Source of the DNA: Rhododendron vialii | Lineage: Eukaryota; Streptophyta; Magnoliopsida; Ericales; Ericaceae | Length of the DNA: 64,000 nucleotides | Assembly: GCF_030253575.1 (NCBI RefSeq) | Contig: NC_080558.1 | Span: 20,100,611 to 20,164,610 of the forward strand | Direction: 5' to 3' | Shown: positions 1 through 64,000 of the stretch, piece by piece | Layout of the letters: each line of letters begins with the position of its first letter | How positions within the stretch are numbered: position 1 is the stretch's first letter | Translations under genes and position numbers: made by a program | The notes under the pieces: generated by a model | What the model was told of the DNA's origin: nothing | What the model saw: only the letters and a program-made list of their open reading frames with translations | The model's database searches: none

Positions 1-826
1 TCCCACAATCAGCTCGTCCAAGAAAGACTCCATAAACCATTCACCCAATTTCGACCTCCGTATCCTAGGCTCTTTTATATCTTGAAATGCTGGCACTTCT
101 ACTCATGCAGGATCTTGTCCTCATCATGTCTGCCATCTCCCCCTCCCCCTCCCCAGTTGACTCTTCAACTTTGCTGTGGGACCCATTTCCACTCTGACTG
201 AGCTACTTACACTTTCTTCTCTGAAGGCTCTCTGCTTGATTGGTGAAAACCCTTTGCTTCCTGAATCTCCCTTACCAGGATCCTGATGCTTCAGTCATTT
301 TGCTCGTAACCCATTCAATGCATCATCCTTGGCAGCTGATCTGTCAGCTGACCTAGCCGAGTAGCGGACCCCACCAGACTATGTTCTTGTCACTCTGTTT
401 CGGTCTCATCTTTTCGCGTAGATCGTTATCGTCTTTCTTTAAAGCACGTTCTGAAAATATCATCTCTCTTCCAAGTTCCGTCACCTCCACGAGCGGCCTA
501 TCGGCATCATCCTTGTAAAGATCGCTCCCGAATGAATCATTGCCACTGCCACCATCTTGATCATCATCAGCTTCTTCTTCCTGGCTGCTATCGTCTCTTT
601 CTGTAGGGTCTAGCAGCTCTAGCCTCTTCTTCAAAGGAACTTGTGAGATCCAGACGGCATCTTGCATTTAGGGGCCACTATCATCTGTGTCATCCCTTGA
701 GTCACTTCCATTATCAGAATATGATCCATTATGTTGCCTTCTAGATTGTGGAGGAGAATGTTGGTTCCTCCCAACAGTACTGGTTCTTCCTGCTGCGTTC
801 AGAAGTAACTTTTCTAACTCCACCAT
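1..826 (-). pseudogene. VIP5: VIP5/RTF1 (Paf1 complex subunit) pseudogene, N-terminal half
   Basis: VIP5/RTF1 is a nuclear subunit of the Paf1 transcription elongation complex. Read from 826 towards the left edge, the protein starts MVELEKLLLNAAGRT, followed by a Ser/Asp-rich stretch, then SQVPLKKRLE, FGSDLYKDDADR and EMIFSERALKK, then ARSADRSAAKDDALNGLRAK, then a Ser-rich part, and finally IRRSKLGEWFMESF and DELIVG at the edge, which is the start of the Plus3 domain. The order and spacing follow plant VIP5 proteins as I remember them. It is broken: an in-frame TAA lies at 668-670 between the N-terminus and SQVPLKK, a TAG ends the second block near 353, a TGA interrupts LRAK near 285, and the frame shifts near positions 75-130. 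I see no intron over about 820 bp, which is compatible with a processed copy, but the 3' half lies outside the window. Confidence 0.85.
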
Positions 827-1446
827 GATTCCTGTGTCAATTGTCATAATATAGCAATTAGGAGACCATTTTGAACAAGAAGCAAATGCTACCAAATCTA
901 GAACAAAAAAAAAAAGAGGGCACATATGCTCACAGCCGCAACATTGTGTTTCCAAATTTTCATGAAAAAAATAGAACACTAGTGGGCCCAATTCCAAATT
1001 ACCTATCAGACACCGTCACTTTGGTGCCATAATGGATGTTGTAGCACATGATTGTGAAACTGTATCAAAAATCAATGGCAATAATTTTGTGACCGAGCAC
1101 ATTTCTATCTCACCAACTTTTTTTCAATATAATATAGTATACTCCATCCGCATCTATATGAAAGGGCGTGCACACTGTTATACTAAACTGACACGAAACT
1201 TGAAGCTCTTTGTACAGTATAACTCAACTCCATCTCCTTTTTGTCACCGGTTACAAATCTAATAACTAACAAGCATTAAGCACCATTCTATATACACAGA
1301 TACAAAAGAAACTGCAAATCGGCTCTGGGTTATATTAAGGAAAAAGTTGCATCCTACAGTATTAATATACGCACAGTTGCTGACAGTGACAGATATAGAC
1401 ATCCCTAGCCAAATTACTTCTTCAGATATTAGTTTGCAGATCGCAT
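827..1446. other. Unassigned DNA upstream of the VIP5 pseudogene
   Basis: I see no supportable gene. There are short AT-rich stretches and no convincing promoter, repeat or conserved reading frame. Confidence 0.5.
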
Positions 1447-1655
1447 AAATCAGCTAGCTAAAGAAGAGGGAGAGCTACAACAACAACAACAATGACAACA
1501 ACATCCATATAGTCCCCAATCATTGGAGGTATGGGCGGAGGAGGATTGAAGACAGACCTAACCTTTGGCAATATATGTACAAAGTGACTGCTCTCATAAT
1601 ACCGCTGAACAGTGGCTCTCCAGAAAATCAGCTAGCTAAAGAAGAGGGAGAGCTA
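1447..1655 (-). mobile_element. Short CAA-tailed SINE with 31-bp target site duplication (copy 1)
   Basis: The body is 1478-1624. It is flanked by a perfect 31-bp direct repeat (1447-1477 and 1625-1655) containing CAGCTAGCTAAAGAAGAGGG. On the minus strand the body runs from a head near GAGCCACTGTTCAGCGGTAT, through TTGCCAAAGGTTAGGTCTG, to a (TTG)n tail, which appears as CAACAACAAC on the plus strand next to the left duplication. A second copy with its own duplication lies at 17351-17489, which proves mobility. TTG-repeat tails are known in plant SINEs. I cannot see clear Pol III A and B boxes, so it may be 5' truncated or an unusual family. Confidence 0.75.
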
Positions 1656-2100
1656 AAGAAATGAAATAGCCAAAAATCAGACAGGCCGTTTTCTCCCTGA
1701 AAATCTGGCATCATTACCTGGAATCAACACAGACTTGCAAAAATATAACAGGATCAGTTTTTGACTGGCGAATAACTAATCTGCCAATTCTAGTGACAAC
1801 AAGAAAGATTGACTACTAGTTTGCGAGGTTTGGCAGCGATTCCAAGATATGACAGAAGATACTTCAAGAGGATATTGCAAAGAGAAGGGAAGAAGAAAAG
1901 AAACAATGAAGAGAACAAATACTTTTCTATAGGTAATTGAGCAGGCATGGATTTCAGTTATAGTGTTGGCCAAAACTTAGTAATACCTCCAAGATCATTT
2001 GCTTACCCAATCGAGCATAAATAGCCCTAAGAATGCAAATTGCAATTTGAGACCTTCTGTAGCAACCAAGTCTGATAGATTACCTTTTTCTTCCTGAACA

Positions 2101-2146
2101 TGGAAAATTCTATTGAAAGCCCGAAGGCTTTGAATAGAATTTTCCA
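2101..2146. repeat. Perfect-looking 21-bp hairpin with CGAA loop
   Basis: The left arm 2101-2121 and the right arm 2126-2146 are reverse complements with a single mismatch, separated by the tetraloop CGAA. No transposon ends or target duplication are visible around it, so its origin is unknown. Confidence 0.8.
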
Positions 2147-4836
2147 TCACATAATACAGGAAATGAACTAAAACTATCAATCACCCAAACACAAGCATAG
2201 GCACATTGCAGGCTAAATGACACACACTGCAAAGCAAAAACAAAAATGAGTTCGGATGTAAAGCCAGTCGCAGATGTGTTAGTAGTGAAACCTAGAAGGA
2301 AACCCAACTTAAACCATAGGATAAAACGCCCAAATGAAATCAACTCCCACCAAGAAAACGGTAAGCAAGCTCCACGGAGCGGAAAAAAAAAAAAACAAAC
2401 GGGAGAGAAACACAGTTAATAAACTAAATAGACAAAAAACTCCAACAATTGTTCTTGTCGCCAGAAGTGTCGCACCTGATGTGGGGACTTATTCACTGGA
2501 GAAGGAGCCAAATCTCACCCCACCTGAGACTGGAGTGAAGCTGAGGGGGATGTCAAGAGGAGCCAAGGGAGAGGGAGAGATGGTAGAAGGATGCGGAGAG
2601 AAGATGGAGTTTCAAAAAGGCGAGGAAATGGAGAAGGGCATGTTGGCAAGGAGCAGAGGGGGAGGGGGGAGATGGAGGTGGTGGCAGCGGCATCCCCACC
2701 CGCCCTTGGAGAAAATCCAACTTGAGGAGAAAGGTAGAGAGAAGGAGAATAGTCTTGCAAATGTAGTTGATGACACAAATTTGATCACTATTTTGCTTGC
2801 CATGGGTTACAAAAATTAAAATACAATGTTAAGTATAAGGATGTCAGAACAACACACATCTCGTTCTATAAAAGCACAACTGGTAAAACTTGTATTTAAT
2901 AGACCCGTAAGGCGTAAACTTAGGTTTTTCAACAAGAAGCAATCAACTAATCTTCAACTTATATGCATGATTTCCATCTTTGGACAGGAATGGCGGTATT
3001 GCCACCATTAACTCCAATTGACGATGTAATGCTCAACCTAAACCAAATACAAAAACCTCACCATATACAGACAAGAACAGGAAATAAGTCGATACATACA
3101 AACCAAACCCCTGATACACGACATTGGATATAACACTCTACATCAAACCATTTCACGCATCAATGTTATTACCAATTCGGACTCTTTGAGTGAGGACAAA
3201 GAGACATATGACATTCATGGCACATGGAATATGGGGCAGATAACCAACTCAACTATAGTATACACATGAACTATCGAACTCGCCCAATGATCCAAGTGAA
3301 GAGAACTATAATATACATAGGAAGATATCAAGTCAGACAAATAAAACTCCCCTTCAACATTTGAAAATGAAACTCCATAAGCCTGCTAATGCTTCACTTC
3401 CTAGGAAGAACAGACACCTTTCTGGAGATCACATGCCAGTGTCGGACATGGACACTCTCAAGAGATAGGTCAGACACTTAAACTAGAAGTGTCCTATGGT
3501 TTTTTCAATTTTTTTCTTTGGACACTCAGGAAAATGGAAACAATCTTCGAACTGTGCCGGATAGTCACCCATCACACGGCTCTCAAACCCAACCTGTGGT
3601 GGAGAAGATGTGCGGGACGCTCTCAGGATACATCATTGTTTCAAACAAAGTAGTAAGCTCTAATTTTGTGTGAGAGGCAATGGTGAATGGATTATAAGGA
3701 CACATGTGAATGTGATAATGAATCATTCTGGTGGAACACTTGTGAATAATATAATGAATCGCTTCCATAACGCATTCACTTTTGCATGCTCTTAACTGTT
3801 GATTGGTAGATCAAATAATTCACATCAACAATGGATATAACTCGCCTCTTCTAAGCACTACAATTTATGTTAAAATATCAACACTTGCTGAAGATGTGTT
3901 TAAGTCAAGAATTTGCAAAGGGTTTTATGGCAGGAAAGAAAAAGATGAGATGAAAAAGCTAAATCTATTCTTCGGTTTCCCAGGCATTTTCTTTCTGCCT
4001 TCATACATCCCCCTCAACATCCATGATCCAAACACAACATTAATGGGAAGACGATCTCAGAGAACTTTGTGGAACCCATGGGCAATAAAGCTGGTTACAA
4101 ACATAGGGGCATCCAATATACCAATTACCAAATGAATTTCACATAAGAAATAAAAATACTTATAGACAGTGTTCTAAAGTCGGCCGGTGATCCAACGCCT
4201 AGATTAGGCAACCGACTAGTTGGGGCCTAGTACCCAACTAGGCCCTAGGCGGCCAATTAGCCTAGCGATTATTAGACCATTGCTTACAAACCAATGAAAC
4301 CGGAAAGACAAAACTAATATGGGGGAAGTACAATATAAAATTTCCAAGAAAAGCAGACTGACAGAGAACCATATAGACTAGGGCATAGGTACGAGTCGAT
4401 TGAAAATAGTTCAACATCTCAAAAACAACATTATAAGATCAAAATCCAACGCGTGAGAAGTGAACTAACCTTAGCAATTTGTGGCGAGGAGTGGATAAAA
4501 TTCAGCAGCTCAAAAACTGTGACAATCAATAACGTTGGAATGTTCTGTTTATTAGGGTTATGGTTTGAAGATAAAGGAAGGGGTAAGAGAATGGCGGTGA
4601 AGGTTGTTACCGGCAAGAACTCGTGGAATCGAGTCGAAAGCGACAGGTCGAGGCTCCGGCGGCTGATTCGGCTAGAGTTTGGGACAATTTGTTAATGTTT
4701 TAATTTATTTTGCTTTTTCCATAAATAAATCCCCTTTCTCCCAAAATAAAGAAATCATTTACAATAGAAAAAAAAAATCACAAACGCCATTTAGGCCTGT
4801 TAAACTACAAATTGTAGACTACAACTTTCTTATTTT

Positions 4837-4960
4837 TGTTTTTATTCTTTTTTTTTTCCGTCCGTTAGTTTTGTGTCAAATTTTTATTATTATTGATTCG
4901 TTTCGACGAGAGAAATTAAAATTGTAAAAAATTATGACTTTTACATAATTTTTTTTTAAA
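4837..4960. repeat. Fragment of dispersed foldback MITE family
   Basis: It contains the family core GTTAGTTTTGTGTCAAATTT followed by a GATTCGTTTCGACGAG motif, shared with the more complete copies near 41037, 42600, 45805 and 61377. Only one arm is clear here. Confidence 0.35.
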
Positions 4961-5233
4961 AATATCTAAGAAAAAACCCAAAAAAATCAGAGTTGATCGG
5001 GGAATTGGACATTTAGGAACAGAAACTTGCCCTTTTTTCTGCCCAAAATTGAAATAAGAAAGAAAAAATTGACTTGCATTTCTAGCCCTTACCCTGTTCT
5101 CACTTAAACTCGAAATTTAAGTACTAAAAATATCTCAAAATCAACTTCATTCATTTACTCAAACTTATATATAAAAAAAAGTTTCATTTAATTTAAGACT
5201 CAAATTTCCTATCCTCCTGTGTGTGTATATATA

Positions 5234-5259
5234 CTAGGAATTGCTGTGCCTGAAGGCAC
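5234..5259 (-). other. Helitron 3' terminus with hairpin
   Basis: CTAG at 5234-5237 and the stem GTGCC/GGCAC (5246-5250 and 5255-5259, loop TGAA). The same terminal block in diverged form occurs at 57180-57213 on the plus strand, so it defines a family. Confidence 0.85.
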
Positions 5260-5870
5260 GACGCAGTATATTTTGATTTCAGTCTAAAAAAGTTATCATT
5301 TCCTAAGAATCATACTCACCTGCACACCCAACTCCTCCTAAAGTCCACATTTTTAGTGAAGTGACAAAAAGTGTCCACCTAATAAATTCCAGCAAACGCA
5401 TTTAAGAAAAATACGATAATATACACAAAATGAAACCAACGCAATCCAATCCACCAAGGTATTTTCGTATAAAAAAAATGCATTACATTTAGCAAAAGCT
5501 CCCTAAAAAAATAATCTTGGTAGGTTGTTTCTTTACATAAGTATAATTAGGAGTCAAGATACATGCCCTGCAAGGGAGAGTCTACACCTTATTATGTACT
5601 TAATTGACAATTGTCTTACTTTGTTGAAAGAACCCCATTGCATAATTTCTTAATCACGAAGCAAAATTCAAAATTTCAGACATCCTGAACTTTAACCTTT
5701 GCATACACCAATGGTCAACACAGACCCAGTGTGCACCCTGTCGTTCTCTCTCTCTACAAACCAAATCCAATCATTTATTTCAAGACTATGGCACTTCCGA
5801 ATTCTATTTCTAAATTCGGCAAATCTAAGTTAAATTGAAGAAAAAATGTAAAAACCAACCATTTAAAATT

Positions 5871-6036
5871 TAAACACACCAGCTAGTGCTCTGCATCAAC
5901 TAAATCAGTAAAAATCTAAGCACACTGACCAGTGCTCTGCATTTAACAACATAAGAGCAAATATAAGCACACCAGCCAATGCTCTGCATTTAACAACATA
6001 AGTACAAATTTAAGCACACCAGTCAGTGCTCTGCAT
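5871..6036. repeat. 47-bp minisatellite, about four copies
   Basis: Units start at 5871, 5917, 5964 and 6011 (periods 46-47 bp). Each contains TAAGCACACCAG, then GTGCTCTGCAT and, in most copies, TTAACAACATAAG. It lies inside the Helitron between the helicase stop codon and the 3' terminus. Confidence 0.85.
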
Positions 6037-7030
6037 AATAAGTGAATACTTACAGAATTGAAGCCTTGAGATTCGACGTATTTGAGGGGATTTCTGCACA
6101 AACATAAAAATAAATAACTAAGTCGGGCTCATGTGTGCTACATAGATCGAAATAATAAAGAGTAAATAATGAACTGATGACATAAATCAGAATAGTAAAA
6201 GTTACCATTGGATCTCGAAGAGCATTCTCCCAGCCTAGATCACCATATTAAAGATGCTGAAACCCACACCTATACCTTCCAAGAGCTACTAGAAAGGCCA
6301 ATGAGAGACATCCTTATTGTGGATGCTTTTGAAAGCATACCCAAACTAAGGTCACAACCAACCAACATCAGTTATAAGACTTCAAAGAAACTAAATGATT
6401 TTTAAACAGTCATGAGTACAGACAGTAAAATGCAGTTTCAATTTATATGGGAAATAACAAAACAAATATATACACCACTATTGTCAAAAGCCTTTACAAA
6501 AAGCGGCCTCCCATTGACTACACCCTAGGTTAGAAGACTTTACAAAATAGGGTCATAAATAGGGTCTCCTTGTCAAAAATATGTGCCTGCTTCCCAAAAT
6601 TCCATATGCATGTAGACGTTCTCTTTCTAAGAAAAGCTTAGACTCCTATGGAATTAAGAGGCTTAAACTTCCTTTCCATGACTCTCCAAAATGTTTGAGT
6701 TTCAACTTCTATGTACCAGTTCAAAGCATGCACCACAATCTGTTAATTTAGTGAAACAATAAATTAGCATATAGATATTGCTCTAAAAGTTGTATATCAA
6801 TCTGAAGTGTAAAACTCATCTTACACTATTTGTCAACCAGTGACGCAATCTAGTTGAATTGATCCTCTTTAGCTCCACATCATTTTCCTCCCAATCCTAT
6901 AAAACCCCAATGAAAGCATAAAGGTAGTTATTTACTTGTCAAAACACCAACTTAGAATTAGGAATGAAATTGGATAAACAATACTTGTTGTACCATTTTG
7001 TGCACCTGGATTTTCATTTGAGTCTGAATG

Positions 7031-10000
7031 CTATAGCAAAATCTTTGGATAAACAACATTTGTTGTAGTGTCAGTTTTATCCTCAGGGAGGAGGATACTT
7101 ATATGATCAAAAGATGTGCATCTACACAATGCGACATATAGCTGGCCATGACTAAACATTGGAGTGCGCAAATCTAAACCAATAAACTTTACTGATTGTC
7201 CCTGAGATTTATTTATAGTCATAGCATACGCCAAGCGAACTGAAAGTTGGCGTCTAGTCATTCGAAATGGAAATTCAGATGACGATGGTGTTAAGGAAAT
7301 TCTGGGTATAAACTCCAAGTTTCCTGATTTTTCCCTAGATAAAATCTTTACTTCAATAATGCGCGTGCCACACCTAACAACCATCATTCTTGTGCCATTA
7401 CAAAGTCCATTTTTGGGGGAAATGTTCCTTAACAACATTATAGGACAACCCACTTTCAACTCTACCCGAAAAGACAGAAGTCCAGGAGGATCCAATGAGT
7501 TTAAATACTCATTTGGATAGCGGTTCGTAATGGAACGATCAAGTTCATCATCTTCAGACATCTTATCTGCAGCTAAGTAAGTGAATGCATCTCCTGGAAA
7601 CACGTTTAATGCGGCAACATTAATGGTATTGACATCCTCATTTTGAGCAGAAAGAATTGATCGTTCTGTCAAATAGGTTAGGGTTGATGTGGTTTGAATT
7701 TCCAGTTGTGGGTACACTGTAGACAATATTTCTGTTAGGTCTTGGCATTTGCGTATTGTGGGTGGAAGATGCACAATTTCTTGTGGATTAGTTCCAACCT
7801 AATAAGTTAAAAATCATCAAATTAGGAGATATAAATGTGTTCTTAATGCAAACTTGAAATTTTAGAAAGAAATAGTTAGAGAGAGGATTACCTCCATTAG
7901 GAATCTAGCAAAAGTAACATTTTCAGGATTCATCGGATTCAAGCGCATGTTCAAATCCAATGTCAAAACATGTATATCGTTCCATAATTCAGATATTCTC
8001 AATGACGCATTAATAATTTGTTCACGCACTCCTTTAGGTACCACTGGTAAAACTTGACGAAAATCTCCACCAAGAACTACAGTTATACCCCCAAATGGCT
8101 TTTCATTATCGCATATGTCCCTAAGGCTACGATCAACTGCTTCAACACAATATTTATGTTGCATAGCAACTTCATCCCATATTATGAGTTTTGTTTCCCT
8201 AAACAATTATGCTTGTAAAGAATTCTTGCTAAACCCACAGACAGAATTTTCCAACACATCCAATGGAATGCGAAAAGTCGAATGAGCAGTGCGACCTCCT
8301 AACAATAACAATGACGCAATACCATATAAAGCAATGGTTACAACGATATGGCCCAAGCTACGACATTTCAATGCAATAGTATTGTAGAGAAATGTTTTTC
8401 CTGTTCCAGCTCCACCATTCAGAAAGAAGGTAGTTCCTTTATTTTTGAAGATAGAAGAAATGATAGCATCAAAAGCAGTACGTTGTCCATTGTTTAGTCG
8501 CTCAATATTAGTTTGTATACCTACCTCTTGCGCCTCAATCTGTAGTTGCCGATGTTTTGAAATCAATTGGTTACCGAATACTACACTCCAATTTCCAATT
8601 GGTATAGGCATAGGCGGGAAGTCAAGTAAGTTTTTACTTGATTCTTGGAGCAATTCATCCAAAAGATACAAACCATAATCTTTGACTTGAGCCTCGGTTG
8701 GGTTGGCAATGGAAAATAATGTACGAATCTTATGCGCAAGATTATCGCATATATGGATACAAAATTGCTTCCATAGTGCACACGGATGTAGGGGAGAGCA
8801 TTGTGTAAGAATAACGCCAAATAATCTCCTAAGTTGGTATCCAGTCTTCATGACTGAAGCCTCTTGAAGACATTGTATCCATTCCTCATCATCTTCCAAA
8901 AGCCCCGGCGCAACACATGCTAATTTAAAGGAACCGTACAATACATTGTTAACTGTGCGTAAGCTTTCAAACAAATCAAACCCTTTGACAACAGTTAATA
9001 GCAAACGCAGGTAAAACAATTCACCACAATTAGGGCTAGCAAAGTACATTCTACCTATTGCATACCCCATTACTCTTGGTGTCCAATATTAATTCGATTT
9101 CCAAACAAAATATTGCGGGAATTCTTGGTATGTGTACTTCTCAGCATCTTTATTTGAAGCATACCATGAGAAAAACCTAGTTAGGGTTGACACTTCTTGC
9201 GCAGCCCTATTTCTGATAGTCTCTGGCGAATCCGCAGGATTGAAAACGAATTGATGCATGCCACATAAGTGGATTGTCAATCGTGTAACTGTTGGGAGTT
9301 CTTCATGCATATGCTGACCAAATATTCGCCATGCAGCTTCTGACGGGCCAATATACCTCGCATCAAGATATTGTTGAATTTCATTTGCAGATCCCAACAC
9401 CATGGTTGTGCGGTCGTAACCCTTATAAATGTACTTGTGAATATATTTGACACACCGCATACCTGCACATACCTCTACATTAATATGACAGTTGAACCGT
9501 TTGGAAAGATAAGGATTGTAAGGTACAACATCCCTATTATCAACTTCGTGCCCTCGAACAACATATACTTTGCCATCACTACGACGACGATAGATAGGAT
9601 ATCCATCTTGGTCCATGGTAGTTGATTCTGCAAAGGCTCGAGGATATCTTTTAGTACACTTTTCATTTTCCATACATGATGCATTCGGATTTCAAGCACC
9701 GCATGGTCCATGCACCATACAACTCTTGACAGTTTCGAAAAGCGCTAGTTCATCATTTGGATTTGGGAACTCGGCACAGATTAAGTTGTCTACTTGAGCG
9801 CATGTTCAAATCTTACATAGTCCTTCTAGAAAAAGAAGTGCGTGCATATGCGGTAGACCTCGTTTTTGAAATCCAATTGTATAACCATGTGCCACTTTTT
9901 TACCAAACACTTTGTTTCTTTCAATCTCCTTCATTAAAGCCTTTCTTTTTAACTCAATAACACGGGCAACTAAATTAGGACGATCTATAGGTTTTTGATG

Positions 10001-11345
10001 AGGCAACAAAGCTGAAGTAATTTTCGGCCAATTGGGATTTGCAGTCATGGTGAGAAAAATATCAGGGTGCTGGTTGTATCGTGTGATAGCCATTGAATCC
10101 TGAAAGATCTCAAATAGTGTCTTAGACCACCAACAAAAGAAGATGGCAAAATAAAACTTTTACCAATTTGGTTAGGGTTTAGCTCATCTGGATGGATACC
10201 AGTAAAATCTCGATAGGGTGCAATACGAAATTTGTCTTGATTGAGCTTATAGTATGTCAATCGATTTTGCTCAGTTGCAGCCCATGCATCTACCAGAAAC
10301 TCCTGGAAGAGTTTACCTAACCTCAAAATTGTTGAATACTCATTCGGACGCTCAAACAATCGATAACTATAAAATTGCAGCTGAGTAAGTCGATTAGAAG
10401 ATAGTTGATAAGTCCGAGTATCCCACTTTTTCATCTCAGGTTCCCATCCAAGCTCTCCATATGGGAACAGCAAAACATAATATAGTGGCAAGTATGCTGG
10501 GTGGCATTCATTAATTCGCATTAATCTATTATCTCCTCTCATATGTAAGATGATATCTCTCATTCCACTGGCCTTAGTTCCATCCTCTGGTACTACAACC
10601 GCAATCTCATCTGTTACCGGTAAATTATATCGTCGTCGATCCGTAGACGAACTGTAGTGAAGATGGGCCAGTAAATTCTGTCCTGTCTCAGCTAATTGAT
10701 TCAAAATCGCATAAGCTTGGCGAAATTTACCTACAAAGGCATTAACCTCTAACAAACTGCCTTGTATTGTTTCAAGGACATCCCTCCTTAATCGAGGATT
10801 TCTCCGACTACGAATGTCTAAAGCAGAATTAGGGTCATAAATATACAATTGAGCGTATGATCCAATTTAACCTGCTTGCGGTAGTAATGATCCTATTCGA
10901 TGTCGTAATTCCCCATGGATAGTGAATGGAGTAGGACCCCTCCCACTAAGTACTCTTGGATACAATGTAATGCCAAGGTTGGTAAAAGCATTGGCTGCAT
11001 TGTAATCTCGAGTGTTACTTCGAAACGATTTGGATCTAACTTCATCACCATCATACAATGCTTTAAGGGGCGCAAGGGGTGTAGAAAGCAAATGTAGCTT
11101 TACTATTCCTTGCAGACAACAAGTTTCAAATAAGGGATTCTTTTTAGAAGATCTTGCCAACTTTTCATCCATCCAATGTAGGGCTTGACAGTGAGAACAA
11201 TATAGAATGTCCATCTTGCCAAGATAATGCCTGCCTAAATTTATATGTGTAAGACTATGAACTCTTGAACTCGTAGGGATATTAATATTGTGATTCACAT
11301 GATCAATTTGAGGGCGTTCCAATTTTAAATTTAAGGATATTATCT
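7031..11345 (-). pseudogene. Helitron Rep-helicase (RepHel) gene, disabled
   Basis: In coding order: a leader (KLERPQIDHVNHN from about 11320); a Helitron-like N-terminal domain with NECHPAYLPLYYVLLFPYGE (about 10500); the Rep part with TMTANPNWPKI, the HUH motif GLPHMHALLFL (about 9850) and the tyrosine motif KYIHKYIYKGYDR (about 9430); then a PIF1-type helicase with Walker [13 protein letters not shown] (about 8400), WDEVAM (about 8180), [11 protein letters not shown] (about 8050), a GT-AG intron at about 7801-7889, [11 protein letters not shown] and [12 protein letters not shown], ending at 7031. HUH Rep nicks and joins DNA ends and PIF1 unwinds during rolling-circle transposition. Damage seen: an in-frame TAA at 10867-10869, a one-base frameshift near 10130 just before the Rep domain, stops near 9806, 9695 and 9089, and a stop near 8207. 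It can no longer make full-length protein. Confidence 0.9.
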
Positions 11346-11366
11346 TAAAAATTAAACATGTTTTAC

Positions 11367-13646
11367 CAGTTTCTTTGTGGAGCGGACGATGTGCTTGGCA
11401 AGGACATCAAACATGTGGAATTGTTCCTTGTTTCAGGTAAGTAGGATGCCGGCTCTGTCACTATGTTAGCCAAATTGGTAGAAACAATGTGCGTAACCCT
11501 TTGACGCTTTTGCGCAGGCTCGGTCCCATTGGTAGAAACTGTTCCTTGTTCTGAGCAAGTACGATGTCGGCAACTGGCTGTGGTAAAAGAGGTTATCTGT
11601 TGTACAGATTGAAGACATTGTCGCTTTTGTGGAGGGTCTACTCGTAAGCGTTGCCCAAGGGGAATCGCAATGTATTGTTTTAATCTCATTTCTAGATCTC
11701 GTCGCACATGTTGGGCTAATGTTGCTTTAGATATAACATTATCATTGAGTGCCTATAATATGAGACTTGTTATAAAATCTTATAGGTTGTATGTTCATCA
11801 GTCACCGTTTCAAATCAGCATATATGTCACAATTTATATAACTTAAAAGTAAGAGTTTGATAATGGAAACATAATATCAATGACTTCTAATGTGAATGCT
11901 CAAAATTAACGAAATATTCGTCCGAAAGTACATTATCTTTGTGCATGATATGCACACAACATAACATTAGTTCTACATGATAGTCTACAAATACAGAAAA
12001 ATATGATATTCCAACAGGTTCTTTTCTTTTTTATGGAGTTTACTCAGTATGTATGGTAAGACAAACTTTAATAAATTTGCAAAGAGTCGTACCGTGGAAT
12101 TTTCATGTAGTGCATTTTGTTGTAGAGATTGCAAACATTGTAGCTTTTGTGGAGGGTCTACTCGTAAGCATTGTCCAAGGGGAATCGCAGTGCATTGTTG
12201 TAATCTATTTTCTCGATCTCGTCGGGCACGTTGGGCTAATGTTGCTCTCGATATAAAATTATCATTAATTGCCTATAATATAAGACTTGTTATGAAATCT
12301 TATAGGTGGTATGTTCATCGGTCCACAAATACAGCAAAATTATGATATTCAATCAGGTTCCATTTTTATAGAGTTTCAGTAAATTGTCAAAGAGTCGTAC
12401 CATGGAGTTTTCTTCACCCCTGTTTGCATATGTTCTAGTCTGTTGTCCCTTACCCATAGAGGTTCCCTTCGGTTTTTCCACAACTATTGCATCTGGCCTT
12501 CTTTTCTCCTATTGATAAATAGGTGACATGCATTCGTAATGTTTTAAAAATAAGAAAATAGATTTAGTTGGGGGACGTACCTGACGAATACGAATCTCCA
12601 GTTCATCATGGATTACAACTCCATTTCTATGATGAAGAAGATCAACCTAGAAATGGAAATTGAATAAAGAGGTTAAAAAAAGTTGCACCAAGAACTTATG
12701 GATTATAGGAAAAAAACTATAGATGACTTCTACTGTGATTAATCAAACCAAACATAATAATAATTTGGACAAACATTCAGCAGAGAGTCAATAGTATATA
12801 GTAAACTTCACATTCAATTCTCATTGGGTGTACTTGCTAAATCTCTTTAGGCAAGGGCAATTCCTAGTATATCTCTATGAAGACAAACATCGAGAAATGT
12901 AAGGAGAATCGTACAGAGGCATTTTCTTTTCTATTGTTCGAACATGTAGACTTTTGTTTCCCCTTGCCAATAGAGTTTGCCTTTCGTTTTTCCACAACTT
13001 TTGCTTCAACATTTCGTTCCTCCTTTAAACAAATAGGTATCATGCATTAAGAAATATCTAAAACATGATACAAAAAATATATGAATCTGGATGGAGTACT
13101 TCACAAATATAAACCGACTCAAACTTAAACCAATTTATTGTGGGCGTACTTGACGATTACGAAGTTCCAACTCATCGCGGATCACAACTCCACCATTTCT
13201 ATGTTGATGAAGTTCAACTTGCAAAGTGATTTGTGAGAGGTTAAAGAAGTTATATGAAGATGTAGACTTAATGAGAAAAGCATAAAGGCGGCTTGAATTG
13301 AATTTTTAACAAATAAATTACATATCCTGAAAGTAAAAGTTCAATTGAAAAGCACGAAGACTTGTACCAAGGCATTATCTTTCCGCTTGTCCGCACATGT
13401 AGCCTTTTGTTTTCCTTTTCCCATACGGTTTGCCTGTAGTTTTTCCGCAGCTATTGCTTGAGCCTTTCGTTTTTCCTTTCAGCGAACAGGTAACATGTAC
13501 ATAAGTAAGATGGGGGAAAACAATTTGAAGAAATGAACATGGATAAAAGACTCAATTGGTGGACTTACTTCACGAATATGAATGGCGTTGAGGTCTCACT
13601 CATCGCGTATCATAACCCCGACATTGTTTTTTTGGAGGAGTTCAAC
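11367..13646 (-). pseudogene. Amplified 5' exons of the Helitron protein (three exon types)
   Basis: Three small exon types recur with conserved splice sites. Type alpha (13569-13646, 13150-13217, 12581-12646; 78, 68 and 66 nt) encodes a segment such as GGVVIRDELELRNRQ. Type beta (13368-13476, 12915-13022, 12401-12508; 108-109 nt) encodes a basic 36-residue segment with KANSIGKGKQKSTC. Type gamma (about 12050-12272 and 11367-11752) shares about 200 nt and encodes RRDLEMRLKQY and RVDPPQKRQCLQ. Alpha and beta alternate three times, so a pair of about 450 bp has been tandemly duplicated. Acceptors (AG before GTTGA or GGA) and donors (GTACG, GTAAG, GTACA) are visible for most copies. Copy alpha-1 has an in-frame TGA. 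The function of this lysine/arginine-rich N-terminus is unknown to me. Confidence 0.65.
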
Positions 13647-14228
13647 CTATATACACAAAATTATTTGCGAGAATAAAGTCAGACCAAGAAGATGTCGACT
13701 TGCATAAGAAAAGAATTAAGGGAGCCTTCAATTACAGTTCTTTGCAAGTGTTTGTCTGCCTGTTCAATATGAGAAAAAGAACAAAGCATATGAGAATTCA
13801 TAGATAGATATGCCAAGCATGCTTAACTCGTAGTGGGACAAACGACTTACTTGACCGAAAATATTAATGTTATCCATGATTCTAGAGTTAGCTTAGACCT
13901 TGATAAGTCGCTACAGGTAGTACTGCATAAGTCGCTACAAGTAGTACTGCAAAACCTGTCAAGTTTCATACGTAAGCCAGTGACCCTTTAAAGATTCGTG
14001 CATGTGCCAATTATAATGTTAAATTAAGGTAGGACCATAAGTCAATTGAATTGGAAATATATGAAAAAACACTAATTCATGAGTAGTCCAATTATGGAGA
14101 AATATCTTCACTGACTTCAGGGAAATAGTGATTTTGAGAACCTTTACTTAAGATAGCAATAGTTAGAAACTTGTTGAATACTCATAGCTGAAAGATCATA
14201 CAATTAAACTACTAATAGCCGAGCATAC
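13647..14228. other. Unassigned DNA between Helitron exons and DCAF8 fragment
   Basis: No gene seen. A direct repeat containing ATAAGTCGCTACA and GTAGTACTGCA occurs twice at about 13897-13950. The Helitron 5' end should lie here or beyond, but I could not place it. Confidence 0.4.
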
Positions 14229-14612
<384 letters not shown>

Positions 14613-15196
14613 ATTTTTACTTTTTCTGTATTGAAGGGCATTACATGAGTGCCTCAACACAGATGTGGGCTAGCACTCACAACAATACTTTTGAAGAGAA
14701 AATAACTGTTGTTTCTGCTTTATCTACTTGTCAAGATGAAATGGGTACAGGATATCTTTTTGCTTTTCCATCTGAGCTATTTGACCGTTTACACCATTCA
14801 CAAGGTAAGATTGCATCAGCATTCTTGTTTTTAAGTCAGCTTTTATTGCATATAACCGGCCCTTTTTTCCCCCTGTTTGCTTTTTTCAAACAATGGCAGG
14901 CCTTTTTGATTAATACGTTTTGCTGGTAATGCTCAAGCTTTGAAGATGGTAACATGGATGACTGACTACTTCTAGAACCATGTGCACAATGTGATAGCAA
15001 AGCACAATATTGAAAGGCACTGACGATCGTCGAATGAGGAAACTGGTGGCATGGATGATGTTCTTAAAAGATTATATGCAATAACGGTGCGTAGAACACA
15101 TTACTGAATTTCCTTAGTTTTTTACCTTGGTTCTTTACCTGGTTAAATATAGTGAGATTTTCAGTTGGCTACTCTAATTATGAGGATCTCCTCTAA

Positions 15197-15290
15197 GCAT
15201 CCATGGTTTAATGGTTAAAGCGCCCAACTCATAATTGGAGAGTTCGTAGGTTCAACCTATTGGATGCATGCTAATGGGACCCTCCACAAA
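15197..15290 (+). pseudogene. trnI-CAU: Nuclear insert of plastid trnI-CAU (decayed tRNA)
   Basis: 15197-15268 matches plastid tRNA-Ile(CAU) closely: acceptor strand GCATCCATGG, anticodon region CGCCCAACTCATAATTGG, and a closing TGGATGC that pairs perfectly with the start. The T arm has lost bases (loop of five rather than seven) and the anticodon stem has lost a pair, so it is unlikely to be functional. The next 20 bases or so, including AATGGGACCCTCCA, also resemble the plastid flank as I remember it. It lies in an intron of the GH127 pseudogene. Confidence 0.75.
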
Positions 15291-17337
15291 TAGGAGCCCC
15301 CAAAACTGGCGTTCACATGGCTTTTGGAAATTCCATTGTGTACAACATGACCTTATGGCTTCCTTTTTAGCATTTAGGCAATTTGCAGAAGGAGTTAATT
15401 CGAATCTGCAACTCTGCAACAAATTTGACACCTGCTTTTACTCTAAGTATATTTGGTATGATAATGCCCTACATAGCCGTATTTTGTGCATTGAACAAAC
15501 TATTATCCTTTTTCAAGGTTAAGATGTACTTGAGTTTGGCAAATGCAACTCTATGGAGAATAGTGCATCAACAATTGTTGGATTTGGTTTGGAAGATCTT
15601 TTTTCTGTGGGTTTGTTTTTTTAATGGTGGTGGTATTCATTTTTTTGCTTTTCATTATAATGGTTTTCTTATTTGTAAAAAATAGGTGATACTTCTAAAG
15701 AATCAAAACTTTGATAGTCAATTATTGTAACTGTGTGTAGGGTGATTCCAAGCATTTATTGTTAGCTCATCTTTTTGATAAACCCTGCTCTCTAGGATTG
15801 CCTGCAATAAAGGTAATTGCCTTTTTCTATTGTTCGCGTTCCTGGTTTGTATTGAATCTACCCTTTTTTTACCTCTCTCAAACATGTTGTACCAAAAGAA
15901 GAAACGTTTTCATGAGCTGAGACCTTAGGCCATGCTAGGAAATATGAATTGTCCTACTGTATATTGAAGATACATCATTGAATTCTATTATTGGCTTCAC
16001 CCAAATATATTCATTTGGACATGCTCGTTTTGTTGTTCTTGGCAAATTGGGTATGAAGCAACTGTTGCTGGAACCTGTTTGTTGAACTAGAAGTGTTACC
16101 CTGAACCACCAGATGTGCCTCTACGTGGTTATGGGATATAATTGGTGAAGGGCTCGTAGGGCTCCAATGATGCTAGTAAGATACTTGAACTATATGGCAT
16201 AACATTAGTCAGTTAGTTATGGATTCCTGTCATAACTTAAAACTCGTACAAATATTGGCAATAAATGTCGAGTTGGATTTTAAGATGTCAAGGGTAATGT
16301 AAATTCCACATTTGGGGGACGAAAAAAGACCTTTGTTAAATGTGTGGTAAATCGATAGTTCACAATGAGTATTTGAGCAAACATTACATCAAAAGCAGGT
16401 AAGTATCCAATGTTTATATAGTGCTCCCATATGTTCCAGTGCGACTCTCAAGTAAATGTGCATTTTTTTCCCTCGATTATAGTAAAACCCATGTTAGCTC
16501 CTATTCCAAATACATTATTGCATAACTTCACTTATTACCTTGCAGGCTGATGATGTTTCTTATTTTCATGCCAATACTCATATACCAATTGTTATTGGAT
16601 CTCAAATGCATTATGAAGTTACTGGTGATTCACTTTATAAGGTAAACATCTATAATTTCTTTGCTCTGCTTTTCTATACTTGTATGAAGAACAAAGGTTG
16701 TCTTCTGAGACGATGTTTCTTACAGGTGAATAGATTTTACACTTTTCTTCTTTTTGTTCATTGTCTTCCGCTTATGGTAAAACCGGTTTTTACTTTTGTT
16801 GAAACTTTTTCCTTCTTTTCTTCTTTCTTTTTTGTATCTCCTGGCTCTGGGTAAATTATCTTCTTGCTATTTGGGAGATCTCCGAATCTATGTAATATGA
16901 GCATTAAGGGAAGAAAATAAATCCGATGTCTCTCTTCTTCAAATTAGTGTAAGAGCAAAGACAATCAAGCTCAAATTTGTTCACACATTCTACTGCATAA
17001 TTTGTTAACACATTATAACAATACTAACTTTCACCGATCAAAAAACTACAATAATAATTAGTGTAAGGATAATCAAAGTACTCATGCAACAACTAAGGCA
17101 ACCCTCATGTGCAAAGGCTTTTAAAAGGGCTAAGACATCTGCTTTGATGGTGATTCTTGGTGGCTTTAGTGGAAAAAGAGTCGTGGTGGATTTCATTTCC
17201 ATTACCTTACATTTTTTTCTCACTATTGTGAAATGAAAGGTCAAAGGTATTTGAAGTACCTAGGATATTTTACACATTTTATTTGATGTACATCTTATAA
17301 GTATCTAACATAGCTCCCCTAACATGGCCTATTTCAT

Positions 17338-17502
17338 AAACCTCTCCTCAACAACAACAACATAACATAAACCATCTAGTCCCCAATCATTGGGGGTATA
17401 GGCGGAGGATGATTGGAGACAGACCTAACCTTTGGCAATATATGCACAAAGTAGCTACTCTCAGAATACCACTGAAACAGTGGCCCCTTAAACCTCTCCT
17501 CA
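17338..17502 (-). mobile_element. Short CAA-tailed SINE (copy 2) with 13-bp target duplication
   Basis: The body 17351-17489 is related to copy 1 at 1478-1624 (shared blocks AGACAGACCTAACCTTTGGC, CAATATATG and the CAACAACAACA tail). It is bounded by the direct repeat AAACCTCTCCTCA at 17338-17350 and 17490-17502. Confidence 0.85.
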
Positions 17503-18178
17503 CAAATATTTAAAATATCCTAAGCATTTGTGCACCCATTTTCCACAGAATTTTCCCAAATGTGGCAATGGTGGAAATAAAATTGATCAATCTCCTTTGA
17601 GAGTGTATGTGCAGTAGTGTCTTGCTGAAGCTTTTTGTAAGGACCCGTATTTTTTTTAGATATTATTTAAAAGTTTCATAAATGTTAGAAATTGAAGAAA
17701 ATGTGAAATTTATTGAGTTTGTTTTGTTTTATTTGGGGTCAACGTGTTAGGATTGATATTTGAGGGAGTGCAAGTGTGATTTGTGGGGGTGCTAGTATAT
17801 AAGTGTAAGTGTGTGTGTAGGAGAACAAAATTCTCCCATCTCACTCTCTCTCTATCTCCCGATCTCTCCCTCTCCAACACTCAAAACTCCAACCCTCACT
17901 CAAAACCCATGGCAAATAACCTCCAATCCTTCATCCATTCACGTTGTTGAGCTCAAAATTTCGTGGTTTCGCTCGGAGGAGGAGATTCGGTTGATTTTGA
18001 AGTTTTCGGAGTCTAGGGCTTGATCAATCGCTTGGGTTTCGACCACATGAGGTAGGAATTTCTTACTCTTGTTATGAGTTTACGTGATGATTATGTGCCT
18101 AAATTGTGCCTTAGTTTGTTGGGTTTTGAGTTTGTGCTCGTTCTTGGTTTTCTGCAAAATCGCCCGCTGTATTGCATT

Positions 18179-18342
18179 GGTACCAATACCAACTTTTTGA
18201 GGTACCGATACCTTAGTACCAATACCTATTTTTTGAGGTACCAAATACCTACTTTTTGAGGTATTGGTACCTTGACTCTAATTGCTCACTGGATTGGTTT
18301 GGTACCAATACCTACTTTTTGAGGTATTGGTACCAATGATTC
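18179..18342. repeat. Tandem array with GGTACC-type palindromes in solo LTR 1
   Basis: Four to five degenerate units of about 30-40 bp built from TGGTACCAATACC and CTTTTTGAGGTA. The array follows AAATCGCCC, the same context in which solo LTR 3 carries a different palindromic array. Confidence 0.8.
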
Positions 18343-18764
18343 GTTTATTGTTCTAATCCTTTCGATACTCGTTAAAGGTAATCTTAGTATCGTCGTAAAT
18401 GAAAAATGAACCGTAAGGTTGTTTAGGTGTACCGTAGGTTATATGAGGCGTTGTGGTGAGTGTGATGGGTAGTTGTGAGTTTGGCTAGTGATCCAAAAGG
18501 GTAATATAGTAACTCGTATCCTTGTGATTTCATCTTGTTGATCACCCTAAACTCCTTGGGCTCTCGTTTTATGAGATTCTAGTAAAGTGGCTAGTGGTTA
18601 GAGAGTCGTAAAGTTACTTATGAGTTCAGTATGTTGTGTAGGTTATGGTGATGTACTTAATGGAAATGTGTGTGCTTATTTATTTGTTGGTGTATGTGAC
18701 GGTTGATGATTTGTAGCATAATGAGATATGAATGACTATTTGAAGTTACGGACACAACGAAAAC

Positions 18765-18901
18765 TTGACACTACGGTTATCACCACTCGGTGGTGAGACG
18801 ACCGGAATTGACACTACGGGTATCACCATGGACATTCGGTGAGACGACCGGACCATGAAAATGAACGGGTATCACCATAGACATTCGTTGAGATGACCGG
18901 A
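18765..18901. repeat. Tandem array with GAGACGACCGG units in solo LTR 1
   Basis: Three imperfect units containing GGTATCACCA, ACATTCGGTGAGACGACCGG and variants. Solo LTRs 2 and 3 have different tandem arrays in the corresponding middle part. Confidence 0.8.
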
Positions 18902-20201
18902 AACGAGCGATACATGCGAAAACCTTGGATGTTATGAAATGAGATTATCGCAAAAAGAAAGAAAGATTGGTTTTTGCTAAATTGGATTGTTTAAAAGGGA
19001 AAAGGATTTTTCTATTGAAAATCCTCCAGCTATTCTTGAGCGAATCAACGGTTTCCGGTATTCGTGCACAGAATCAACGGACTCCGGCTATTCAAGCTCG
19101 AATCAGCAGAGTTTGACCACTATAGGTCATGTATTTCCATACATTACACCTATTTGGAAACAAAGGAGATTTGTTGATGAAACAAGGAATGCATGTGAAA
19201 GATTGTGAAATGAGAAAGAATGTGGGAACATACCTGATGTGATGAAACGGTTGAGAAATCAAATGTTGATTATTTGTGATTGATGTGGGAACGTTTGTGG
19301 CACTAGTGTGGCGTGTGAGATGATAGGTGTTGCATATAGGATTGTCTAGAATCCTTTAGCCATAGTGAGTTGTTTGTTGATAACCATATAAGTCTTGGGC
19401 ATATCTGTCTATATTCATTCACTTTAGATGCATAACTCGGCATATTTTCTTATAATCTGTGTATAGATTTCTCTACTGGGCTAGTGTAGCTCAACCTATC
19501 ATTTTCAGGTACATTGCAGGTCATTGTCGTGAAGTGCTTGGAGTGCATGCTAATGTTGTTGTTTAAAGCTATTTTTGGAAGCACTTGTCTATTTTTTTGT
19601 AAACTAAACTGTATTGTATTGTACATCTTTTGTGGAACTCTAAAATTTATTGGGCATGTTTGTGGATTTGAGGATCGAACTACCTTTTGGGTTATTAATT
19701 GTAACTCTGGTGAGGATTTTAATTATCAAATGTTATTATTATTTGTGTTGAAAATCGAGGACGTGACACTTTTATACTTGCTGAACGACATCACTAGTGG
19801 AAAGTGGCAATGATATTTTTTCCAGGAAATAGGGACCTCCTTCATGGATGTTGTTAATTCTTCCCACAGCAATGCAACAGGGGGCACATCAGTCGGCGAA
19901 TTTTGGTATGATGTTTGAACCTATAATCGTAGATCTTACCTAAGAGTAAGCTCTTTTCCCCTAATATTAGACTGCCATCATCGGAGAGAATATACATGTA
20001 ACCACTGAAATGTATGCTTGCCCACCTAATTGGTGGTTCCCCTTAATGCCCTTTTTGATCCTATGGTGTAGTACTTTTCTCCCTCATGCTATGTGCAAGT
20101 CAGACCCAAAGTGACTAGCAAGCACTCTAGCAACTGAAAATGAAGAGTCTTGTACAACTTATAACATGCTATTGGTATGTCGATGACTATTTAGAAAGTT
20201 G

Positions 20202-20759
20202 GGGCTGATTGGGCTAGTAGTGGAAAATAGATTTTAGTTTGTGTGACTCGCTACATTATATTACAATAATGTGCCAAATGTGGGGAACGCTTACTTCCAG
20301 ATGTAGATATCACGATGACTTGGTTTGGTATGGTTAGGTGACAAGAGAGGTGGTGGCGAGAAGGGTCAAGGTTTTTACGTAGTTGGAAAACCCCTTGGAA
20401 TATTTGGGTTGGTATCTTAGCAAGGCCATATTTATGACCATGAAACAAATCCTGCTTGGTTTGATTTTTTTTTGGAAGTGCTAAAATCCTACTTAGTATG
20501 GTATTTTTGGAAGTGTGTTAACCTTCCACAAGGAGAGTCAGAACCTCCCCTATCTCGTTCAATGGGAGATACCGGAATCTGGGATAGGCAATCTTTGCTT
20601 CAACGCATGATCGTTGACTCCTGAAAGACCTCACTGATATAAGAAAATTGTTCCAAAGACCCGAAGTAAAATTAGGAACATTGCCCTTTATCATGACCAA
20701 ATGTGACCTAATCCTTTTAGAACGTGCTTGGATTTAACTCATAAATAAATCTTCAATTC

Positions 20760-20790
<31 letters not shown>

Positions 20791-23700
20791 TCTCTCTCTC
20801 TCTCCACACACACACAGACACAAAAAAAAACCTGGCTGTGCCCTTGGGTTTTGGTTGTTAGAAGTTAAAGATCTTGACAAAAGAGAGTTGATGTCAATCT
20901 ATGTCCAACTTTGGTGTTGCATACACTTCTCTGTTAGTGGGACTGCTATCAGCCATTGACTAGACTTCTCCATTACATAATATTACTCGTGTATTCAAGC
21001 ATTGCACTGAGATTCTATCTAAGGCTTTTTTTCATGCTAGAAGTTGCAAAACATATTTATTTATGATGATTCCGAATGCTACCATAGGAAGTAAGAAATA
21101 AGGAATTGTGTGAGATATCTTTTCGTAAATGTGGACACCATTACAAGGTTATTTAATGAGAGTCCAGGACACAAGAACTAACATTATTTTTGTCATAGAA
21201 CAGATTCTTTGAAACATCTCGAATCATTTGATAGCCTTGTGAAATACAGAGACCATGCCATGCATATTTGCATATAATGTTTGCATGAGTCATGCCACCA
21301 GAGTTTTTAGTGGACAAATCATATAGTTTTTAGTGGACAAATCATATATTTTTGAACATCAAATTGATTTCTAGGGGAACCAAAAGAAGTGCCTGAAGCC
21401 TCATAACTCTTTCTTTCTTTCTTTCTTTTGTATTGTTTTCCAAGCATACATTTCACTTTCTTTTTTCCTTTTGTTCCATATTGTTTGAGGACACAAAAAC
21501 TTTAGTACATAATACACACACTAAGTAGCAATCTAGTGGACTAAAACTTCTTTCCTCTTCTAACGAGGTTCTTTGTCTCTAGATGCTGTTGAACCAAATG
21601 AATCTTGGTTGTTGTTATAGAAGAAATACTTGTCTATTTTCTTTTCCAGCCAAATTGTGCCACATTGTTGTATGTTTGACTAGTCTCGGGGTAAAGAGGA
21701 CTTGGGTTGCAAGTTTAGATTCTCAAGTTAAGAAGTGCCAATGATAAAAATGATGTAGTCTTGCGAAGGTCGATTCATGCTAAAAATAGCCTTTTGGGTT
21801 CCATTGTCAAAGATGTATAACGAGAAGTAATGTATGCATTAAACAAATATAAGAGCTCCTTGTCTTGCCAACCATTACAGTTGCTTTGAACTTCCAGGTG
21901 GATCCCCAAAATAGATTCCTTTCATAAAATGACATCTGATGACACACATGCACGCACATTAGAACTTTTGGAATCGAATCCTTACTTTGGGGAAGAAGAT
22001 CATCGAAGGTGCTTAAGGATTGTCTCCCGATGAGCAGAATAGGTAATGGATGAGATAAGGTTGGTAAATTGCAAAACATGACCAAAAACACATTGGTGTA
22101 GTAGGGAGGATACATTTTCACATTCCTTTGTCTTTGTTAAAAAAATCACATTTGTAAGTATTGTATTAAATTTTTGTGTATTCGTCTAGACGAGAGACAT
22201 TGGAAAAGCAAAAAATTATGAGCAAAACTCATAATTTTTTTAAATAAATATGAAATTATCTGTCAGGAAACATTTGCTTTGGCTATATCACCAAACACAC
22301 CCCACAAAAAATCCCACACAAATCCTTACAAAAATGACGTCCCATCCCACAAAACTTCATCTGCTACTGAGGCAGAGGATACTTTAGCTAAAGAACTAGC
22401 TAAGTCTACAAAAAATATAACCTAAAGAACTAGCAAAGTCAACAAAAAACATAAGCAGGTCTTGGACGAAAACTTGAACTACAGGAGTTTTACAAATGTA
22501 GCATACTGAAAGGAGAACCATATTACTTGCGGTTTTTACTGAACCACGTGGGCCCAAAATTTTATATTAACTTGCGGACGGTTAATGATCAAACTAACTA
22601 TACATCTTAGGTTTCTTTGCTCTTCAGCATACCATATTTCGTGAAAACATACTAAACTTACAATACATCTTATGATAGATTTTCTTGTTTAACTATTATG
22701 GTTAAACATTGGATGCACTCAATATTTGGAGAAGCATTGCTTCCCTCCTATAATGAATTGTTATGGGTACTATTAAGCTGCATATATCGGTGAACCGATT
22801 TTAAGCTTTACTTTTCAAGTTTCTCTCTTCTCTCAGTTGTGTGGTAATATATTATTTTGTGAAGCTTCATTTTATCTATAATTCAACTTGAAAGTCATAC
22901 AACCATATTAATGCTCTAAGCAACTAATTATTAACCTACAAATGCAAATTGTTTGCTTTCTTGTTACATCATATGTATAGATTATAATCAAATCCTTAAA
23001 AATTGCAACTATATTGTGTTACCAATTCTTACTTACATAAACATTCATAACAAAACCAAAGAATAAAAACTATTTGTGGAATCGGAGATATTTCATGTGC
23101 AAAAGTAAATGCAAGCCACGAGCCTTTAGGAACTTAAATGTCTCTGCTTGCACAGTTTTTATATATGGTACTTATTTTATCTAGGACTAACAAATGTGCC
23201 ATTAGATATGCAATTTGATTTGGTTGTTTTGTAATTGGGAGCTTCGGTTTGTTAGCAGAATTATGGCTTTCATATGTGTTATGCATATATTTTGTTTGAA
23301 GAACACGCAATACTGTTACACATTGTACCCCAAAATACTTATAGAAAATCCGCCAACTTGATTAATTGGTGATTTTGACTAATGTGAGAATACCTAATTA
23401 CTTCTTAGACCCTAAAATCTTGCCATTGGGGGTCCCCTAAAATCTAGGCGTGGGGGTCCGCTTAGGTCAACTTGTGACTTTCAGTGAATTTAGGTGGATT
23501 TAGATGGGTATTATAGTCTTCGTAACGATCCTATATGTACCTGACTTTTTCTATCAGCCTTTGGTTTGTAATTTTAGGGTAATAGTGTCATTTTGTTGTC
23601 TACCTTTTAATGAAGATGAGATGCAATAAAATATCTGATTAGGGATTATTCACCTACATAAAGCAAAAGATAGTCATGTTTCAAGCACGGTTAGTTGCAG

Positions 23701-23830
23701 TTCACCTATTAAGTTATTCGCCATCATTGCAATTATTTATGCTGATGAATTGATTAATTATTTCAAGCATGGTAGTGGACGAGGGGGAGGTTAAGGGCTA
23801 GAGGGGATGGTGGTTGTTGCCCATGGATGG
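20202..23830. other. Unassigned AT-rich DNA after the GH127 pseudogene
   Basis: No supportable gene. It contains a CT microsatellite (20760-20807), a TTTC run (about 21408-21428), a fragment of the foldback family near 22170-22250 and a tandem duplication of about 35 bp near 22387-22455. Confidence 0.45.
20760..20807. repeat. CT microsatellite
   Basis: An almost pure (TC)n run interrupted once by CCC, followed by CACACACAC. Confidence 0.95.
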
Positions 23831-23834
23831 TGGG

Positions 23835-24165
23835 TAGGGTGTAAATGAGCCAAGCCCAACCGAGCTTCGGCGAGCTCGAGCTTGGCTCATTTACTAAATG
23901 AGCCAAAAACTCGAGTTCGAGCTCGGCTCGAGCCCTTAACGAGCCGAGCTTAGTCATTTACTAAACGAGCCTCTTTAATCTAGCCGAGCCTCTCTTAACG
24001 AGCCAAGCTTTAGTCGAACGAGCCGAGAGCTCGGCTTGTTTATTAAACGAGCCAAAAACTCAAGCTCGAGCTCAGCTCAGCTCATTTACTAAATGAGCCA
24101 AGTGGATTCGAGCTTTAACGAGTCGAACTGAGTTGAGCTCGCAAGCTACTCGATTCGTTTACTTG
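23835..24165. repeat. GAGCTCGAGC-rich element, hAT-like non-autonomous repeat
   Basis: The left end GGGTGTAAATGAGCCAAGCC and dense internal repeats of GAGCTCGAGCTTGGCTC and AACGAGCC are typical of a common plant hAT-like repeat. The right end is decayed and no target duplication is clear. A fainter relative lies near 42055-42190. Confidence 0.5.
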
Positions 24166-25049
24166 GGTTAGTGTAGATTTGATAAAATTGGATTTAGGTT
24201 TACGTGGATGATGAGGGTATGTTTGAAAAGTTAATGTGGGTGTAGCAGAAACACAGCACTTGAAAGGTCTTTTTTGGTTTCAAGTAGAAATCGCTTTTGT
24301 TTCATTGGTTTCCAAGGAGGTAAAATTTGATAGTACAAAAGATGGAGTGAAATAATATGGAAACAGCTATTGAGGTGGTATGCTGGCATTCTTATGAAAT
24401 CAAGTTTTGGGTCTTCATTGTAATTACAATTTTCATGTTTTCCTATCAGTATCAAGTTGCCAACCAATCCGTGTTACCTGCTTTGTCATATTATGCATAC
24501 GTTATGCGGTTAACTTCTGTTTTAGCTATTTTATGTCATTGCAAGACCAAAACCTTGCGAAATATATGGGAAGTGCATATTAACAAGAGAGAACTCGCAG
24601 TAATGCATTTGAGGTTGGCGGCTACAAATGGTATGCAGAACCTGCATTTGGTTTTTGTTCTTTCCAATTGCATTTTTAATCTAATCGTTTAGTTCACTTT
24701 AGTGTTATGGTGGTTCCTCATTATTTGGGACCGATTCTTGAAATGCAGTGTTACTTTGGCTGCACCATTCATTTTCCTTGTAGATTCATGTCAATGCACA
24801 CTTGACATGAGCATGTACGAGCCTCTTGGGTTAGCTTGAACCTGCTATGGTTTGAAGTTCTTAACCTATGGATTGGCCTAGGTCTAATAAGAGAAAATTT
24901 CATTTTAACCCCTGACCTTTTACTCAAATCATGCAAAGATACCTAACTTTTTAAAAATATCAATTAAACACCAGAGCTATCAAGAAACACATCAATGCTC
25001 CCCCTACCGTCAATCTCCATCCAAAACAAAAGAAAAATACTGACATGTA
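24166..25049. other. Unassigned DNA left of the copia element
   Basis: No gene supported. A 111-codon frame at 24357-24692 resembles nothing I recognise. About 24890-25030 resembles a TIR-type repeat arm (ACCCCTGACCTTTTACTC). Confidence 0.4.
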
Positions 25050-25222
25050 TGTGAAAGTATTCGATATATCTTTGTGTATCTCTCTAATTAAGGCATAGAT
25101 TAGGCATATCTTTTTTGTATATTTTCTAGGATTAGCTTTTCCTTAAACCATTGTCAGCATTGTATTATGTATCATCTCAATTAGCTATACAGATTCTCTT
25201 TTCTCTCATATGTTCTATCGCA
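25050..25222 (+). repeat. Copia 5' LTR (173 bp)
   Basis: Starts TGTGAAAGTATTCG and ends TATCGCA directly before the primer binding site. It is shorter than the 3' LTR because a block of about 35 bp (around 31525-31560) is missing. Confidence 0.85.
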
Positions 25223-25240
25223 TGGTATTAGAGCGTGGTT
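25223..25240 (+). other. Primer binding site (initiator tRNA-Met type)
   Basis: TGGTATTAGAGCGTGGTT follows the LTR end and differs by one base from the usual plant copia site TGGTATCAGAGC. Confidence 0.8.
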
Positions 25241-26921
25241 CGATCAGACCCTAATCCTACCTCTGTTGATCGTCTTCTCTCTGAGTCACCCTCTCTGAGT
25301 CAGTCCTTTGTGCTGCAAATCTCAGTGTGTTTTCTCCCTCCCTCGTAATATCTCAGTCAACCATTTAGCACCCTACCCTCTCTTTCGACTCAGATCAGCC
25401 CCTCTCTAAGGACCTCTGCTCTTTCAAAACCCTCAATTGATATATGTTCTCAAAACCTTCAGCCAATCAAAACCCTTCAATGAATCATCTCCAATCTCTA
25501 GCAAACTCCCCTGACCTCCAACGAACTCCAAATCTCCCTCTCTCACTTCTTGAAACAGATCTATTTAAAAGGGTACATTTCCGATGACCAGAGTCAGGCT
25601 CCAGTGACGACCATCAGACTTTGACAACCATCTTAACTTGCGACAGCAATCTTGATCCTCAACGAACCACGACATTTATCTCTGAATCAGATTTGTAGAG
25701 TACTTCACATTTTTGCATATCCAACAATACGTTGTTATCTCTGCCGCTTCGCTAGTTATCTTTATTTTTGGTTCTAAATCTCTGGTCCACAGCACTTTGG
25801 TTCTTTATCTCTACTCTGCATTATGGTTATCTAAGACTTGGTACTCTGGTATTTTTGCTATTACCTATTGCACAACATCAGCGATTCAACACTATTCAGT
25901 ACTGATCTGCAATATTTGACTTTGTTTTTCCTGTTTGGGTGTTATTTAGAATTGTTTGGGACTGTTTTGCTTTACTCGTCACTGTTTGGGTACTATTCGG
26001 CACCTTTTCGAGTACTATTTTGCATTGTTTGGACAGTGTTTGCCACTAGTCTAAACTGTTTGAGCTGTTTTGGCACTATTTGGTACTATTCTGCACTGTA
26101 CGAGTGTTGTTTATGCACAGTTTAAGACTGTCCAGGACTAATTAAGCACCTATTTATCTGTCTTGACATTCTTTTGTCGGTTTCTACTACTGGTAGTGTT
26201 CCATTTTCCCTTTTATTTGAGCAATTTGAGTAGTATCCGGTCTTAATGGTGGCCATTTAGAAAGATTCATTACAAGCTTCTTTTATGATCAAGACTCAGT
26301 CAGGTTTGCATGGCTCTTATACTATAGGTATCTTACCCACTACTTGGATTTTCGATTCTAGTTCCTCTCATCATATAACTCCTAATTTGTCTCTCTTTAG
26401 TCAATGCACTACTCCTGCTTCCCCTATTAGTACTGCCACTGCAAATGGTTCCTGTATGAATGTTGTTTCCATTGGTTCCATTCTCCCTACCTCTAACTCT
26501 TTCTTGTCTATCTCATATGTGTTCTGTGTTCCTCAATTGTCTTTAAGTCTTCTATCAATTAGTCAATTGTTTGATTATGGATTTGATGTCTTATTTTCCT
26601 CTTCTGGTTGTGTTGTGCAGGATTGGGTGTCCAAGAAACAAATTGGGACTAGGCGTAGAATTGGTGATCTCTATGTTCTGGAAAGCTTGCAAATTCCTAT
26701 AGAATCTACCTCCACGGCCATTTTGTCTTTTTCCCTAGATCGTAATTCCTCCCCCTTTCATCTTTGGCATTCTAGGTTAGGACATTTGTCTAGTGAACGT
26801 CTAAAACTGTTTGTTAAATCAAGCCTTTTGGGAAATATTTATGTTACTAACATTTATGAGTGCAATGATTGTAAATTTGCGAAAATGTCCGCTTTGCCTT
26901 TTAATAGAAGTACCTCAATAT

Positions 26922-27077
26922 CTACCTCTCTTTTTCAAGTCTTTCATACTACTGATCTTTGGGGTCCATCCCCAGTTGCCACTTAAGGTGGTTCTATCTT
27001 ATCTACCTCTCCTTTTTAAGTCTTTCATACTACTGATCTTTAGGGTCCGTCCCCAGTTGCCACTTAAGGTGGTTCTA
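26922..27077 (+). repeat. Tandem duplication of about 77 bp in the copia integrase
   Basis: Two near-identical copies, 26922-26999 and 27000-27077, each contain CTTTCATACTACTGATCTTT and CCCAGTTGCCACTTAAGGTG. The copy covers the first catalytic Asp motif of integrase and creates a frameshifted repeat. Confidence 0.85.
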
Positions 27078-29354
27078 TCTATTATGTCTCTTTTGTTGTT
27101 GACTATAGTAGGTATTCGTGGGTTTATTTGATGATGCGCAAGTCTGAATTCTTTCAAATTTATTGTAATTTTCATGCCATGGTTCAAACCCAGTTTTCTA
27201 CCACCATTAAAATTTTACATTCTAATTTGGGTGGAGAATATTCTCTCTCTGAGTTAGTTGCTTTCTTAGATACACATAGGACTATTCATCAATCATCATG
27301 TACTAACAGTCCTTCCCAAAATGGTAGGGCTGAAAGAAAGCATTGTCACCTTCTTAATATTGCTAGGTCTCTACTATTGTCGTCTTCCGTGCCTTCTTTT
27401 TCTGGGGAGAAGTTGTACTCACTATCACCTATCTTTTGAATCGGATGCCCAATCCTTTTCTCTCTGGTAGTTCTCCTGATGAGCGGTTATATGGTTAGGT
27501 TCCTAACTACTCTCCTCCGTGTGTTAATATGGTCAGGTTCTTAACTACACTCTCCTCCGCGTGTTTGGTTCTACTTGTTTTGTCCTCCTCCCCAAGAAAG
27601 ATCGCACTAAGCTAAGTGTTCGTTGCGTCTTATGTGTCTTCTTGGGTTATGGTATTAATTAGAAAGGCTATCGGTGTTATGATCCTGTGTCCAAAAAGCT
27701 ATATGTCTTTAGGCATGTTACCTTAGAACATCTACCATATTTTGCTCTTCTTGCCAAAGTTGCTCCTGCAGCCAAAGAGGATTTAATTCGTATCAACCCA
27801 TTCCCTAGGTGTCTGATATTTCTGCAGCTCCCTCAGCTTTTCCTCGTTGTGCTCCTATTTCTCCGTTTCCCCAGAACTACTCCCGTCGCGTAGCTTCTCC
27901 ACCTCCTTCACCTAGCTCTCCTACTCCTTAATCTATCTCAGAGGATCCTGATCTGCCTGCTCGTCGGTATCTGAAAATCGCCAACCACTGGTAAAATATG
28001 GCTTTAATAATACTTATTTCTCAGCTTCTTATCATTCATTTCTTTCTCGGATTCACACTTATTTTGAGCCTAGGTCATATAAAGAAGCTTATAATGATCC
28101 CAATTGGGTGGATGCCATGAATGCCTAGCTCACTGCTCTTGCTCAAAATCATAATTGAGAGTTGGTTCCGCTACCGAAAGGTAAAAATCTTATTGGTTGC
28201 AAATAGGTCTACAAGGTCAAGACTCATTCTGATGGTTCTTTGGAACGATATAAAGCCCACTTAGTTGCTAAGGGATTTTCTCAGAAGCATGGGATTGATT
28301 ATGAGGAAACCTTTGCTCCCGTCGCCAAAATGACCACTGTTTACACCTTAATCTCTGTAGCTACAGTAAACTAGTGGCCTCTTTATCAATTGGATGTCAA
28401 GAATGGTTTTATCAATGGATATCTATCTAAAGAGGTTTATATGCGTCCTCCTCCAGGCTTCTCTCATTCTTCTGGTCTTATTTGCCACCTGCGACATGCT
28501 CTATATGGCTTGGAACAGTCCCCTCGTGCCTGGTATACACGATTTCAGGATGTGGCTCTTTAGATCGGTTTCCAGCCTAGTATGCATGACTCTGCTCTCT
28601 TTCTCTGTCGCACATCTCATGGTCTGGTTTTTCTTTTATTGTATGCGATGATATGATCATCACTGGTTATGATCCTACTACTGTTAATGAAGTGAAATGT
28701 CATTTATTTCGCGAGTTTGAGATGAAAGACTTAGGCCATCTTTAGTATTTTCTAGACATCGAGGTTGTTTCCTCTCCTAAGGGGTATCTTTTGGGACAAT
28801 CCAAATATGCCACTGATATCCTTCACCTTGCTTGTCTCACTGATACCAATTAAAACTATCGACACCCCTCTCGAACTTCATGCCAAGTTCTCTGCTTCTG
28901 ATGGTGTTCCTCTTGAGGATCCTACAGAATACCGTCAGTTGGTGGGTTGCTTGGTCTATCTTACTGTGACTTGGTTAGATATTGCCTACGCCGTTCATAT
29001 TGTTAGTCAGTTTGTCTCTGCTCCTCGGTCTACACATTGGGTTTTTACGTATTATGCGTTATGTGCGTGAAACTCTTCATCAGTGTCTTCTGATTTCTTC
29101 AACCTCGAGTCTGACTCTCCAAGCTTATGCTGATTGGGCCGGTGATATTAGTGACCGCAAATCCACCTCTGGCCTTTGTGTTTTTTTGGAAGATTCTCTT
29201 ATCTCTTGGAAAAGCAAAAAGCAATCTGTTGTTGCTCACTCTACTGCTGAAGCTAAATATTGTGCTATGGCTCTACCTCAGAAATAGTGTGGCTTCGTTA
29301 GCTTCTCTTAGATATGGGTGTCTCTATTTCCTCTCCTACCCCTCTTTATTGTGA

Positions 29355-31230
29355 CTAGTGGTTGGGCATTTGCGTTGCATGTGGTTTTTTTGCCTACATA
29401 TAATCTTTTGTGTTTGGGTATTTTGTTCATTTTCCCACCACATATGAGTACCCTGGAAAGAACATGAACCCAAACATGCATATGAATTTTGCACAAGTCT
29501 CCAATAGTTTTCTCTTGTACAAATATTTCATTGTGAAAACGATCGTTATTGATAGTACATTAGTTTGAGGTTGCCGGCATGAATAAATAAATAAGTTTTT
29601 TTTTATCATATTTTACTATAAATATAAATAGTCTATTTGGCAATGTGGGTACGAATTATACCTTTGTGTCCCCCATATAGATATTCCATAAGCATTTGAT
29701 AGTTTTTGAAGGTCCTTGCATATGAGTCACCATATCTTGTCTTGCAATTTTACTATGCATATGGGGTATCATTATGTTTTACGGTGATTGGTGGTTGAGA
29801 TTCTCTTTGGTTATCCTTTTTGGCATTGGATGTGGGATGATAAGTATATGCATTTTTGTGAAGTTATTTTTCTCAAACTCAACCACTTTGATTCTTTTCA
29901 TCAAAATTGCAGTGTGTAGCTCCCATTAATTGAGATCTTTTAGCTTTGCTTGAAAAGCCTTCTCTATCACATGTTGTATTTCCTTGGGGAAGTCATTCCT
30001 ACACTTCATGTAGCTTTACTTGGAAAACCTTCTTTATCAGATGGTCTATATCTTTGGGTAATTCAGCCTTCAGTGTTGAAACTGTCTTCATCTTGGTCAA
30101 CATTGTTATCAAAGTATCTTGTTCGGTACCTCTTAAAAGCAATGTCAGGTCTTCTAATATTTTGAAGAACTCCATTTTTAAAATTTTATGATTAATTTCC
30201 TAAGCCAAAAAACCAAGTGTAATGTTAGTCTCTATTACGAAGTGCTTCTTACGATGACTCAATTCTATAAACTGTGATGTAGGCCAAATAATAGAAAAAT
30301 TGATACATAATCAAAACGTAATTATTTTAAGAGAAAAACCATAATTTTGTTCCAACATCCAAAAACTACTAAATTTTGTGTTTTTCCATACTTTGGTCAC
30401 AAGCCAATGCTGTTTTCCATTAAAATTTACTATTTATTTTTTGGGCATATTGCAACTCATAGAAAGTGGGATGAAGAGTTTAAGTCTCATGTTAAAGATA
30501 GATGGAAAATGAAATTGTAGAAAATGATCTCTCGCTTCTTTTTTGTTCGGGTTTTTTAAACATGAGCAATCAAATTGTACATTGGTGGTTAGAAACCGTT
30601 TTCAAACTATATGAAAACAAATTAGAGGAATAGAAACGTACTTGGCCAATTTCAGGCATTCGTTAATTAACGATCAAAGCTAGTATTGGTTATATATTCT
30701 TAAAGCAATTTCGTCCCCCAAACTGGTGCTCTTGGAATACTAGAACGATTGTCTCCTCGGGTTACTCAATTATCGACAAACAAAAGTAGCACTCCAATCT
30801 ATCCAAGTGTTTTACTATCAAGAATCCAAAATATGGTATGCGGTTGTGAGCGGAGCAAAAAATGTGAATGAAAAGAGAAGGCAGAGCCTATTTATAGATA
30901 AGAAAGTGATCATACGTAAGGAAGCAACTGTACAGAACGGACACGACAGTTAATGGCGAATTGATGCCATTGGAACTGACACAGAACTAATTGTATAAAA
31001 TCTTTGCCGTTGGAAACAAAATGAAATTAAACTTAACAGGTCCAAACCTTTTCCTTTGTTCCTTTTTCCATAGCATCTCCGGGGAGGTGCATCCTTTGGG
31101 AAGTGTGTTGTATTGTGTCGTTTGGGGAAGAGGCATAGGGTGTGGTAGGTATTAATCGAAAGTGCTACGGGCATTTGTGGAAAACAAAAAGTGGGAAACA
31201 TCTTCATACATTTAAAAGAAGTAGTATAGA
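29355..31230 (-). mobile_element. Non-autonomous Helitron (1,876 bp) inserted in copia RNase H
   Basis: On the minus strand it starts TCTATACTACTTCTTTTAAA (31230 downwards, after a host A) and ends CCCAACCACTAG (29355), followed by a host T. Just before the end is a decayed hairpin region related to the plant Helitron 3' signature (CATGCAACGCAAATGCCC). Removing it gives an A-T junction that restores the copia RNase H reading frame without gain or loss of a base, which confirms both borders. No RepHel coding is present. A TATA-like CTATAAATAGGC lies on the minus strand at about 30890-30900, possibly from a captured promoter. Confidence 0.9.
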
Positions 31231-31460
31231 TAAGAAGAGTGCTACTTAGATTGCCCATAACTCAGTCTTCCATGAGCGTACGAAGCATATTGAAATTGAT
31301 TGTCATTTTGTTCGTCAACATCTTTAGTCTGGCACCATTACCTTACCATTTGTTTCGTCTACGCTGCAGCTGGCTGACTTCATTATGAAAACCCACACTG
31401 CTGCTCGTTTCCGCTTTCTCCTTGGCAAACTCTCGATGCTCTCCGCTGTCACATCATGAG

Positions 31461-31495
31461 GTTTTTTTTTTTTTTTTGGGGGGGGGGGGGGGGGG
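31461..31495 (+). repeat. T-run and G-run at the copia polypurine-tract position
   Basis: About 17 T followed by about 18 G directly before the 3' LTR. The G run touches the LTR as a polypurine tract should, but the length suggests slippage expansion. Confidence 0.8.
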
Positions 31496-31706
31496 TGTGA
31501 AAGTATTCGATATGTCTTTATGTATCGCATAGATCAGGGGATCATATCTCATTGTATCTTTAGTTAAGGCATAGATTACGCATGTCTTTTTTTTTTTTTC
31601 TTTTCTAGGATTAGCTTTTCCTCTATTTAAACTACTGTTACCATTGTATTATGTATCATCTTAATTACCAATACAGATTCTCTTTTCTCTCATATGTTTT
31701 GTCACA
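31496..31706 (+). repeat. Copia 3' LTR (211 bp)
   Basis: Starts TGTGAAAGTATTCGATATG and ends TTTTGTCACA. It shares the middle GGATTAGCTTTTCC and the end CAGATTCTCTTTTCTCTCAT with the 5' LTR. Confidence 0.85.
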
Positions 31707-32393
31707 ATATACATTTTTTCAGCAATACCAAGAGCAGTGGATGCCCACTTGGTTTTAGAGGGAAACTCTAAAACCCTAAATGGGTTTTGTAACGACTCTA
31801 ATTTTTATTAAATAAAAATTTCATTTAAATGTTGTTATTTCTTTTAATTACTTGATATTACTTTAAAATTTTCTTTTAATTCCGTTAACTCGTCATAATT
31901 AAGTTTTAGTCCTTTTAAAATTCCTTCTTTTGATTAAAAGCCCCACTTGGCTAGTAGAGTTAATTTTCAACTGACTAGTTGAACAAACCAGACTACCATT
32001 TCTCATAGTTACACTTCCCGAACCCTAATTGGACCTTTTTGACCGTCTTAGAGCCTTTTGAACCCCCCCCCCCCCCCCCCCCGAACCCTAATTGAACCCT
32101 TAGACTTTTAGGGGTAATCATTATACCCCATGACAAGTCATTTCAAACTCTGATTATAACCAATATTCCTATACCCTTTGGTCCAAAATTGCTAGGGAAA
32201 TTTTTGACCATTGGTCATTGGTTATCAAGTTGCCAATAAGGCATTGATTTGACCATACAAAATCATGGGCCAAGGAATCTCATCATTTTGCTTCCAAAAC
32301 TAGTTAACCTAGCCATGCATGCATGCAACCCTAGGATTTTAGCCTTAAACCTAATAACCCTAGACTTACTTTCCTAGACACACATATATATAC

Positions 32394-32398
<5 letters not shown>

Positions 32399-32460
<62 letters not shown>

Positions 32461-32471
32461 TGTACATATGT

Positions 32472-32513
<42 letters not shown>

Positions 32514-32558
32514 GGAGGCCGAATGGGGAGAGGGAGGGAGAGTGTGTGTGTGTGTGTG
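32399..32558. repeat. Compound microsatellite (TA)n-(CA)n-(GA)n-(GT)n
   Basis: A TA run of about 45 nt, a CA run, a GA run of about 38 nt and a GT run follow each other inside solo LTR 2. Reading frames across it are artefacts. Confidence 0.95.
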
Positions 32559-33996
32559 CAAATTTTGGACACTTACACAAGCTACTTATTGTACACTCAA
32601 CCTAGATTCTACTTGACAACCCATGACTAGACCACTTTAAGTATGATCCTAGCCAATGATGTTATTCTTTCTTACAAGCCAACCCATTCTAGGATTTGAC
32701 AAGCCATAGAACCTTCATTATAACCTAGGATTTGGCCTATTATTGGATTGACAAGTGAGGAAGGGCTAGGACTTTGACTAAAGTCTTGAAATGACAAGAC
32801 TATGGAGCAAAATCCATGGGGAAAAGAGAGGAGAGGGAGGCCGGCCATGGGGGAGAAGGAAGAGCCCAAGTTTTGCTATAAATAGCACCTCCCCTTCACC
32901 CTTTCAACTCACACCTTCACTCACTTCTCTCTAGAAACCATTTCCATTTTTCAGACAGCTTACTGCCCTTCACAAATCTCCATTTTCCTCCTGCTTAAAG
33001 TAGTTTTTAGAACCAACTCCCTTCGGAAAAGTTGTAGAGCACTTCGAAACCTTCAAGTTAGACCCAAAAACCATCCCAATCGGTGAAGAAATGACAAAGA
33101 TATTGGCATCCGAAGTTCAGTAAAAATCTCGGATTTCTATTTCCAGACAGCATACTGTCTTCTCTTTTATCACCATTTTTCTCCTACCTAAAGTAGTTTC
33201 TAGGATCAACTTCCTTCACGAAAGTTGTAGAGAACTTCGAGAGCTTCAATTTCGATCCAAGAACAATCATATTCGGCCAAATATTGACTGAGTTACTGCC
33301 ATCCAAAGTTTGGTCCAGATTCGCGAGTTTCACCGCCCGTAGAAAACTTCCAACTAGCTTATTCGGCCCCGACTAGTTTCGGATCAAGGTTGATTTCTCT
33401 CCTCACTTCCCTAAGTATAAGTAGAATCCCTAGTCTACTAACTCTACGTGTAGTATAGAATCATACGTTAGAAAGTAGAATGTTCTTGATTCAAAGTATC
33501 AAAATCGTAGATAAGATTATCTCTTGTTTGGTTTCAAGTAGATAAGGTTATCGTTTAAAATACATGATTGTCAATAAGTTTATCTCGCTAATGGAGGTAT
33601 GAGCATGTTAGATAAGTGACTTTGTCTTAAATAAACATATGTTGTATTGAACTTCCCACAAAAGAAAGAAAGAACGATTTTCGAAAGATGGAATTTGACA
33701 CTTGAATAGAAGTATTCGTATTTTGATCTGTAGGATAGTTGTGAGCATGATTATAATTGGATAATCTTAGTTTCAAGATTACAATGAATGATTTATGTTT
33801 ACCTTTATGAATGTTTACTTTGTGATAAGTCCTACCGCGTAGTCTATGCATGAAAACGAGACACAAAAATCAAGAAAGTTAGAAACATGACACCTAGGGT
33901 ATGGTTAACAAGAAAAATGTGTTTCGAAGGAGGAAATATTTTTGAAACTACATAATGACCAATTTTGATGGCATTATGGGAAATGTGTGTGTGAAT

Positions 33997-34197
33997 GTGT
34001 GCCAATGGGAACCCGGTGCGGCGGAACCATTGTGAGGATACTCGGGAGACCGGAACGGCGGAACCGAGGTTGGGTGTGTGGCTTGGTTAACCGCGGAGAA
34101 GAGCCAATGCAAATGTGTGCCAATGGGAACCCGGTGCGGCGGAACCATTGTGAGGATACTCGGGAACCCGGAACGGCGGAACCGAGGTTGGGTGTGT
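33997..34197. repeat. 118-bp tandem repeat, two copies, in solo LTR 2
   Basis: GTGTGCCAATGGGAACCCGG starts at 33997 and again at 34115. About 83 bp are almost identical, including GGAACGGCGGAACCGAGG. It is GC-rich compared with the surroundings. Confidence 0.9.
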
Positions 34198-34965
34198 TAA
34201 AAACGGATTTTGAAAATGTTGATTTGGTTATGAAAAGTGAAAATAGACACACGGTCTACGATGAGTCGCGTAGGAGAAACACAGAAAAACATGGACACCA
34301 GCGATACTTGAATAGTGAATGTGGATGTGTGATTGTTACTATTTGTCGTATATGATTTACTGTTTGGAAGTTATAAGTTAGTGGGTAGGGTTTATTCTAT
34401 TGAGCTTTTGTAAGCTCACGGTGTTACCTTTGGTGACCCTGACATATTATATTGGTGGCGACGCCGGTATAATGTGTCAGACCTTATAGATGAACAGGGT
34501 GAACACTATACCTTGGAAGCTTTCGGAGCCGAGGAGCTGGCCAGAATGGAAGAAGAGGCGGAGTAGTAGATAAGAACCGTAGTCTACCCTCCTTTTGTTT
34601 AATAAAGTACTCTTGGGAGAATTATGTTGTAATATTGAGCTAGACTCTATTTAGATTTTCAATGAAATTGCCTTCTTTAACGTACCCAAAATTGGGGGCG
34701 TTACAGGTTTTTTCCCTCCAAAACTCACTCCTCCCTCCACCCAAAGACAAAACTCTTAATTTTTCATCTCCTCCATTTGAATCCATCAAGGTTGGGTCTT
34801 CAGTAAAACCCTTGTTTGAAAAAACTCATTTAGAAAAGTTTGCTAATTTCCAGTCCATCGGAGAAATCCGTAGATTCATTTTTTACTTCAATTTGAGTAG
34901 AAGTATAGGTAAAGGATGACCTCGGCAGTGCCAACTCTGAGCTAAAGCGAGAGTTGCCTGCTTTA

Positions 34966-35276
34966 GAGCATCTACAACCTCGGCTTCAAATTGAGCATGT
35001 CAATTTTTTTTGAAAGCTTACATGGCAATTTGCCATGTTAAAATTTGACATCTTCAAGGTGCTCATTCTAACCAACATGTCAAATTTGTTATTTTAGAAA
35101 GTTTTGGAGTAAAGTGATGAAAATAAATTTTGACATCACATGTCAAATTTGACATAAGAGATGGAATTTCAAATGATACACAAGCATTTGAGATTTGAGT
35201 TGAAATTGCTTCACATGTCAATTCTTCCACTTAGTATGCCATGCTAAATTTGACGTTCCTTGTTGGAGATGCTTTC
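34966..35276. mobile_element. MITE with GAGCATCTMCAAC termini
   Basis: The left end GAGCATCTACAACCTCGGC and the right end GTTGGAGATGCTTTC are inverted repeats, a common plant MITE end (possibly Mutator-like). Repeated ATGTCAAATTTGACAT-like palindromes fill the inside. No clear target duplication. Confidence 0.55.
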
Positions 35277-35686
35277 AAGCTCAAAAAAAATTCAAATTTT
35301 AAGAGTCCACTTTAGTGTGACGCCCATTATAAAATATCAAAGAGAGATAATTTACTTAAAAACCTCTTGTCTTTTTTTAAAACATCTTGAACAATTTTTG
35401 TAGGTTAAGCACCCTTTTCAAGAAAATATAGAATTAGCAAATATATTTAAATATGTTTGATTCTTTATCTGATCATAAAAATCCACATTCCCAAGATCTC
35501 TTCCTTCTCTTCGAGATGTGTTTTATATTTTACTCGGGTAAAGAGAGCTGATTTTGGCGCTCCAAGAAAGACCACAAGCGCTCCAAATTTTGGAGCTTTT
35601 ACGTGAAGTTCCTATTTTACCCTTATCGTACACACCAAGCATGTTTCCACTTCAGATGATTTTTTAATATAAAAATAATCTAAAAA

Positions 35687-35962
35687 AATTAAGTACTTCA
35701 ATTTTCAATCCGTTTGAACAAGTGCAAAGATTTTATTTTTTTGATTATTTTATCTTAAAGGGTCATAATTAATTTTTTGCTCTAAAGCTTTCATATAGGA
35801 GCTCTAAGAGAGCTGTAGAATCAAATAAAGAACAAATACTTAAATATGAGAACCCTAGAGACAAATATTAGTTATGACCTTTTAGGATAAAATGATACGA
35901 AAAATAAGATTTTCACACTAGTTCAAATGGATTTAAAATTGGAGTACTTAATTTCCTAACCA
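35687..35962. repeat. Foldback MITE family B, copy 1
   Basis: Arms of about 100 bp (35687-35785 and 35863-35962) are imperfect reverse complements, each with TTCAATCCGTTTGAAC-like and TTGATTATTTTATCTTAAA-like blocks. A second copy is at 43531-43800. Confidence 0.7.
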
Positions 35963-36351
35963 TGTTTTTTAATATAGAAACTGTCTCAAAGATATAATTA
36001 CTTCAATTTGTTCCCTCGGGTAAATACCCCCATCTTTTTGTTCTGCCTGAGGCCTCCAAAGGTTGGAGCCACTGAATTTCTCCTAAATTTATGTTGTATC
36101 TAAAGAACTATAGGCTAGACAATAGCAATATTTCTAGCAATTAATATTAAAACGCAACTCTATACATAGTTTTGTCCCATAAGATCTAGCATATTTCGGT
36201 GAGCTACTCTCTTTTGCTTAATGGGCAGGCTTCCGGGTTTGTTCAACCACAAAGGGGGCTTCGTCAAGGGGATCCACTATCTCCGTACTTGTTTCTGCTA
36301 TGTGTTGAGGGTTTGTCAGAGATGCTCTGGAAGGCCGAACTCAGGAACATG

Positions 36352-36527
36352 ATCCATCGAGTGCAATTTTGTTCACCCTCCTTCCTATTGGTTGAAATGG
36401 TGTGGATCCACCACATAGGAAGCATGACATCACTTTGTGGTGGGATCCACAACATTTCAACCAATAGGAAGGAGGGTAATATTCACCTTCTTAAGTGGAG
36501 GGCAAACAAAACTCAACTCTAATCCAT
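36352..36527. mobile_element. 164-bp foldback MITE in the LINE, TSD ATCCAT
   Basis: 36358-36521 is a palindrome: the left arm runs from GAGTGCAATTTTGTTCACCC through TCCTTCCTATTGGTTGAAAT; the right arm mirrors it and ends AAACAAAACTCAACTCTA. ATCCAT lies at 36352-36357 and 36522-36527. Removing the element restores the LINE reading frame across the join, confirming the borders. Confidence 0.85.
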
Positions 36528-38943
36528 GGGGTCAAAATTTGTCGAGGGAGTCCTCCGATCAGCCACCTTCTTTTTGCAGATGATACAATTGTGTTTTTTA
36601 AAGTGAACCAAAGGGAGGTGCAGATCATTGATTCCATTTTGACGGATTATAAGAAAGCATTGAGGTAGCTCATTAACTATCAAAAATCCTTGCTATTTTT
36701 TTTAGCAATACCAGACAAGATTGAGGGTGGAGCTCAATGATGTCATATCTATTCCAGTTCGGGCAGACCTTGGAAAGTATTTAGGTCTCTCGACTGAAAT
36801 TGGTAAGTCAAAGACTGAGCTTTTGAGCTATATAAAGGATAGAGTATTGCAGAAATTGACGGGTTGGAAGGAGAGGTTGATTACGCTAGCAGGAAAGAGG
36901 TATTGTTGATGTCTGTAGCACTTGTTCTTCCTACGTATACTATCTTAGATTGAAGGGTTGTGTCGTTAGATTGAAGTAGCTATGGCTAGATTTTGGTGGG
37001 GTCAAACTGTGAATGAACGAAAAATTCATTGGATGAATTGGAGTCGATTGTGCAAGGAGAAATTCAAAGGTGGACTTGGGTTTCGAAGTGTTACTGCGTA
37101 CAACTTGGCCCTCTTAAGCAAGTGTGGTGGCTCATGATGGCTCCCCATTGTCTCATGGCTAAGGTACTTAAAAGTAAGTATTTTAAGAATTGCAGTTTCA
37201 AGGAAGCTGGTTTGGGGACTAATCCATCATATTTTTGGAGGAATATTTGGGAAGGGAGGAAAGTTCTTTCAGCGGGGATGCGTTGGACGATTGGGAATGG
37301 AACATCGATTCGGGTGGATGGTGATCCTTGGATTCCTAAAGTGGAGATTTCAAGGCCAGGAGGGTTGTGGTTGATGATAGTATAGAGATAGTGGATCAAC
37401 TCATTAATCTGGTGTCAAGATCTTGGAAGTTGAGTGAAATCCAGAGGTTGTTTGATAGTGATTAAACACGATGCATTTTGAGCATTCCTGGCCAATGTCA
37501 TGCACAAATGCCCCTGACTCTTTTTGTATGGCATTTCTCCTATTTGGGAACATATAATGTCAAGTCGGGTTACATAACAGCAATGGAGCTTAGCAAGCAA
37601 GGTTCAATGACAAGTGGAGATGAGGGAAATTCTACTTCTGGTGTCCTTTTAGAGAATCAATGGCTACATCAGTGGAGACACAAAATTCCAAAGAAGATTT
37701 TGCATTTTATTTGGAAGTGTCTTCATGAGATTTTGCGACCTAAATCAAAAGTTTTACAAAAAAAAGGTTATTGAGGAGTCAAGCTACCCAGTTTGTGCGT
37801 TGGAGGCGGAAATGGTTCTGCACTTGCCCTTTAGCGCAACAGGTCTAGTCTTTGTTCCCTTTTAACACGGGCTTGGTTGGTGCTAGTTACAATTCATTTG
37901 TTGATCTGTGGGATGCTTTTGAGGGTCATTGGCAAAACGTATCGAATAAGGACTAGCATTTTTCTCTTATAGCAGTTGGGATGTGGTATATATGGAAAAA
38001 CCGAGATGGTGCTGTGTTTGAACATAGAATTTTGCTGCCTCGGGTTGTTAGTTCTAAGGCAGCAGGTTGCTTGGATGAATACTGAGCAGTAAACCGAGTA
38101 ATGGGAGAGACTCTGAGCACTAGAGAGGAGGTTTGTACATTGCTTGGCAGCATCCGAGCACTGGTTTTGTCACGCCCTCGATTTTCAACATAAATATATA
38201 ATCCATTTCAATTAAAGATCCTCACATAACGTTAATAATACCTAAAGGAGTTCCCATCTGTTCAATTTATAAAATAAGTCCCCAAGTCAAAAGTTGTACA
38301 ACTTTGGTACTCCGGCCCAAATTAAGCTTAAGTTCTGGTATAATAAAGTTATCAAGTTATAGACGATTTAGTCAAAAGAAATTTTAGAGTAATTAATTAC
38401 AAACTCATCTTTATCAAAAGGAACTCTTTAGAAAGATGATAAGGTAACCAAATAATATTTAGCTTCCAAAAGTCTTCAGTATCCAAGCACAAGATGCATG
38501 CAGCTACTGTCCAGTATTTAAACTTGAAAAGAATGATTAGGTTCAGTTACACTAGCCTAATAGGAAAATCTTAACCAATACTATGTGTAAATATAATGAC
38601 AAGTGCATAAGGATGAAGACACGAGATACAATTCAATCGATGGATAACAATCAATTCATGAGTATGCCAACATTCAATACGATCATTCTAAGACTTGCCA
38701 TTATCACAATATGCCAACTGGCTCACAAGACATTGACAACTCTAGTAATCTCGACATGACTCACTATCGCCAATCTCTACCATCTGTATTTCCACCCCTT
38801 GCGTTACAGTATAACACCATGAGGGTTACCGCATTAATAGACTTACATTCCGGGTCTTGAGAACCCCGTACGTCTCGCAAAGATCTCCAACATGTGTCCA
38901 AGTACCTCATTGTTTATTGACTCATCAAATCGTGAACTTAAGG

Positions 38944-39093
38944 AACTTTTCGGGTCTTAAGGCCCCATATACCCACAATATATTCCGGGTACTCGTGACC
39001 TCGTACATCTATTTTGCATTCCGGGTCTTAGGGCCCCATATATCCACAATACATTCCGGGTACTCGTGACCCCATACATCCATTTCACATTTC
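38944..39093. repeat. Tandem array with CCGGGTACTCGTGACC units in solo LTR 3
   Basis: Two units of about 70 bp with TTCCGGGTCTTAGGGCCCCA and ACATTCCGGGTACTCGTGAC; a partial third unit lies upstream near 38850. Confidence 0.85.
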
Positions 39094-39823
39094 ATACCAC
39101 GTATTTCCAAGACTCTAATTTCAAGAATATTGATAGGAGAGAGATATTGATATTAAGTAGGTAGTTCACATATTAACTCGTATTTCCGTTTTGTTCCCAA
39201 ACTCTTTATCTCAACTCACCCCTCGTATAATATGGCACAAATTATCAAGTTGTCACATTGTACATTAATAAATACCTTAAGATTACATTAATCCTCTGAG
39301 TCTATCATGACGCCTTTTGTCATGTACCGTACCCACAAATGACTCCACGACACACCATCCGGTAGGTTCTAAACAAGAATCTTACTGAAAGAGTGCCAAA
39401 GGAACCTAGGAAGATCAACAAGACGATGCACGAGGATACGAGTCATAATCCTATCCACCGGATCACTAATATTATACTCTAATGAGTGCCAAGAGACAAG
39501 ATCAAACGAGTCAATAGGACACAAGTAATCATACTCAAGAGTGACTTAAACATGTTCTAATTATATAGGGAGTCGTAACACAGAACGAGAAATTTAAGAA
39601 TAGCCATAGACACTGGCAGATTGACACACCTCTACTCAAATGACCATAACTTTCTATGTACTCAGAGTCTTAAGGTGATTCTGATGGAAATGGAAAGCAA
39701 ACTTCAAGACCTACGAATCGATATAAAGTCTGCATAAATCAAACATCAAACGAAGAAGTTATGGCCATTTGAAGTTGGGCTGAAACCTAAAAGACGGACA
39801 GAATTTCTAGAGAGTGGAGGGAT

Positions 39824-39917
39824 CGATCTCTCCTCTCATGGGGATCGATCCCCATAGGGAAAAATCCAGTTTTGAAGTGAGGGATCGAACCCTCGTGCTT
39901 GGGGATCGATCCCTGGG
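39824..39917. repeat. GGGATCGATCCC palindrome array in solo LTR 3
   Basis: Four variants of GGGATCGATC(C) in about 95 bp. On the minus strand the array follows CTGCAGAAATCGCCC, the same context as the GGTACC array in solo LTR 1. Confidence 0.85.
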
Positions 39918-41036
39918 CGATTTCTGCAGTTTTTGACAGACTTCAAAGAGAGCGAAGGAGGATGATCAAGGTTCGATTTCCACACCAAATCAATATACAA
40001 ACACATAAAAGAGGTAAAGAAGTCCCTACCTCACAACGAAAACCAAGCTCAAAAGCCCTAGCCTCCTTGAACTCCTCCAAAGCTTCGTTCTAAGCTTTAC
40101 CCGGCGAAACCCAAGCTCAAAAGCGCGAATGGAAGATCGAATGAAGGTTGATTCTTGAGGATTTTGTGAGCTGGAGTGAAGTTTTGTGAGAGAGCAAGAG
40201 AGAGAGAGAGAGAAAGATTTTCGGCTAAAGAGAGAGCGAGAGGGACGGTAGAGAGAGAGATACAAGGAGATAAAATGATCTCCCACACCACACACATCCC
40301 TTTTATACCTCTATATCTTTATATCACACTTACACTCCCTCTAGTTTCTATTCTTTCACTTCAATCCTCAATTCAAACAATCACATAATAAACTACATTC
40401 TCCCAATAGGCATTTAATATATATTTCAAAATTTTAAAAAAAAAAAAATCTCCGGGTCTCTACAGGTTTTGTTAAAATTAATGTGGACGGAGGATGGGCA
40501 AAGTTTTTCTAGGAAAGGTGCGTATGGTGTTGTGATCAGAGATGCAAATGGGATGTTTATTGCTGCTGCAGCTGGTTGTTTGTCTTGGTGTGGAAGCCCA
40601 GAAATTGCAGAGGTCATGGTGGTTCGTCGCGGCGTCCAAATGGGGCTTCAATTTGGACTAAATGCAGTTATGGTGGAGAGTGATCCCAGATAGTCATTAA
40701 CATGATAAATGGGAATACCATGGTCAACCAAAGCGTGAATTCTATCATCCATGATGTTAAGGTTCTGAGCAATGATTTTCAAAATTGTATCTTCTAATCT
40801 GGTTGCGCATACTTTGGCTAGTAAAGGTTTAGGTGGGTTGGATTGTAGTTTTTGGACTAAATCCCCTCCTATTTGGCTTCTTGATCCTTTGTTTAGGGAT
40901 GAAGATTCCTCTTGATGTATTTGGCTTGAGATTTATAATACCATCTGTTATTGTCTTAACAAAAAAAAAATGATCTAGCATATTTCTATAATTTTTTGAG
41001 TTTTGTCCTTATTTAAAAAAAAAATTGCATGTTTTA

Positions 41037-41273
41037 GTTTTGCGCCAAATTTTTATGAATTATTGATTCATCTCGACAGAAGGAATATAAAAAATTAAAA
41101 AAGATTACTTTTACCCAGATATTTCTAGAAATATCGAAGATAAAGCACAAAAAACTAGCTTAATATTTCAAAAAATATTAGGATAAAAGTCATAATTGTT
41201 TACTTTTTCAATTCGTTTCCACAATACGAAATAATAAATGCAAAAATTTCACACAAAACTAACAAATGCGATT
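41037..41273. repeat. Foldback MITE family A copy
   Basis: Arms around GCGCCAAATTTTTATGAATT and its mirrored counterpart near 41225-41270 form an imperfect palindrome with the family core GATTCATCTCGACAG. An ATT microsatellite (41272-41298) adjoins it. Confidence 0.55.
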
Positions 41274-42338
41274 ATTATTATTATTATTATTATTATTTTG
41301 ATTAAAGACAACTAAAAAAGCTCAAACAATCCCAAAAGCTCTAAAGAAGAACAATTTATCCAGGTTGAACAACACAATTGTATCCTGAGTTATATTTTCA
41401 CATTGGTAATTGGTAGCAAATGCGGAATGGAGTAAATTGTTTCCTTTTACGCAACTTGATTCTAAAGTCAACTGGAGTAAAAAACTGAACATGTTTATTT
41501 TGAGATTTTGGATTTTTTCCCTACGCACAGTCTTCAATAAATTTTCTATTAATTATTACTCTCATTTATTTCTCTCCACTCATTACCTAAAATTCAAATA
41601 CTAAAACGAACATGATCTAAGGGGAGTTCATTTACAAAACAAATTTTTTTGTCAACTATATACAATTAAGACTAAGTTAGGTATACTAAAGTACAATTAG
41701 ATAGGTTAGGTACACTATAGAAGTGTTGCGCTTTTTTTTGTTATGTCACATTTTTACTTTTGTAATATGCAAAAGGCACGCATAATTTTGGAGCACCGTA
41801 TGTATAGTTTTTGTGTATGATACAAATTAGTTACACATTTTATCGTATCTTGCACTCTCTCGTTTTGGTGAAATTATTATTAGGAGTATATGAATATTGT
41901 TAGATAGATCTCAATTAGTTTTATTAAATAAAGTTTTTAAAATCACCTAAAATCATGTTTAGAACTTAGAAGATACAATGAATTGAAAGTAGTAAAAACT
42001 TCAAAAAAGAAAAAGAAAAAGAAAAGGATATGCGAATATAATCGAGGTGAATATTATTCGATTTAGGTTTTGGTTCTTTTATTAAACGAGCCAAAAATTG
42101 AGATTCAGATTTAGTTCATTTAGTACATAATAAAACTCGAATAAGACTTTACCGAGTCGAGTTTCGAACAGATCAGGAACAACTGGGTTCATTTATTGCT
42201 CTAGTTGTACGTACCTCTTAGATTTTTTTTTTTAACTAGTCCCTCGTGATTCAAAATTTCAAACCGTGGTAGTTCGGGGTATCTCTCCCGAATAGATGGC
42301 CCCCCACTTCTAATTAATGTTTGGTAGGCGCACATTTA

Positions 42339-42506
42339 GGTTCTGTTTGAAACTTAAGGAAAAGAAAGAAAAATTAAAAAAAAAATCCTTCTATTATTTG
42401 GTTGGAAGAGAAAGAGAGAAGAAAATAAAATTTTCAAATTTAGTGAATAGTAAATTTTTCCACCCATTTTCTTTTCCTTTCTTTTCCTTAAGTTTCAAAC
42501 AAAGCC
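42339..42506. mobile_element. Tourist-like MITE (168 bp, TSD TTA)
   Basis: Inverted ends GGTTCTGTTTGAAACTTAAG and CTTAAGTTTCAAACAAAGCC, with TTA at 42336-42338 and 42507-42509. TTA duplications mark the PIF/Harbinger superfamily. A relative lies at 55526-55719. Confidence 0.8.
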
Positions 42507-42599
42507 TTAATTTTTGGTGACGTGTCAAATGCTTGTTGGTTTACCGCACAAACCATGTATACAGAGCCTCCGTGTAAGCTTTTTGGCTAAATTCATTTG

Positions 42600-42832
42600 G
42601 ACTATTTGTTGTCCCTATTTAATCTTTTTCGCATTTGTTAGATTTTTGTCAATTCATTTTTTTGGATTATTGCTTTGTCATGATAAGAGGAATTCAAAAA
42701 GTAAAAATTATAATTTGGATTTTCATGTTAATTTTTAATTTTTTAGATTTTTTCCGTCATGACGAAGTAATAATCTACCGAAAAATTAACAAATACGAAA
42801 AAAATTAAATAAAGACAAAAAAAGAAAAATGA
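42600..42832. repeat. Foldback MITE family A copy
   Basis: Left arm with GTTAGATTTTTGTCAATTC and GGATTATTGCTTTGTCATGA; right arm with TCATGACGAAGTAATAATC and AAAAATTAACAAATACG mirrors it. Confidence 0.65.
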
Positions 42833-42878
42833 TTGGCACTTCACTTTTTTATAATGTCACTCAAAAACTTATCTTTTA

Positions 42879-43319
42879 CGGCCCGTTTGGATGCGTCCAT
42901 AGGGGGAGGGATTAGTTTTCACCCCGTAAAAGACCCGAGGCCCACGCTTTACCCCCGTTTGGATGGCACAAACTGAGGGGTACTGGTTTATCCTCCTCCT
43001 TAACTAAGACCGGAGAAGGGGGGATGCGGGGGTCTAAGTTATGGATGGGGTTTGAGGTGTTATTAAGTTATCCCCCTAATCCCCTGAAAATTTGGACGAT
43101 TTTAACCCTCCTTATCCCCCTTCTCCCAATCCCCAATCTGCTGGGTTTTGTTTTCTGGAGCGACAGAACAAAAAATAGGAAGAAGAAGAAAAAGAAAAAC
43201 AAGAACAGATCGGAAAGAGGAGGGATCGAACTAGTGATCGTAGCTGTTATTGGTACTGTTGTGTCATAGCTGCTGTTGCTACTGTTGCTACTGCTTCTCA
43301 TTCTTCTTCCTCCTCTTCT

Positions 43320-43356
<37 letters not shown>

Positions 43357-44202
43357 ACGACGACAGTTGCAGAGTAGATAAGAACGAGGTTAAAAGACAA
43401 AGGAAATTATTATGTGCATGTGTGCCATGTGTACTCATGTGTTCCAATAGCGCCCCAAAACTGTGTCGTTTTGGGGTTGCAAAGGGGTAGGGGAAAAAGG
43501 CGGTAAGGCTTGGTGTGGGGGAAAACCGAGAAAAAAATTAAGTATTTTAAAATTCAATCCGTTTGAATCAGTGGAAAGATTTTAGTTTTTTGATTATTTT
43601 ATTTTAAACAGTCATAATTAATTTTTGACTTTAGGGCTCTCGTTAGTTAGGCCTAAGAGATAATTCGTTTTACGACTTTCTTAGGGCTAATCAATGAGAG
43701 CCTCGAGTCAAAATTTAATTATGACCATTTAAGATAAAATGATCAGAAAACTAAAAATTTTCCACTAATTCAAACAGATTGAAATTTGGAATTTTTTTTT
43801 TAAAAAACCAAATTTTATAAAAAAAAAATTGTTTAATAATAATACTAAATTCGCTAGGTAGTAGAAATAAATATTACGGCTTAAATTGTGAAATAATAAT
43901 TAAATTTGCAATTATATATAAAACGTAATACATAATGAATTTAGGGAATGCACAAGGGCAAAATAGTCATTTGACAATTTTTACATCATTTACCCTTCCT
44001 TATACCTCCTATTAATCCTTTTTCCAAACGAAGTACTATTTAATCTCCTTCTCAAATACTTCATCCAAACAACCTATTATTTAATCTCCCTCCATAAACA
44101 TCACATCAATGTGGACCCTCCATTATTAACTAATACCACCTACTATCTTATCCCCTCTTATTAACTAATACCTCAATTCTTTACCCGCATCCAAACGGGC
44201 CG
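42879..44202. mobile_element. PIF/Harbinger-like non-autonomous element (1,324 bp, TSD TTA)
   Basis: Termini CGGCCCGTTTGGATGCG and CGCATCCAAACGGGCCG are exact inverted repeats; TTA flanks at 42876-42878 and 44203-44205. No transposase is recognised. It carries a GA/CT-rich block (about 43180-43360) and a nested foldback element (43531-43800). Confidence 0.85.
43531..43800. repeat. Foldback MITE family B, copy 2 (nested)
   Basis: Arms of about 130 bp are reverse complements, with AATTCAATCCGTTTGAATC on the left and AATTCAAACAGATTGAAAT on the right; related to 35687-35962. Confidence 0.75.
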
Positions 44203-44219
44203 TTAGTATAAAAAATATA

Positions 44220-44453
44220 CTCCCTCCGTCCCAAAATGAATGACAATTTTTGAAACTCGTGTTATTTTTCATCGTTTATATCTTTCAATCTATAATGTTT
44301 TTCATGAATCTGAAAACTTTGTATAATAGAACTAATTGAGAACTATCAAACAAAATCTATATTACATATTTTTTGAGATCTATATTGAAATATATAAAAA
44401 ATTGAATTTGACACAAATATTAAAAATTGACATTAAATTTGGGACGGAAGGAG
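44220..44453. mobile_element. Stowaway MITE (234 bp, TSD TA)
   Basis: Ends CTCCCTCCGTCCCAAAATGA and TTTGGGACGGAAGGAG with TA on both sides (44218-44219 and 44454-44455), the Tc1/mariner Stowaway signature. It ends about 295 bp upstream of the epoxide hydrolase start codon. Confidence 0.95.
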
Positions 44454-44661
44454 TACTTCACATAGCAAGGCACAATACAAGACAAATTTTGGATTGTCGT
44501 CGTAAGAAATTAGAGTGACAAAATTATTTTTCAAAAAATAATTCAAATGAATTACTAGTATTTATTTCTCGGCGGAATGTACGGTTGTCTCCACCCCAAC
44601 TGCCTCTTGTACTGTCGTGACAATCTCTCTCCTCAGCAGGTAAGCGACATAAGACTCTCCG

Positions 44662-44705
<44 letters not shown>

Positions 44706-44747
44706 TTTGTGCATACGCGTTCATCTAATCTTCACTCCCAAACCAGA

Positions 44748-47700
44748 ATGGATCAAATTCAGCACAAGTACGTCGAAGCCAACGGTCTGAACCACCACGT
44801 GGCCGAGGTCGGGACCGGCCAATCAGTCGTGGTGTTCCTCCACGGGTTTCCGGAGATATGGTACTCCTGGAGGCACCAGATGATTGCCGTCGCCAATGCC
44901 GGCTACCGGGCCATCGCGCCCGACTGGAGAGGCTACGGGTTATCCGACCCACCACCGGAACCCGAGAAGGCATCATTCGGTGACCTCATCAGTGACCTCC
45001 TCGGAATCCTCGATGCCCTTAGCATTCCAAAGGTAGCCTCGAATTCTTCTCTTTTGTTCTTTCGAAAAGAATATGAGTACATGCGTGTCTCGGGTCTCAA
45101 AAAGATGATCGGAGCTATTGATTTTGTTCAAAGTATTATTTAGGGTTCTAGTGACAAATCAGCTCAATTGAATATGGATAGGGGCGTTCACGAAACATAA
45201 TGAGCGCCTCCAATCATCTTTTCGGGTCCCAAATCAATACGTATGCGGGGTATGTACCCCGTTGTATGTACTCGTAGCAATCAATCGAATTCTTCTCCGT
45301 TGTCTGTGATTTTCTGTTGGTTGGAAGAAAATGGTGTGAAGTTCTTGAGTTCGGCAGTTTATCCTAAATATTATTGGGAAAATTAGCTGTAAAATAGTTT
45401 CCATTCAGAGGAAGGACGTCAGCAAAATAATTTTCAGTACAAGGCCTTCAACTTTTTGAGTTTTTTAGCCATAAGCCAAAACATGTTTATGCACTTTCAT
45501 AAGGTTTTAAGGTGCACTTTCCTATTATAGGGTTTTAGTGCACTTTCATAGGGTACTCTAGGGTTTTAGGCACTTTTATAGAGTACCCTATGATTTTAGG
45601 CACTTTCCTGAGGTACCCTAGGGTTTTAGATACTTCAAAAGAGCACAATTGTCCTTATGTTTGATTGCTAAAGGTGTTTGTCCTTGAGCTCAAAAAAATA
45701 TAAATACGAGGGATTTTTTGCTAAGTCTCCCTACCTTAATTTGTTGAAAGGTAGTTGGTATTATATATTTTTAGTGATCTTTTATTTAGCTTGTACATAG
45801 TTTTCTCATCAAATTTTTTTTGGATCAATCATTCGTCTCTACTCGAATTGAAATTGAAAAGGTTCAGATATGATGACAGTAAAGAAGACAGTTGTATCAA
45901 TTTTTTTTCTTTTTTTCCAGTGAATTTGTTATACTTTTGGACGTAATTTTTAATGTTTTAGATTCTTCTTGTCGGGATGAATGATTAATCCAAAAAAATT
46001 AACATAAATCTAACAACAATTCAGAGAAGACGAACAAAAGTAGGAAAACACAAATTTAGGCCAAATGGTTACGGTCCATAATTTTGTATCATTGCTACAA
46101 TTTTCTAAAGTGTGGCAATTTTCAAACTTTTAAGGTTTTATTTTTTTGACATAAGAAAAGATACTTTCAATTATAGTAAATTATATTTTCTTTAAAAAAA
46201 TCTGCAAAGAAGCTCCGCGTGATTCCCCATTTGCCCATTTCCTGTAAGCTTTTCTTAGATTCTTCTTTTTTTGGTAATTTATGGTTAGAATTTGTTTTTT
46301 CCTCAACTAGTAAATCAAAGAGTATTTAAAAGAAATCGAAGCAGATAAAGATGTACTAGTAAAGACAAGGACAGCTGAAAAATGAGGCTGAATTATTTAG
46401 GTTTTTTTATTCGCAAGTCTTTCCCTCTAAAAGACTCTAACGAATCTAAAGTAAATATTTAGACCCAAAAAAGTTAAAACTTCATTTAAATACAACAATA
46501 CAAGGGTCTTCTTAACCACCCCAAGGCGGAAACTAGACAATTTAGAATTTCAACACACATTAACAGATGTCAATATACATTGTTGGGACCTTAGGTTAGA
46601 ATTAGACTCTGGATTTTCTGATTGTTTTCATTGTTGGGACTTAAAATGCTTCCATTAGCAAACGTAAGACAAGGTTTCATCGTAGTTTTCTTCTGGGTGG
46701 CAATGTGACATGTTGGTGAGCATTCCTGCATGGCTGCACCTGCATAGTGAATACCTATCCTTTTTTTTTTAGGAAGTTGTAGCTTCTATGTAAAGTGAAG
46801 GGAAAATGACGGCCCAAGACTTGTTTTGATAATTAATACCCTCCAAGGACAAGCTAAGAACATTTGTTAATACTGAAAATAAAGATAATATATAGGGTAG
46901 AGACAATTTCAATCTCGTAAGAAAGGAATTGGAACCACATTCGACACATCAGGAGAAACTTTTGAAGCCTTGGTTGACTTTGTCCCAAGTGGCTAATTCG
47001 CAAAATGAATTCCCCCTCAAGTGTGTATAACTATAATCCTCTCGCTCTCCTGTTATTCACAGGTTTTTATTGTTGGTAAAGATTTTGGAGCTTGGCCTGC
47101 TTACTATTTTGCTCTTCTCTACCCAGAAAGGGTTTTGGGAGTCGCTACTTTGGGCATTCCATTTGTTCCCCCAGGTCCCGTTACATACAATAAATACCTT
47201 CCTGAAGGTTTCTACATCTCAAGATGGAAGGTAAGCAGTTGTTTTCTCAGTTTACTTTGTGTCAACTGATGAAACAACATTAGCTGCAACCTAGGCACTG
47301 TTCCCTTACAGTTTTATAGAATCATTTTTTTTGCAGAAATTATGTTGATAAGAATCCTCCATATTTTCATAGGGTATTCATTCTTCAGCAGAAATAGTTT
47401 TTGAGAAGATGAGAACATCTTTTCAATTTTCTTATCCAAAAAGCGTTCCCTTTTCAAAAGCCACCAGACGATGTTAAAGCCATCCACCAAACAAATATCC
47501 CATAATTTCTTTGAAAACTGATTCTGAAGACTGTGATTCAAACTGAAAACTTATGATTGTAATCTCATCCTAGGAACCTGGACGAGCTGAAGCTGATTTT
47601 GGCCGTCTTGATGCTAAAACGGTAGTGCGGAACATCTACATTCTGTTCTCCAAAACTGAAATACCAATAGCCAGAGAAGACCAGGAGATTATGGACATGG

Positions 47701-49201
47701 TTGAATCATCTACTCCTCTACCCCCTTGGTTCACGGAGGAAGATCTTGAAGCCTATGGAGCTTTGTATCAGAAATCTGGATTCCGTACTGCACTGAAAGT
47801 TCCTTACAGGTAATTAGTTTATTCCTGTCTTGAGTTTTCGCATCAATCCGATACTTAATATAAGTGATGCAGGATGCTTATTTACTATACAATTCATCAA
47901 GTAGTGCCCTATTTACATTTTTTTGTTTCAATCGTATAGTATTAGCTATTAGGTTTTCTACTTTAAATACGAATTCTATTTACCTTTTCAATTATAGTTA
48001 TTTGCGTGTAAAAAGAAGCTTTGGTCATTATACTTGTCAGAATTTCATTAATGACTGGAGAGTTCGTGATTGTGGCCTTGTGTTTAGGATTCTCGCCGTC
48101 TTGTGTGATTCTTGTCTCGCCTCTCTCCTTTATCACTGTCATGTTGTCTAAAATGAAGCTAAAGCTGATAACCACTGCTATATCACGCTATATGACCTCT
48201 GTGCTTGAAGAAAAGGTCAGCTTTGAAACTTTTTACAGGTTCGGCTGACCACCTTCTTAGCAGCTTGTGGCTAATAACGTGCATGTTTTTTGCCATGCTA
48301 GTTTTATCTGGAAAAGTAAGTTGTGCTATTAACCCTCAGTCACTTGGTCATTTTATTAGCCGTTGGTAAATTGGTAATTCAATCAATTAAAATGGTGTAA
48401 TTCAGTCTCAGACTCTCAGCTTAATTGAGTTCTTGATTAGCTGTTGGTAAATGGGTAATTCAATCAATTAAAACGGTGTAATTCAGTCTTAGCTTAATTG
48501 AGTCAAGTAGTTAAGCGAATAGAGCAGTTTTTCCGTATATTAATATCAAAGATGGAGGCCTAATCTCGTCTGATTAGGTGGATTGATTTATCTAAGTTAG
48601 TTCTTTCTGGGGTTCATTTTCATCAAAGATCATATGCATAGGTAGTAGAGTTTCTGAGTACTTTCGTTCGTTATGATGCTTGTACTTTCCATCCTTTTAA
48701 CCTCTGGTTAATAAAAATTTTCTTTGCCGTTAAAAAAAAAAGAGTTTTGGAGTGTACTGGTAGATTAATTTCTGGGCTTGACTTTAAAATTCATGTGGTT
48801 GCCACTGGACCTTTATGCTCACATTGGGCTCTAAGCCCCTTGACCTTTAAATTTTTATTTTATTTTATTTTATTTATTTTATTTATTTTGGGTAGAAATA
48901 GGCATTCTCCAGAAATAAAGCATTTGCTCGTTCTAACGTGCCTCACATTTACAGGTCTTTTGAAGAAGAGTTCAACTTACCAGATACGAAGGTCGAAGCT
49001 CCATCGTTGCTAATCATGGGCGAGAAGGATTATTGTTTCAAATTCCCTGGAATGGAGGACTACGTAAGGAGCGGACGGGTGAAGTTTTTCGTCCCAAATT
49101 TGGAGATAACCTATGTGCCGGAAGGAACTCATTTTGTTCAGGAACAGTTCCCGGATAAGGTGAACAAGCTACTTCTCACCTTCCTCCATAAGCATCGTTA
49201 A
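44748..49201 (+). CDS. Soluble epoxide hydrolase, four exons, 311 aa
   Basis: An alpha/beta-hydrolase that opens epoxides (for example fatty acid epoxides) to diols; plant members are mostly cytosolic or peroxisomal. Exons: 44748-45032, 47063-47230, 47574-47809 and 48955-49201, all with GT-AG introns; the last intron splits an Arg codon. The start MDQIQHKYVEANG is the usual family N-terminus. Motifs: oxyanion-hole HGFPE (32-36), PDWRGYGLSD (59-68), nucleophile Asp102 in GKDFGA (the usual H before D is K, as in some plant members), lid Tyr in YISRW (about 146), second lid Tyr near LYQKSGF (about 216), acid Asp255 in GEKDY, base His289 in EGTHFVQEQFP. All catalytic residues are present and the length is normal, so it looks functional. 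The 5' UTR is CT-rich (44660-44700). No peroxisomal SKL-type end. A tandem relative survives only as the fragment at 50781-50906. Confidence 0.93.
45491..45630. repeat. 30-bp minisatellite in epoxide hydrolase intron 1
   Basis: About five units with GCACTTTCATAGGGTACCCTAGGGTTTTAG-type sequence; the last three units are regular 30-mers. Confidence 0.85.
45805..46005. repeat. Foldback MITE family A copy in intron 1
   Basis: AATTTTTTTTGGATCAATCA on the left mirrors TGATTAATCCAAAAAAATT on the right, with ATTCTTCTTGTCGGGATGAA inside. Part of the dispersed family. Confidence 0.55.
48354..48504. repeat. Tandem duplication of about 80 bp in intron 3
   Basis: Two copies of a unit containing TGGTAATTCAATCAATTAAA and GGTGTAATTCAGTCT, starting at about 48354 and 48437. 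A TTTTA pentamer run follows at about 48853-48890 before exon 4. Confidence 0.85.
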
Positions 49202-49380
49202 TCTCTACCATTCAAGAAAGGTTTGTTGTTGTTATCTTGTGTTGATATGTCAACTGTGAGATGAATAATCAAGGGAAGACTGTATTTGCAGATCTTTTGT
49301 TGCATTCTTGTAATTTGACAATTCTCATGGCATTTCTTCACCCTTCACAATGTGTGAGAGCATGAAATAATTTTCCCTTG

Positions 49381-49442
<62 letters not shown>

Positions 49443-50780
49443 TTTCGAGGCAATTGTTTTTAATTATGGCTCTTAATGAGACAGCCGATGCTTGGATCTT
49501 TGTCTTTCTTGAACTTCTGGATTTTAATTCAATAAAGAAAGCTAACAAGCTCTCAAAACTCCTCTGTTCATTTCATCAAGTGCATCAGCAAAAAATGCTG
49601 AAACAAGTTTCGAGACAGAATGGTGATTTATTCGGTTAATATCTACGAGGGCAGTTAGCCTGGTGGTTGAGTAGCAGCGCGCAAGGGTTTCAAATTTTTC
49701 ATGTTAAATATTTTCTATTAATTGGATGAAAATGACTTACTCTTAAATCTTTCATAAGTTATTTTCCGAAATCAATCCGCTGCTTTCTACTGCAATTCTC
49801 ACTGTGAAGTTTTCTCGATCGTCAGTTTTAATCCACGTTCAACTCTCTTATTCTCTCTTTGTCCACACACACACAACCCCCCCCCCCCCCCCAAATCGGT
49901 GGACCTATTCAGAGACACGTGGGGTCACGTGTCCCCCAACAAAACTCCCAAGTTTTTCTTCTTCTCCATTATTCTTCCAAGTTATAGTCCTTCCTCTGTG
50001 AACCAATTTCTGCCAAACAGATAGCTGTGGGACCTCTTTCAACTTCCAAGTCTAAATCGTTTGCAGTCACACCACATAATTAATACTCCTATACTACCTC
50101 TACCTGTCATAATTAATACTCCACATGGGCCTGTCTGGACTGTAAATTGACCATTTCAGGTTCAAATTGGAGGTCCAGTTTTCAGATAGGAAATTATAAT
50201 TAAATTATATATCGGAGGAAGTAGTATTTTGCATATGAATAGTAAAATTGGGATTAAATAAATTAGGTGTGTTTTTAATATGTCCTCGCCAAGGTTAGTG
50301 AGATATCTTTTGATTGTTTGGGAAAACTAGTAAGTACATTATTTAATTGGTTACTGTTTTTTATTTAATGATGGAGATTTACAATCAGTTTTACATAATT
50401 TATGCTTAATTTTAATCTTTGCTTACGGTTACCATTAATAATACTAAGGAATGCTTAATTTTAATCTTTCCTTAATACCAGGTGCCCCTAGTCCGAACAA
50501 ATCTTGGGTCCGCCACTGCACCCCCCACCGGAAAATAAAAGTTTGAAGTTTATTTTCTGAAAAAACATTTTATATGAAAAACATTTTACATCGAAACAAA
50601 TTGAGCATAAGATAAAAATAGGTTCTTCTGTGGCGTGAATAATACCTACCGTTTAGAAATACCAAACCATATACTAAAACGAAAGAACCTTTCAATTTGA
50701 TTTAATTTCTCATAATCCAGCTTTTGTTTAAATCTTGTAAAAGCTAACAGAACTATAGAAACTATAGTGACCAAACCTTC
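49202..50780. other. Spacer between epoxide hydrolase and its duplicate fragment
   Basis: Contains a TC microsatellite (49386-49440), a faint tRNA-like SINE head near 49650-49700 (GCCTGGTGGTTGAGTAG), a C16 run (about 49877-49893) and AT-rich DNA. No gene seen. Confidence 0.5.
49386..49440. repeat. TC microsatellite
   Basis: A pure (TC)n run of about 54 nt in the 3' flank of the epoxide hydrolase. Confidence 0.95.
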
Positions 50781-50906
50781 GAGGTGAAGACCGATGTCCC
50801 TAACTTGGAGACGATCTACGTGCCTGAAGGTTCCCATTTTGTTCAGGAGCAATTCCCTGACCAGGTGAACCAGCTACTCCTCACCTTCCTCAATAGCCAT
50901 AGGTGA
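50781..50906 (+). pseudogene. Orphan last-exon fragment of a second epoxide hydrolase
   Basis: 41 codons ending in TGA at 50904-50906: EVKTDVPNLETIYVPEGSHF, VQEQFPDQVNQLL and TFLNSHR. It aligns with residues 271-311 of the neighbouring enzyme with about three quarters identity and keeps the catalytic His (EGSHF). The rest of the exon and the gene is missing; sequence upstream of 50781 is unrelated. Indicates a former tandem duplicate, now deleted except for its 3' end. Confidence 0.9.
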
Positions 50907-52843
50907 TGTCCACGGTATGTGGGGTCGTTAAAGGCTAGCTAGAGTATCGAAAATGCTTGAGATGTGAGTTGAGTCACATAAATAATTTCATTGACAAACT
51001 GAGAACTTCGAGAGGGCCATTGGTTCCGTGGTTAAAACTCGGGTTATTGACCCTAAGGTTACAGGTCTGAACTTGAGTTGTGCATGTACTGCTAAGTGTT
51101 GTATCTATACTGCATATGCGGACTAAGGTGGTGGTTTTAGTACTTTTCAAACTGGGAACTTCAAGCTTTAGGCAGCTTCCATCGAAGTATTCAGAGGACA
51201 AAGTGAAAGGCAAGGCGATTGAACTTTCATGAGGCGAGGCGTTAGCCGCGTTGAGAGGCATAAGCCTTAAAGTTCTTATTCTTTATTTCTACAAATAGAA
51301 TTAAATACAAATACCATAAAAAGAGGGACAGTGTTAAGGCCATTAAAAAAAAAAATACAGTATAAATAGAATTCACAAAAAAACATGTTTAACGCATAAA
51401 AACATTAGGCATTAATAGATTCATCATTTAAAAGCTCTCTTAAATCTAATACGCATTGCTTCACCTTTGATAATGCGAAAGACTCATGCGCTTAGAAGTG
51501 GGGTCCAAACACTATTGTGATTTGTGAGGTGCCAATTTTTTGCATATACTCCAAACATCATATATTAGTTGCTATGTGTTATTAAGTTACATGTCAAGTA
51601 TCGTGCAAAATAGAATTCGCTTGCCCAAAACGAGTTGTGTATTGATTGGGAACATCGAGATTGAATTTTCTCAATCCAACCGTGCATAAATTAATTCTTA
51701 TGATTACGAAGCTCCCCGGTATTTGATTTTTTTGTCGCAGTCGATAGATTTCCAAAAATTCCTCATTCCTTTTAAGAGCCTGTTTGGGAGGGGCTCTTTT
51801 CTCATTTTCATTTCCACCCTTTCACCTTTTGGTTGTTTGGGTGGTGGAGCCAAAACACATTCTACGAAAATTGATCTTCAAAGTACGATTGAAGGAGGTT
51901 CAAAAAATAAAGTACGATTGAAGGAGAGCGAAAGCCAAAAATTCGTCTATGGGTCCTTTTCACATTCTAGTTTTGCATTTTTCATTTACCATTTTCAACT
52001 AAATGACACAGATGTCCCCTCTTATTCTGCTATAACAACAAAGAAAGATGCATCACTGTTGAGAATATTAACGATATCTTTTTTTTCCCAATAATTGATT
52101 CCTAATTAGCAACAAAAAACTTAGAGAGTGGAGACTTTCTAATTTGAGACACGGGTATTTGTATAGTGAAATAATCAAAAAATATTTCACAATATATCTC
52201 TAACAACAGTCGACAAATATTAATCATATATGTTATAATACAATGATAAATACTCAAGGACAACATGGTAAAAAATCAATCCATTATTTACTTTCGTCAT
52301 TACACATGTCACAAAATGCTTGTACCTATCTCTAAAACACTATACGAATTCAAAATACATTAGTTTGTACATAGTCTAAGAAGCCAAAAAATGCAAAATA
52401 GTAAAATGCGAAAATGTTTCAAAAGAATGTTTGGGCTCCCAAAGCATTGGCGATCCAATAAAAAAACCCTAAGCACCGCAACAACGAAGTAAAACACTAG
52501 CCGCAGGTTTGAATCTTCGAGACACATACACAAGGAAGATATGCGAAGAAGATGACGATTCGTCTCTCGATCGAACTTTCAAGCCTCGATTTTGCATTTT
52601 CATATATTATCACCTACGACCCATCTTCGTTCTAGGACTGTTGATTCAGGTATACACATGAACAAAACCTTAATTCGGCCGTACACATACAGTGACTTTG
52701 CCGGCGTACCCGTGCTTTCTGACCGTGTAACTGAGTTGAGAGAAATGGACACATTCCAAAGTCTTTCAGCTTTCAATTATTTCTTCATTGAAATGTGCAT
52801 TGGAATTTACCAAATTGTATTCACACTCCTTTTTTTATTTTCA
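50907..52843. other. Unassigned DNA with SINE-like head
   Basis: 51015-51085 resembles a tRNA-derived SINE head (A-box region CCGTGGTTAAAACTCGGG, B-box-like GGTTACAGGTCTGAAC). 51780-51900 has a GAGCCTGTTTGGGAGGGG end like a MITE. No coding region supported. Confidence 0.45.
51010..51110 (+). repeat. tRNA-derived SINE head, partial
   Basis: A TGGTTAAAACTCGGG block followed 20 nt later by AAGGTTACAGGTCTGAACTT fits the Pol III A and B box spacing of plant SINEs. The tail and target duplication are not recognised. Confidence 0.45.
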
Positions 52844-53133
52844 CTAGCGTTCAACCCGTTCTATGCACGGGGCAAAACTCTATGTACGGACAAAACTAAC
52901 ATGCTCAGGCGAGATTAACATACATGATGTGTTAATCATGGATATTCTCCATACGATTAACCCGTTCTAACTTTGTACCCGTCAATGCATGGATTATCAT
53001 ACATGGGCGAAAAACGGGCACAACGCTAGAACGGGTTAATCGTATGGAGAATGTCCACGATTAACACATCATGTTAGTTTTGCCCGTACATAGAACGGGT
53101 TTTGCCCCGTGCATAGAATGAGTTGAACGCTAG
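52844..53133. repeat. 290-bp palindrome built from two outward Helitron 3' ends
   Basis: Left border: plus-strand A then CTAG (52844-52847), then GCGTTCAACCCGTTCTATGC; right border: mirrored GAGTTGAACGCTAG ending at 53133, followed by T. Arms of roughly 105-130 bp pair across a spacer of about 60 bp; a 23-bp block in the left arm near 52903-52925 is unpaired. On the minus strand the left end has the Helitron signature: stem CCCGT/ACGGG with loop GCATAGA, then TTGAACGCTAG, then host T. The helicase remnant at 53326-53867 points towards this end. Confidence 0.75.
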
Positions 53134-53325
53134 TTTATGAAAAAATATAATGGTAGCAGGTGAACATTAAACACAATTACTAGTAGCAATCATGCATGAA
53201 ATGATAAAGCTGATAGATAATGTCCTTGCAACTTAAAAAAATGTTTTAAGAAACTATTTACAAACTATGCAACTAAAAGCAACTGGTAGATGGGTTTACT
53301 GGGTTGGGGTATCCTATTATAAATT

Positions 53326-53867
53326 CCGTTGTACACAATATTTTGGGTGATATCATCTGGCATACCGAGTTTGTTAACAATCAATATCTTTTAAGCCCCA
53401 TGGAGAGGGACACGTGACAGAGCTACATACAACTGACCATGAAAGAAACATGAATTTGGAAGATAAAGCCCAACATTCTTCAAAGTCTACCCTTGACTCT
53501 TATTTATTGTCATAGAAAATGCCAACTTGATAGGAAATTGTCTTCTTTTCATTGTGAGCGGCGAATGAGTTGAAGAAGGTGATAAGACAGCATGGTGAAG
53601 ATGGACTATTTCTCCAGCTCTGGAACCTGTAACAACTTTGGCTTCAATTACCTAATTTCCCATCTTAACAACAATAAGGCGAGTGCCATTACATAACCCC
53701 AAGGATAGGTTGACATTTCTGAGGAGTATTATCGGTGTGCCAACCTTCAATTTCAAGCAATGGTTTGGGAGTCCAGGAAAGTTCAAAGAATGCAAAAGTT
53801 CAGGAGGATGCATGTCTTGATCATTACTTTCATGCTCTGTAGGACACACAAAAAAATTTAGTGGCAA
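53326..53867 (-). pseudogene. Helitron PIF1 helicase C-terminal remnant
   Basis: Minus strand: LKVGTPIILLRNVNLSLGLC, NGTRLIVVKMGN, a stop, then [19 protein letters not shown], a stop, and [17 protein letters not shown]. These are the conserved C-terminal motifs of Helitron helicases, parallel to but distinct from the copy at 7031-7774 (about half identical). The Rep part and Walker A are absent. Confidence 0.85.
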
Positions 53868-55144
53868 TCAATAAACTGCTAAGAAACTGGTGTGTTCTAC
53901 GGCCAATTGTCCCCCAATCCTTAATTACCAATTATCAATAGCAGACACACCATGAACTAAAGTTTGAAACTACTCAGATTACAAACAGCCGGGCACCCTA
54001 AACCTTCACACTTTTTTTTGTCTAAGTTCCTAAAAACAAATCTAGACCAAAGTCAAAAGGGAAAGCAAATCAATAGTAAGCCTATGGAGTGCCAATACGT
54101 TTGCCATCAAGCATATAAGGTAAACAAAAAACAGATGAAATGGAAAACGCAGAAAAGTGCAGAAAATTGGACCCTTGTCACCAATGATAAGTGATTACTG
54201 ATTACCTTCCAATGGTTAGGCAGAAAATTGTTCAGTTCAAAGACTAAATTGGTCTATCACTTCGAATAGCATGATGTTGTGATTCATGAAGCGTTTCCTA
54301 AGATGTATGTCGGGCAGATATGAACACACCTAAGTTGGGAAGCACTGGAACATTAGAAAAGCAGGAGGGAAAAACATCTTATTTCTATATGCCTTTAGCC
54401 ACTATTTTTAGCCTCATGTTTTTCATAGACGTGCATGCAAAAAGCCAATAAGATTGAAGCAAACAGTAAAAGGCACTACAAATTTTGCTTTCATGTCAGT
54501 GAGTATAGAGAACATAAAGAGTGCAAAAACAAACCTAGAAATAGAGCCTGTGGGGGATCGTTTCAATCGGTCACTCCGGCGTTAAATTGACCCCTCGTCC
54601 CGCTCCTGTCATGGTAGCATTCAAATAGGAATTTAGAGCAAACAGTAAAAGGCCCTACAAATTTTGCTTTCCAGTCAGCAAATACAGAGAACATAAAGAG
54701 TGCAAAAACAAACCTAGAAATCTAGCCTGTGGGGGATAGTTTCAGTCGGTCACTCCGGCCTAAAATTGGCCCCTCGCCTCCAAACTCAGTCAAGCATTTT
54801 GTCGAACACGAAAAAGGCAGTCAATTATATCTACAGTTTTAGGAAAAAATTGAAGAGAAAATGGAAGAGGGGGTAGTCGACCTACCAGATGGAGAGAGCG
54901 TGGGGTGGGGCGGCGGTTGGCGGCGAAGTAGATTTGAGGGAGGAGTGAAGAGAAGTATTTGTAGGCCATGAGAGAGTGAGTGAGTGAGAGAGAGGTGGGG
55001 TTGTGGGAGAGAGGCCCACGGTGGTGGCAGTCGAGGAGTTGGGAGAGAGAGAGAGATGGATGCTGGAGTTCGTGGTGTGGTGAAATTCTGATTGTGTGAA
55101 CATGGGTCTGTTATTTGTGTGCCCAATCCAACGTGTTTTTTCCC

Positions 55145-55179
<35 letters not shown>

Positions 55180-55525
55180 GTTTTTTAAAAAACTAAAAAT
55201 TTGGGAATTAGATATTGGAGTTTGGAGCCTTTTCAATGGTGGCTTCACTGGCTTGTGAACGTGGGTGAGGTTTTTTTTTTTTTTTTGAATCCGTTTGGCA
55301 GTCTGCGTACATGGGTGGCTTGTGAACGCGGGTGGGTGTTTTTTTTTCTCAAAATTAGCAAAGTCTGTGAACGCTTTTGAACGTGGGTGGTTTTTTTAAA
55401 TGAAAAATCTGGGGAGCATGTGTGAAATCCGAAAGTGGGTTTTTTTGTTTTAAACAAAATGAAAAATCTAGGAATTAAGGATTGGAGGTTTGGAGGCTTT
55501 TTGAGAGATCAATTACTTCCCTTAA
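53868..55525. other. Unassigned DNA with 180-bp duplication
   Basis: Holds the duplication at 54458-54779, a CT-rich minus-strand tract (54840-55120) that looks like a gene start but lacks any recognisable protein, a CT run (55149-55174) and repeated GTGAACGTGGGTGG motifs with T runs (55255-55400). Confidence 0.5.
54458..54779. repeat. Tandem duplication, period 180 bp
   Basis: GCAAACAGTAAAAGGCACTA at about 54459 and its near copy at 54638 begin two units of about 140 bp, both with AGAGTGCAAAAACAAACCTAG and GGTCACTCCGGC (10-15% diverged). Confidence 0.9.
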
Positions 55526-55719
55526 GGCTCTATTTGGAACTTATGGAAAAAAAAAAAAAAAGAAAGGAAAGGAAAAGAAAAAGGGAGGAAAATAGAAGAG
55601 AAAATTTACTATTCATTGAACTTAAAACTTTTATTTTCTTCTTTCTTTCTCTTCCAACCAAACAATAGAAGGAAATTTTTTTTAATTTTCTTTTCCTTTC
55701 CATAAGTTCCAAACAGGGC
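55526..55719. mobile_element. Tourist-like MITE (TAA-type duplication)
   Basis: Ends GGCTCTATTTGGAACTTATG and CATAAGTTCCAAACAGGGC are inverted repeats; TAA lies just outside on both sides. Purine-rich left arm and pyrimidine-rich right arm pair. Related to 42339-42506. Confidence 0.75.
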
Positions 55720-55743
55720 ATAAGATATTAATAGATAGATAGA

Positions 55744-57213
55744 TCTATATGATAAATTAGCTCAGTATTTGAATCCTATGTGCATAAATCAAGGATTATT
55801 TGAATCCCCACATAAATCTAAGGGCCAATTCAGTAAATCTCAAACTGATTTAGGGCAATTTTGTAGAGTTTGGTCAAATGTCATTTTGGTAAAATTTAGA
55901 TTTGGTTTTCAAAATTTGAAACCCATTTTTTTTTTTTTTGAACGTTAGATAATATGAAATGAAACCTACGTTTTGTCTTCTCTCTTTACATATTCTCTTT
56001 GAAACAGTCCTCTCTCTCTCTCTCAAACATATTTCTACCTCACCCAAAATCCAAAGCCCACCCTCGCCTTTTGGTTTCCATCTCTCTCTCCCATTCTCCG
56101 TCTCCCTCTCGTCCGCAGCAGATAACCGCCGCCCTAATCGGTAGTCCAAAAGTGGAAGAAAGCCTTTTACCGAACTTTTTTCATTCTTTTTTTTATTCTA
56201 GGTATTCTACCTATGTCAAGTTCTTTTTCTTTCTTTTAGTTATTTTTTATTTCAAGAATTGTACCTTTTAATTTTTTAGGCTTTCAGGAATAGGGACTGT
56301 GAAATTGTATATTGCACTCAAGGTGTTTGTAAGAATGCTTAATCCAAGTTGCTCTCTTTTCTTTGCATTGCATTTAAATTATTCTATCTTCGACATAATA
56401 TATTGGGTTTGATAAATTGAGAGGCATTGTAACGTGTGGGTTGATCTTGCTGGGAATTGAGAGGCTTCATAGGGTGGGTTGGGTTTATAAACTCTAGGAT
56501 GGTTTTATGTATTGTCTCTCCCGTTATTTGTTGACATCTAAAGTCTAGCTCAAAAAGAAAGAAAAGACAACCTATCCCATGAGAAACGAGAATGCACAGG
56601 CATAACCCTTATATTTTTGAAAAAACAATGTTTATAGTCTTTGAACCATGTGTTTTTTTTTTATATTTCTCAACTGACTTTGTACATGCAGATTCAACCA
56701 CTCCGAGATAGAAATATCAGAATTGTAATCCGCGATGAGCGAGACCACAATGTCATCCATATGCATGAGGTATGACTCCAAACTAATAAAAAAGTTCCAA
56801 TTGCAAACCGTATTTAGTACCCTTAATAATTTTTACGTATTTCTTAATCGGAAAAGAAACAATGGCTAGGAAAGGGAAGACCACATGTAGGCAATGGAAA
56901 AGAAAAGAAAATTCATGGGTATCTTCTAGCTTTCTTTTGGTAGCTTTGTAGAGTTGAGAAAAAATTAACGGGACTTGAATACCAAATTGTGGAGCATCTT
57001 TAAACTACATTTCCGTCTTCTTTGTGTTTGTAATTTTCATACAAAGTGGGGCCTTTAAATTCATAGCCCTAAAAGAAACTTTGTTTGAACCTAATTTAAG
57101 AAAAAAAATTCCCGTATGAATCAGTTTCGCTAGCGGGGGTGGTCAATAATTTTGTAATTTATTTTAATTGTGTTCAAAATATATTGCGCCGTGCCTTCGG
57201 GGGCAAATCCCAG
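55744..57213 (+). mobile_element. Short Helitron derivative upstream of the methyltransferase
   Basis: The 3' end block CGCCGTGCCTTCGGGGGCA then AATCCCAG at 57213, followed by T, aligns with the 3' end of the Helitron at 5234 (CGTCGTGCCTTCAGGCACA, AATTCCTAG, T). The 78-nt exon at 56692-56769 matches an exon of that Helitron. The proposed start is A then TCTATATGATAAATTAGC at 55744: both flanks are then GATA repeats, so the empty site would be one continuous (GATA)n. The 3' end and family link are strong; the 5' end is tentative. Confidence 0.65.
56692..56769 (+). pseudogene. 78-nt Helitron alpha-type exon
   Basis: Bounded by CATGCAG and GTATGA splice sites; encodes RNIRIVIRDERDHNVIHMHE after IQPLRD. 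Same length as alpha-1 (13569-13646), about two thirds identical, and lacking the TGA present there. Confidence 0.75.
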
Positions 57214-57239
57214 TAGATAGATAGATTAATGCAGACTTC

Positions 57240-57386
57240 TATTTGGGTTTCCGGGTCGCGCGGGTCAGGCTCTTTTGCCTTTCCCCAATTTCCTGCCCGT
57301 TCCAGACCGAGACAGAGAAGAGAAGCGAACGAACGACTGGAGAGAAGAAGAGAACGACTGGACTGAAGAAGAAGATCGAACCGACT
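57240..57386 (+). other. Possible 5' UTR exon and promoter-proximal region of TRM8
   Basis: A GA-rich transcribed-looking stretch starting just after the Helitron end, followed by CTG and GTATCTCTCCC, a possible donor. A good acceptor (TTTCCACTTTTAG) lies at 58149, nine bases before the start codon, so a 5' UTR intron is plausible. No transcript evidence. Confidence 0.3.
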
Positions 57387-57934
57387 GGTATCTCTCCCTC
57401 TCTCTCTCTCTCTCTCGTTCGATCGTACAGAAATTAGGGTTAGGGTTCGATTAATGGGATTCGTCCGATCTCGAAACCGAAAGCGAACTAAAAGAAGCGA
57501 CCTCTGGGGGAGGGGAAAGGGGAGGGTTTCGGTAGTTTTCTTCAATGAGGCCAACTATAACATCAGAGTCAGGAATAGTTTGTCGCCAAAATTAATCACA
57601 GGCACATTCCTCTCCGAAAAAAAGAGTCAAAATTGCTTTATATGTAGCCACATGTAGAATGGAGTGGCAGAAAAAGATTCATGTAGCCAACTCCAGTAGA
57701 TTGAACATATGGCTTAGTTTGGTGTATGTGCTGTGTACCTACAGAGCAAATTAAAAGCCCCAAATCCTAAACAAAGCTGGATTTTTTGGAAGCCGTTGTT
57801 GAGAAACTTTTTTGTCTTTAGGCGCCTCCATTTGTAAAATGGGCTGACAAAGACGATGAATATATGAAAAAAAAAAATGGACTTTTCTAGTACCAGTTTC
57901 CTCTTTACCTTTTGGACCACAGAATTGCTTTCAA

Positions 57935-58075
57935 TCCTACTATGGTGACCATGCTTTGGATACCATGTGAGTTGTCTTAAATGCATTAGCGGAATGGGCT
58001 ACACATTTAATTGTGTTATAGCAATGCAGGGATGGCAACTCACTTGGTATCCCAGACATGCTCACCAAATGCGAT
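57935..58075. repeat. Diverged inverted repeat with coding-like change pattern
   Basis: About 40 bp at 57937-57982 (minus) and 58023-58070 (plus) are about 75% identical; both contain CAACTCAC, TGGTATCC and TCACC in order and both can be read as QLTWYP-x-H-x-H. Origin unknown. Confidence 0.55.
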
Positions 58076-58157
58076 CACCTCTCTGCTTTTGACTACATAA
58101 CCCACATGAATCCGGTAAATTCTGATTTGCTGCTACTTTCCACTTTTAGGGGGGAAA

Positions 58158-58910
58158 ATGCTGAAGAATGAAGTGAACCCTCACATCAGCAAGACAACTC
58201 GTTTACCTCGGAAACGCTTCTATCGCGCAAGGGCCCACAGCAATCCACTAAGCGATTCCCACTTCCCGGTGCCTGTCTCCCCTTGCCATGTCGACTACTC
58301 CCTTCATTACCCTCAACTTTTTCAATCAGATCGAACCGTCAATTCCAAGATCCAATTTGCAGACATAGGCTGTGGTTTTGGAGGGCTTCTAATTAGTCTT
58401 TCAACTCTTTTCCCAGAAACCCTAATGATTGGGATGGAGCTAAGGGACAAGGTGACAGAATACGTGAAGGAGAGGATTTTAGCTCTGAGAGTGGAAAATC
58501 CTGGTCAATACCAGAATGTGTCAGTGGTTCGGACTAATTCCATGAAGTACATTCCCAATTATTTTGAGAAAGGACAGCTCTCGAAGATGTTTTTCCTTTT
58601 CCCTGATCCTCATTTTAAGGAGAAAAATCATAGGCGTAGGGTGATAAGTCCACACTTGCTAGATGAATATGCTTACGCTCTTTGTATTGGTGGGATTATA
58701 TACACAATTACGGATGTGGAAGAACTTGGCGAGTGGATGAAAGCTTGTTTGGAGGGGCACCCTATGTTTGAAGCAGTTGGGGATGAAGAACTTGAAGCCG
58801 ATCCAGTTGTGAATCTCTTGAGTTCAGCCACCGAGGAAGGGCAGAAGGTTGCAAGGAATGGTGGACAAACTTTTCAAGCAGTTTATAAACGTGTTGTGCC
58901 GTCTCTTTGA
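58158..58910 (+). CDS. tRNA (guanine-N7-)-methyltransferase, METTL1/Trm8 type
   Basis: Transfers a methyl group from S-adenosylmethionine to N7 of G46 in the variable loop of tRNAs; in eukaryotes it works with a WD40 partner (Trm82/WDR4), mainly in the nucleus. Intact 250-codon frame without intron. Motifs: basic N-terminus LPRKRFYRARAHSNPLSDSH (16-35), SAM-binding FADIGCGFGG (67-76), GMELRDKV (92-99), RTNSMKYIPNYF (125-136), FLFPDPHFKEKNHRRR (146-161, substrate and catalytic region), TDVEELGEWM (185-194), and C-terminal ATEEGQKVARNGGQTF (224-239). All family motifs are present and the length equals that of plant relatives. The start codon follows a good splice acceptor at 58149, hinting at a 5' UTR intron. 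Two Helitron/MITE insertions lie directly upstream. Confidence 0.95.
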   Translation: MLKNEVNPHISKTTRLPRKRFYRARAHSNPLSDSHFPVPVSPCHVDYSLHYPQLFQSDRTVNSKIQFADIGCGFGGLLISLSTLFPETLMIGMELRDKVTEYVKERILALRVENPGQYQNVSVVRTNSMKYIPNYFEKGQLSKMFFLFPDPHFKEKNHRRRVISPHLLDEYAYALCIGGIIYTITDVEELGEWMKACLEGHPMFEAVGDEELEADPVVNLLSSATEEGQKVARNGGQTFQAVYKRVVPSL

Positions 58911-59570
58911 TTTTGATCTCTTCAATTTTGGCAGTTTCCTCAATTCTGTAGCTTGCTGTCCCAGCTTTCTGAAATCATTTTTCCATGCTGATCTTCTGGT
59001 ACTTGAATCTCAAATTTTCAGCTAGCTATTGTAGTTGTTTTCATATAAGTTCATGATTTTGGCAGTTTCCTCGATGTATCTTTTTTTGGCTCGTTATGCT
59101 GAGGTCTGCATAATTTCAGTCATAATCCTGGGGTGGGGTTGGTTTCTCATTGAATTCTTGGCGTCCCGGAGAAACAGAATTTGATGCTCCAAAATTGTAG
59201 GAAATAAATTTGATGGTCGATACTCTATTAAAGGTAGAAAGAGTCCTGCTTCTAGGGACGCCTTGGGAACCAGTCATGCCGTGAAGTACACAGGATTTGT
59301 AGTTAGCGGGGGGTTGTGAACCACATGTAGAAAATACATGCGACCCAAAAATAGTTGCTACTCTCTATCTGTGAGGAAGAGATGCAATTGTTTGTAGATA
59401 AGTTGCTCCCAGTTAATATATACATGCGACCCAAAAATAGTTGATACTAATTAGTATTGTAGAGGGTTCTTTCGCACACATCCAGGAATTTTAAGAATCT
59501 TGTTGCACCCAAGCAGCATACAAGGGCGAATCCTATTTAACTTTTCCATAGTATTAATTTGCAAATATTG
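58911..59570. other. 3' flank of TRM8
   Basis: No gene. TACATGCGACCCAAAAATAG occurs twice (59336 and 59426), a direct repeat with period about 90 bp. Confidence 0.5.
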
Positions 59571-59974
59571 CAAGGGTAAATTTCACTAACCTTCCTGAGG
59601 TTTCTGATAAAAGCAAGGACCTCCCTGAGATTTTTTGGAAAGTTCACTATCCTCCCTTGCTTTACCTGATAATACATGGATACCCCTTTTGTTATCATGT
59701 CGTCAAAAACTTCACTCCTAATCAACTGATTATGTAACCAAAACAACACCATCAGAAGTAACTGCCAAGAAGGCAAGAAATCCCAACCACCCTGAGCCAA
59801 ACCATGCACTCATTTCTATAAAAATCAATGTCTCTTCAACTGAAATTGTGTATTGAACCTTGAGAAGTCCACCACCGAAAGCAACACCAGACATTGACCA
59901 TTCCAAGATATGGAGTATATATTTGTGTGTGTGTGTGATTGGTTTGAGTTTGATTTCGATAAGAGAAGGAAAGG

Positions 59975-61225
59975 TGTTTGGCTCCGAAATGGCTCAAGGA
60001 CTGAGCGGGCGTGCCAAGACTTGTCGCGTCTAACGTAAAGGGCTGAGCGTCCCTTTTCTGACTTCTAGATCTGAGAGGGCGATAGTGCTGCAACCTAAGG
60101 GCTGGATTGCAGTGAAGGTCCGTGGTTTTGCCTCTTCGTGCGAGGACTTAATAATTTCCTAACCATGTAGGAAAGAAAGTAACAACGTAGAATTACTTTA
60201 CTATATCATAATAATAAAGTAAGGGATGAAGAGAGATATAAATAACTTTATTATGTTCCGTAATAATAAAGTTGGGGTACAAGAGAGATAGAAACCCGAA
60301 TTACTTGGTGAAGTAATTGAGTGAGGGTGAGAAAATAGAGATAGTTGCTTCGCTGGGAAGGCTTTGGTTTTAAGCGTTGAGCTTGATTGGTGTGGAAACT
60401 TTTTTTTCTTCTTGTCTTCTAGTATTTATAGGCCAAGGGTCTTCGATTTTGCATGCAAACGGATTTGTTGTCCTCTTCTCATGGCGCCATGTGTCTTTTG
60501 TAACTTCCCCTTCATGAGATCATGGGATAATGGGTAGTTATTGAAAGTTACAAAAGATCATGGGCAAATAGTGCACTGGTCCAGATTTGGGCCGAGTTTT
60601 TCGCCTTCGCCACGAGCTTACATGTGTCCCAAGTTGGCTCTAGATGTTGCCAAGTGTCCAAAATAACTACCCATCAACATATTTAGTGGGATCATGGGTG
60701 GTTATTGGAGGCTTAAAAGAAAAACCCACATGTTTCCTTTTACCATGAGAAGTTACTGGAAGTTAAACAAGAGTAATGGGCCACCCTCTTTTCTCTTTTC
60801 GTGGGTATCAAAAAGTAGTGGGCCATTTGGCAAGTATTCCCAACAACTTGTTTCCTTTTCTTCCGTGGATCAACAAGAGCAACTATTGCAAAACACTAAG
60901 CATTTACCCACCTTCCACTTTTTATGGGACTCTTGGGTAATGGCCAATTTAATTAAATTAAATGGCCTATTTATATGTTTATCCCACAAAAACACCTAAT
61001 TAACTTCCATGGGTCATGGGCCAACTAATTCCTTTTTGCAAATAGGCCTAGAAACACTAAGCCCATGGCCGAATTAAATTAAAATTAACCGGGCCCAATA
61101 AATATTGTCTTGGCCCATTAATTTTAATCCAATACTTCTTTATTTTTTGCCCAATTTAATTAAAAGATAATTAAATGGTCTTCCAACGCTTGCCCAGGAC
61201 TGGATGCCAAAAACGGGTGTAAACA
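59975..61225 (-). mobile_element. Solo LTR 4 (1,251 bp, TSD AAAGG)
   Basis: On the minus strand it starts TGTTTACACCCGTTTTTGGC and ends TTTCGGAGCCAAACA; AAAGG lies on both sides (59970-59974 and 61226-61230). A TATA box CCTATAAATAC (plus strand 60422-60432) sits about two thirds into the LTR. Different family from solo LTRs 1-3. Confidence 0.85.
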
Positions 61226-61376
61226 AAAGGATACCTTCAAATAAAGTTGGGTGCAAAGATAACACTAAGAAATTCTTGAAATCTGGGTGAAGAGTATTTT
61301 CTTTCATATTCTTAATTGAGAGGGTGTTTTCGTCATTTTAGCATCATATTTAACGCCGTTTGAGAGACATTTAAGT

Positions 61377-61726
61377 CTATTTTGGCCAAATAATTTATTT
61401 GAATTAAAATTTTGTTCTTATTCAATTTTTTTTCATATTTGTTAGTTTTTCGTCAAGTTTTTATGGTTTATTGCTTTGTCATGAAGGGATGAATCTAAAA
61501 AGTAAAAAATTAACATTGAAAATTCAAAATTTTTTAATAAAGATGAAAAAATTGGCTTATTGGCTTAATTTTGTCTTTATTCCAAAAAATTTGGGTTTCG
61601 ATCGTAATTTTTTACTTTTTAGATTCCTCTAGTCATGACGAAGCAATAATCCATAAAAATTAACAAATACAATTTTTTTTGAATAAGGATTATTTGGCCA
61701 AAATAGGCCTAAATTAGGTATCTTTA
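61377..61726. mobile_element. Foldback MITE family A, most complete copy (350 bp)
   Basis: Termini TATTTTGGCCAAATAAT and ATTATTTGGCCAAAATA are inverted repeats. Arms contain GTTAGTTTTTCGTCAAGTTT and the mirrored CTAGTCATGACGAAGCAATA. Nested in the right arm of the long-TIR element. Confidence 0.75.
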
Positions 61727-62210
61727 CATTGTCAATAAAAGTTAGGGAGGGTAATGACATTTCAGAAATCTCAGGAGAGGTTTTGGTTTTGTGAAATACC
61801 TCGCAGAAATCTCAGGGGAGGTCTTGCTTTTGTCAAATACCTCAGAGTAGGTCAATAAAATTTACCAATAGTATAATTCACAAGGATATTTAGAACACCT
61901 CGACACCCCTGGTATCCGCTCCTGCAGTCATGGTTGCTAAGGAACTGATATGCTTCATCAAATAAACATAGATCCATAAAATATGTCTTGAAACTTCTAT
62001 TGTTAGTGGAGTTGTTTCAGAACCTTATTTTAAGACGAAAGAACATCCTCATTTTTGTATTATTTTTTTGGTTTTGTGTATTTTGTTCGTCATTTTTGAA
62101 TTTTTGTTAGATTCGAGTGATATTTTAATAATAATTTGGAGGCCCTTCAATCTGTTTTTAAGGGAGCAAAGGAGTGGAACCCAAGAAATCACATATATTG
62201 CTTTCGCACA

Positions 62211-62376
62211 CAACAATTTGTATATAACTAGATAAGGGTATGTAGATTTACAAATACATGCGTGTGTGTACGAGCGCAACAATTTGTAAATAACTAGATA
62301 ACAGTATGTAGATCTACATGTTTGTACGAGCGCAACAATTTGTAAATAACTAGATAACAGTATGTAGATCTACATA
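62211..62376. repeat. Minisatellite, three units of 44-66 bp
   Basis: Units start at 62211, 62277 and 62333 and share CAACAATTTGTAAATAACTA, then GTATGTAGATCTACAT and GTACGAGCG. Unit length shrinks by loss of a CATGCGTGTGT block. Confidence 0.85.
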
Positions 62377-62581
62377 TACGCGCACGCGTGTATCTTTGAA
62401 CTTTTTTTTGGAGAAGAGGAAGTAATTTTCTCATCGATGACAGGAACCAATCCGATTAATCAAAAGTCTGCATAGTACTTTACAACTTGAGAGGATCTGA
62501 ACTCGATCCGATGGTTTTGAACAAAATTTCAAATAGCCATGGTAATATAGTAATCACTAGACTAGGACATGCATAATTAAT

Positions 62582-62914
62582 CTATCCTTTTCTGCCAGTA
62601 GCAATCTTCCTTGCAAGTTTGTGCTTCAACAACTTCGTCCTTCTTTCTTTCTCTCTGCGATCCTTGCGAGTTTCTTCCCACGCTACCGAATCCTCCCCAT
62701 CGCCATCGCCATTATTACTGCAACCGGCTTCTGCAGTACATGTCTGGTTCTTATCGTGTGATTGTTTTTCTTTGACGAGCTTGAATCCCATGACGAGAGC
62801 GTAAAGCTCAAACCCTAAAAGCTCGGCCGGAGTCTTTGTGAATGGAGCACAGAGAATGAAGTCTTCTGGATGGCCTGCAATGAGTTTAGCCATTACAGTT
62901 GATGATTTCGACAT
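62582..62914 (-). CDS. Small unrecognised protein, 110 aa, single exon
   Basis: I do not recognise the family. The frame starts MSKSSTVMAKLIAGHPEDFI, with a hydrophobic middle (ELLGFELYALVMGFKLV, residues about 33-49, too short and mixed for a sure membrane segment), an acidic low-complexity part (NNGDGDGEDS) and a basic C-terminus (KDRREKERRTKLLKHKLARK, about 84-103) that could be a nuclear signal or RNA/DNA contact. Support: a TATA box 68-77 nt upstream of the start codon in the right orientation and open coding with balanced composition. A second Met at position 8 is an alternative start. No introns or homologues can be checked here. Confidence 0.5.
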   Translation of the reverse strand: MSKSSTVMAKLIAGHPEDFILCAPFTKTPAELLGFELYALVMGFKLVKEKQSHDKNQTCTAEAGCSNNGDGDGEDSVAWEETRKDRREKERRTKLLKHKLARKIATGRKG

Positions 62915-62982
62915 TGCGTCAGTACTTTTGACACACCCCTCTGAAACGCAACTTAAATTTGGGAAAGAGGAGACTCTGCGCT

Positions 62983-62991
62983 CATATATAG
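62983..62991 (-). promoter_or_regulatory. TATA box of the 110-aa reading frame
   Basis: CTATATATG on the minus strand, 68-77 nt before the ATG, which leaves a 5' UTR of about 35-45 nt, a usual distance in plant genes. Confidence 0.45.
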
Positions 62992-63179
62992 TACTTGTGG
63001 CCGGATAAACCTTATGACTTCATGCTTCGGAATCCAATCAGTTCTGAGTTTCCAAATTCAAGTTGTTTTAGGAATGGGTTATTAGTTTAGTCCTCTAGAG
63101 ACTTCCGAATCCAAGTAGACAGAGAAGAACTGACTTTCCAAATTCAATTTTACATAGAACCCTGCTAACCACACATACA

Positions 63180-63509
63180 TCTGTGCACAGATTTTGTTGT
63201 GGAGTCCATCACGCATCCTACGCAAATGATCCGAGCCGTTCATTAGATGTAAAATATTTTTCAAGGGTCTCCGTAAAAAATAAGCTCAATCTAATATCTA
63301 TAGGTGCTCGATCCAATCATCTAAATTTTCATTCAAATTTTTGGGTAATGAAAAATTAGATGATTAGATCAAGCACCTATAGATATTGGATTGAGCTGAT
63401 TTTTTAGAAAACCCTTGAAAAAATGTTTTACATTTAATGAACAGCTCGGATCGTTTATGTGGGATCCATGATGGACCCCACAACAAAATCTGTGCACAAT
63501 CTGTGCACA
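63180..63509. mobile_element. Large foldback element (about 330 bp)
   Basis: Arms of about 150 bp: left TCTGTGCACAGATTTTGTTG ... GGTGCTCGATCCAATCATCT, right AGATGATTAGATCAAGCACC ... CAACAAAATCTGTGCACA. Extra CTGTGCACA copies follow on the right, so the terminal motif is repeated. No target duplication is obvious. Confidence 0.8.
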
Positions 63510-64000
63510 AATTATCTGTGTGAACAGATTTATCGTTTTACATATAAGCGGCTAGGTTAGTTAGTTTGTCATCGGATGCATGATCCGACGGTTCAGAGGT
63601 GAGCATAACGGTGTCGCACACACCACTGCCCGGCACCATCCCCCAATTTCAAAAATTGATAACAAAAAGTTGACACATCAGCTTTTTTGATTATTCATTT
63701 AAAAGATTGTTAAGGTTAGCAATATAGATGTCTATAATGACATAATCAAAATTGGATAACCAAAACTTGTCACATCATCTTTTCAAACTATAAAAAACTA
63801 AAAGTATGAACAGTAGAAAATATTTTTTCTAAATATAGTTTTGAAACTACTAAAGACTATTTACTAAAAATAGAAAATAGTTATTGAAATTTTTTTTTTG
63901 GAAAAAAAACTATTTTCTAAAAAAAACATTTTTTTAGTAAAATATTTCTTTTCCGAAAAGAAAGAGAGAGGAAAAGGGAAGATAGATAGAACATTATTGT
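63510..64000. other. Unassigned AT-rich right edge
   Basis: No gene. A direct repeat of about 35 bp (around 63656 and 63754, each with GATAAC and CACATCA) and A/T homopolymer runs. Confidence 0.4.

Follow-up and report, generated by a model that had tools for sequence, protein, structure and literature searches.

The LTRs of two solo elements in the analysed stretch of DNA (64,000 nucleotides, hereafter the window) and of their relatives across the same genome carry 12-bp palindromic units arrayed at a fixed position, with a word that differs by clade (GGTAYCGRTACC, GGGATCGATCCC, CCTACCGGTAGG, GGTACATGTACC, and TGTATCGATACA). Within one copy nearly all recognisable units carry the same word. 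Judging by the sequences, the spelling varies by sub-lineage, yet symmetry and within-copy uniformity persist, which suggests that symmetry itself, and not a particular sequence, is what matters. The initial annotation noted that one set of palindromic units takes the place of another at a set LTR position; this change is real and recurs in the genome.

LTR elements in the window

A scan for TGT...ACA ends (few mismatches, 300–8000 bp apart, exact 5-bp duplication) finds only 3 elements in the window (Table 1). All have the TG...CA ends and 5-bp target duplication of a solo LTR and no internal region, and the exact duplications reported initially are confirmed for each.

Table 1. Coordinates of the elements and their parts within the window
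Feature	Positions	Strand	Basis
Copy 1, solo LTR of word class A (2133 bp, duplication CTTTT)	17636..19768	+	ends, exact duplication
Copy 1 TATA-like box, LTR position 161, then CT-rich stretch	17796..17802	+	sequence; putative start site
Copy 1 anchor AAATCGCCC	18157..18165	+	sequence match
Copy 1 palindrome array: two inverted GGTATTGGTACC units plus units of the GGTACC[A/G]ATACC type, spacing mostly ~22 bp	18176..18337	+	
Copy 3, solo LTR of word class B (2297 bp, duplication GGTTT)	38168..40464	-	ends, exact duplication
Copy 3 TATA-like box, LTR position 158	40301..40307	-	our choice among six TATA-like matches
Copy 3 anchor AAATCGCCC	39915..39923	-	reads GGGCGATTT on plus strand
Copy 3 palindrome array: four GGGATCGATCCC-type units, spacings 21, 40, 22	39819..39913	-	
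Copy 2, solo LTR, other family, 2918 bp, duplication GGTTT, without anchor or palindrome array	31788..34705	+	
Copy 2 single long hairpin near 3' end, position not equivalent to arrays	34439..34480	+	fold scan

The elements had been described as 3 copies of one family. They are real LTR-like units at the coordinates then given, but a single family is rejected, copy 2 being separate by alignment and by its missing anchor and palindromes. With its simple repeats removed, copy 2 aligns to copies 1 and 3 within the shuffle range (8/100 and 5/100 shuffles as high, respectively), and only its first 300 bp exceed shuffles against copy 1 (31 versus a maximum of 27, 0/100). A sequence search of copy 2 found neither AAATCGCCC nor the palindromes. 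Of the features held to be common, TGT...ACA ends indeed occur on all 3 elements, those of copy 2 resembling the others in their letters. The TATA-like box and CT-rich stretch lie at similar LTR positions in copies 1 and 3 (161 and 158) but at 1090 in copy 2, the boxes of copies 2 and 3 being our pick among several TATA-like matches. Different arrays in comparable positions are found in copies 1 and 3, but copy 2 has no comparable array. It contains a 98% duplication at 33994–34197, a 74% duplication at 32940–33331, and the hairpin listed in Table 1 (−29 kcal/mol, z −6.2, 0/200 shuffles).

Copies 1 and 3, inserted on opposite strands, are homologous by local alignment (score 76 against a shuffle maximum of 39, 0/100). 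Each holds one occurrence of AAATCGCCC, at LTR positions 522 and 542, respectively, and the window has no other. The units that follow it are of the TGGTACCAATACC type in copy 1 and GGGATCGATCCC in copy 3. Masking the units leaves AAATCGCCC and ACTGGATT collinear in both copies, and 2 collinear common 8-mers are seen in 0/3000 shuffles. At the 5' end the alignment covers 518 columns with 63% identity; a middle stretch of 149 columns reaches 69%, and a 3'-end stretch of 95 columns 79%. The pair falls below the 80-80-80 rule, which asks for 80% identity across 80% of the length within a single family. We read copies 1 and 3 as solo LTRs of 2 related families within one Ty3/gypsy lineage; copy 2 is the solo LTR of another family.

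Array position across the genome

The initial annotation had proposed collecting genomic copies and classifying the array types. We gathered 79 LTRs, comprising copies 1 and 3 and 77 relatives from the same 532.6-Mb, 13-contig genome, and classed their arrays by word. Units are present in 79/79 copies, with the first unit, sought at LTR 480–960, located at 540–625 bp (interquartile range 557–573). A scan of 2400 bp places the clade words within LTR 500–1200, except for 3 class A matches, and none earlier than the first unit. The claim of a fixed position therefore holds beyond what could be seen in the window, and random positions are rejected. In copies 1 and 3 the arrays are ~380–400 bp downstream of the TATA-like box and hence probably lie within the transcribed leader. 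Units mostly form pairs 21–22 bp apart across word classes A, B, C, and E, while in the sole D copy they are 24 bp apart; since the copies are kin, the kept spacing may be simple inheritance.

Outside this genome, arrays or LTR ends gave 0 matches in each search of viral contigs, and plasmids gave no relatives of copy 1. The prokaryote genome scan returned 9 bacterial stretches, presumably chance matches, and none of these searches yielded a plant relative.

Palindromic words and symmetric changes

Among units with at most 1 mismatch from a word, the class word accounts for 121 (plus 1 ambiguous) of 122 in class B, 131/131 in C, and 11/11 in E. Class A is less pure (94/117), the remaining 23 units being nearest to E, one symmetric step off. 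Under a looser definition (2 mismatches to a 10-mer) the own-class counts are 159/181, 134/178, and 152/158 for A, B, and C, respectively, which counts against pairing, although some of these units are probably chance matches.

Symmetric base-pair changes, one or two at a time, link the words into a network. Six representative words, chosen by us, span 6 symmetric steps; 5000 random sets average 17.4 and never fall below 10. Unrelated replacement words are rejected for this set by the step count. All representative words but D have a central CpG. Words do change by clade, but what was initially called replacement is partly in-place change, because the words are variants of one palindrome joined by symmetric base-pair steps.

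Class E illustrates such a step. Aligned with 34 B copies, the E copies L076, L084, and L102 score above all 20 spacer-shuffled controls in 33/34, 28/34, and 34/34 cases. At symmetric pair 3/10, 210/272, 146/204, and 207/272 letters, respectively, differ in the same way (T to G or A to C), with 8, 13, and 39 letters unchanged and the remainder being gaps or other letters. Raw spacer identity (0.65–0.67) is barely above that of spacer shuffles (0.62–0.65), and only the alignment score exceeds them. E and B units differ at the same symmetric pair, with spacers that are, by this score, still homologous. In contrast, A arrays aligned with C arrays score no higher than shuffles, both for 3/3 A copies against one C copy and for 25/26 A copies against randomly picked C copies, so that the A/C word switch may be an exchange of the whole array.

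Proposed self-pairing and alternative explanations

Our tentative reading, to which we give somewhat less than an even chance, is that these are Ty3/gypsy LTR relatives with a leader array of palindromes, in which self-complementarity is selected and the words drift symmetrically. The compact array of 12-bp units, ~560 bp into the LTR, would probably be transcribed, and its units may pair mutually, either within one leader RNA to form hairpins or across 2 RNA copies. Because the units would pair with each other, any symmetric word would suffice provided that the units of one lineage match, and words could drift. To judge from the pattern, symmetric base-pair steps would have carried the word of one clade to that of another, or whole arrays may have been exchanged. 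A further version, in which the word is an arbitrary self-complementary identity tag, lineage RNAs recognise their own kind via the palindrome, and lineages split by symmetric one-pair moves in all units, seems improbable.

According to predicted folds, the lowest-energy 110-nt window falls in the array in 64/79 copies. Folding z-scores are −7.2 (sense) and −10.2 (antisense) for the copy 1 array, and −3.8 (0/200 shuffles) for copy 3, with −3.7 (1/200) in a second run. In classes D (1 copy) and F (2 copies), however, the array is never the strongest fold of its own LTR (0/3). For the last pair of class A, unit-to-unit complementarity is 0.90 versus self-complementarity of 0.68 and 0.70 (25/26 copies). 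Class A units have decayed, and their two central pairs show self-pairing of 0.38 and 0.46, which argues against pairing. Complementarity between neighbours exceeds that between non-adjacent units only slightly (of 12 positions, 9.84 versus 8.62 in A, 11.24 versus 10.95 in B, and 10.59 versus 10.49 in C), and direct identity in class A is equally high (9.87).

We prefer pairing as the function, ahead of a dimeric DNA-binding factor and of mutational homogenisation, although palindromes would serve a dimeric protein equally well. It is rather unlikely that the units serve as DNA-binding sites of a symmetric dimeric factor, host or element-encoded, with words following the factor's change or escape from it. 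The pair spacing in A, B, C, and E equals two helical turns, the central CpG would suit such a site, and most database matches of the Sirevirus palindromes were to stress-factor sites (PMC2829016, available part). Inter-pair gaps of class C also lean to multiples of ~10.4 bp (mean offset 0.19 versus 0.25 expected), but this phasing is not general (0.23 in A and 0.25 in B). The 24-bp spacing of the D copy and the location downstream of the predicted TATA box speak against a factor as well, and arbitrary symmetric words fit pairing better than any single factor.

Homogenisation without selection, i.e., slippage of the 22-bp repeat in class A together with hairpin-templated correction of imperfect palindromes during reverse transcription, is decidedly unlikely. 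It would explain why class A neighbours share private mutations (GGTATCAATGCC twice in L030, GGTACCGATACG twice in L031) and why L031 also has the symmetric double change AGTACCGGTACT; in-stem correction would spare spacers, as between E and B. By itself, however, it leaves the fixed position in 79/79 copies unexplained, far-apart B units agree though their spacers differ, and adjacent and non-adjacent units differ little. As for hairpins read by host small-RNA silencing, with words turning over as old ones become targets, we regard this as very improbable: evasion alone would favour loss of hairpins over new symmetric words, and maize Ty3 elements are described as generally lacking an obvious structure peak (PMC10760457, available part), even though the low-energy arrays and the excess of small RNAs on maize Sirevirus LTR palindrome clusters (Bousios 2016, as described in PMC10760457) would agree with it. 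A within-genome word series, including elements whose two LTRs are still identical, makes the purpose of LTR palindromes testable, since pairing, dimeric protein sites, a silencing target, and a mutational by-product make differing predictions for the same natural words.

Comparison with known systems

Sireviruses (Ty1/copia) are already known to have palindromic arrays in their LTRs, each element with its own words; the present arrays differ in belonging to a Ty3/gypsy lineage and in the symmetric steps between words. The initial remark that replacement of palindromic repeats is unfamiliar in LTR families is contradicted by the available parts of the literature, which describe element-specific palindromic LTR repeats in Sireviruses (PMC2829016) and Tnt1 subfamilies differing in U3 (PMC1838419). 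Sirevirus LTRs contain clustered short palindromic units, at least 8 per element in total, in non-random positions, with words that are element-specific but share a common core in all but one element; the Tnd-1 motif ACAATCGATTGT contains ATCGAT (PMC2829016). The arrays resemble this module in being clustered, alike within an element, and different between elements, which indicates similar working and not membership. Sirevirus motifs, as far as described, lie upstream of TATA in Ty1/copia elements, whereas here the predicted TATA box precedes the arrays, the pol pieces follow the Ty3-type order, and several words joined by symmetric steps occur in one genome.

Tnt1 belongs to Ty1/copia. Subfamilies of its superfamily differ mainly in the regulatory LTR module, read as host evasion or adaptation; this variable module is in U3, and the available text has 0 occurrences of palindromes (PMC1838419). 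In yeast Ty3, the short palindrome PAL6 near the RNA 5' end drives RNA–RNA dimers in vitro, but it is a single 6-nt site (RNA 391–396), probably in the GAG frame, in contrast to a 12-bp array in the LTR (PMC11381356, available part). The maize miRNA-like structures likewise tie LTR palindromes, as structured regions, to small RNAs, although these are in Copia LTRs (PMC10760457, available part), and the palindromes of PMC6911290 are, in its available part, at insertion sites and not inside LTRs. A literature search, with subscription papers mostly outside its reach, turned up nothing on arrays of palindromes in the LTRs of Tekay or other plant Ty3 elements.

Internal region and lineage

In the window, the Pfam scan gave no family for an upstream frame at 37029–37385; the frame hosting the copy 3 insertion may be a LINE RNase H. 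As copies 1 and 3 have no internal region, their Ty3/gypsy identity is inferred from the one element examined (L105), located between the B-word LTRs L075 and L078. It contains Retrotrans_gag, RVP_2, RVT_1, and then the integrase C-terminal SH3_Tf2-1, which corresponds to the Ty3/gypsy order (Gag, PR, RT, and INT between related LTRs), with an integrase core piece at E 0.1 only. The pieces scanned, where the reading frame is broken, gave no match to the Chromo domain. The lineage of copies 1 and 3 is probably chromovirus, and we take the LTR ends and integrase tail to suggest the Tekay/Del clade.

Solo LTRs of the window

The window's sequence is plant-like in character. The proposed ends and exact 5-bp duplications are confirmed for all three solo LTRs (copies 1–3 in the table), and an end scan of the whole window reveals no further TGT...ACA-type pair with a matching duplication. 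The initial annotation assigned the three to one family, which holds only as far as copies 1 and 3 are related. According to their alignment, identity is 63% at the 5' ends (518 columns) and 79% at the 3' ends (95 columns), both far above shuffles, and 15 of 75 sixty-column windows exceed 60%; the long middle parts stay at the shuffled-alignment level (mean 0.44, 95th percentile 0.55). Judging by sequence comparison, the two represent related families, not a single one. As for copy 2, just 1 of 71 and 1 of 79 windows exceed 60% identity to copies 1 and 3, respectively, and its resemblance to copy 1 is confined to the terminal letters and a weak signal over its first 300 bp. Since relatives of copy 2 were met by chance within some of the fetched genome stretches, it forms its own family. 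Copy 2-related sequence also lies in or adjoins LTRs of the copy 1/3 lineage (L084, L098, L101, L104, L058, and L061). Rejoining the empty site of copy 3 yields one frame, containing stops, that resembles what we take to be a LINE-type RNase H start; a Pfam scan of one frame upstream of this site reports no family.

Locations of the annotated features
Feature	Positions	Strand	Details
Broken Helitron	7031–11707	-	Pif1 2B domain and Helitron_like_N in separate frames
tRNA-Met(cat) gene	15197–15269		opposite-strand overlap with match to plastid ycf2 5' UTR family
Copy 1	17636–19768	+	duplication CTTTT
GAGCTCGAGC-like near-palindromes	23872–24136		second cluster, outside the three elements
Ty1/copia remnant	26285–26986	+	gag_pre-integrs, Pol_BBD domains
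Copy 2	31788–34705	+	duplication GGTTT
Copy 2 hairpin	34439–34480	+	19-bp stem, 4-nt loop, near 3' end; z -6.2
Copy 3	38168–40464	-	duplication GGTTT
30-bp tandem repeat	45528–45629		3.4 copies, outside the three elements

Palindromic arrays across the genome

The array of copy 1 consists of near-palindromes GGTACC[A/G]ATACC, two of them inverted, and that of copy 3 of GGGATCGATCCC units. On the sense strand of both LTRs, the 110-nt stretch with the lowest energy is the array (folding z-scores -7.2 and -3.8, respectively). Both arrays are probably transcribed because they start about 380–400 bp downstream of a TATA-like box.

Relatives were sought in the window's own genome (532.6 Mb, 13 contigs), taking the initial 565 bp of copy 1 and 560 bp of copy 3 as queries. 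Scoring covered 40 of the 1252 and 40 of the 728 candidates, respectively, so the numbers of relatives are minimum counts in which the nearest ones are over-represented. Leaving aside the copies in the window itself and a 72-bp fragment, every match was retrieved (78); L098, which has a copy 2-like stretch and no array, was dropped, and the remaining 77 relatives with copies 1 and 3 form a set of 79 LTRs. These include same-element LTR pairs (five among the 13 C copies, one in A, one in B), and the copies are therefore not all independent.

The suggestion that differing palindromic words occupy one LTR place is borne out in this sample: the first unit lies at 540–625 in 79 of 79 LTRs, with queries that themselves contain the anchor (the short motif preceding the array), copy 1's first unit, and most of copy 3's. 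The 12-bp words define classes A (GGTAYCGRTACC and decayed forms, 26 copies), B (GGGATCGATCCC, 34), C (CCTACCGGTAGG, 13), D (GGTACATGTACC, 1), E (GGTATCGATACC, 3), and F (TGTATCGATACA, 2). We set the classes from arrays and query clade, which ties the labels to the words and makes within-copy purity the informative count. It is near complete for units with at most one mismatch from a word, and lower by a looser definition (own-class units 159/181 in A, 134/178 in B, and 152/158 in C). Units of B most often lie 21, 22, or 40 bp apart; for C the leading spacings are 21, 52, and 41, and for A they are 22 and 42. Within class A arrays such as those of L030 and L031, neighbouring units have private mutations in common, which points to slippage of the 22-bp unit together with its spacer.

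Between two B-word LTRs (L075 and L078), pieces of gag, RVP_2 protease, RVT_1, and SH3_Tf2-1 follow the PR-RT-INT order of Ty3/gypsy. One C element has an internal region of 3.4 kb, where 1 of 2 open frames scanned (seven listed) gives a zinc knuckle.

Relationships and turnover of the words

The tree built on LTR positions 1–470, arrays left out, separates A+C+D from B+E+F (support 100/100). C is a single clade (100/99) nested in A through branches of 92/89 and 81/98, and E and F are nested within B. Class labels need 6 changes, the possible minimum being 5, versus 37.5 in shuffles, a figure inflated by near-copies. In the tree test A as one clade has p 0.03, and single clades are not rejected for B and E (p 0.33 and 0.38). 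In two C elements the paired LTRs are identical across the 2501 bp compared, and in a third they are 99.96% alike, which shows recent movement by some array-bearing elements. Similarity is lower in the four remaining pairs, down to 88–90%.

The six representative words are joined by 6 symmetric steps (paired changes keeping the palindrome), the minimum among 5000 random sets being 10. Following a preliminary comparison of L076 with five B copies, the three E arrays were aligned to all 34 B arrays; 33, 28, and 34 of these alignments, respectively, outscore every one of 20 spacer-shuffled controls, though raw spacer identity (0.65–0.67, shuffles 0.62–0.65) gives no separation. At symmetric pair 3/10, E carries T-A where B carries G-C in 210/272, 146/204, and 207/272 cases, the rest being unchanged (8, 13, and 39), other letters (7, 5, and 6), or gaps (47, 40, and 20). 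Thus the units were altered jointly and the spacers spared, whether by selection or by stem-templated copying. Except for 1 of 26 A copies, A and C arrays give no alignment above shuffles, a result compatible with an exchange of entire arrays.

Possible role and precedent

Words change freely yet remain symmetric and alike, and for this reason we favour nucleic-acid pairing as the function the units would serve. Complementarity in the last pair of class A agrees with it, being 0.90 between units versus 0.68–0.70 within units (25 of 26 copies). Alternatively, the units may be sites for a dimeric factor, or mutational homogenisation may keep them alike; neither helical phasing nor the pairing of neighbouring units tells these readings apart. 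The closest precedent for these arrays is the LTR palindromes of Sireviruses. As far as our literature searches reach, a Ty3/gypsy host and an array downstream of the TATA box are new, as are several words in one genome joined by symmetric steps.

As for the rest of the window, the tRNA-Met(cat)/ycf2 segment probably represents plastid sequence inserted into nuclear DNA, and the second near-palindrome cluster is spelled unlike the LTR arrays.
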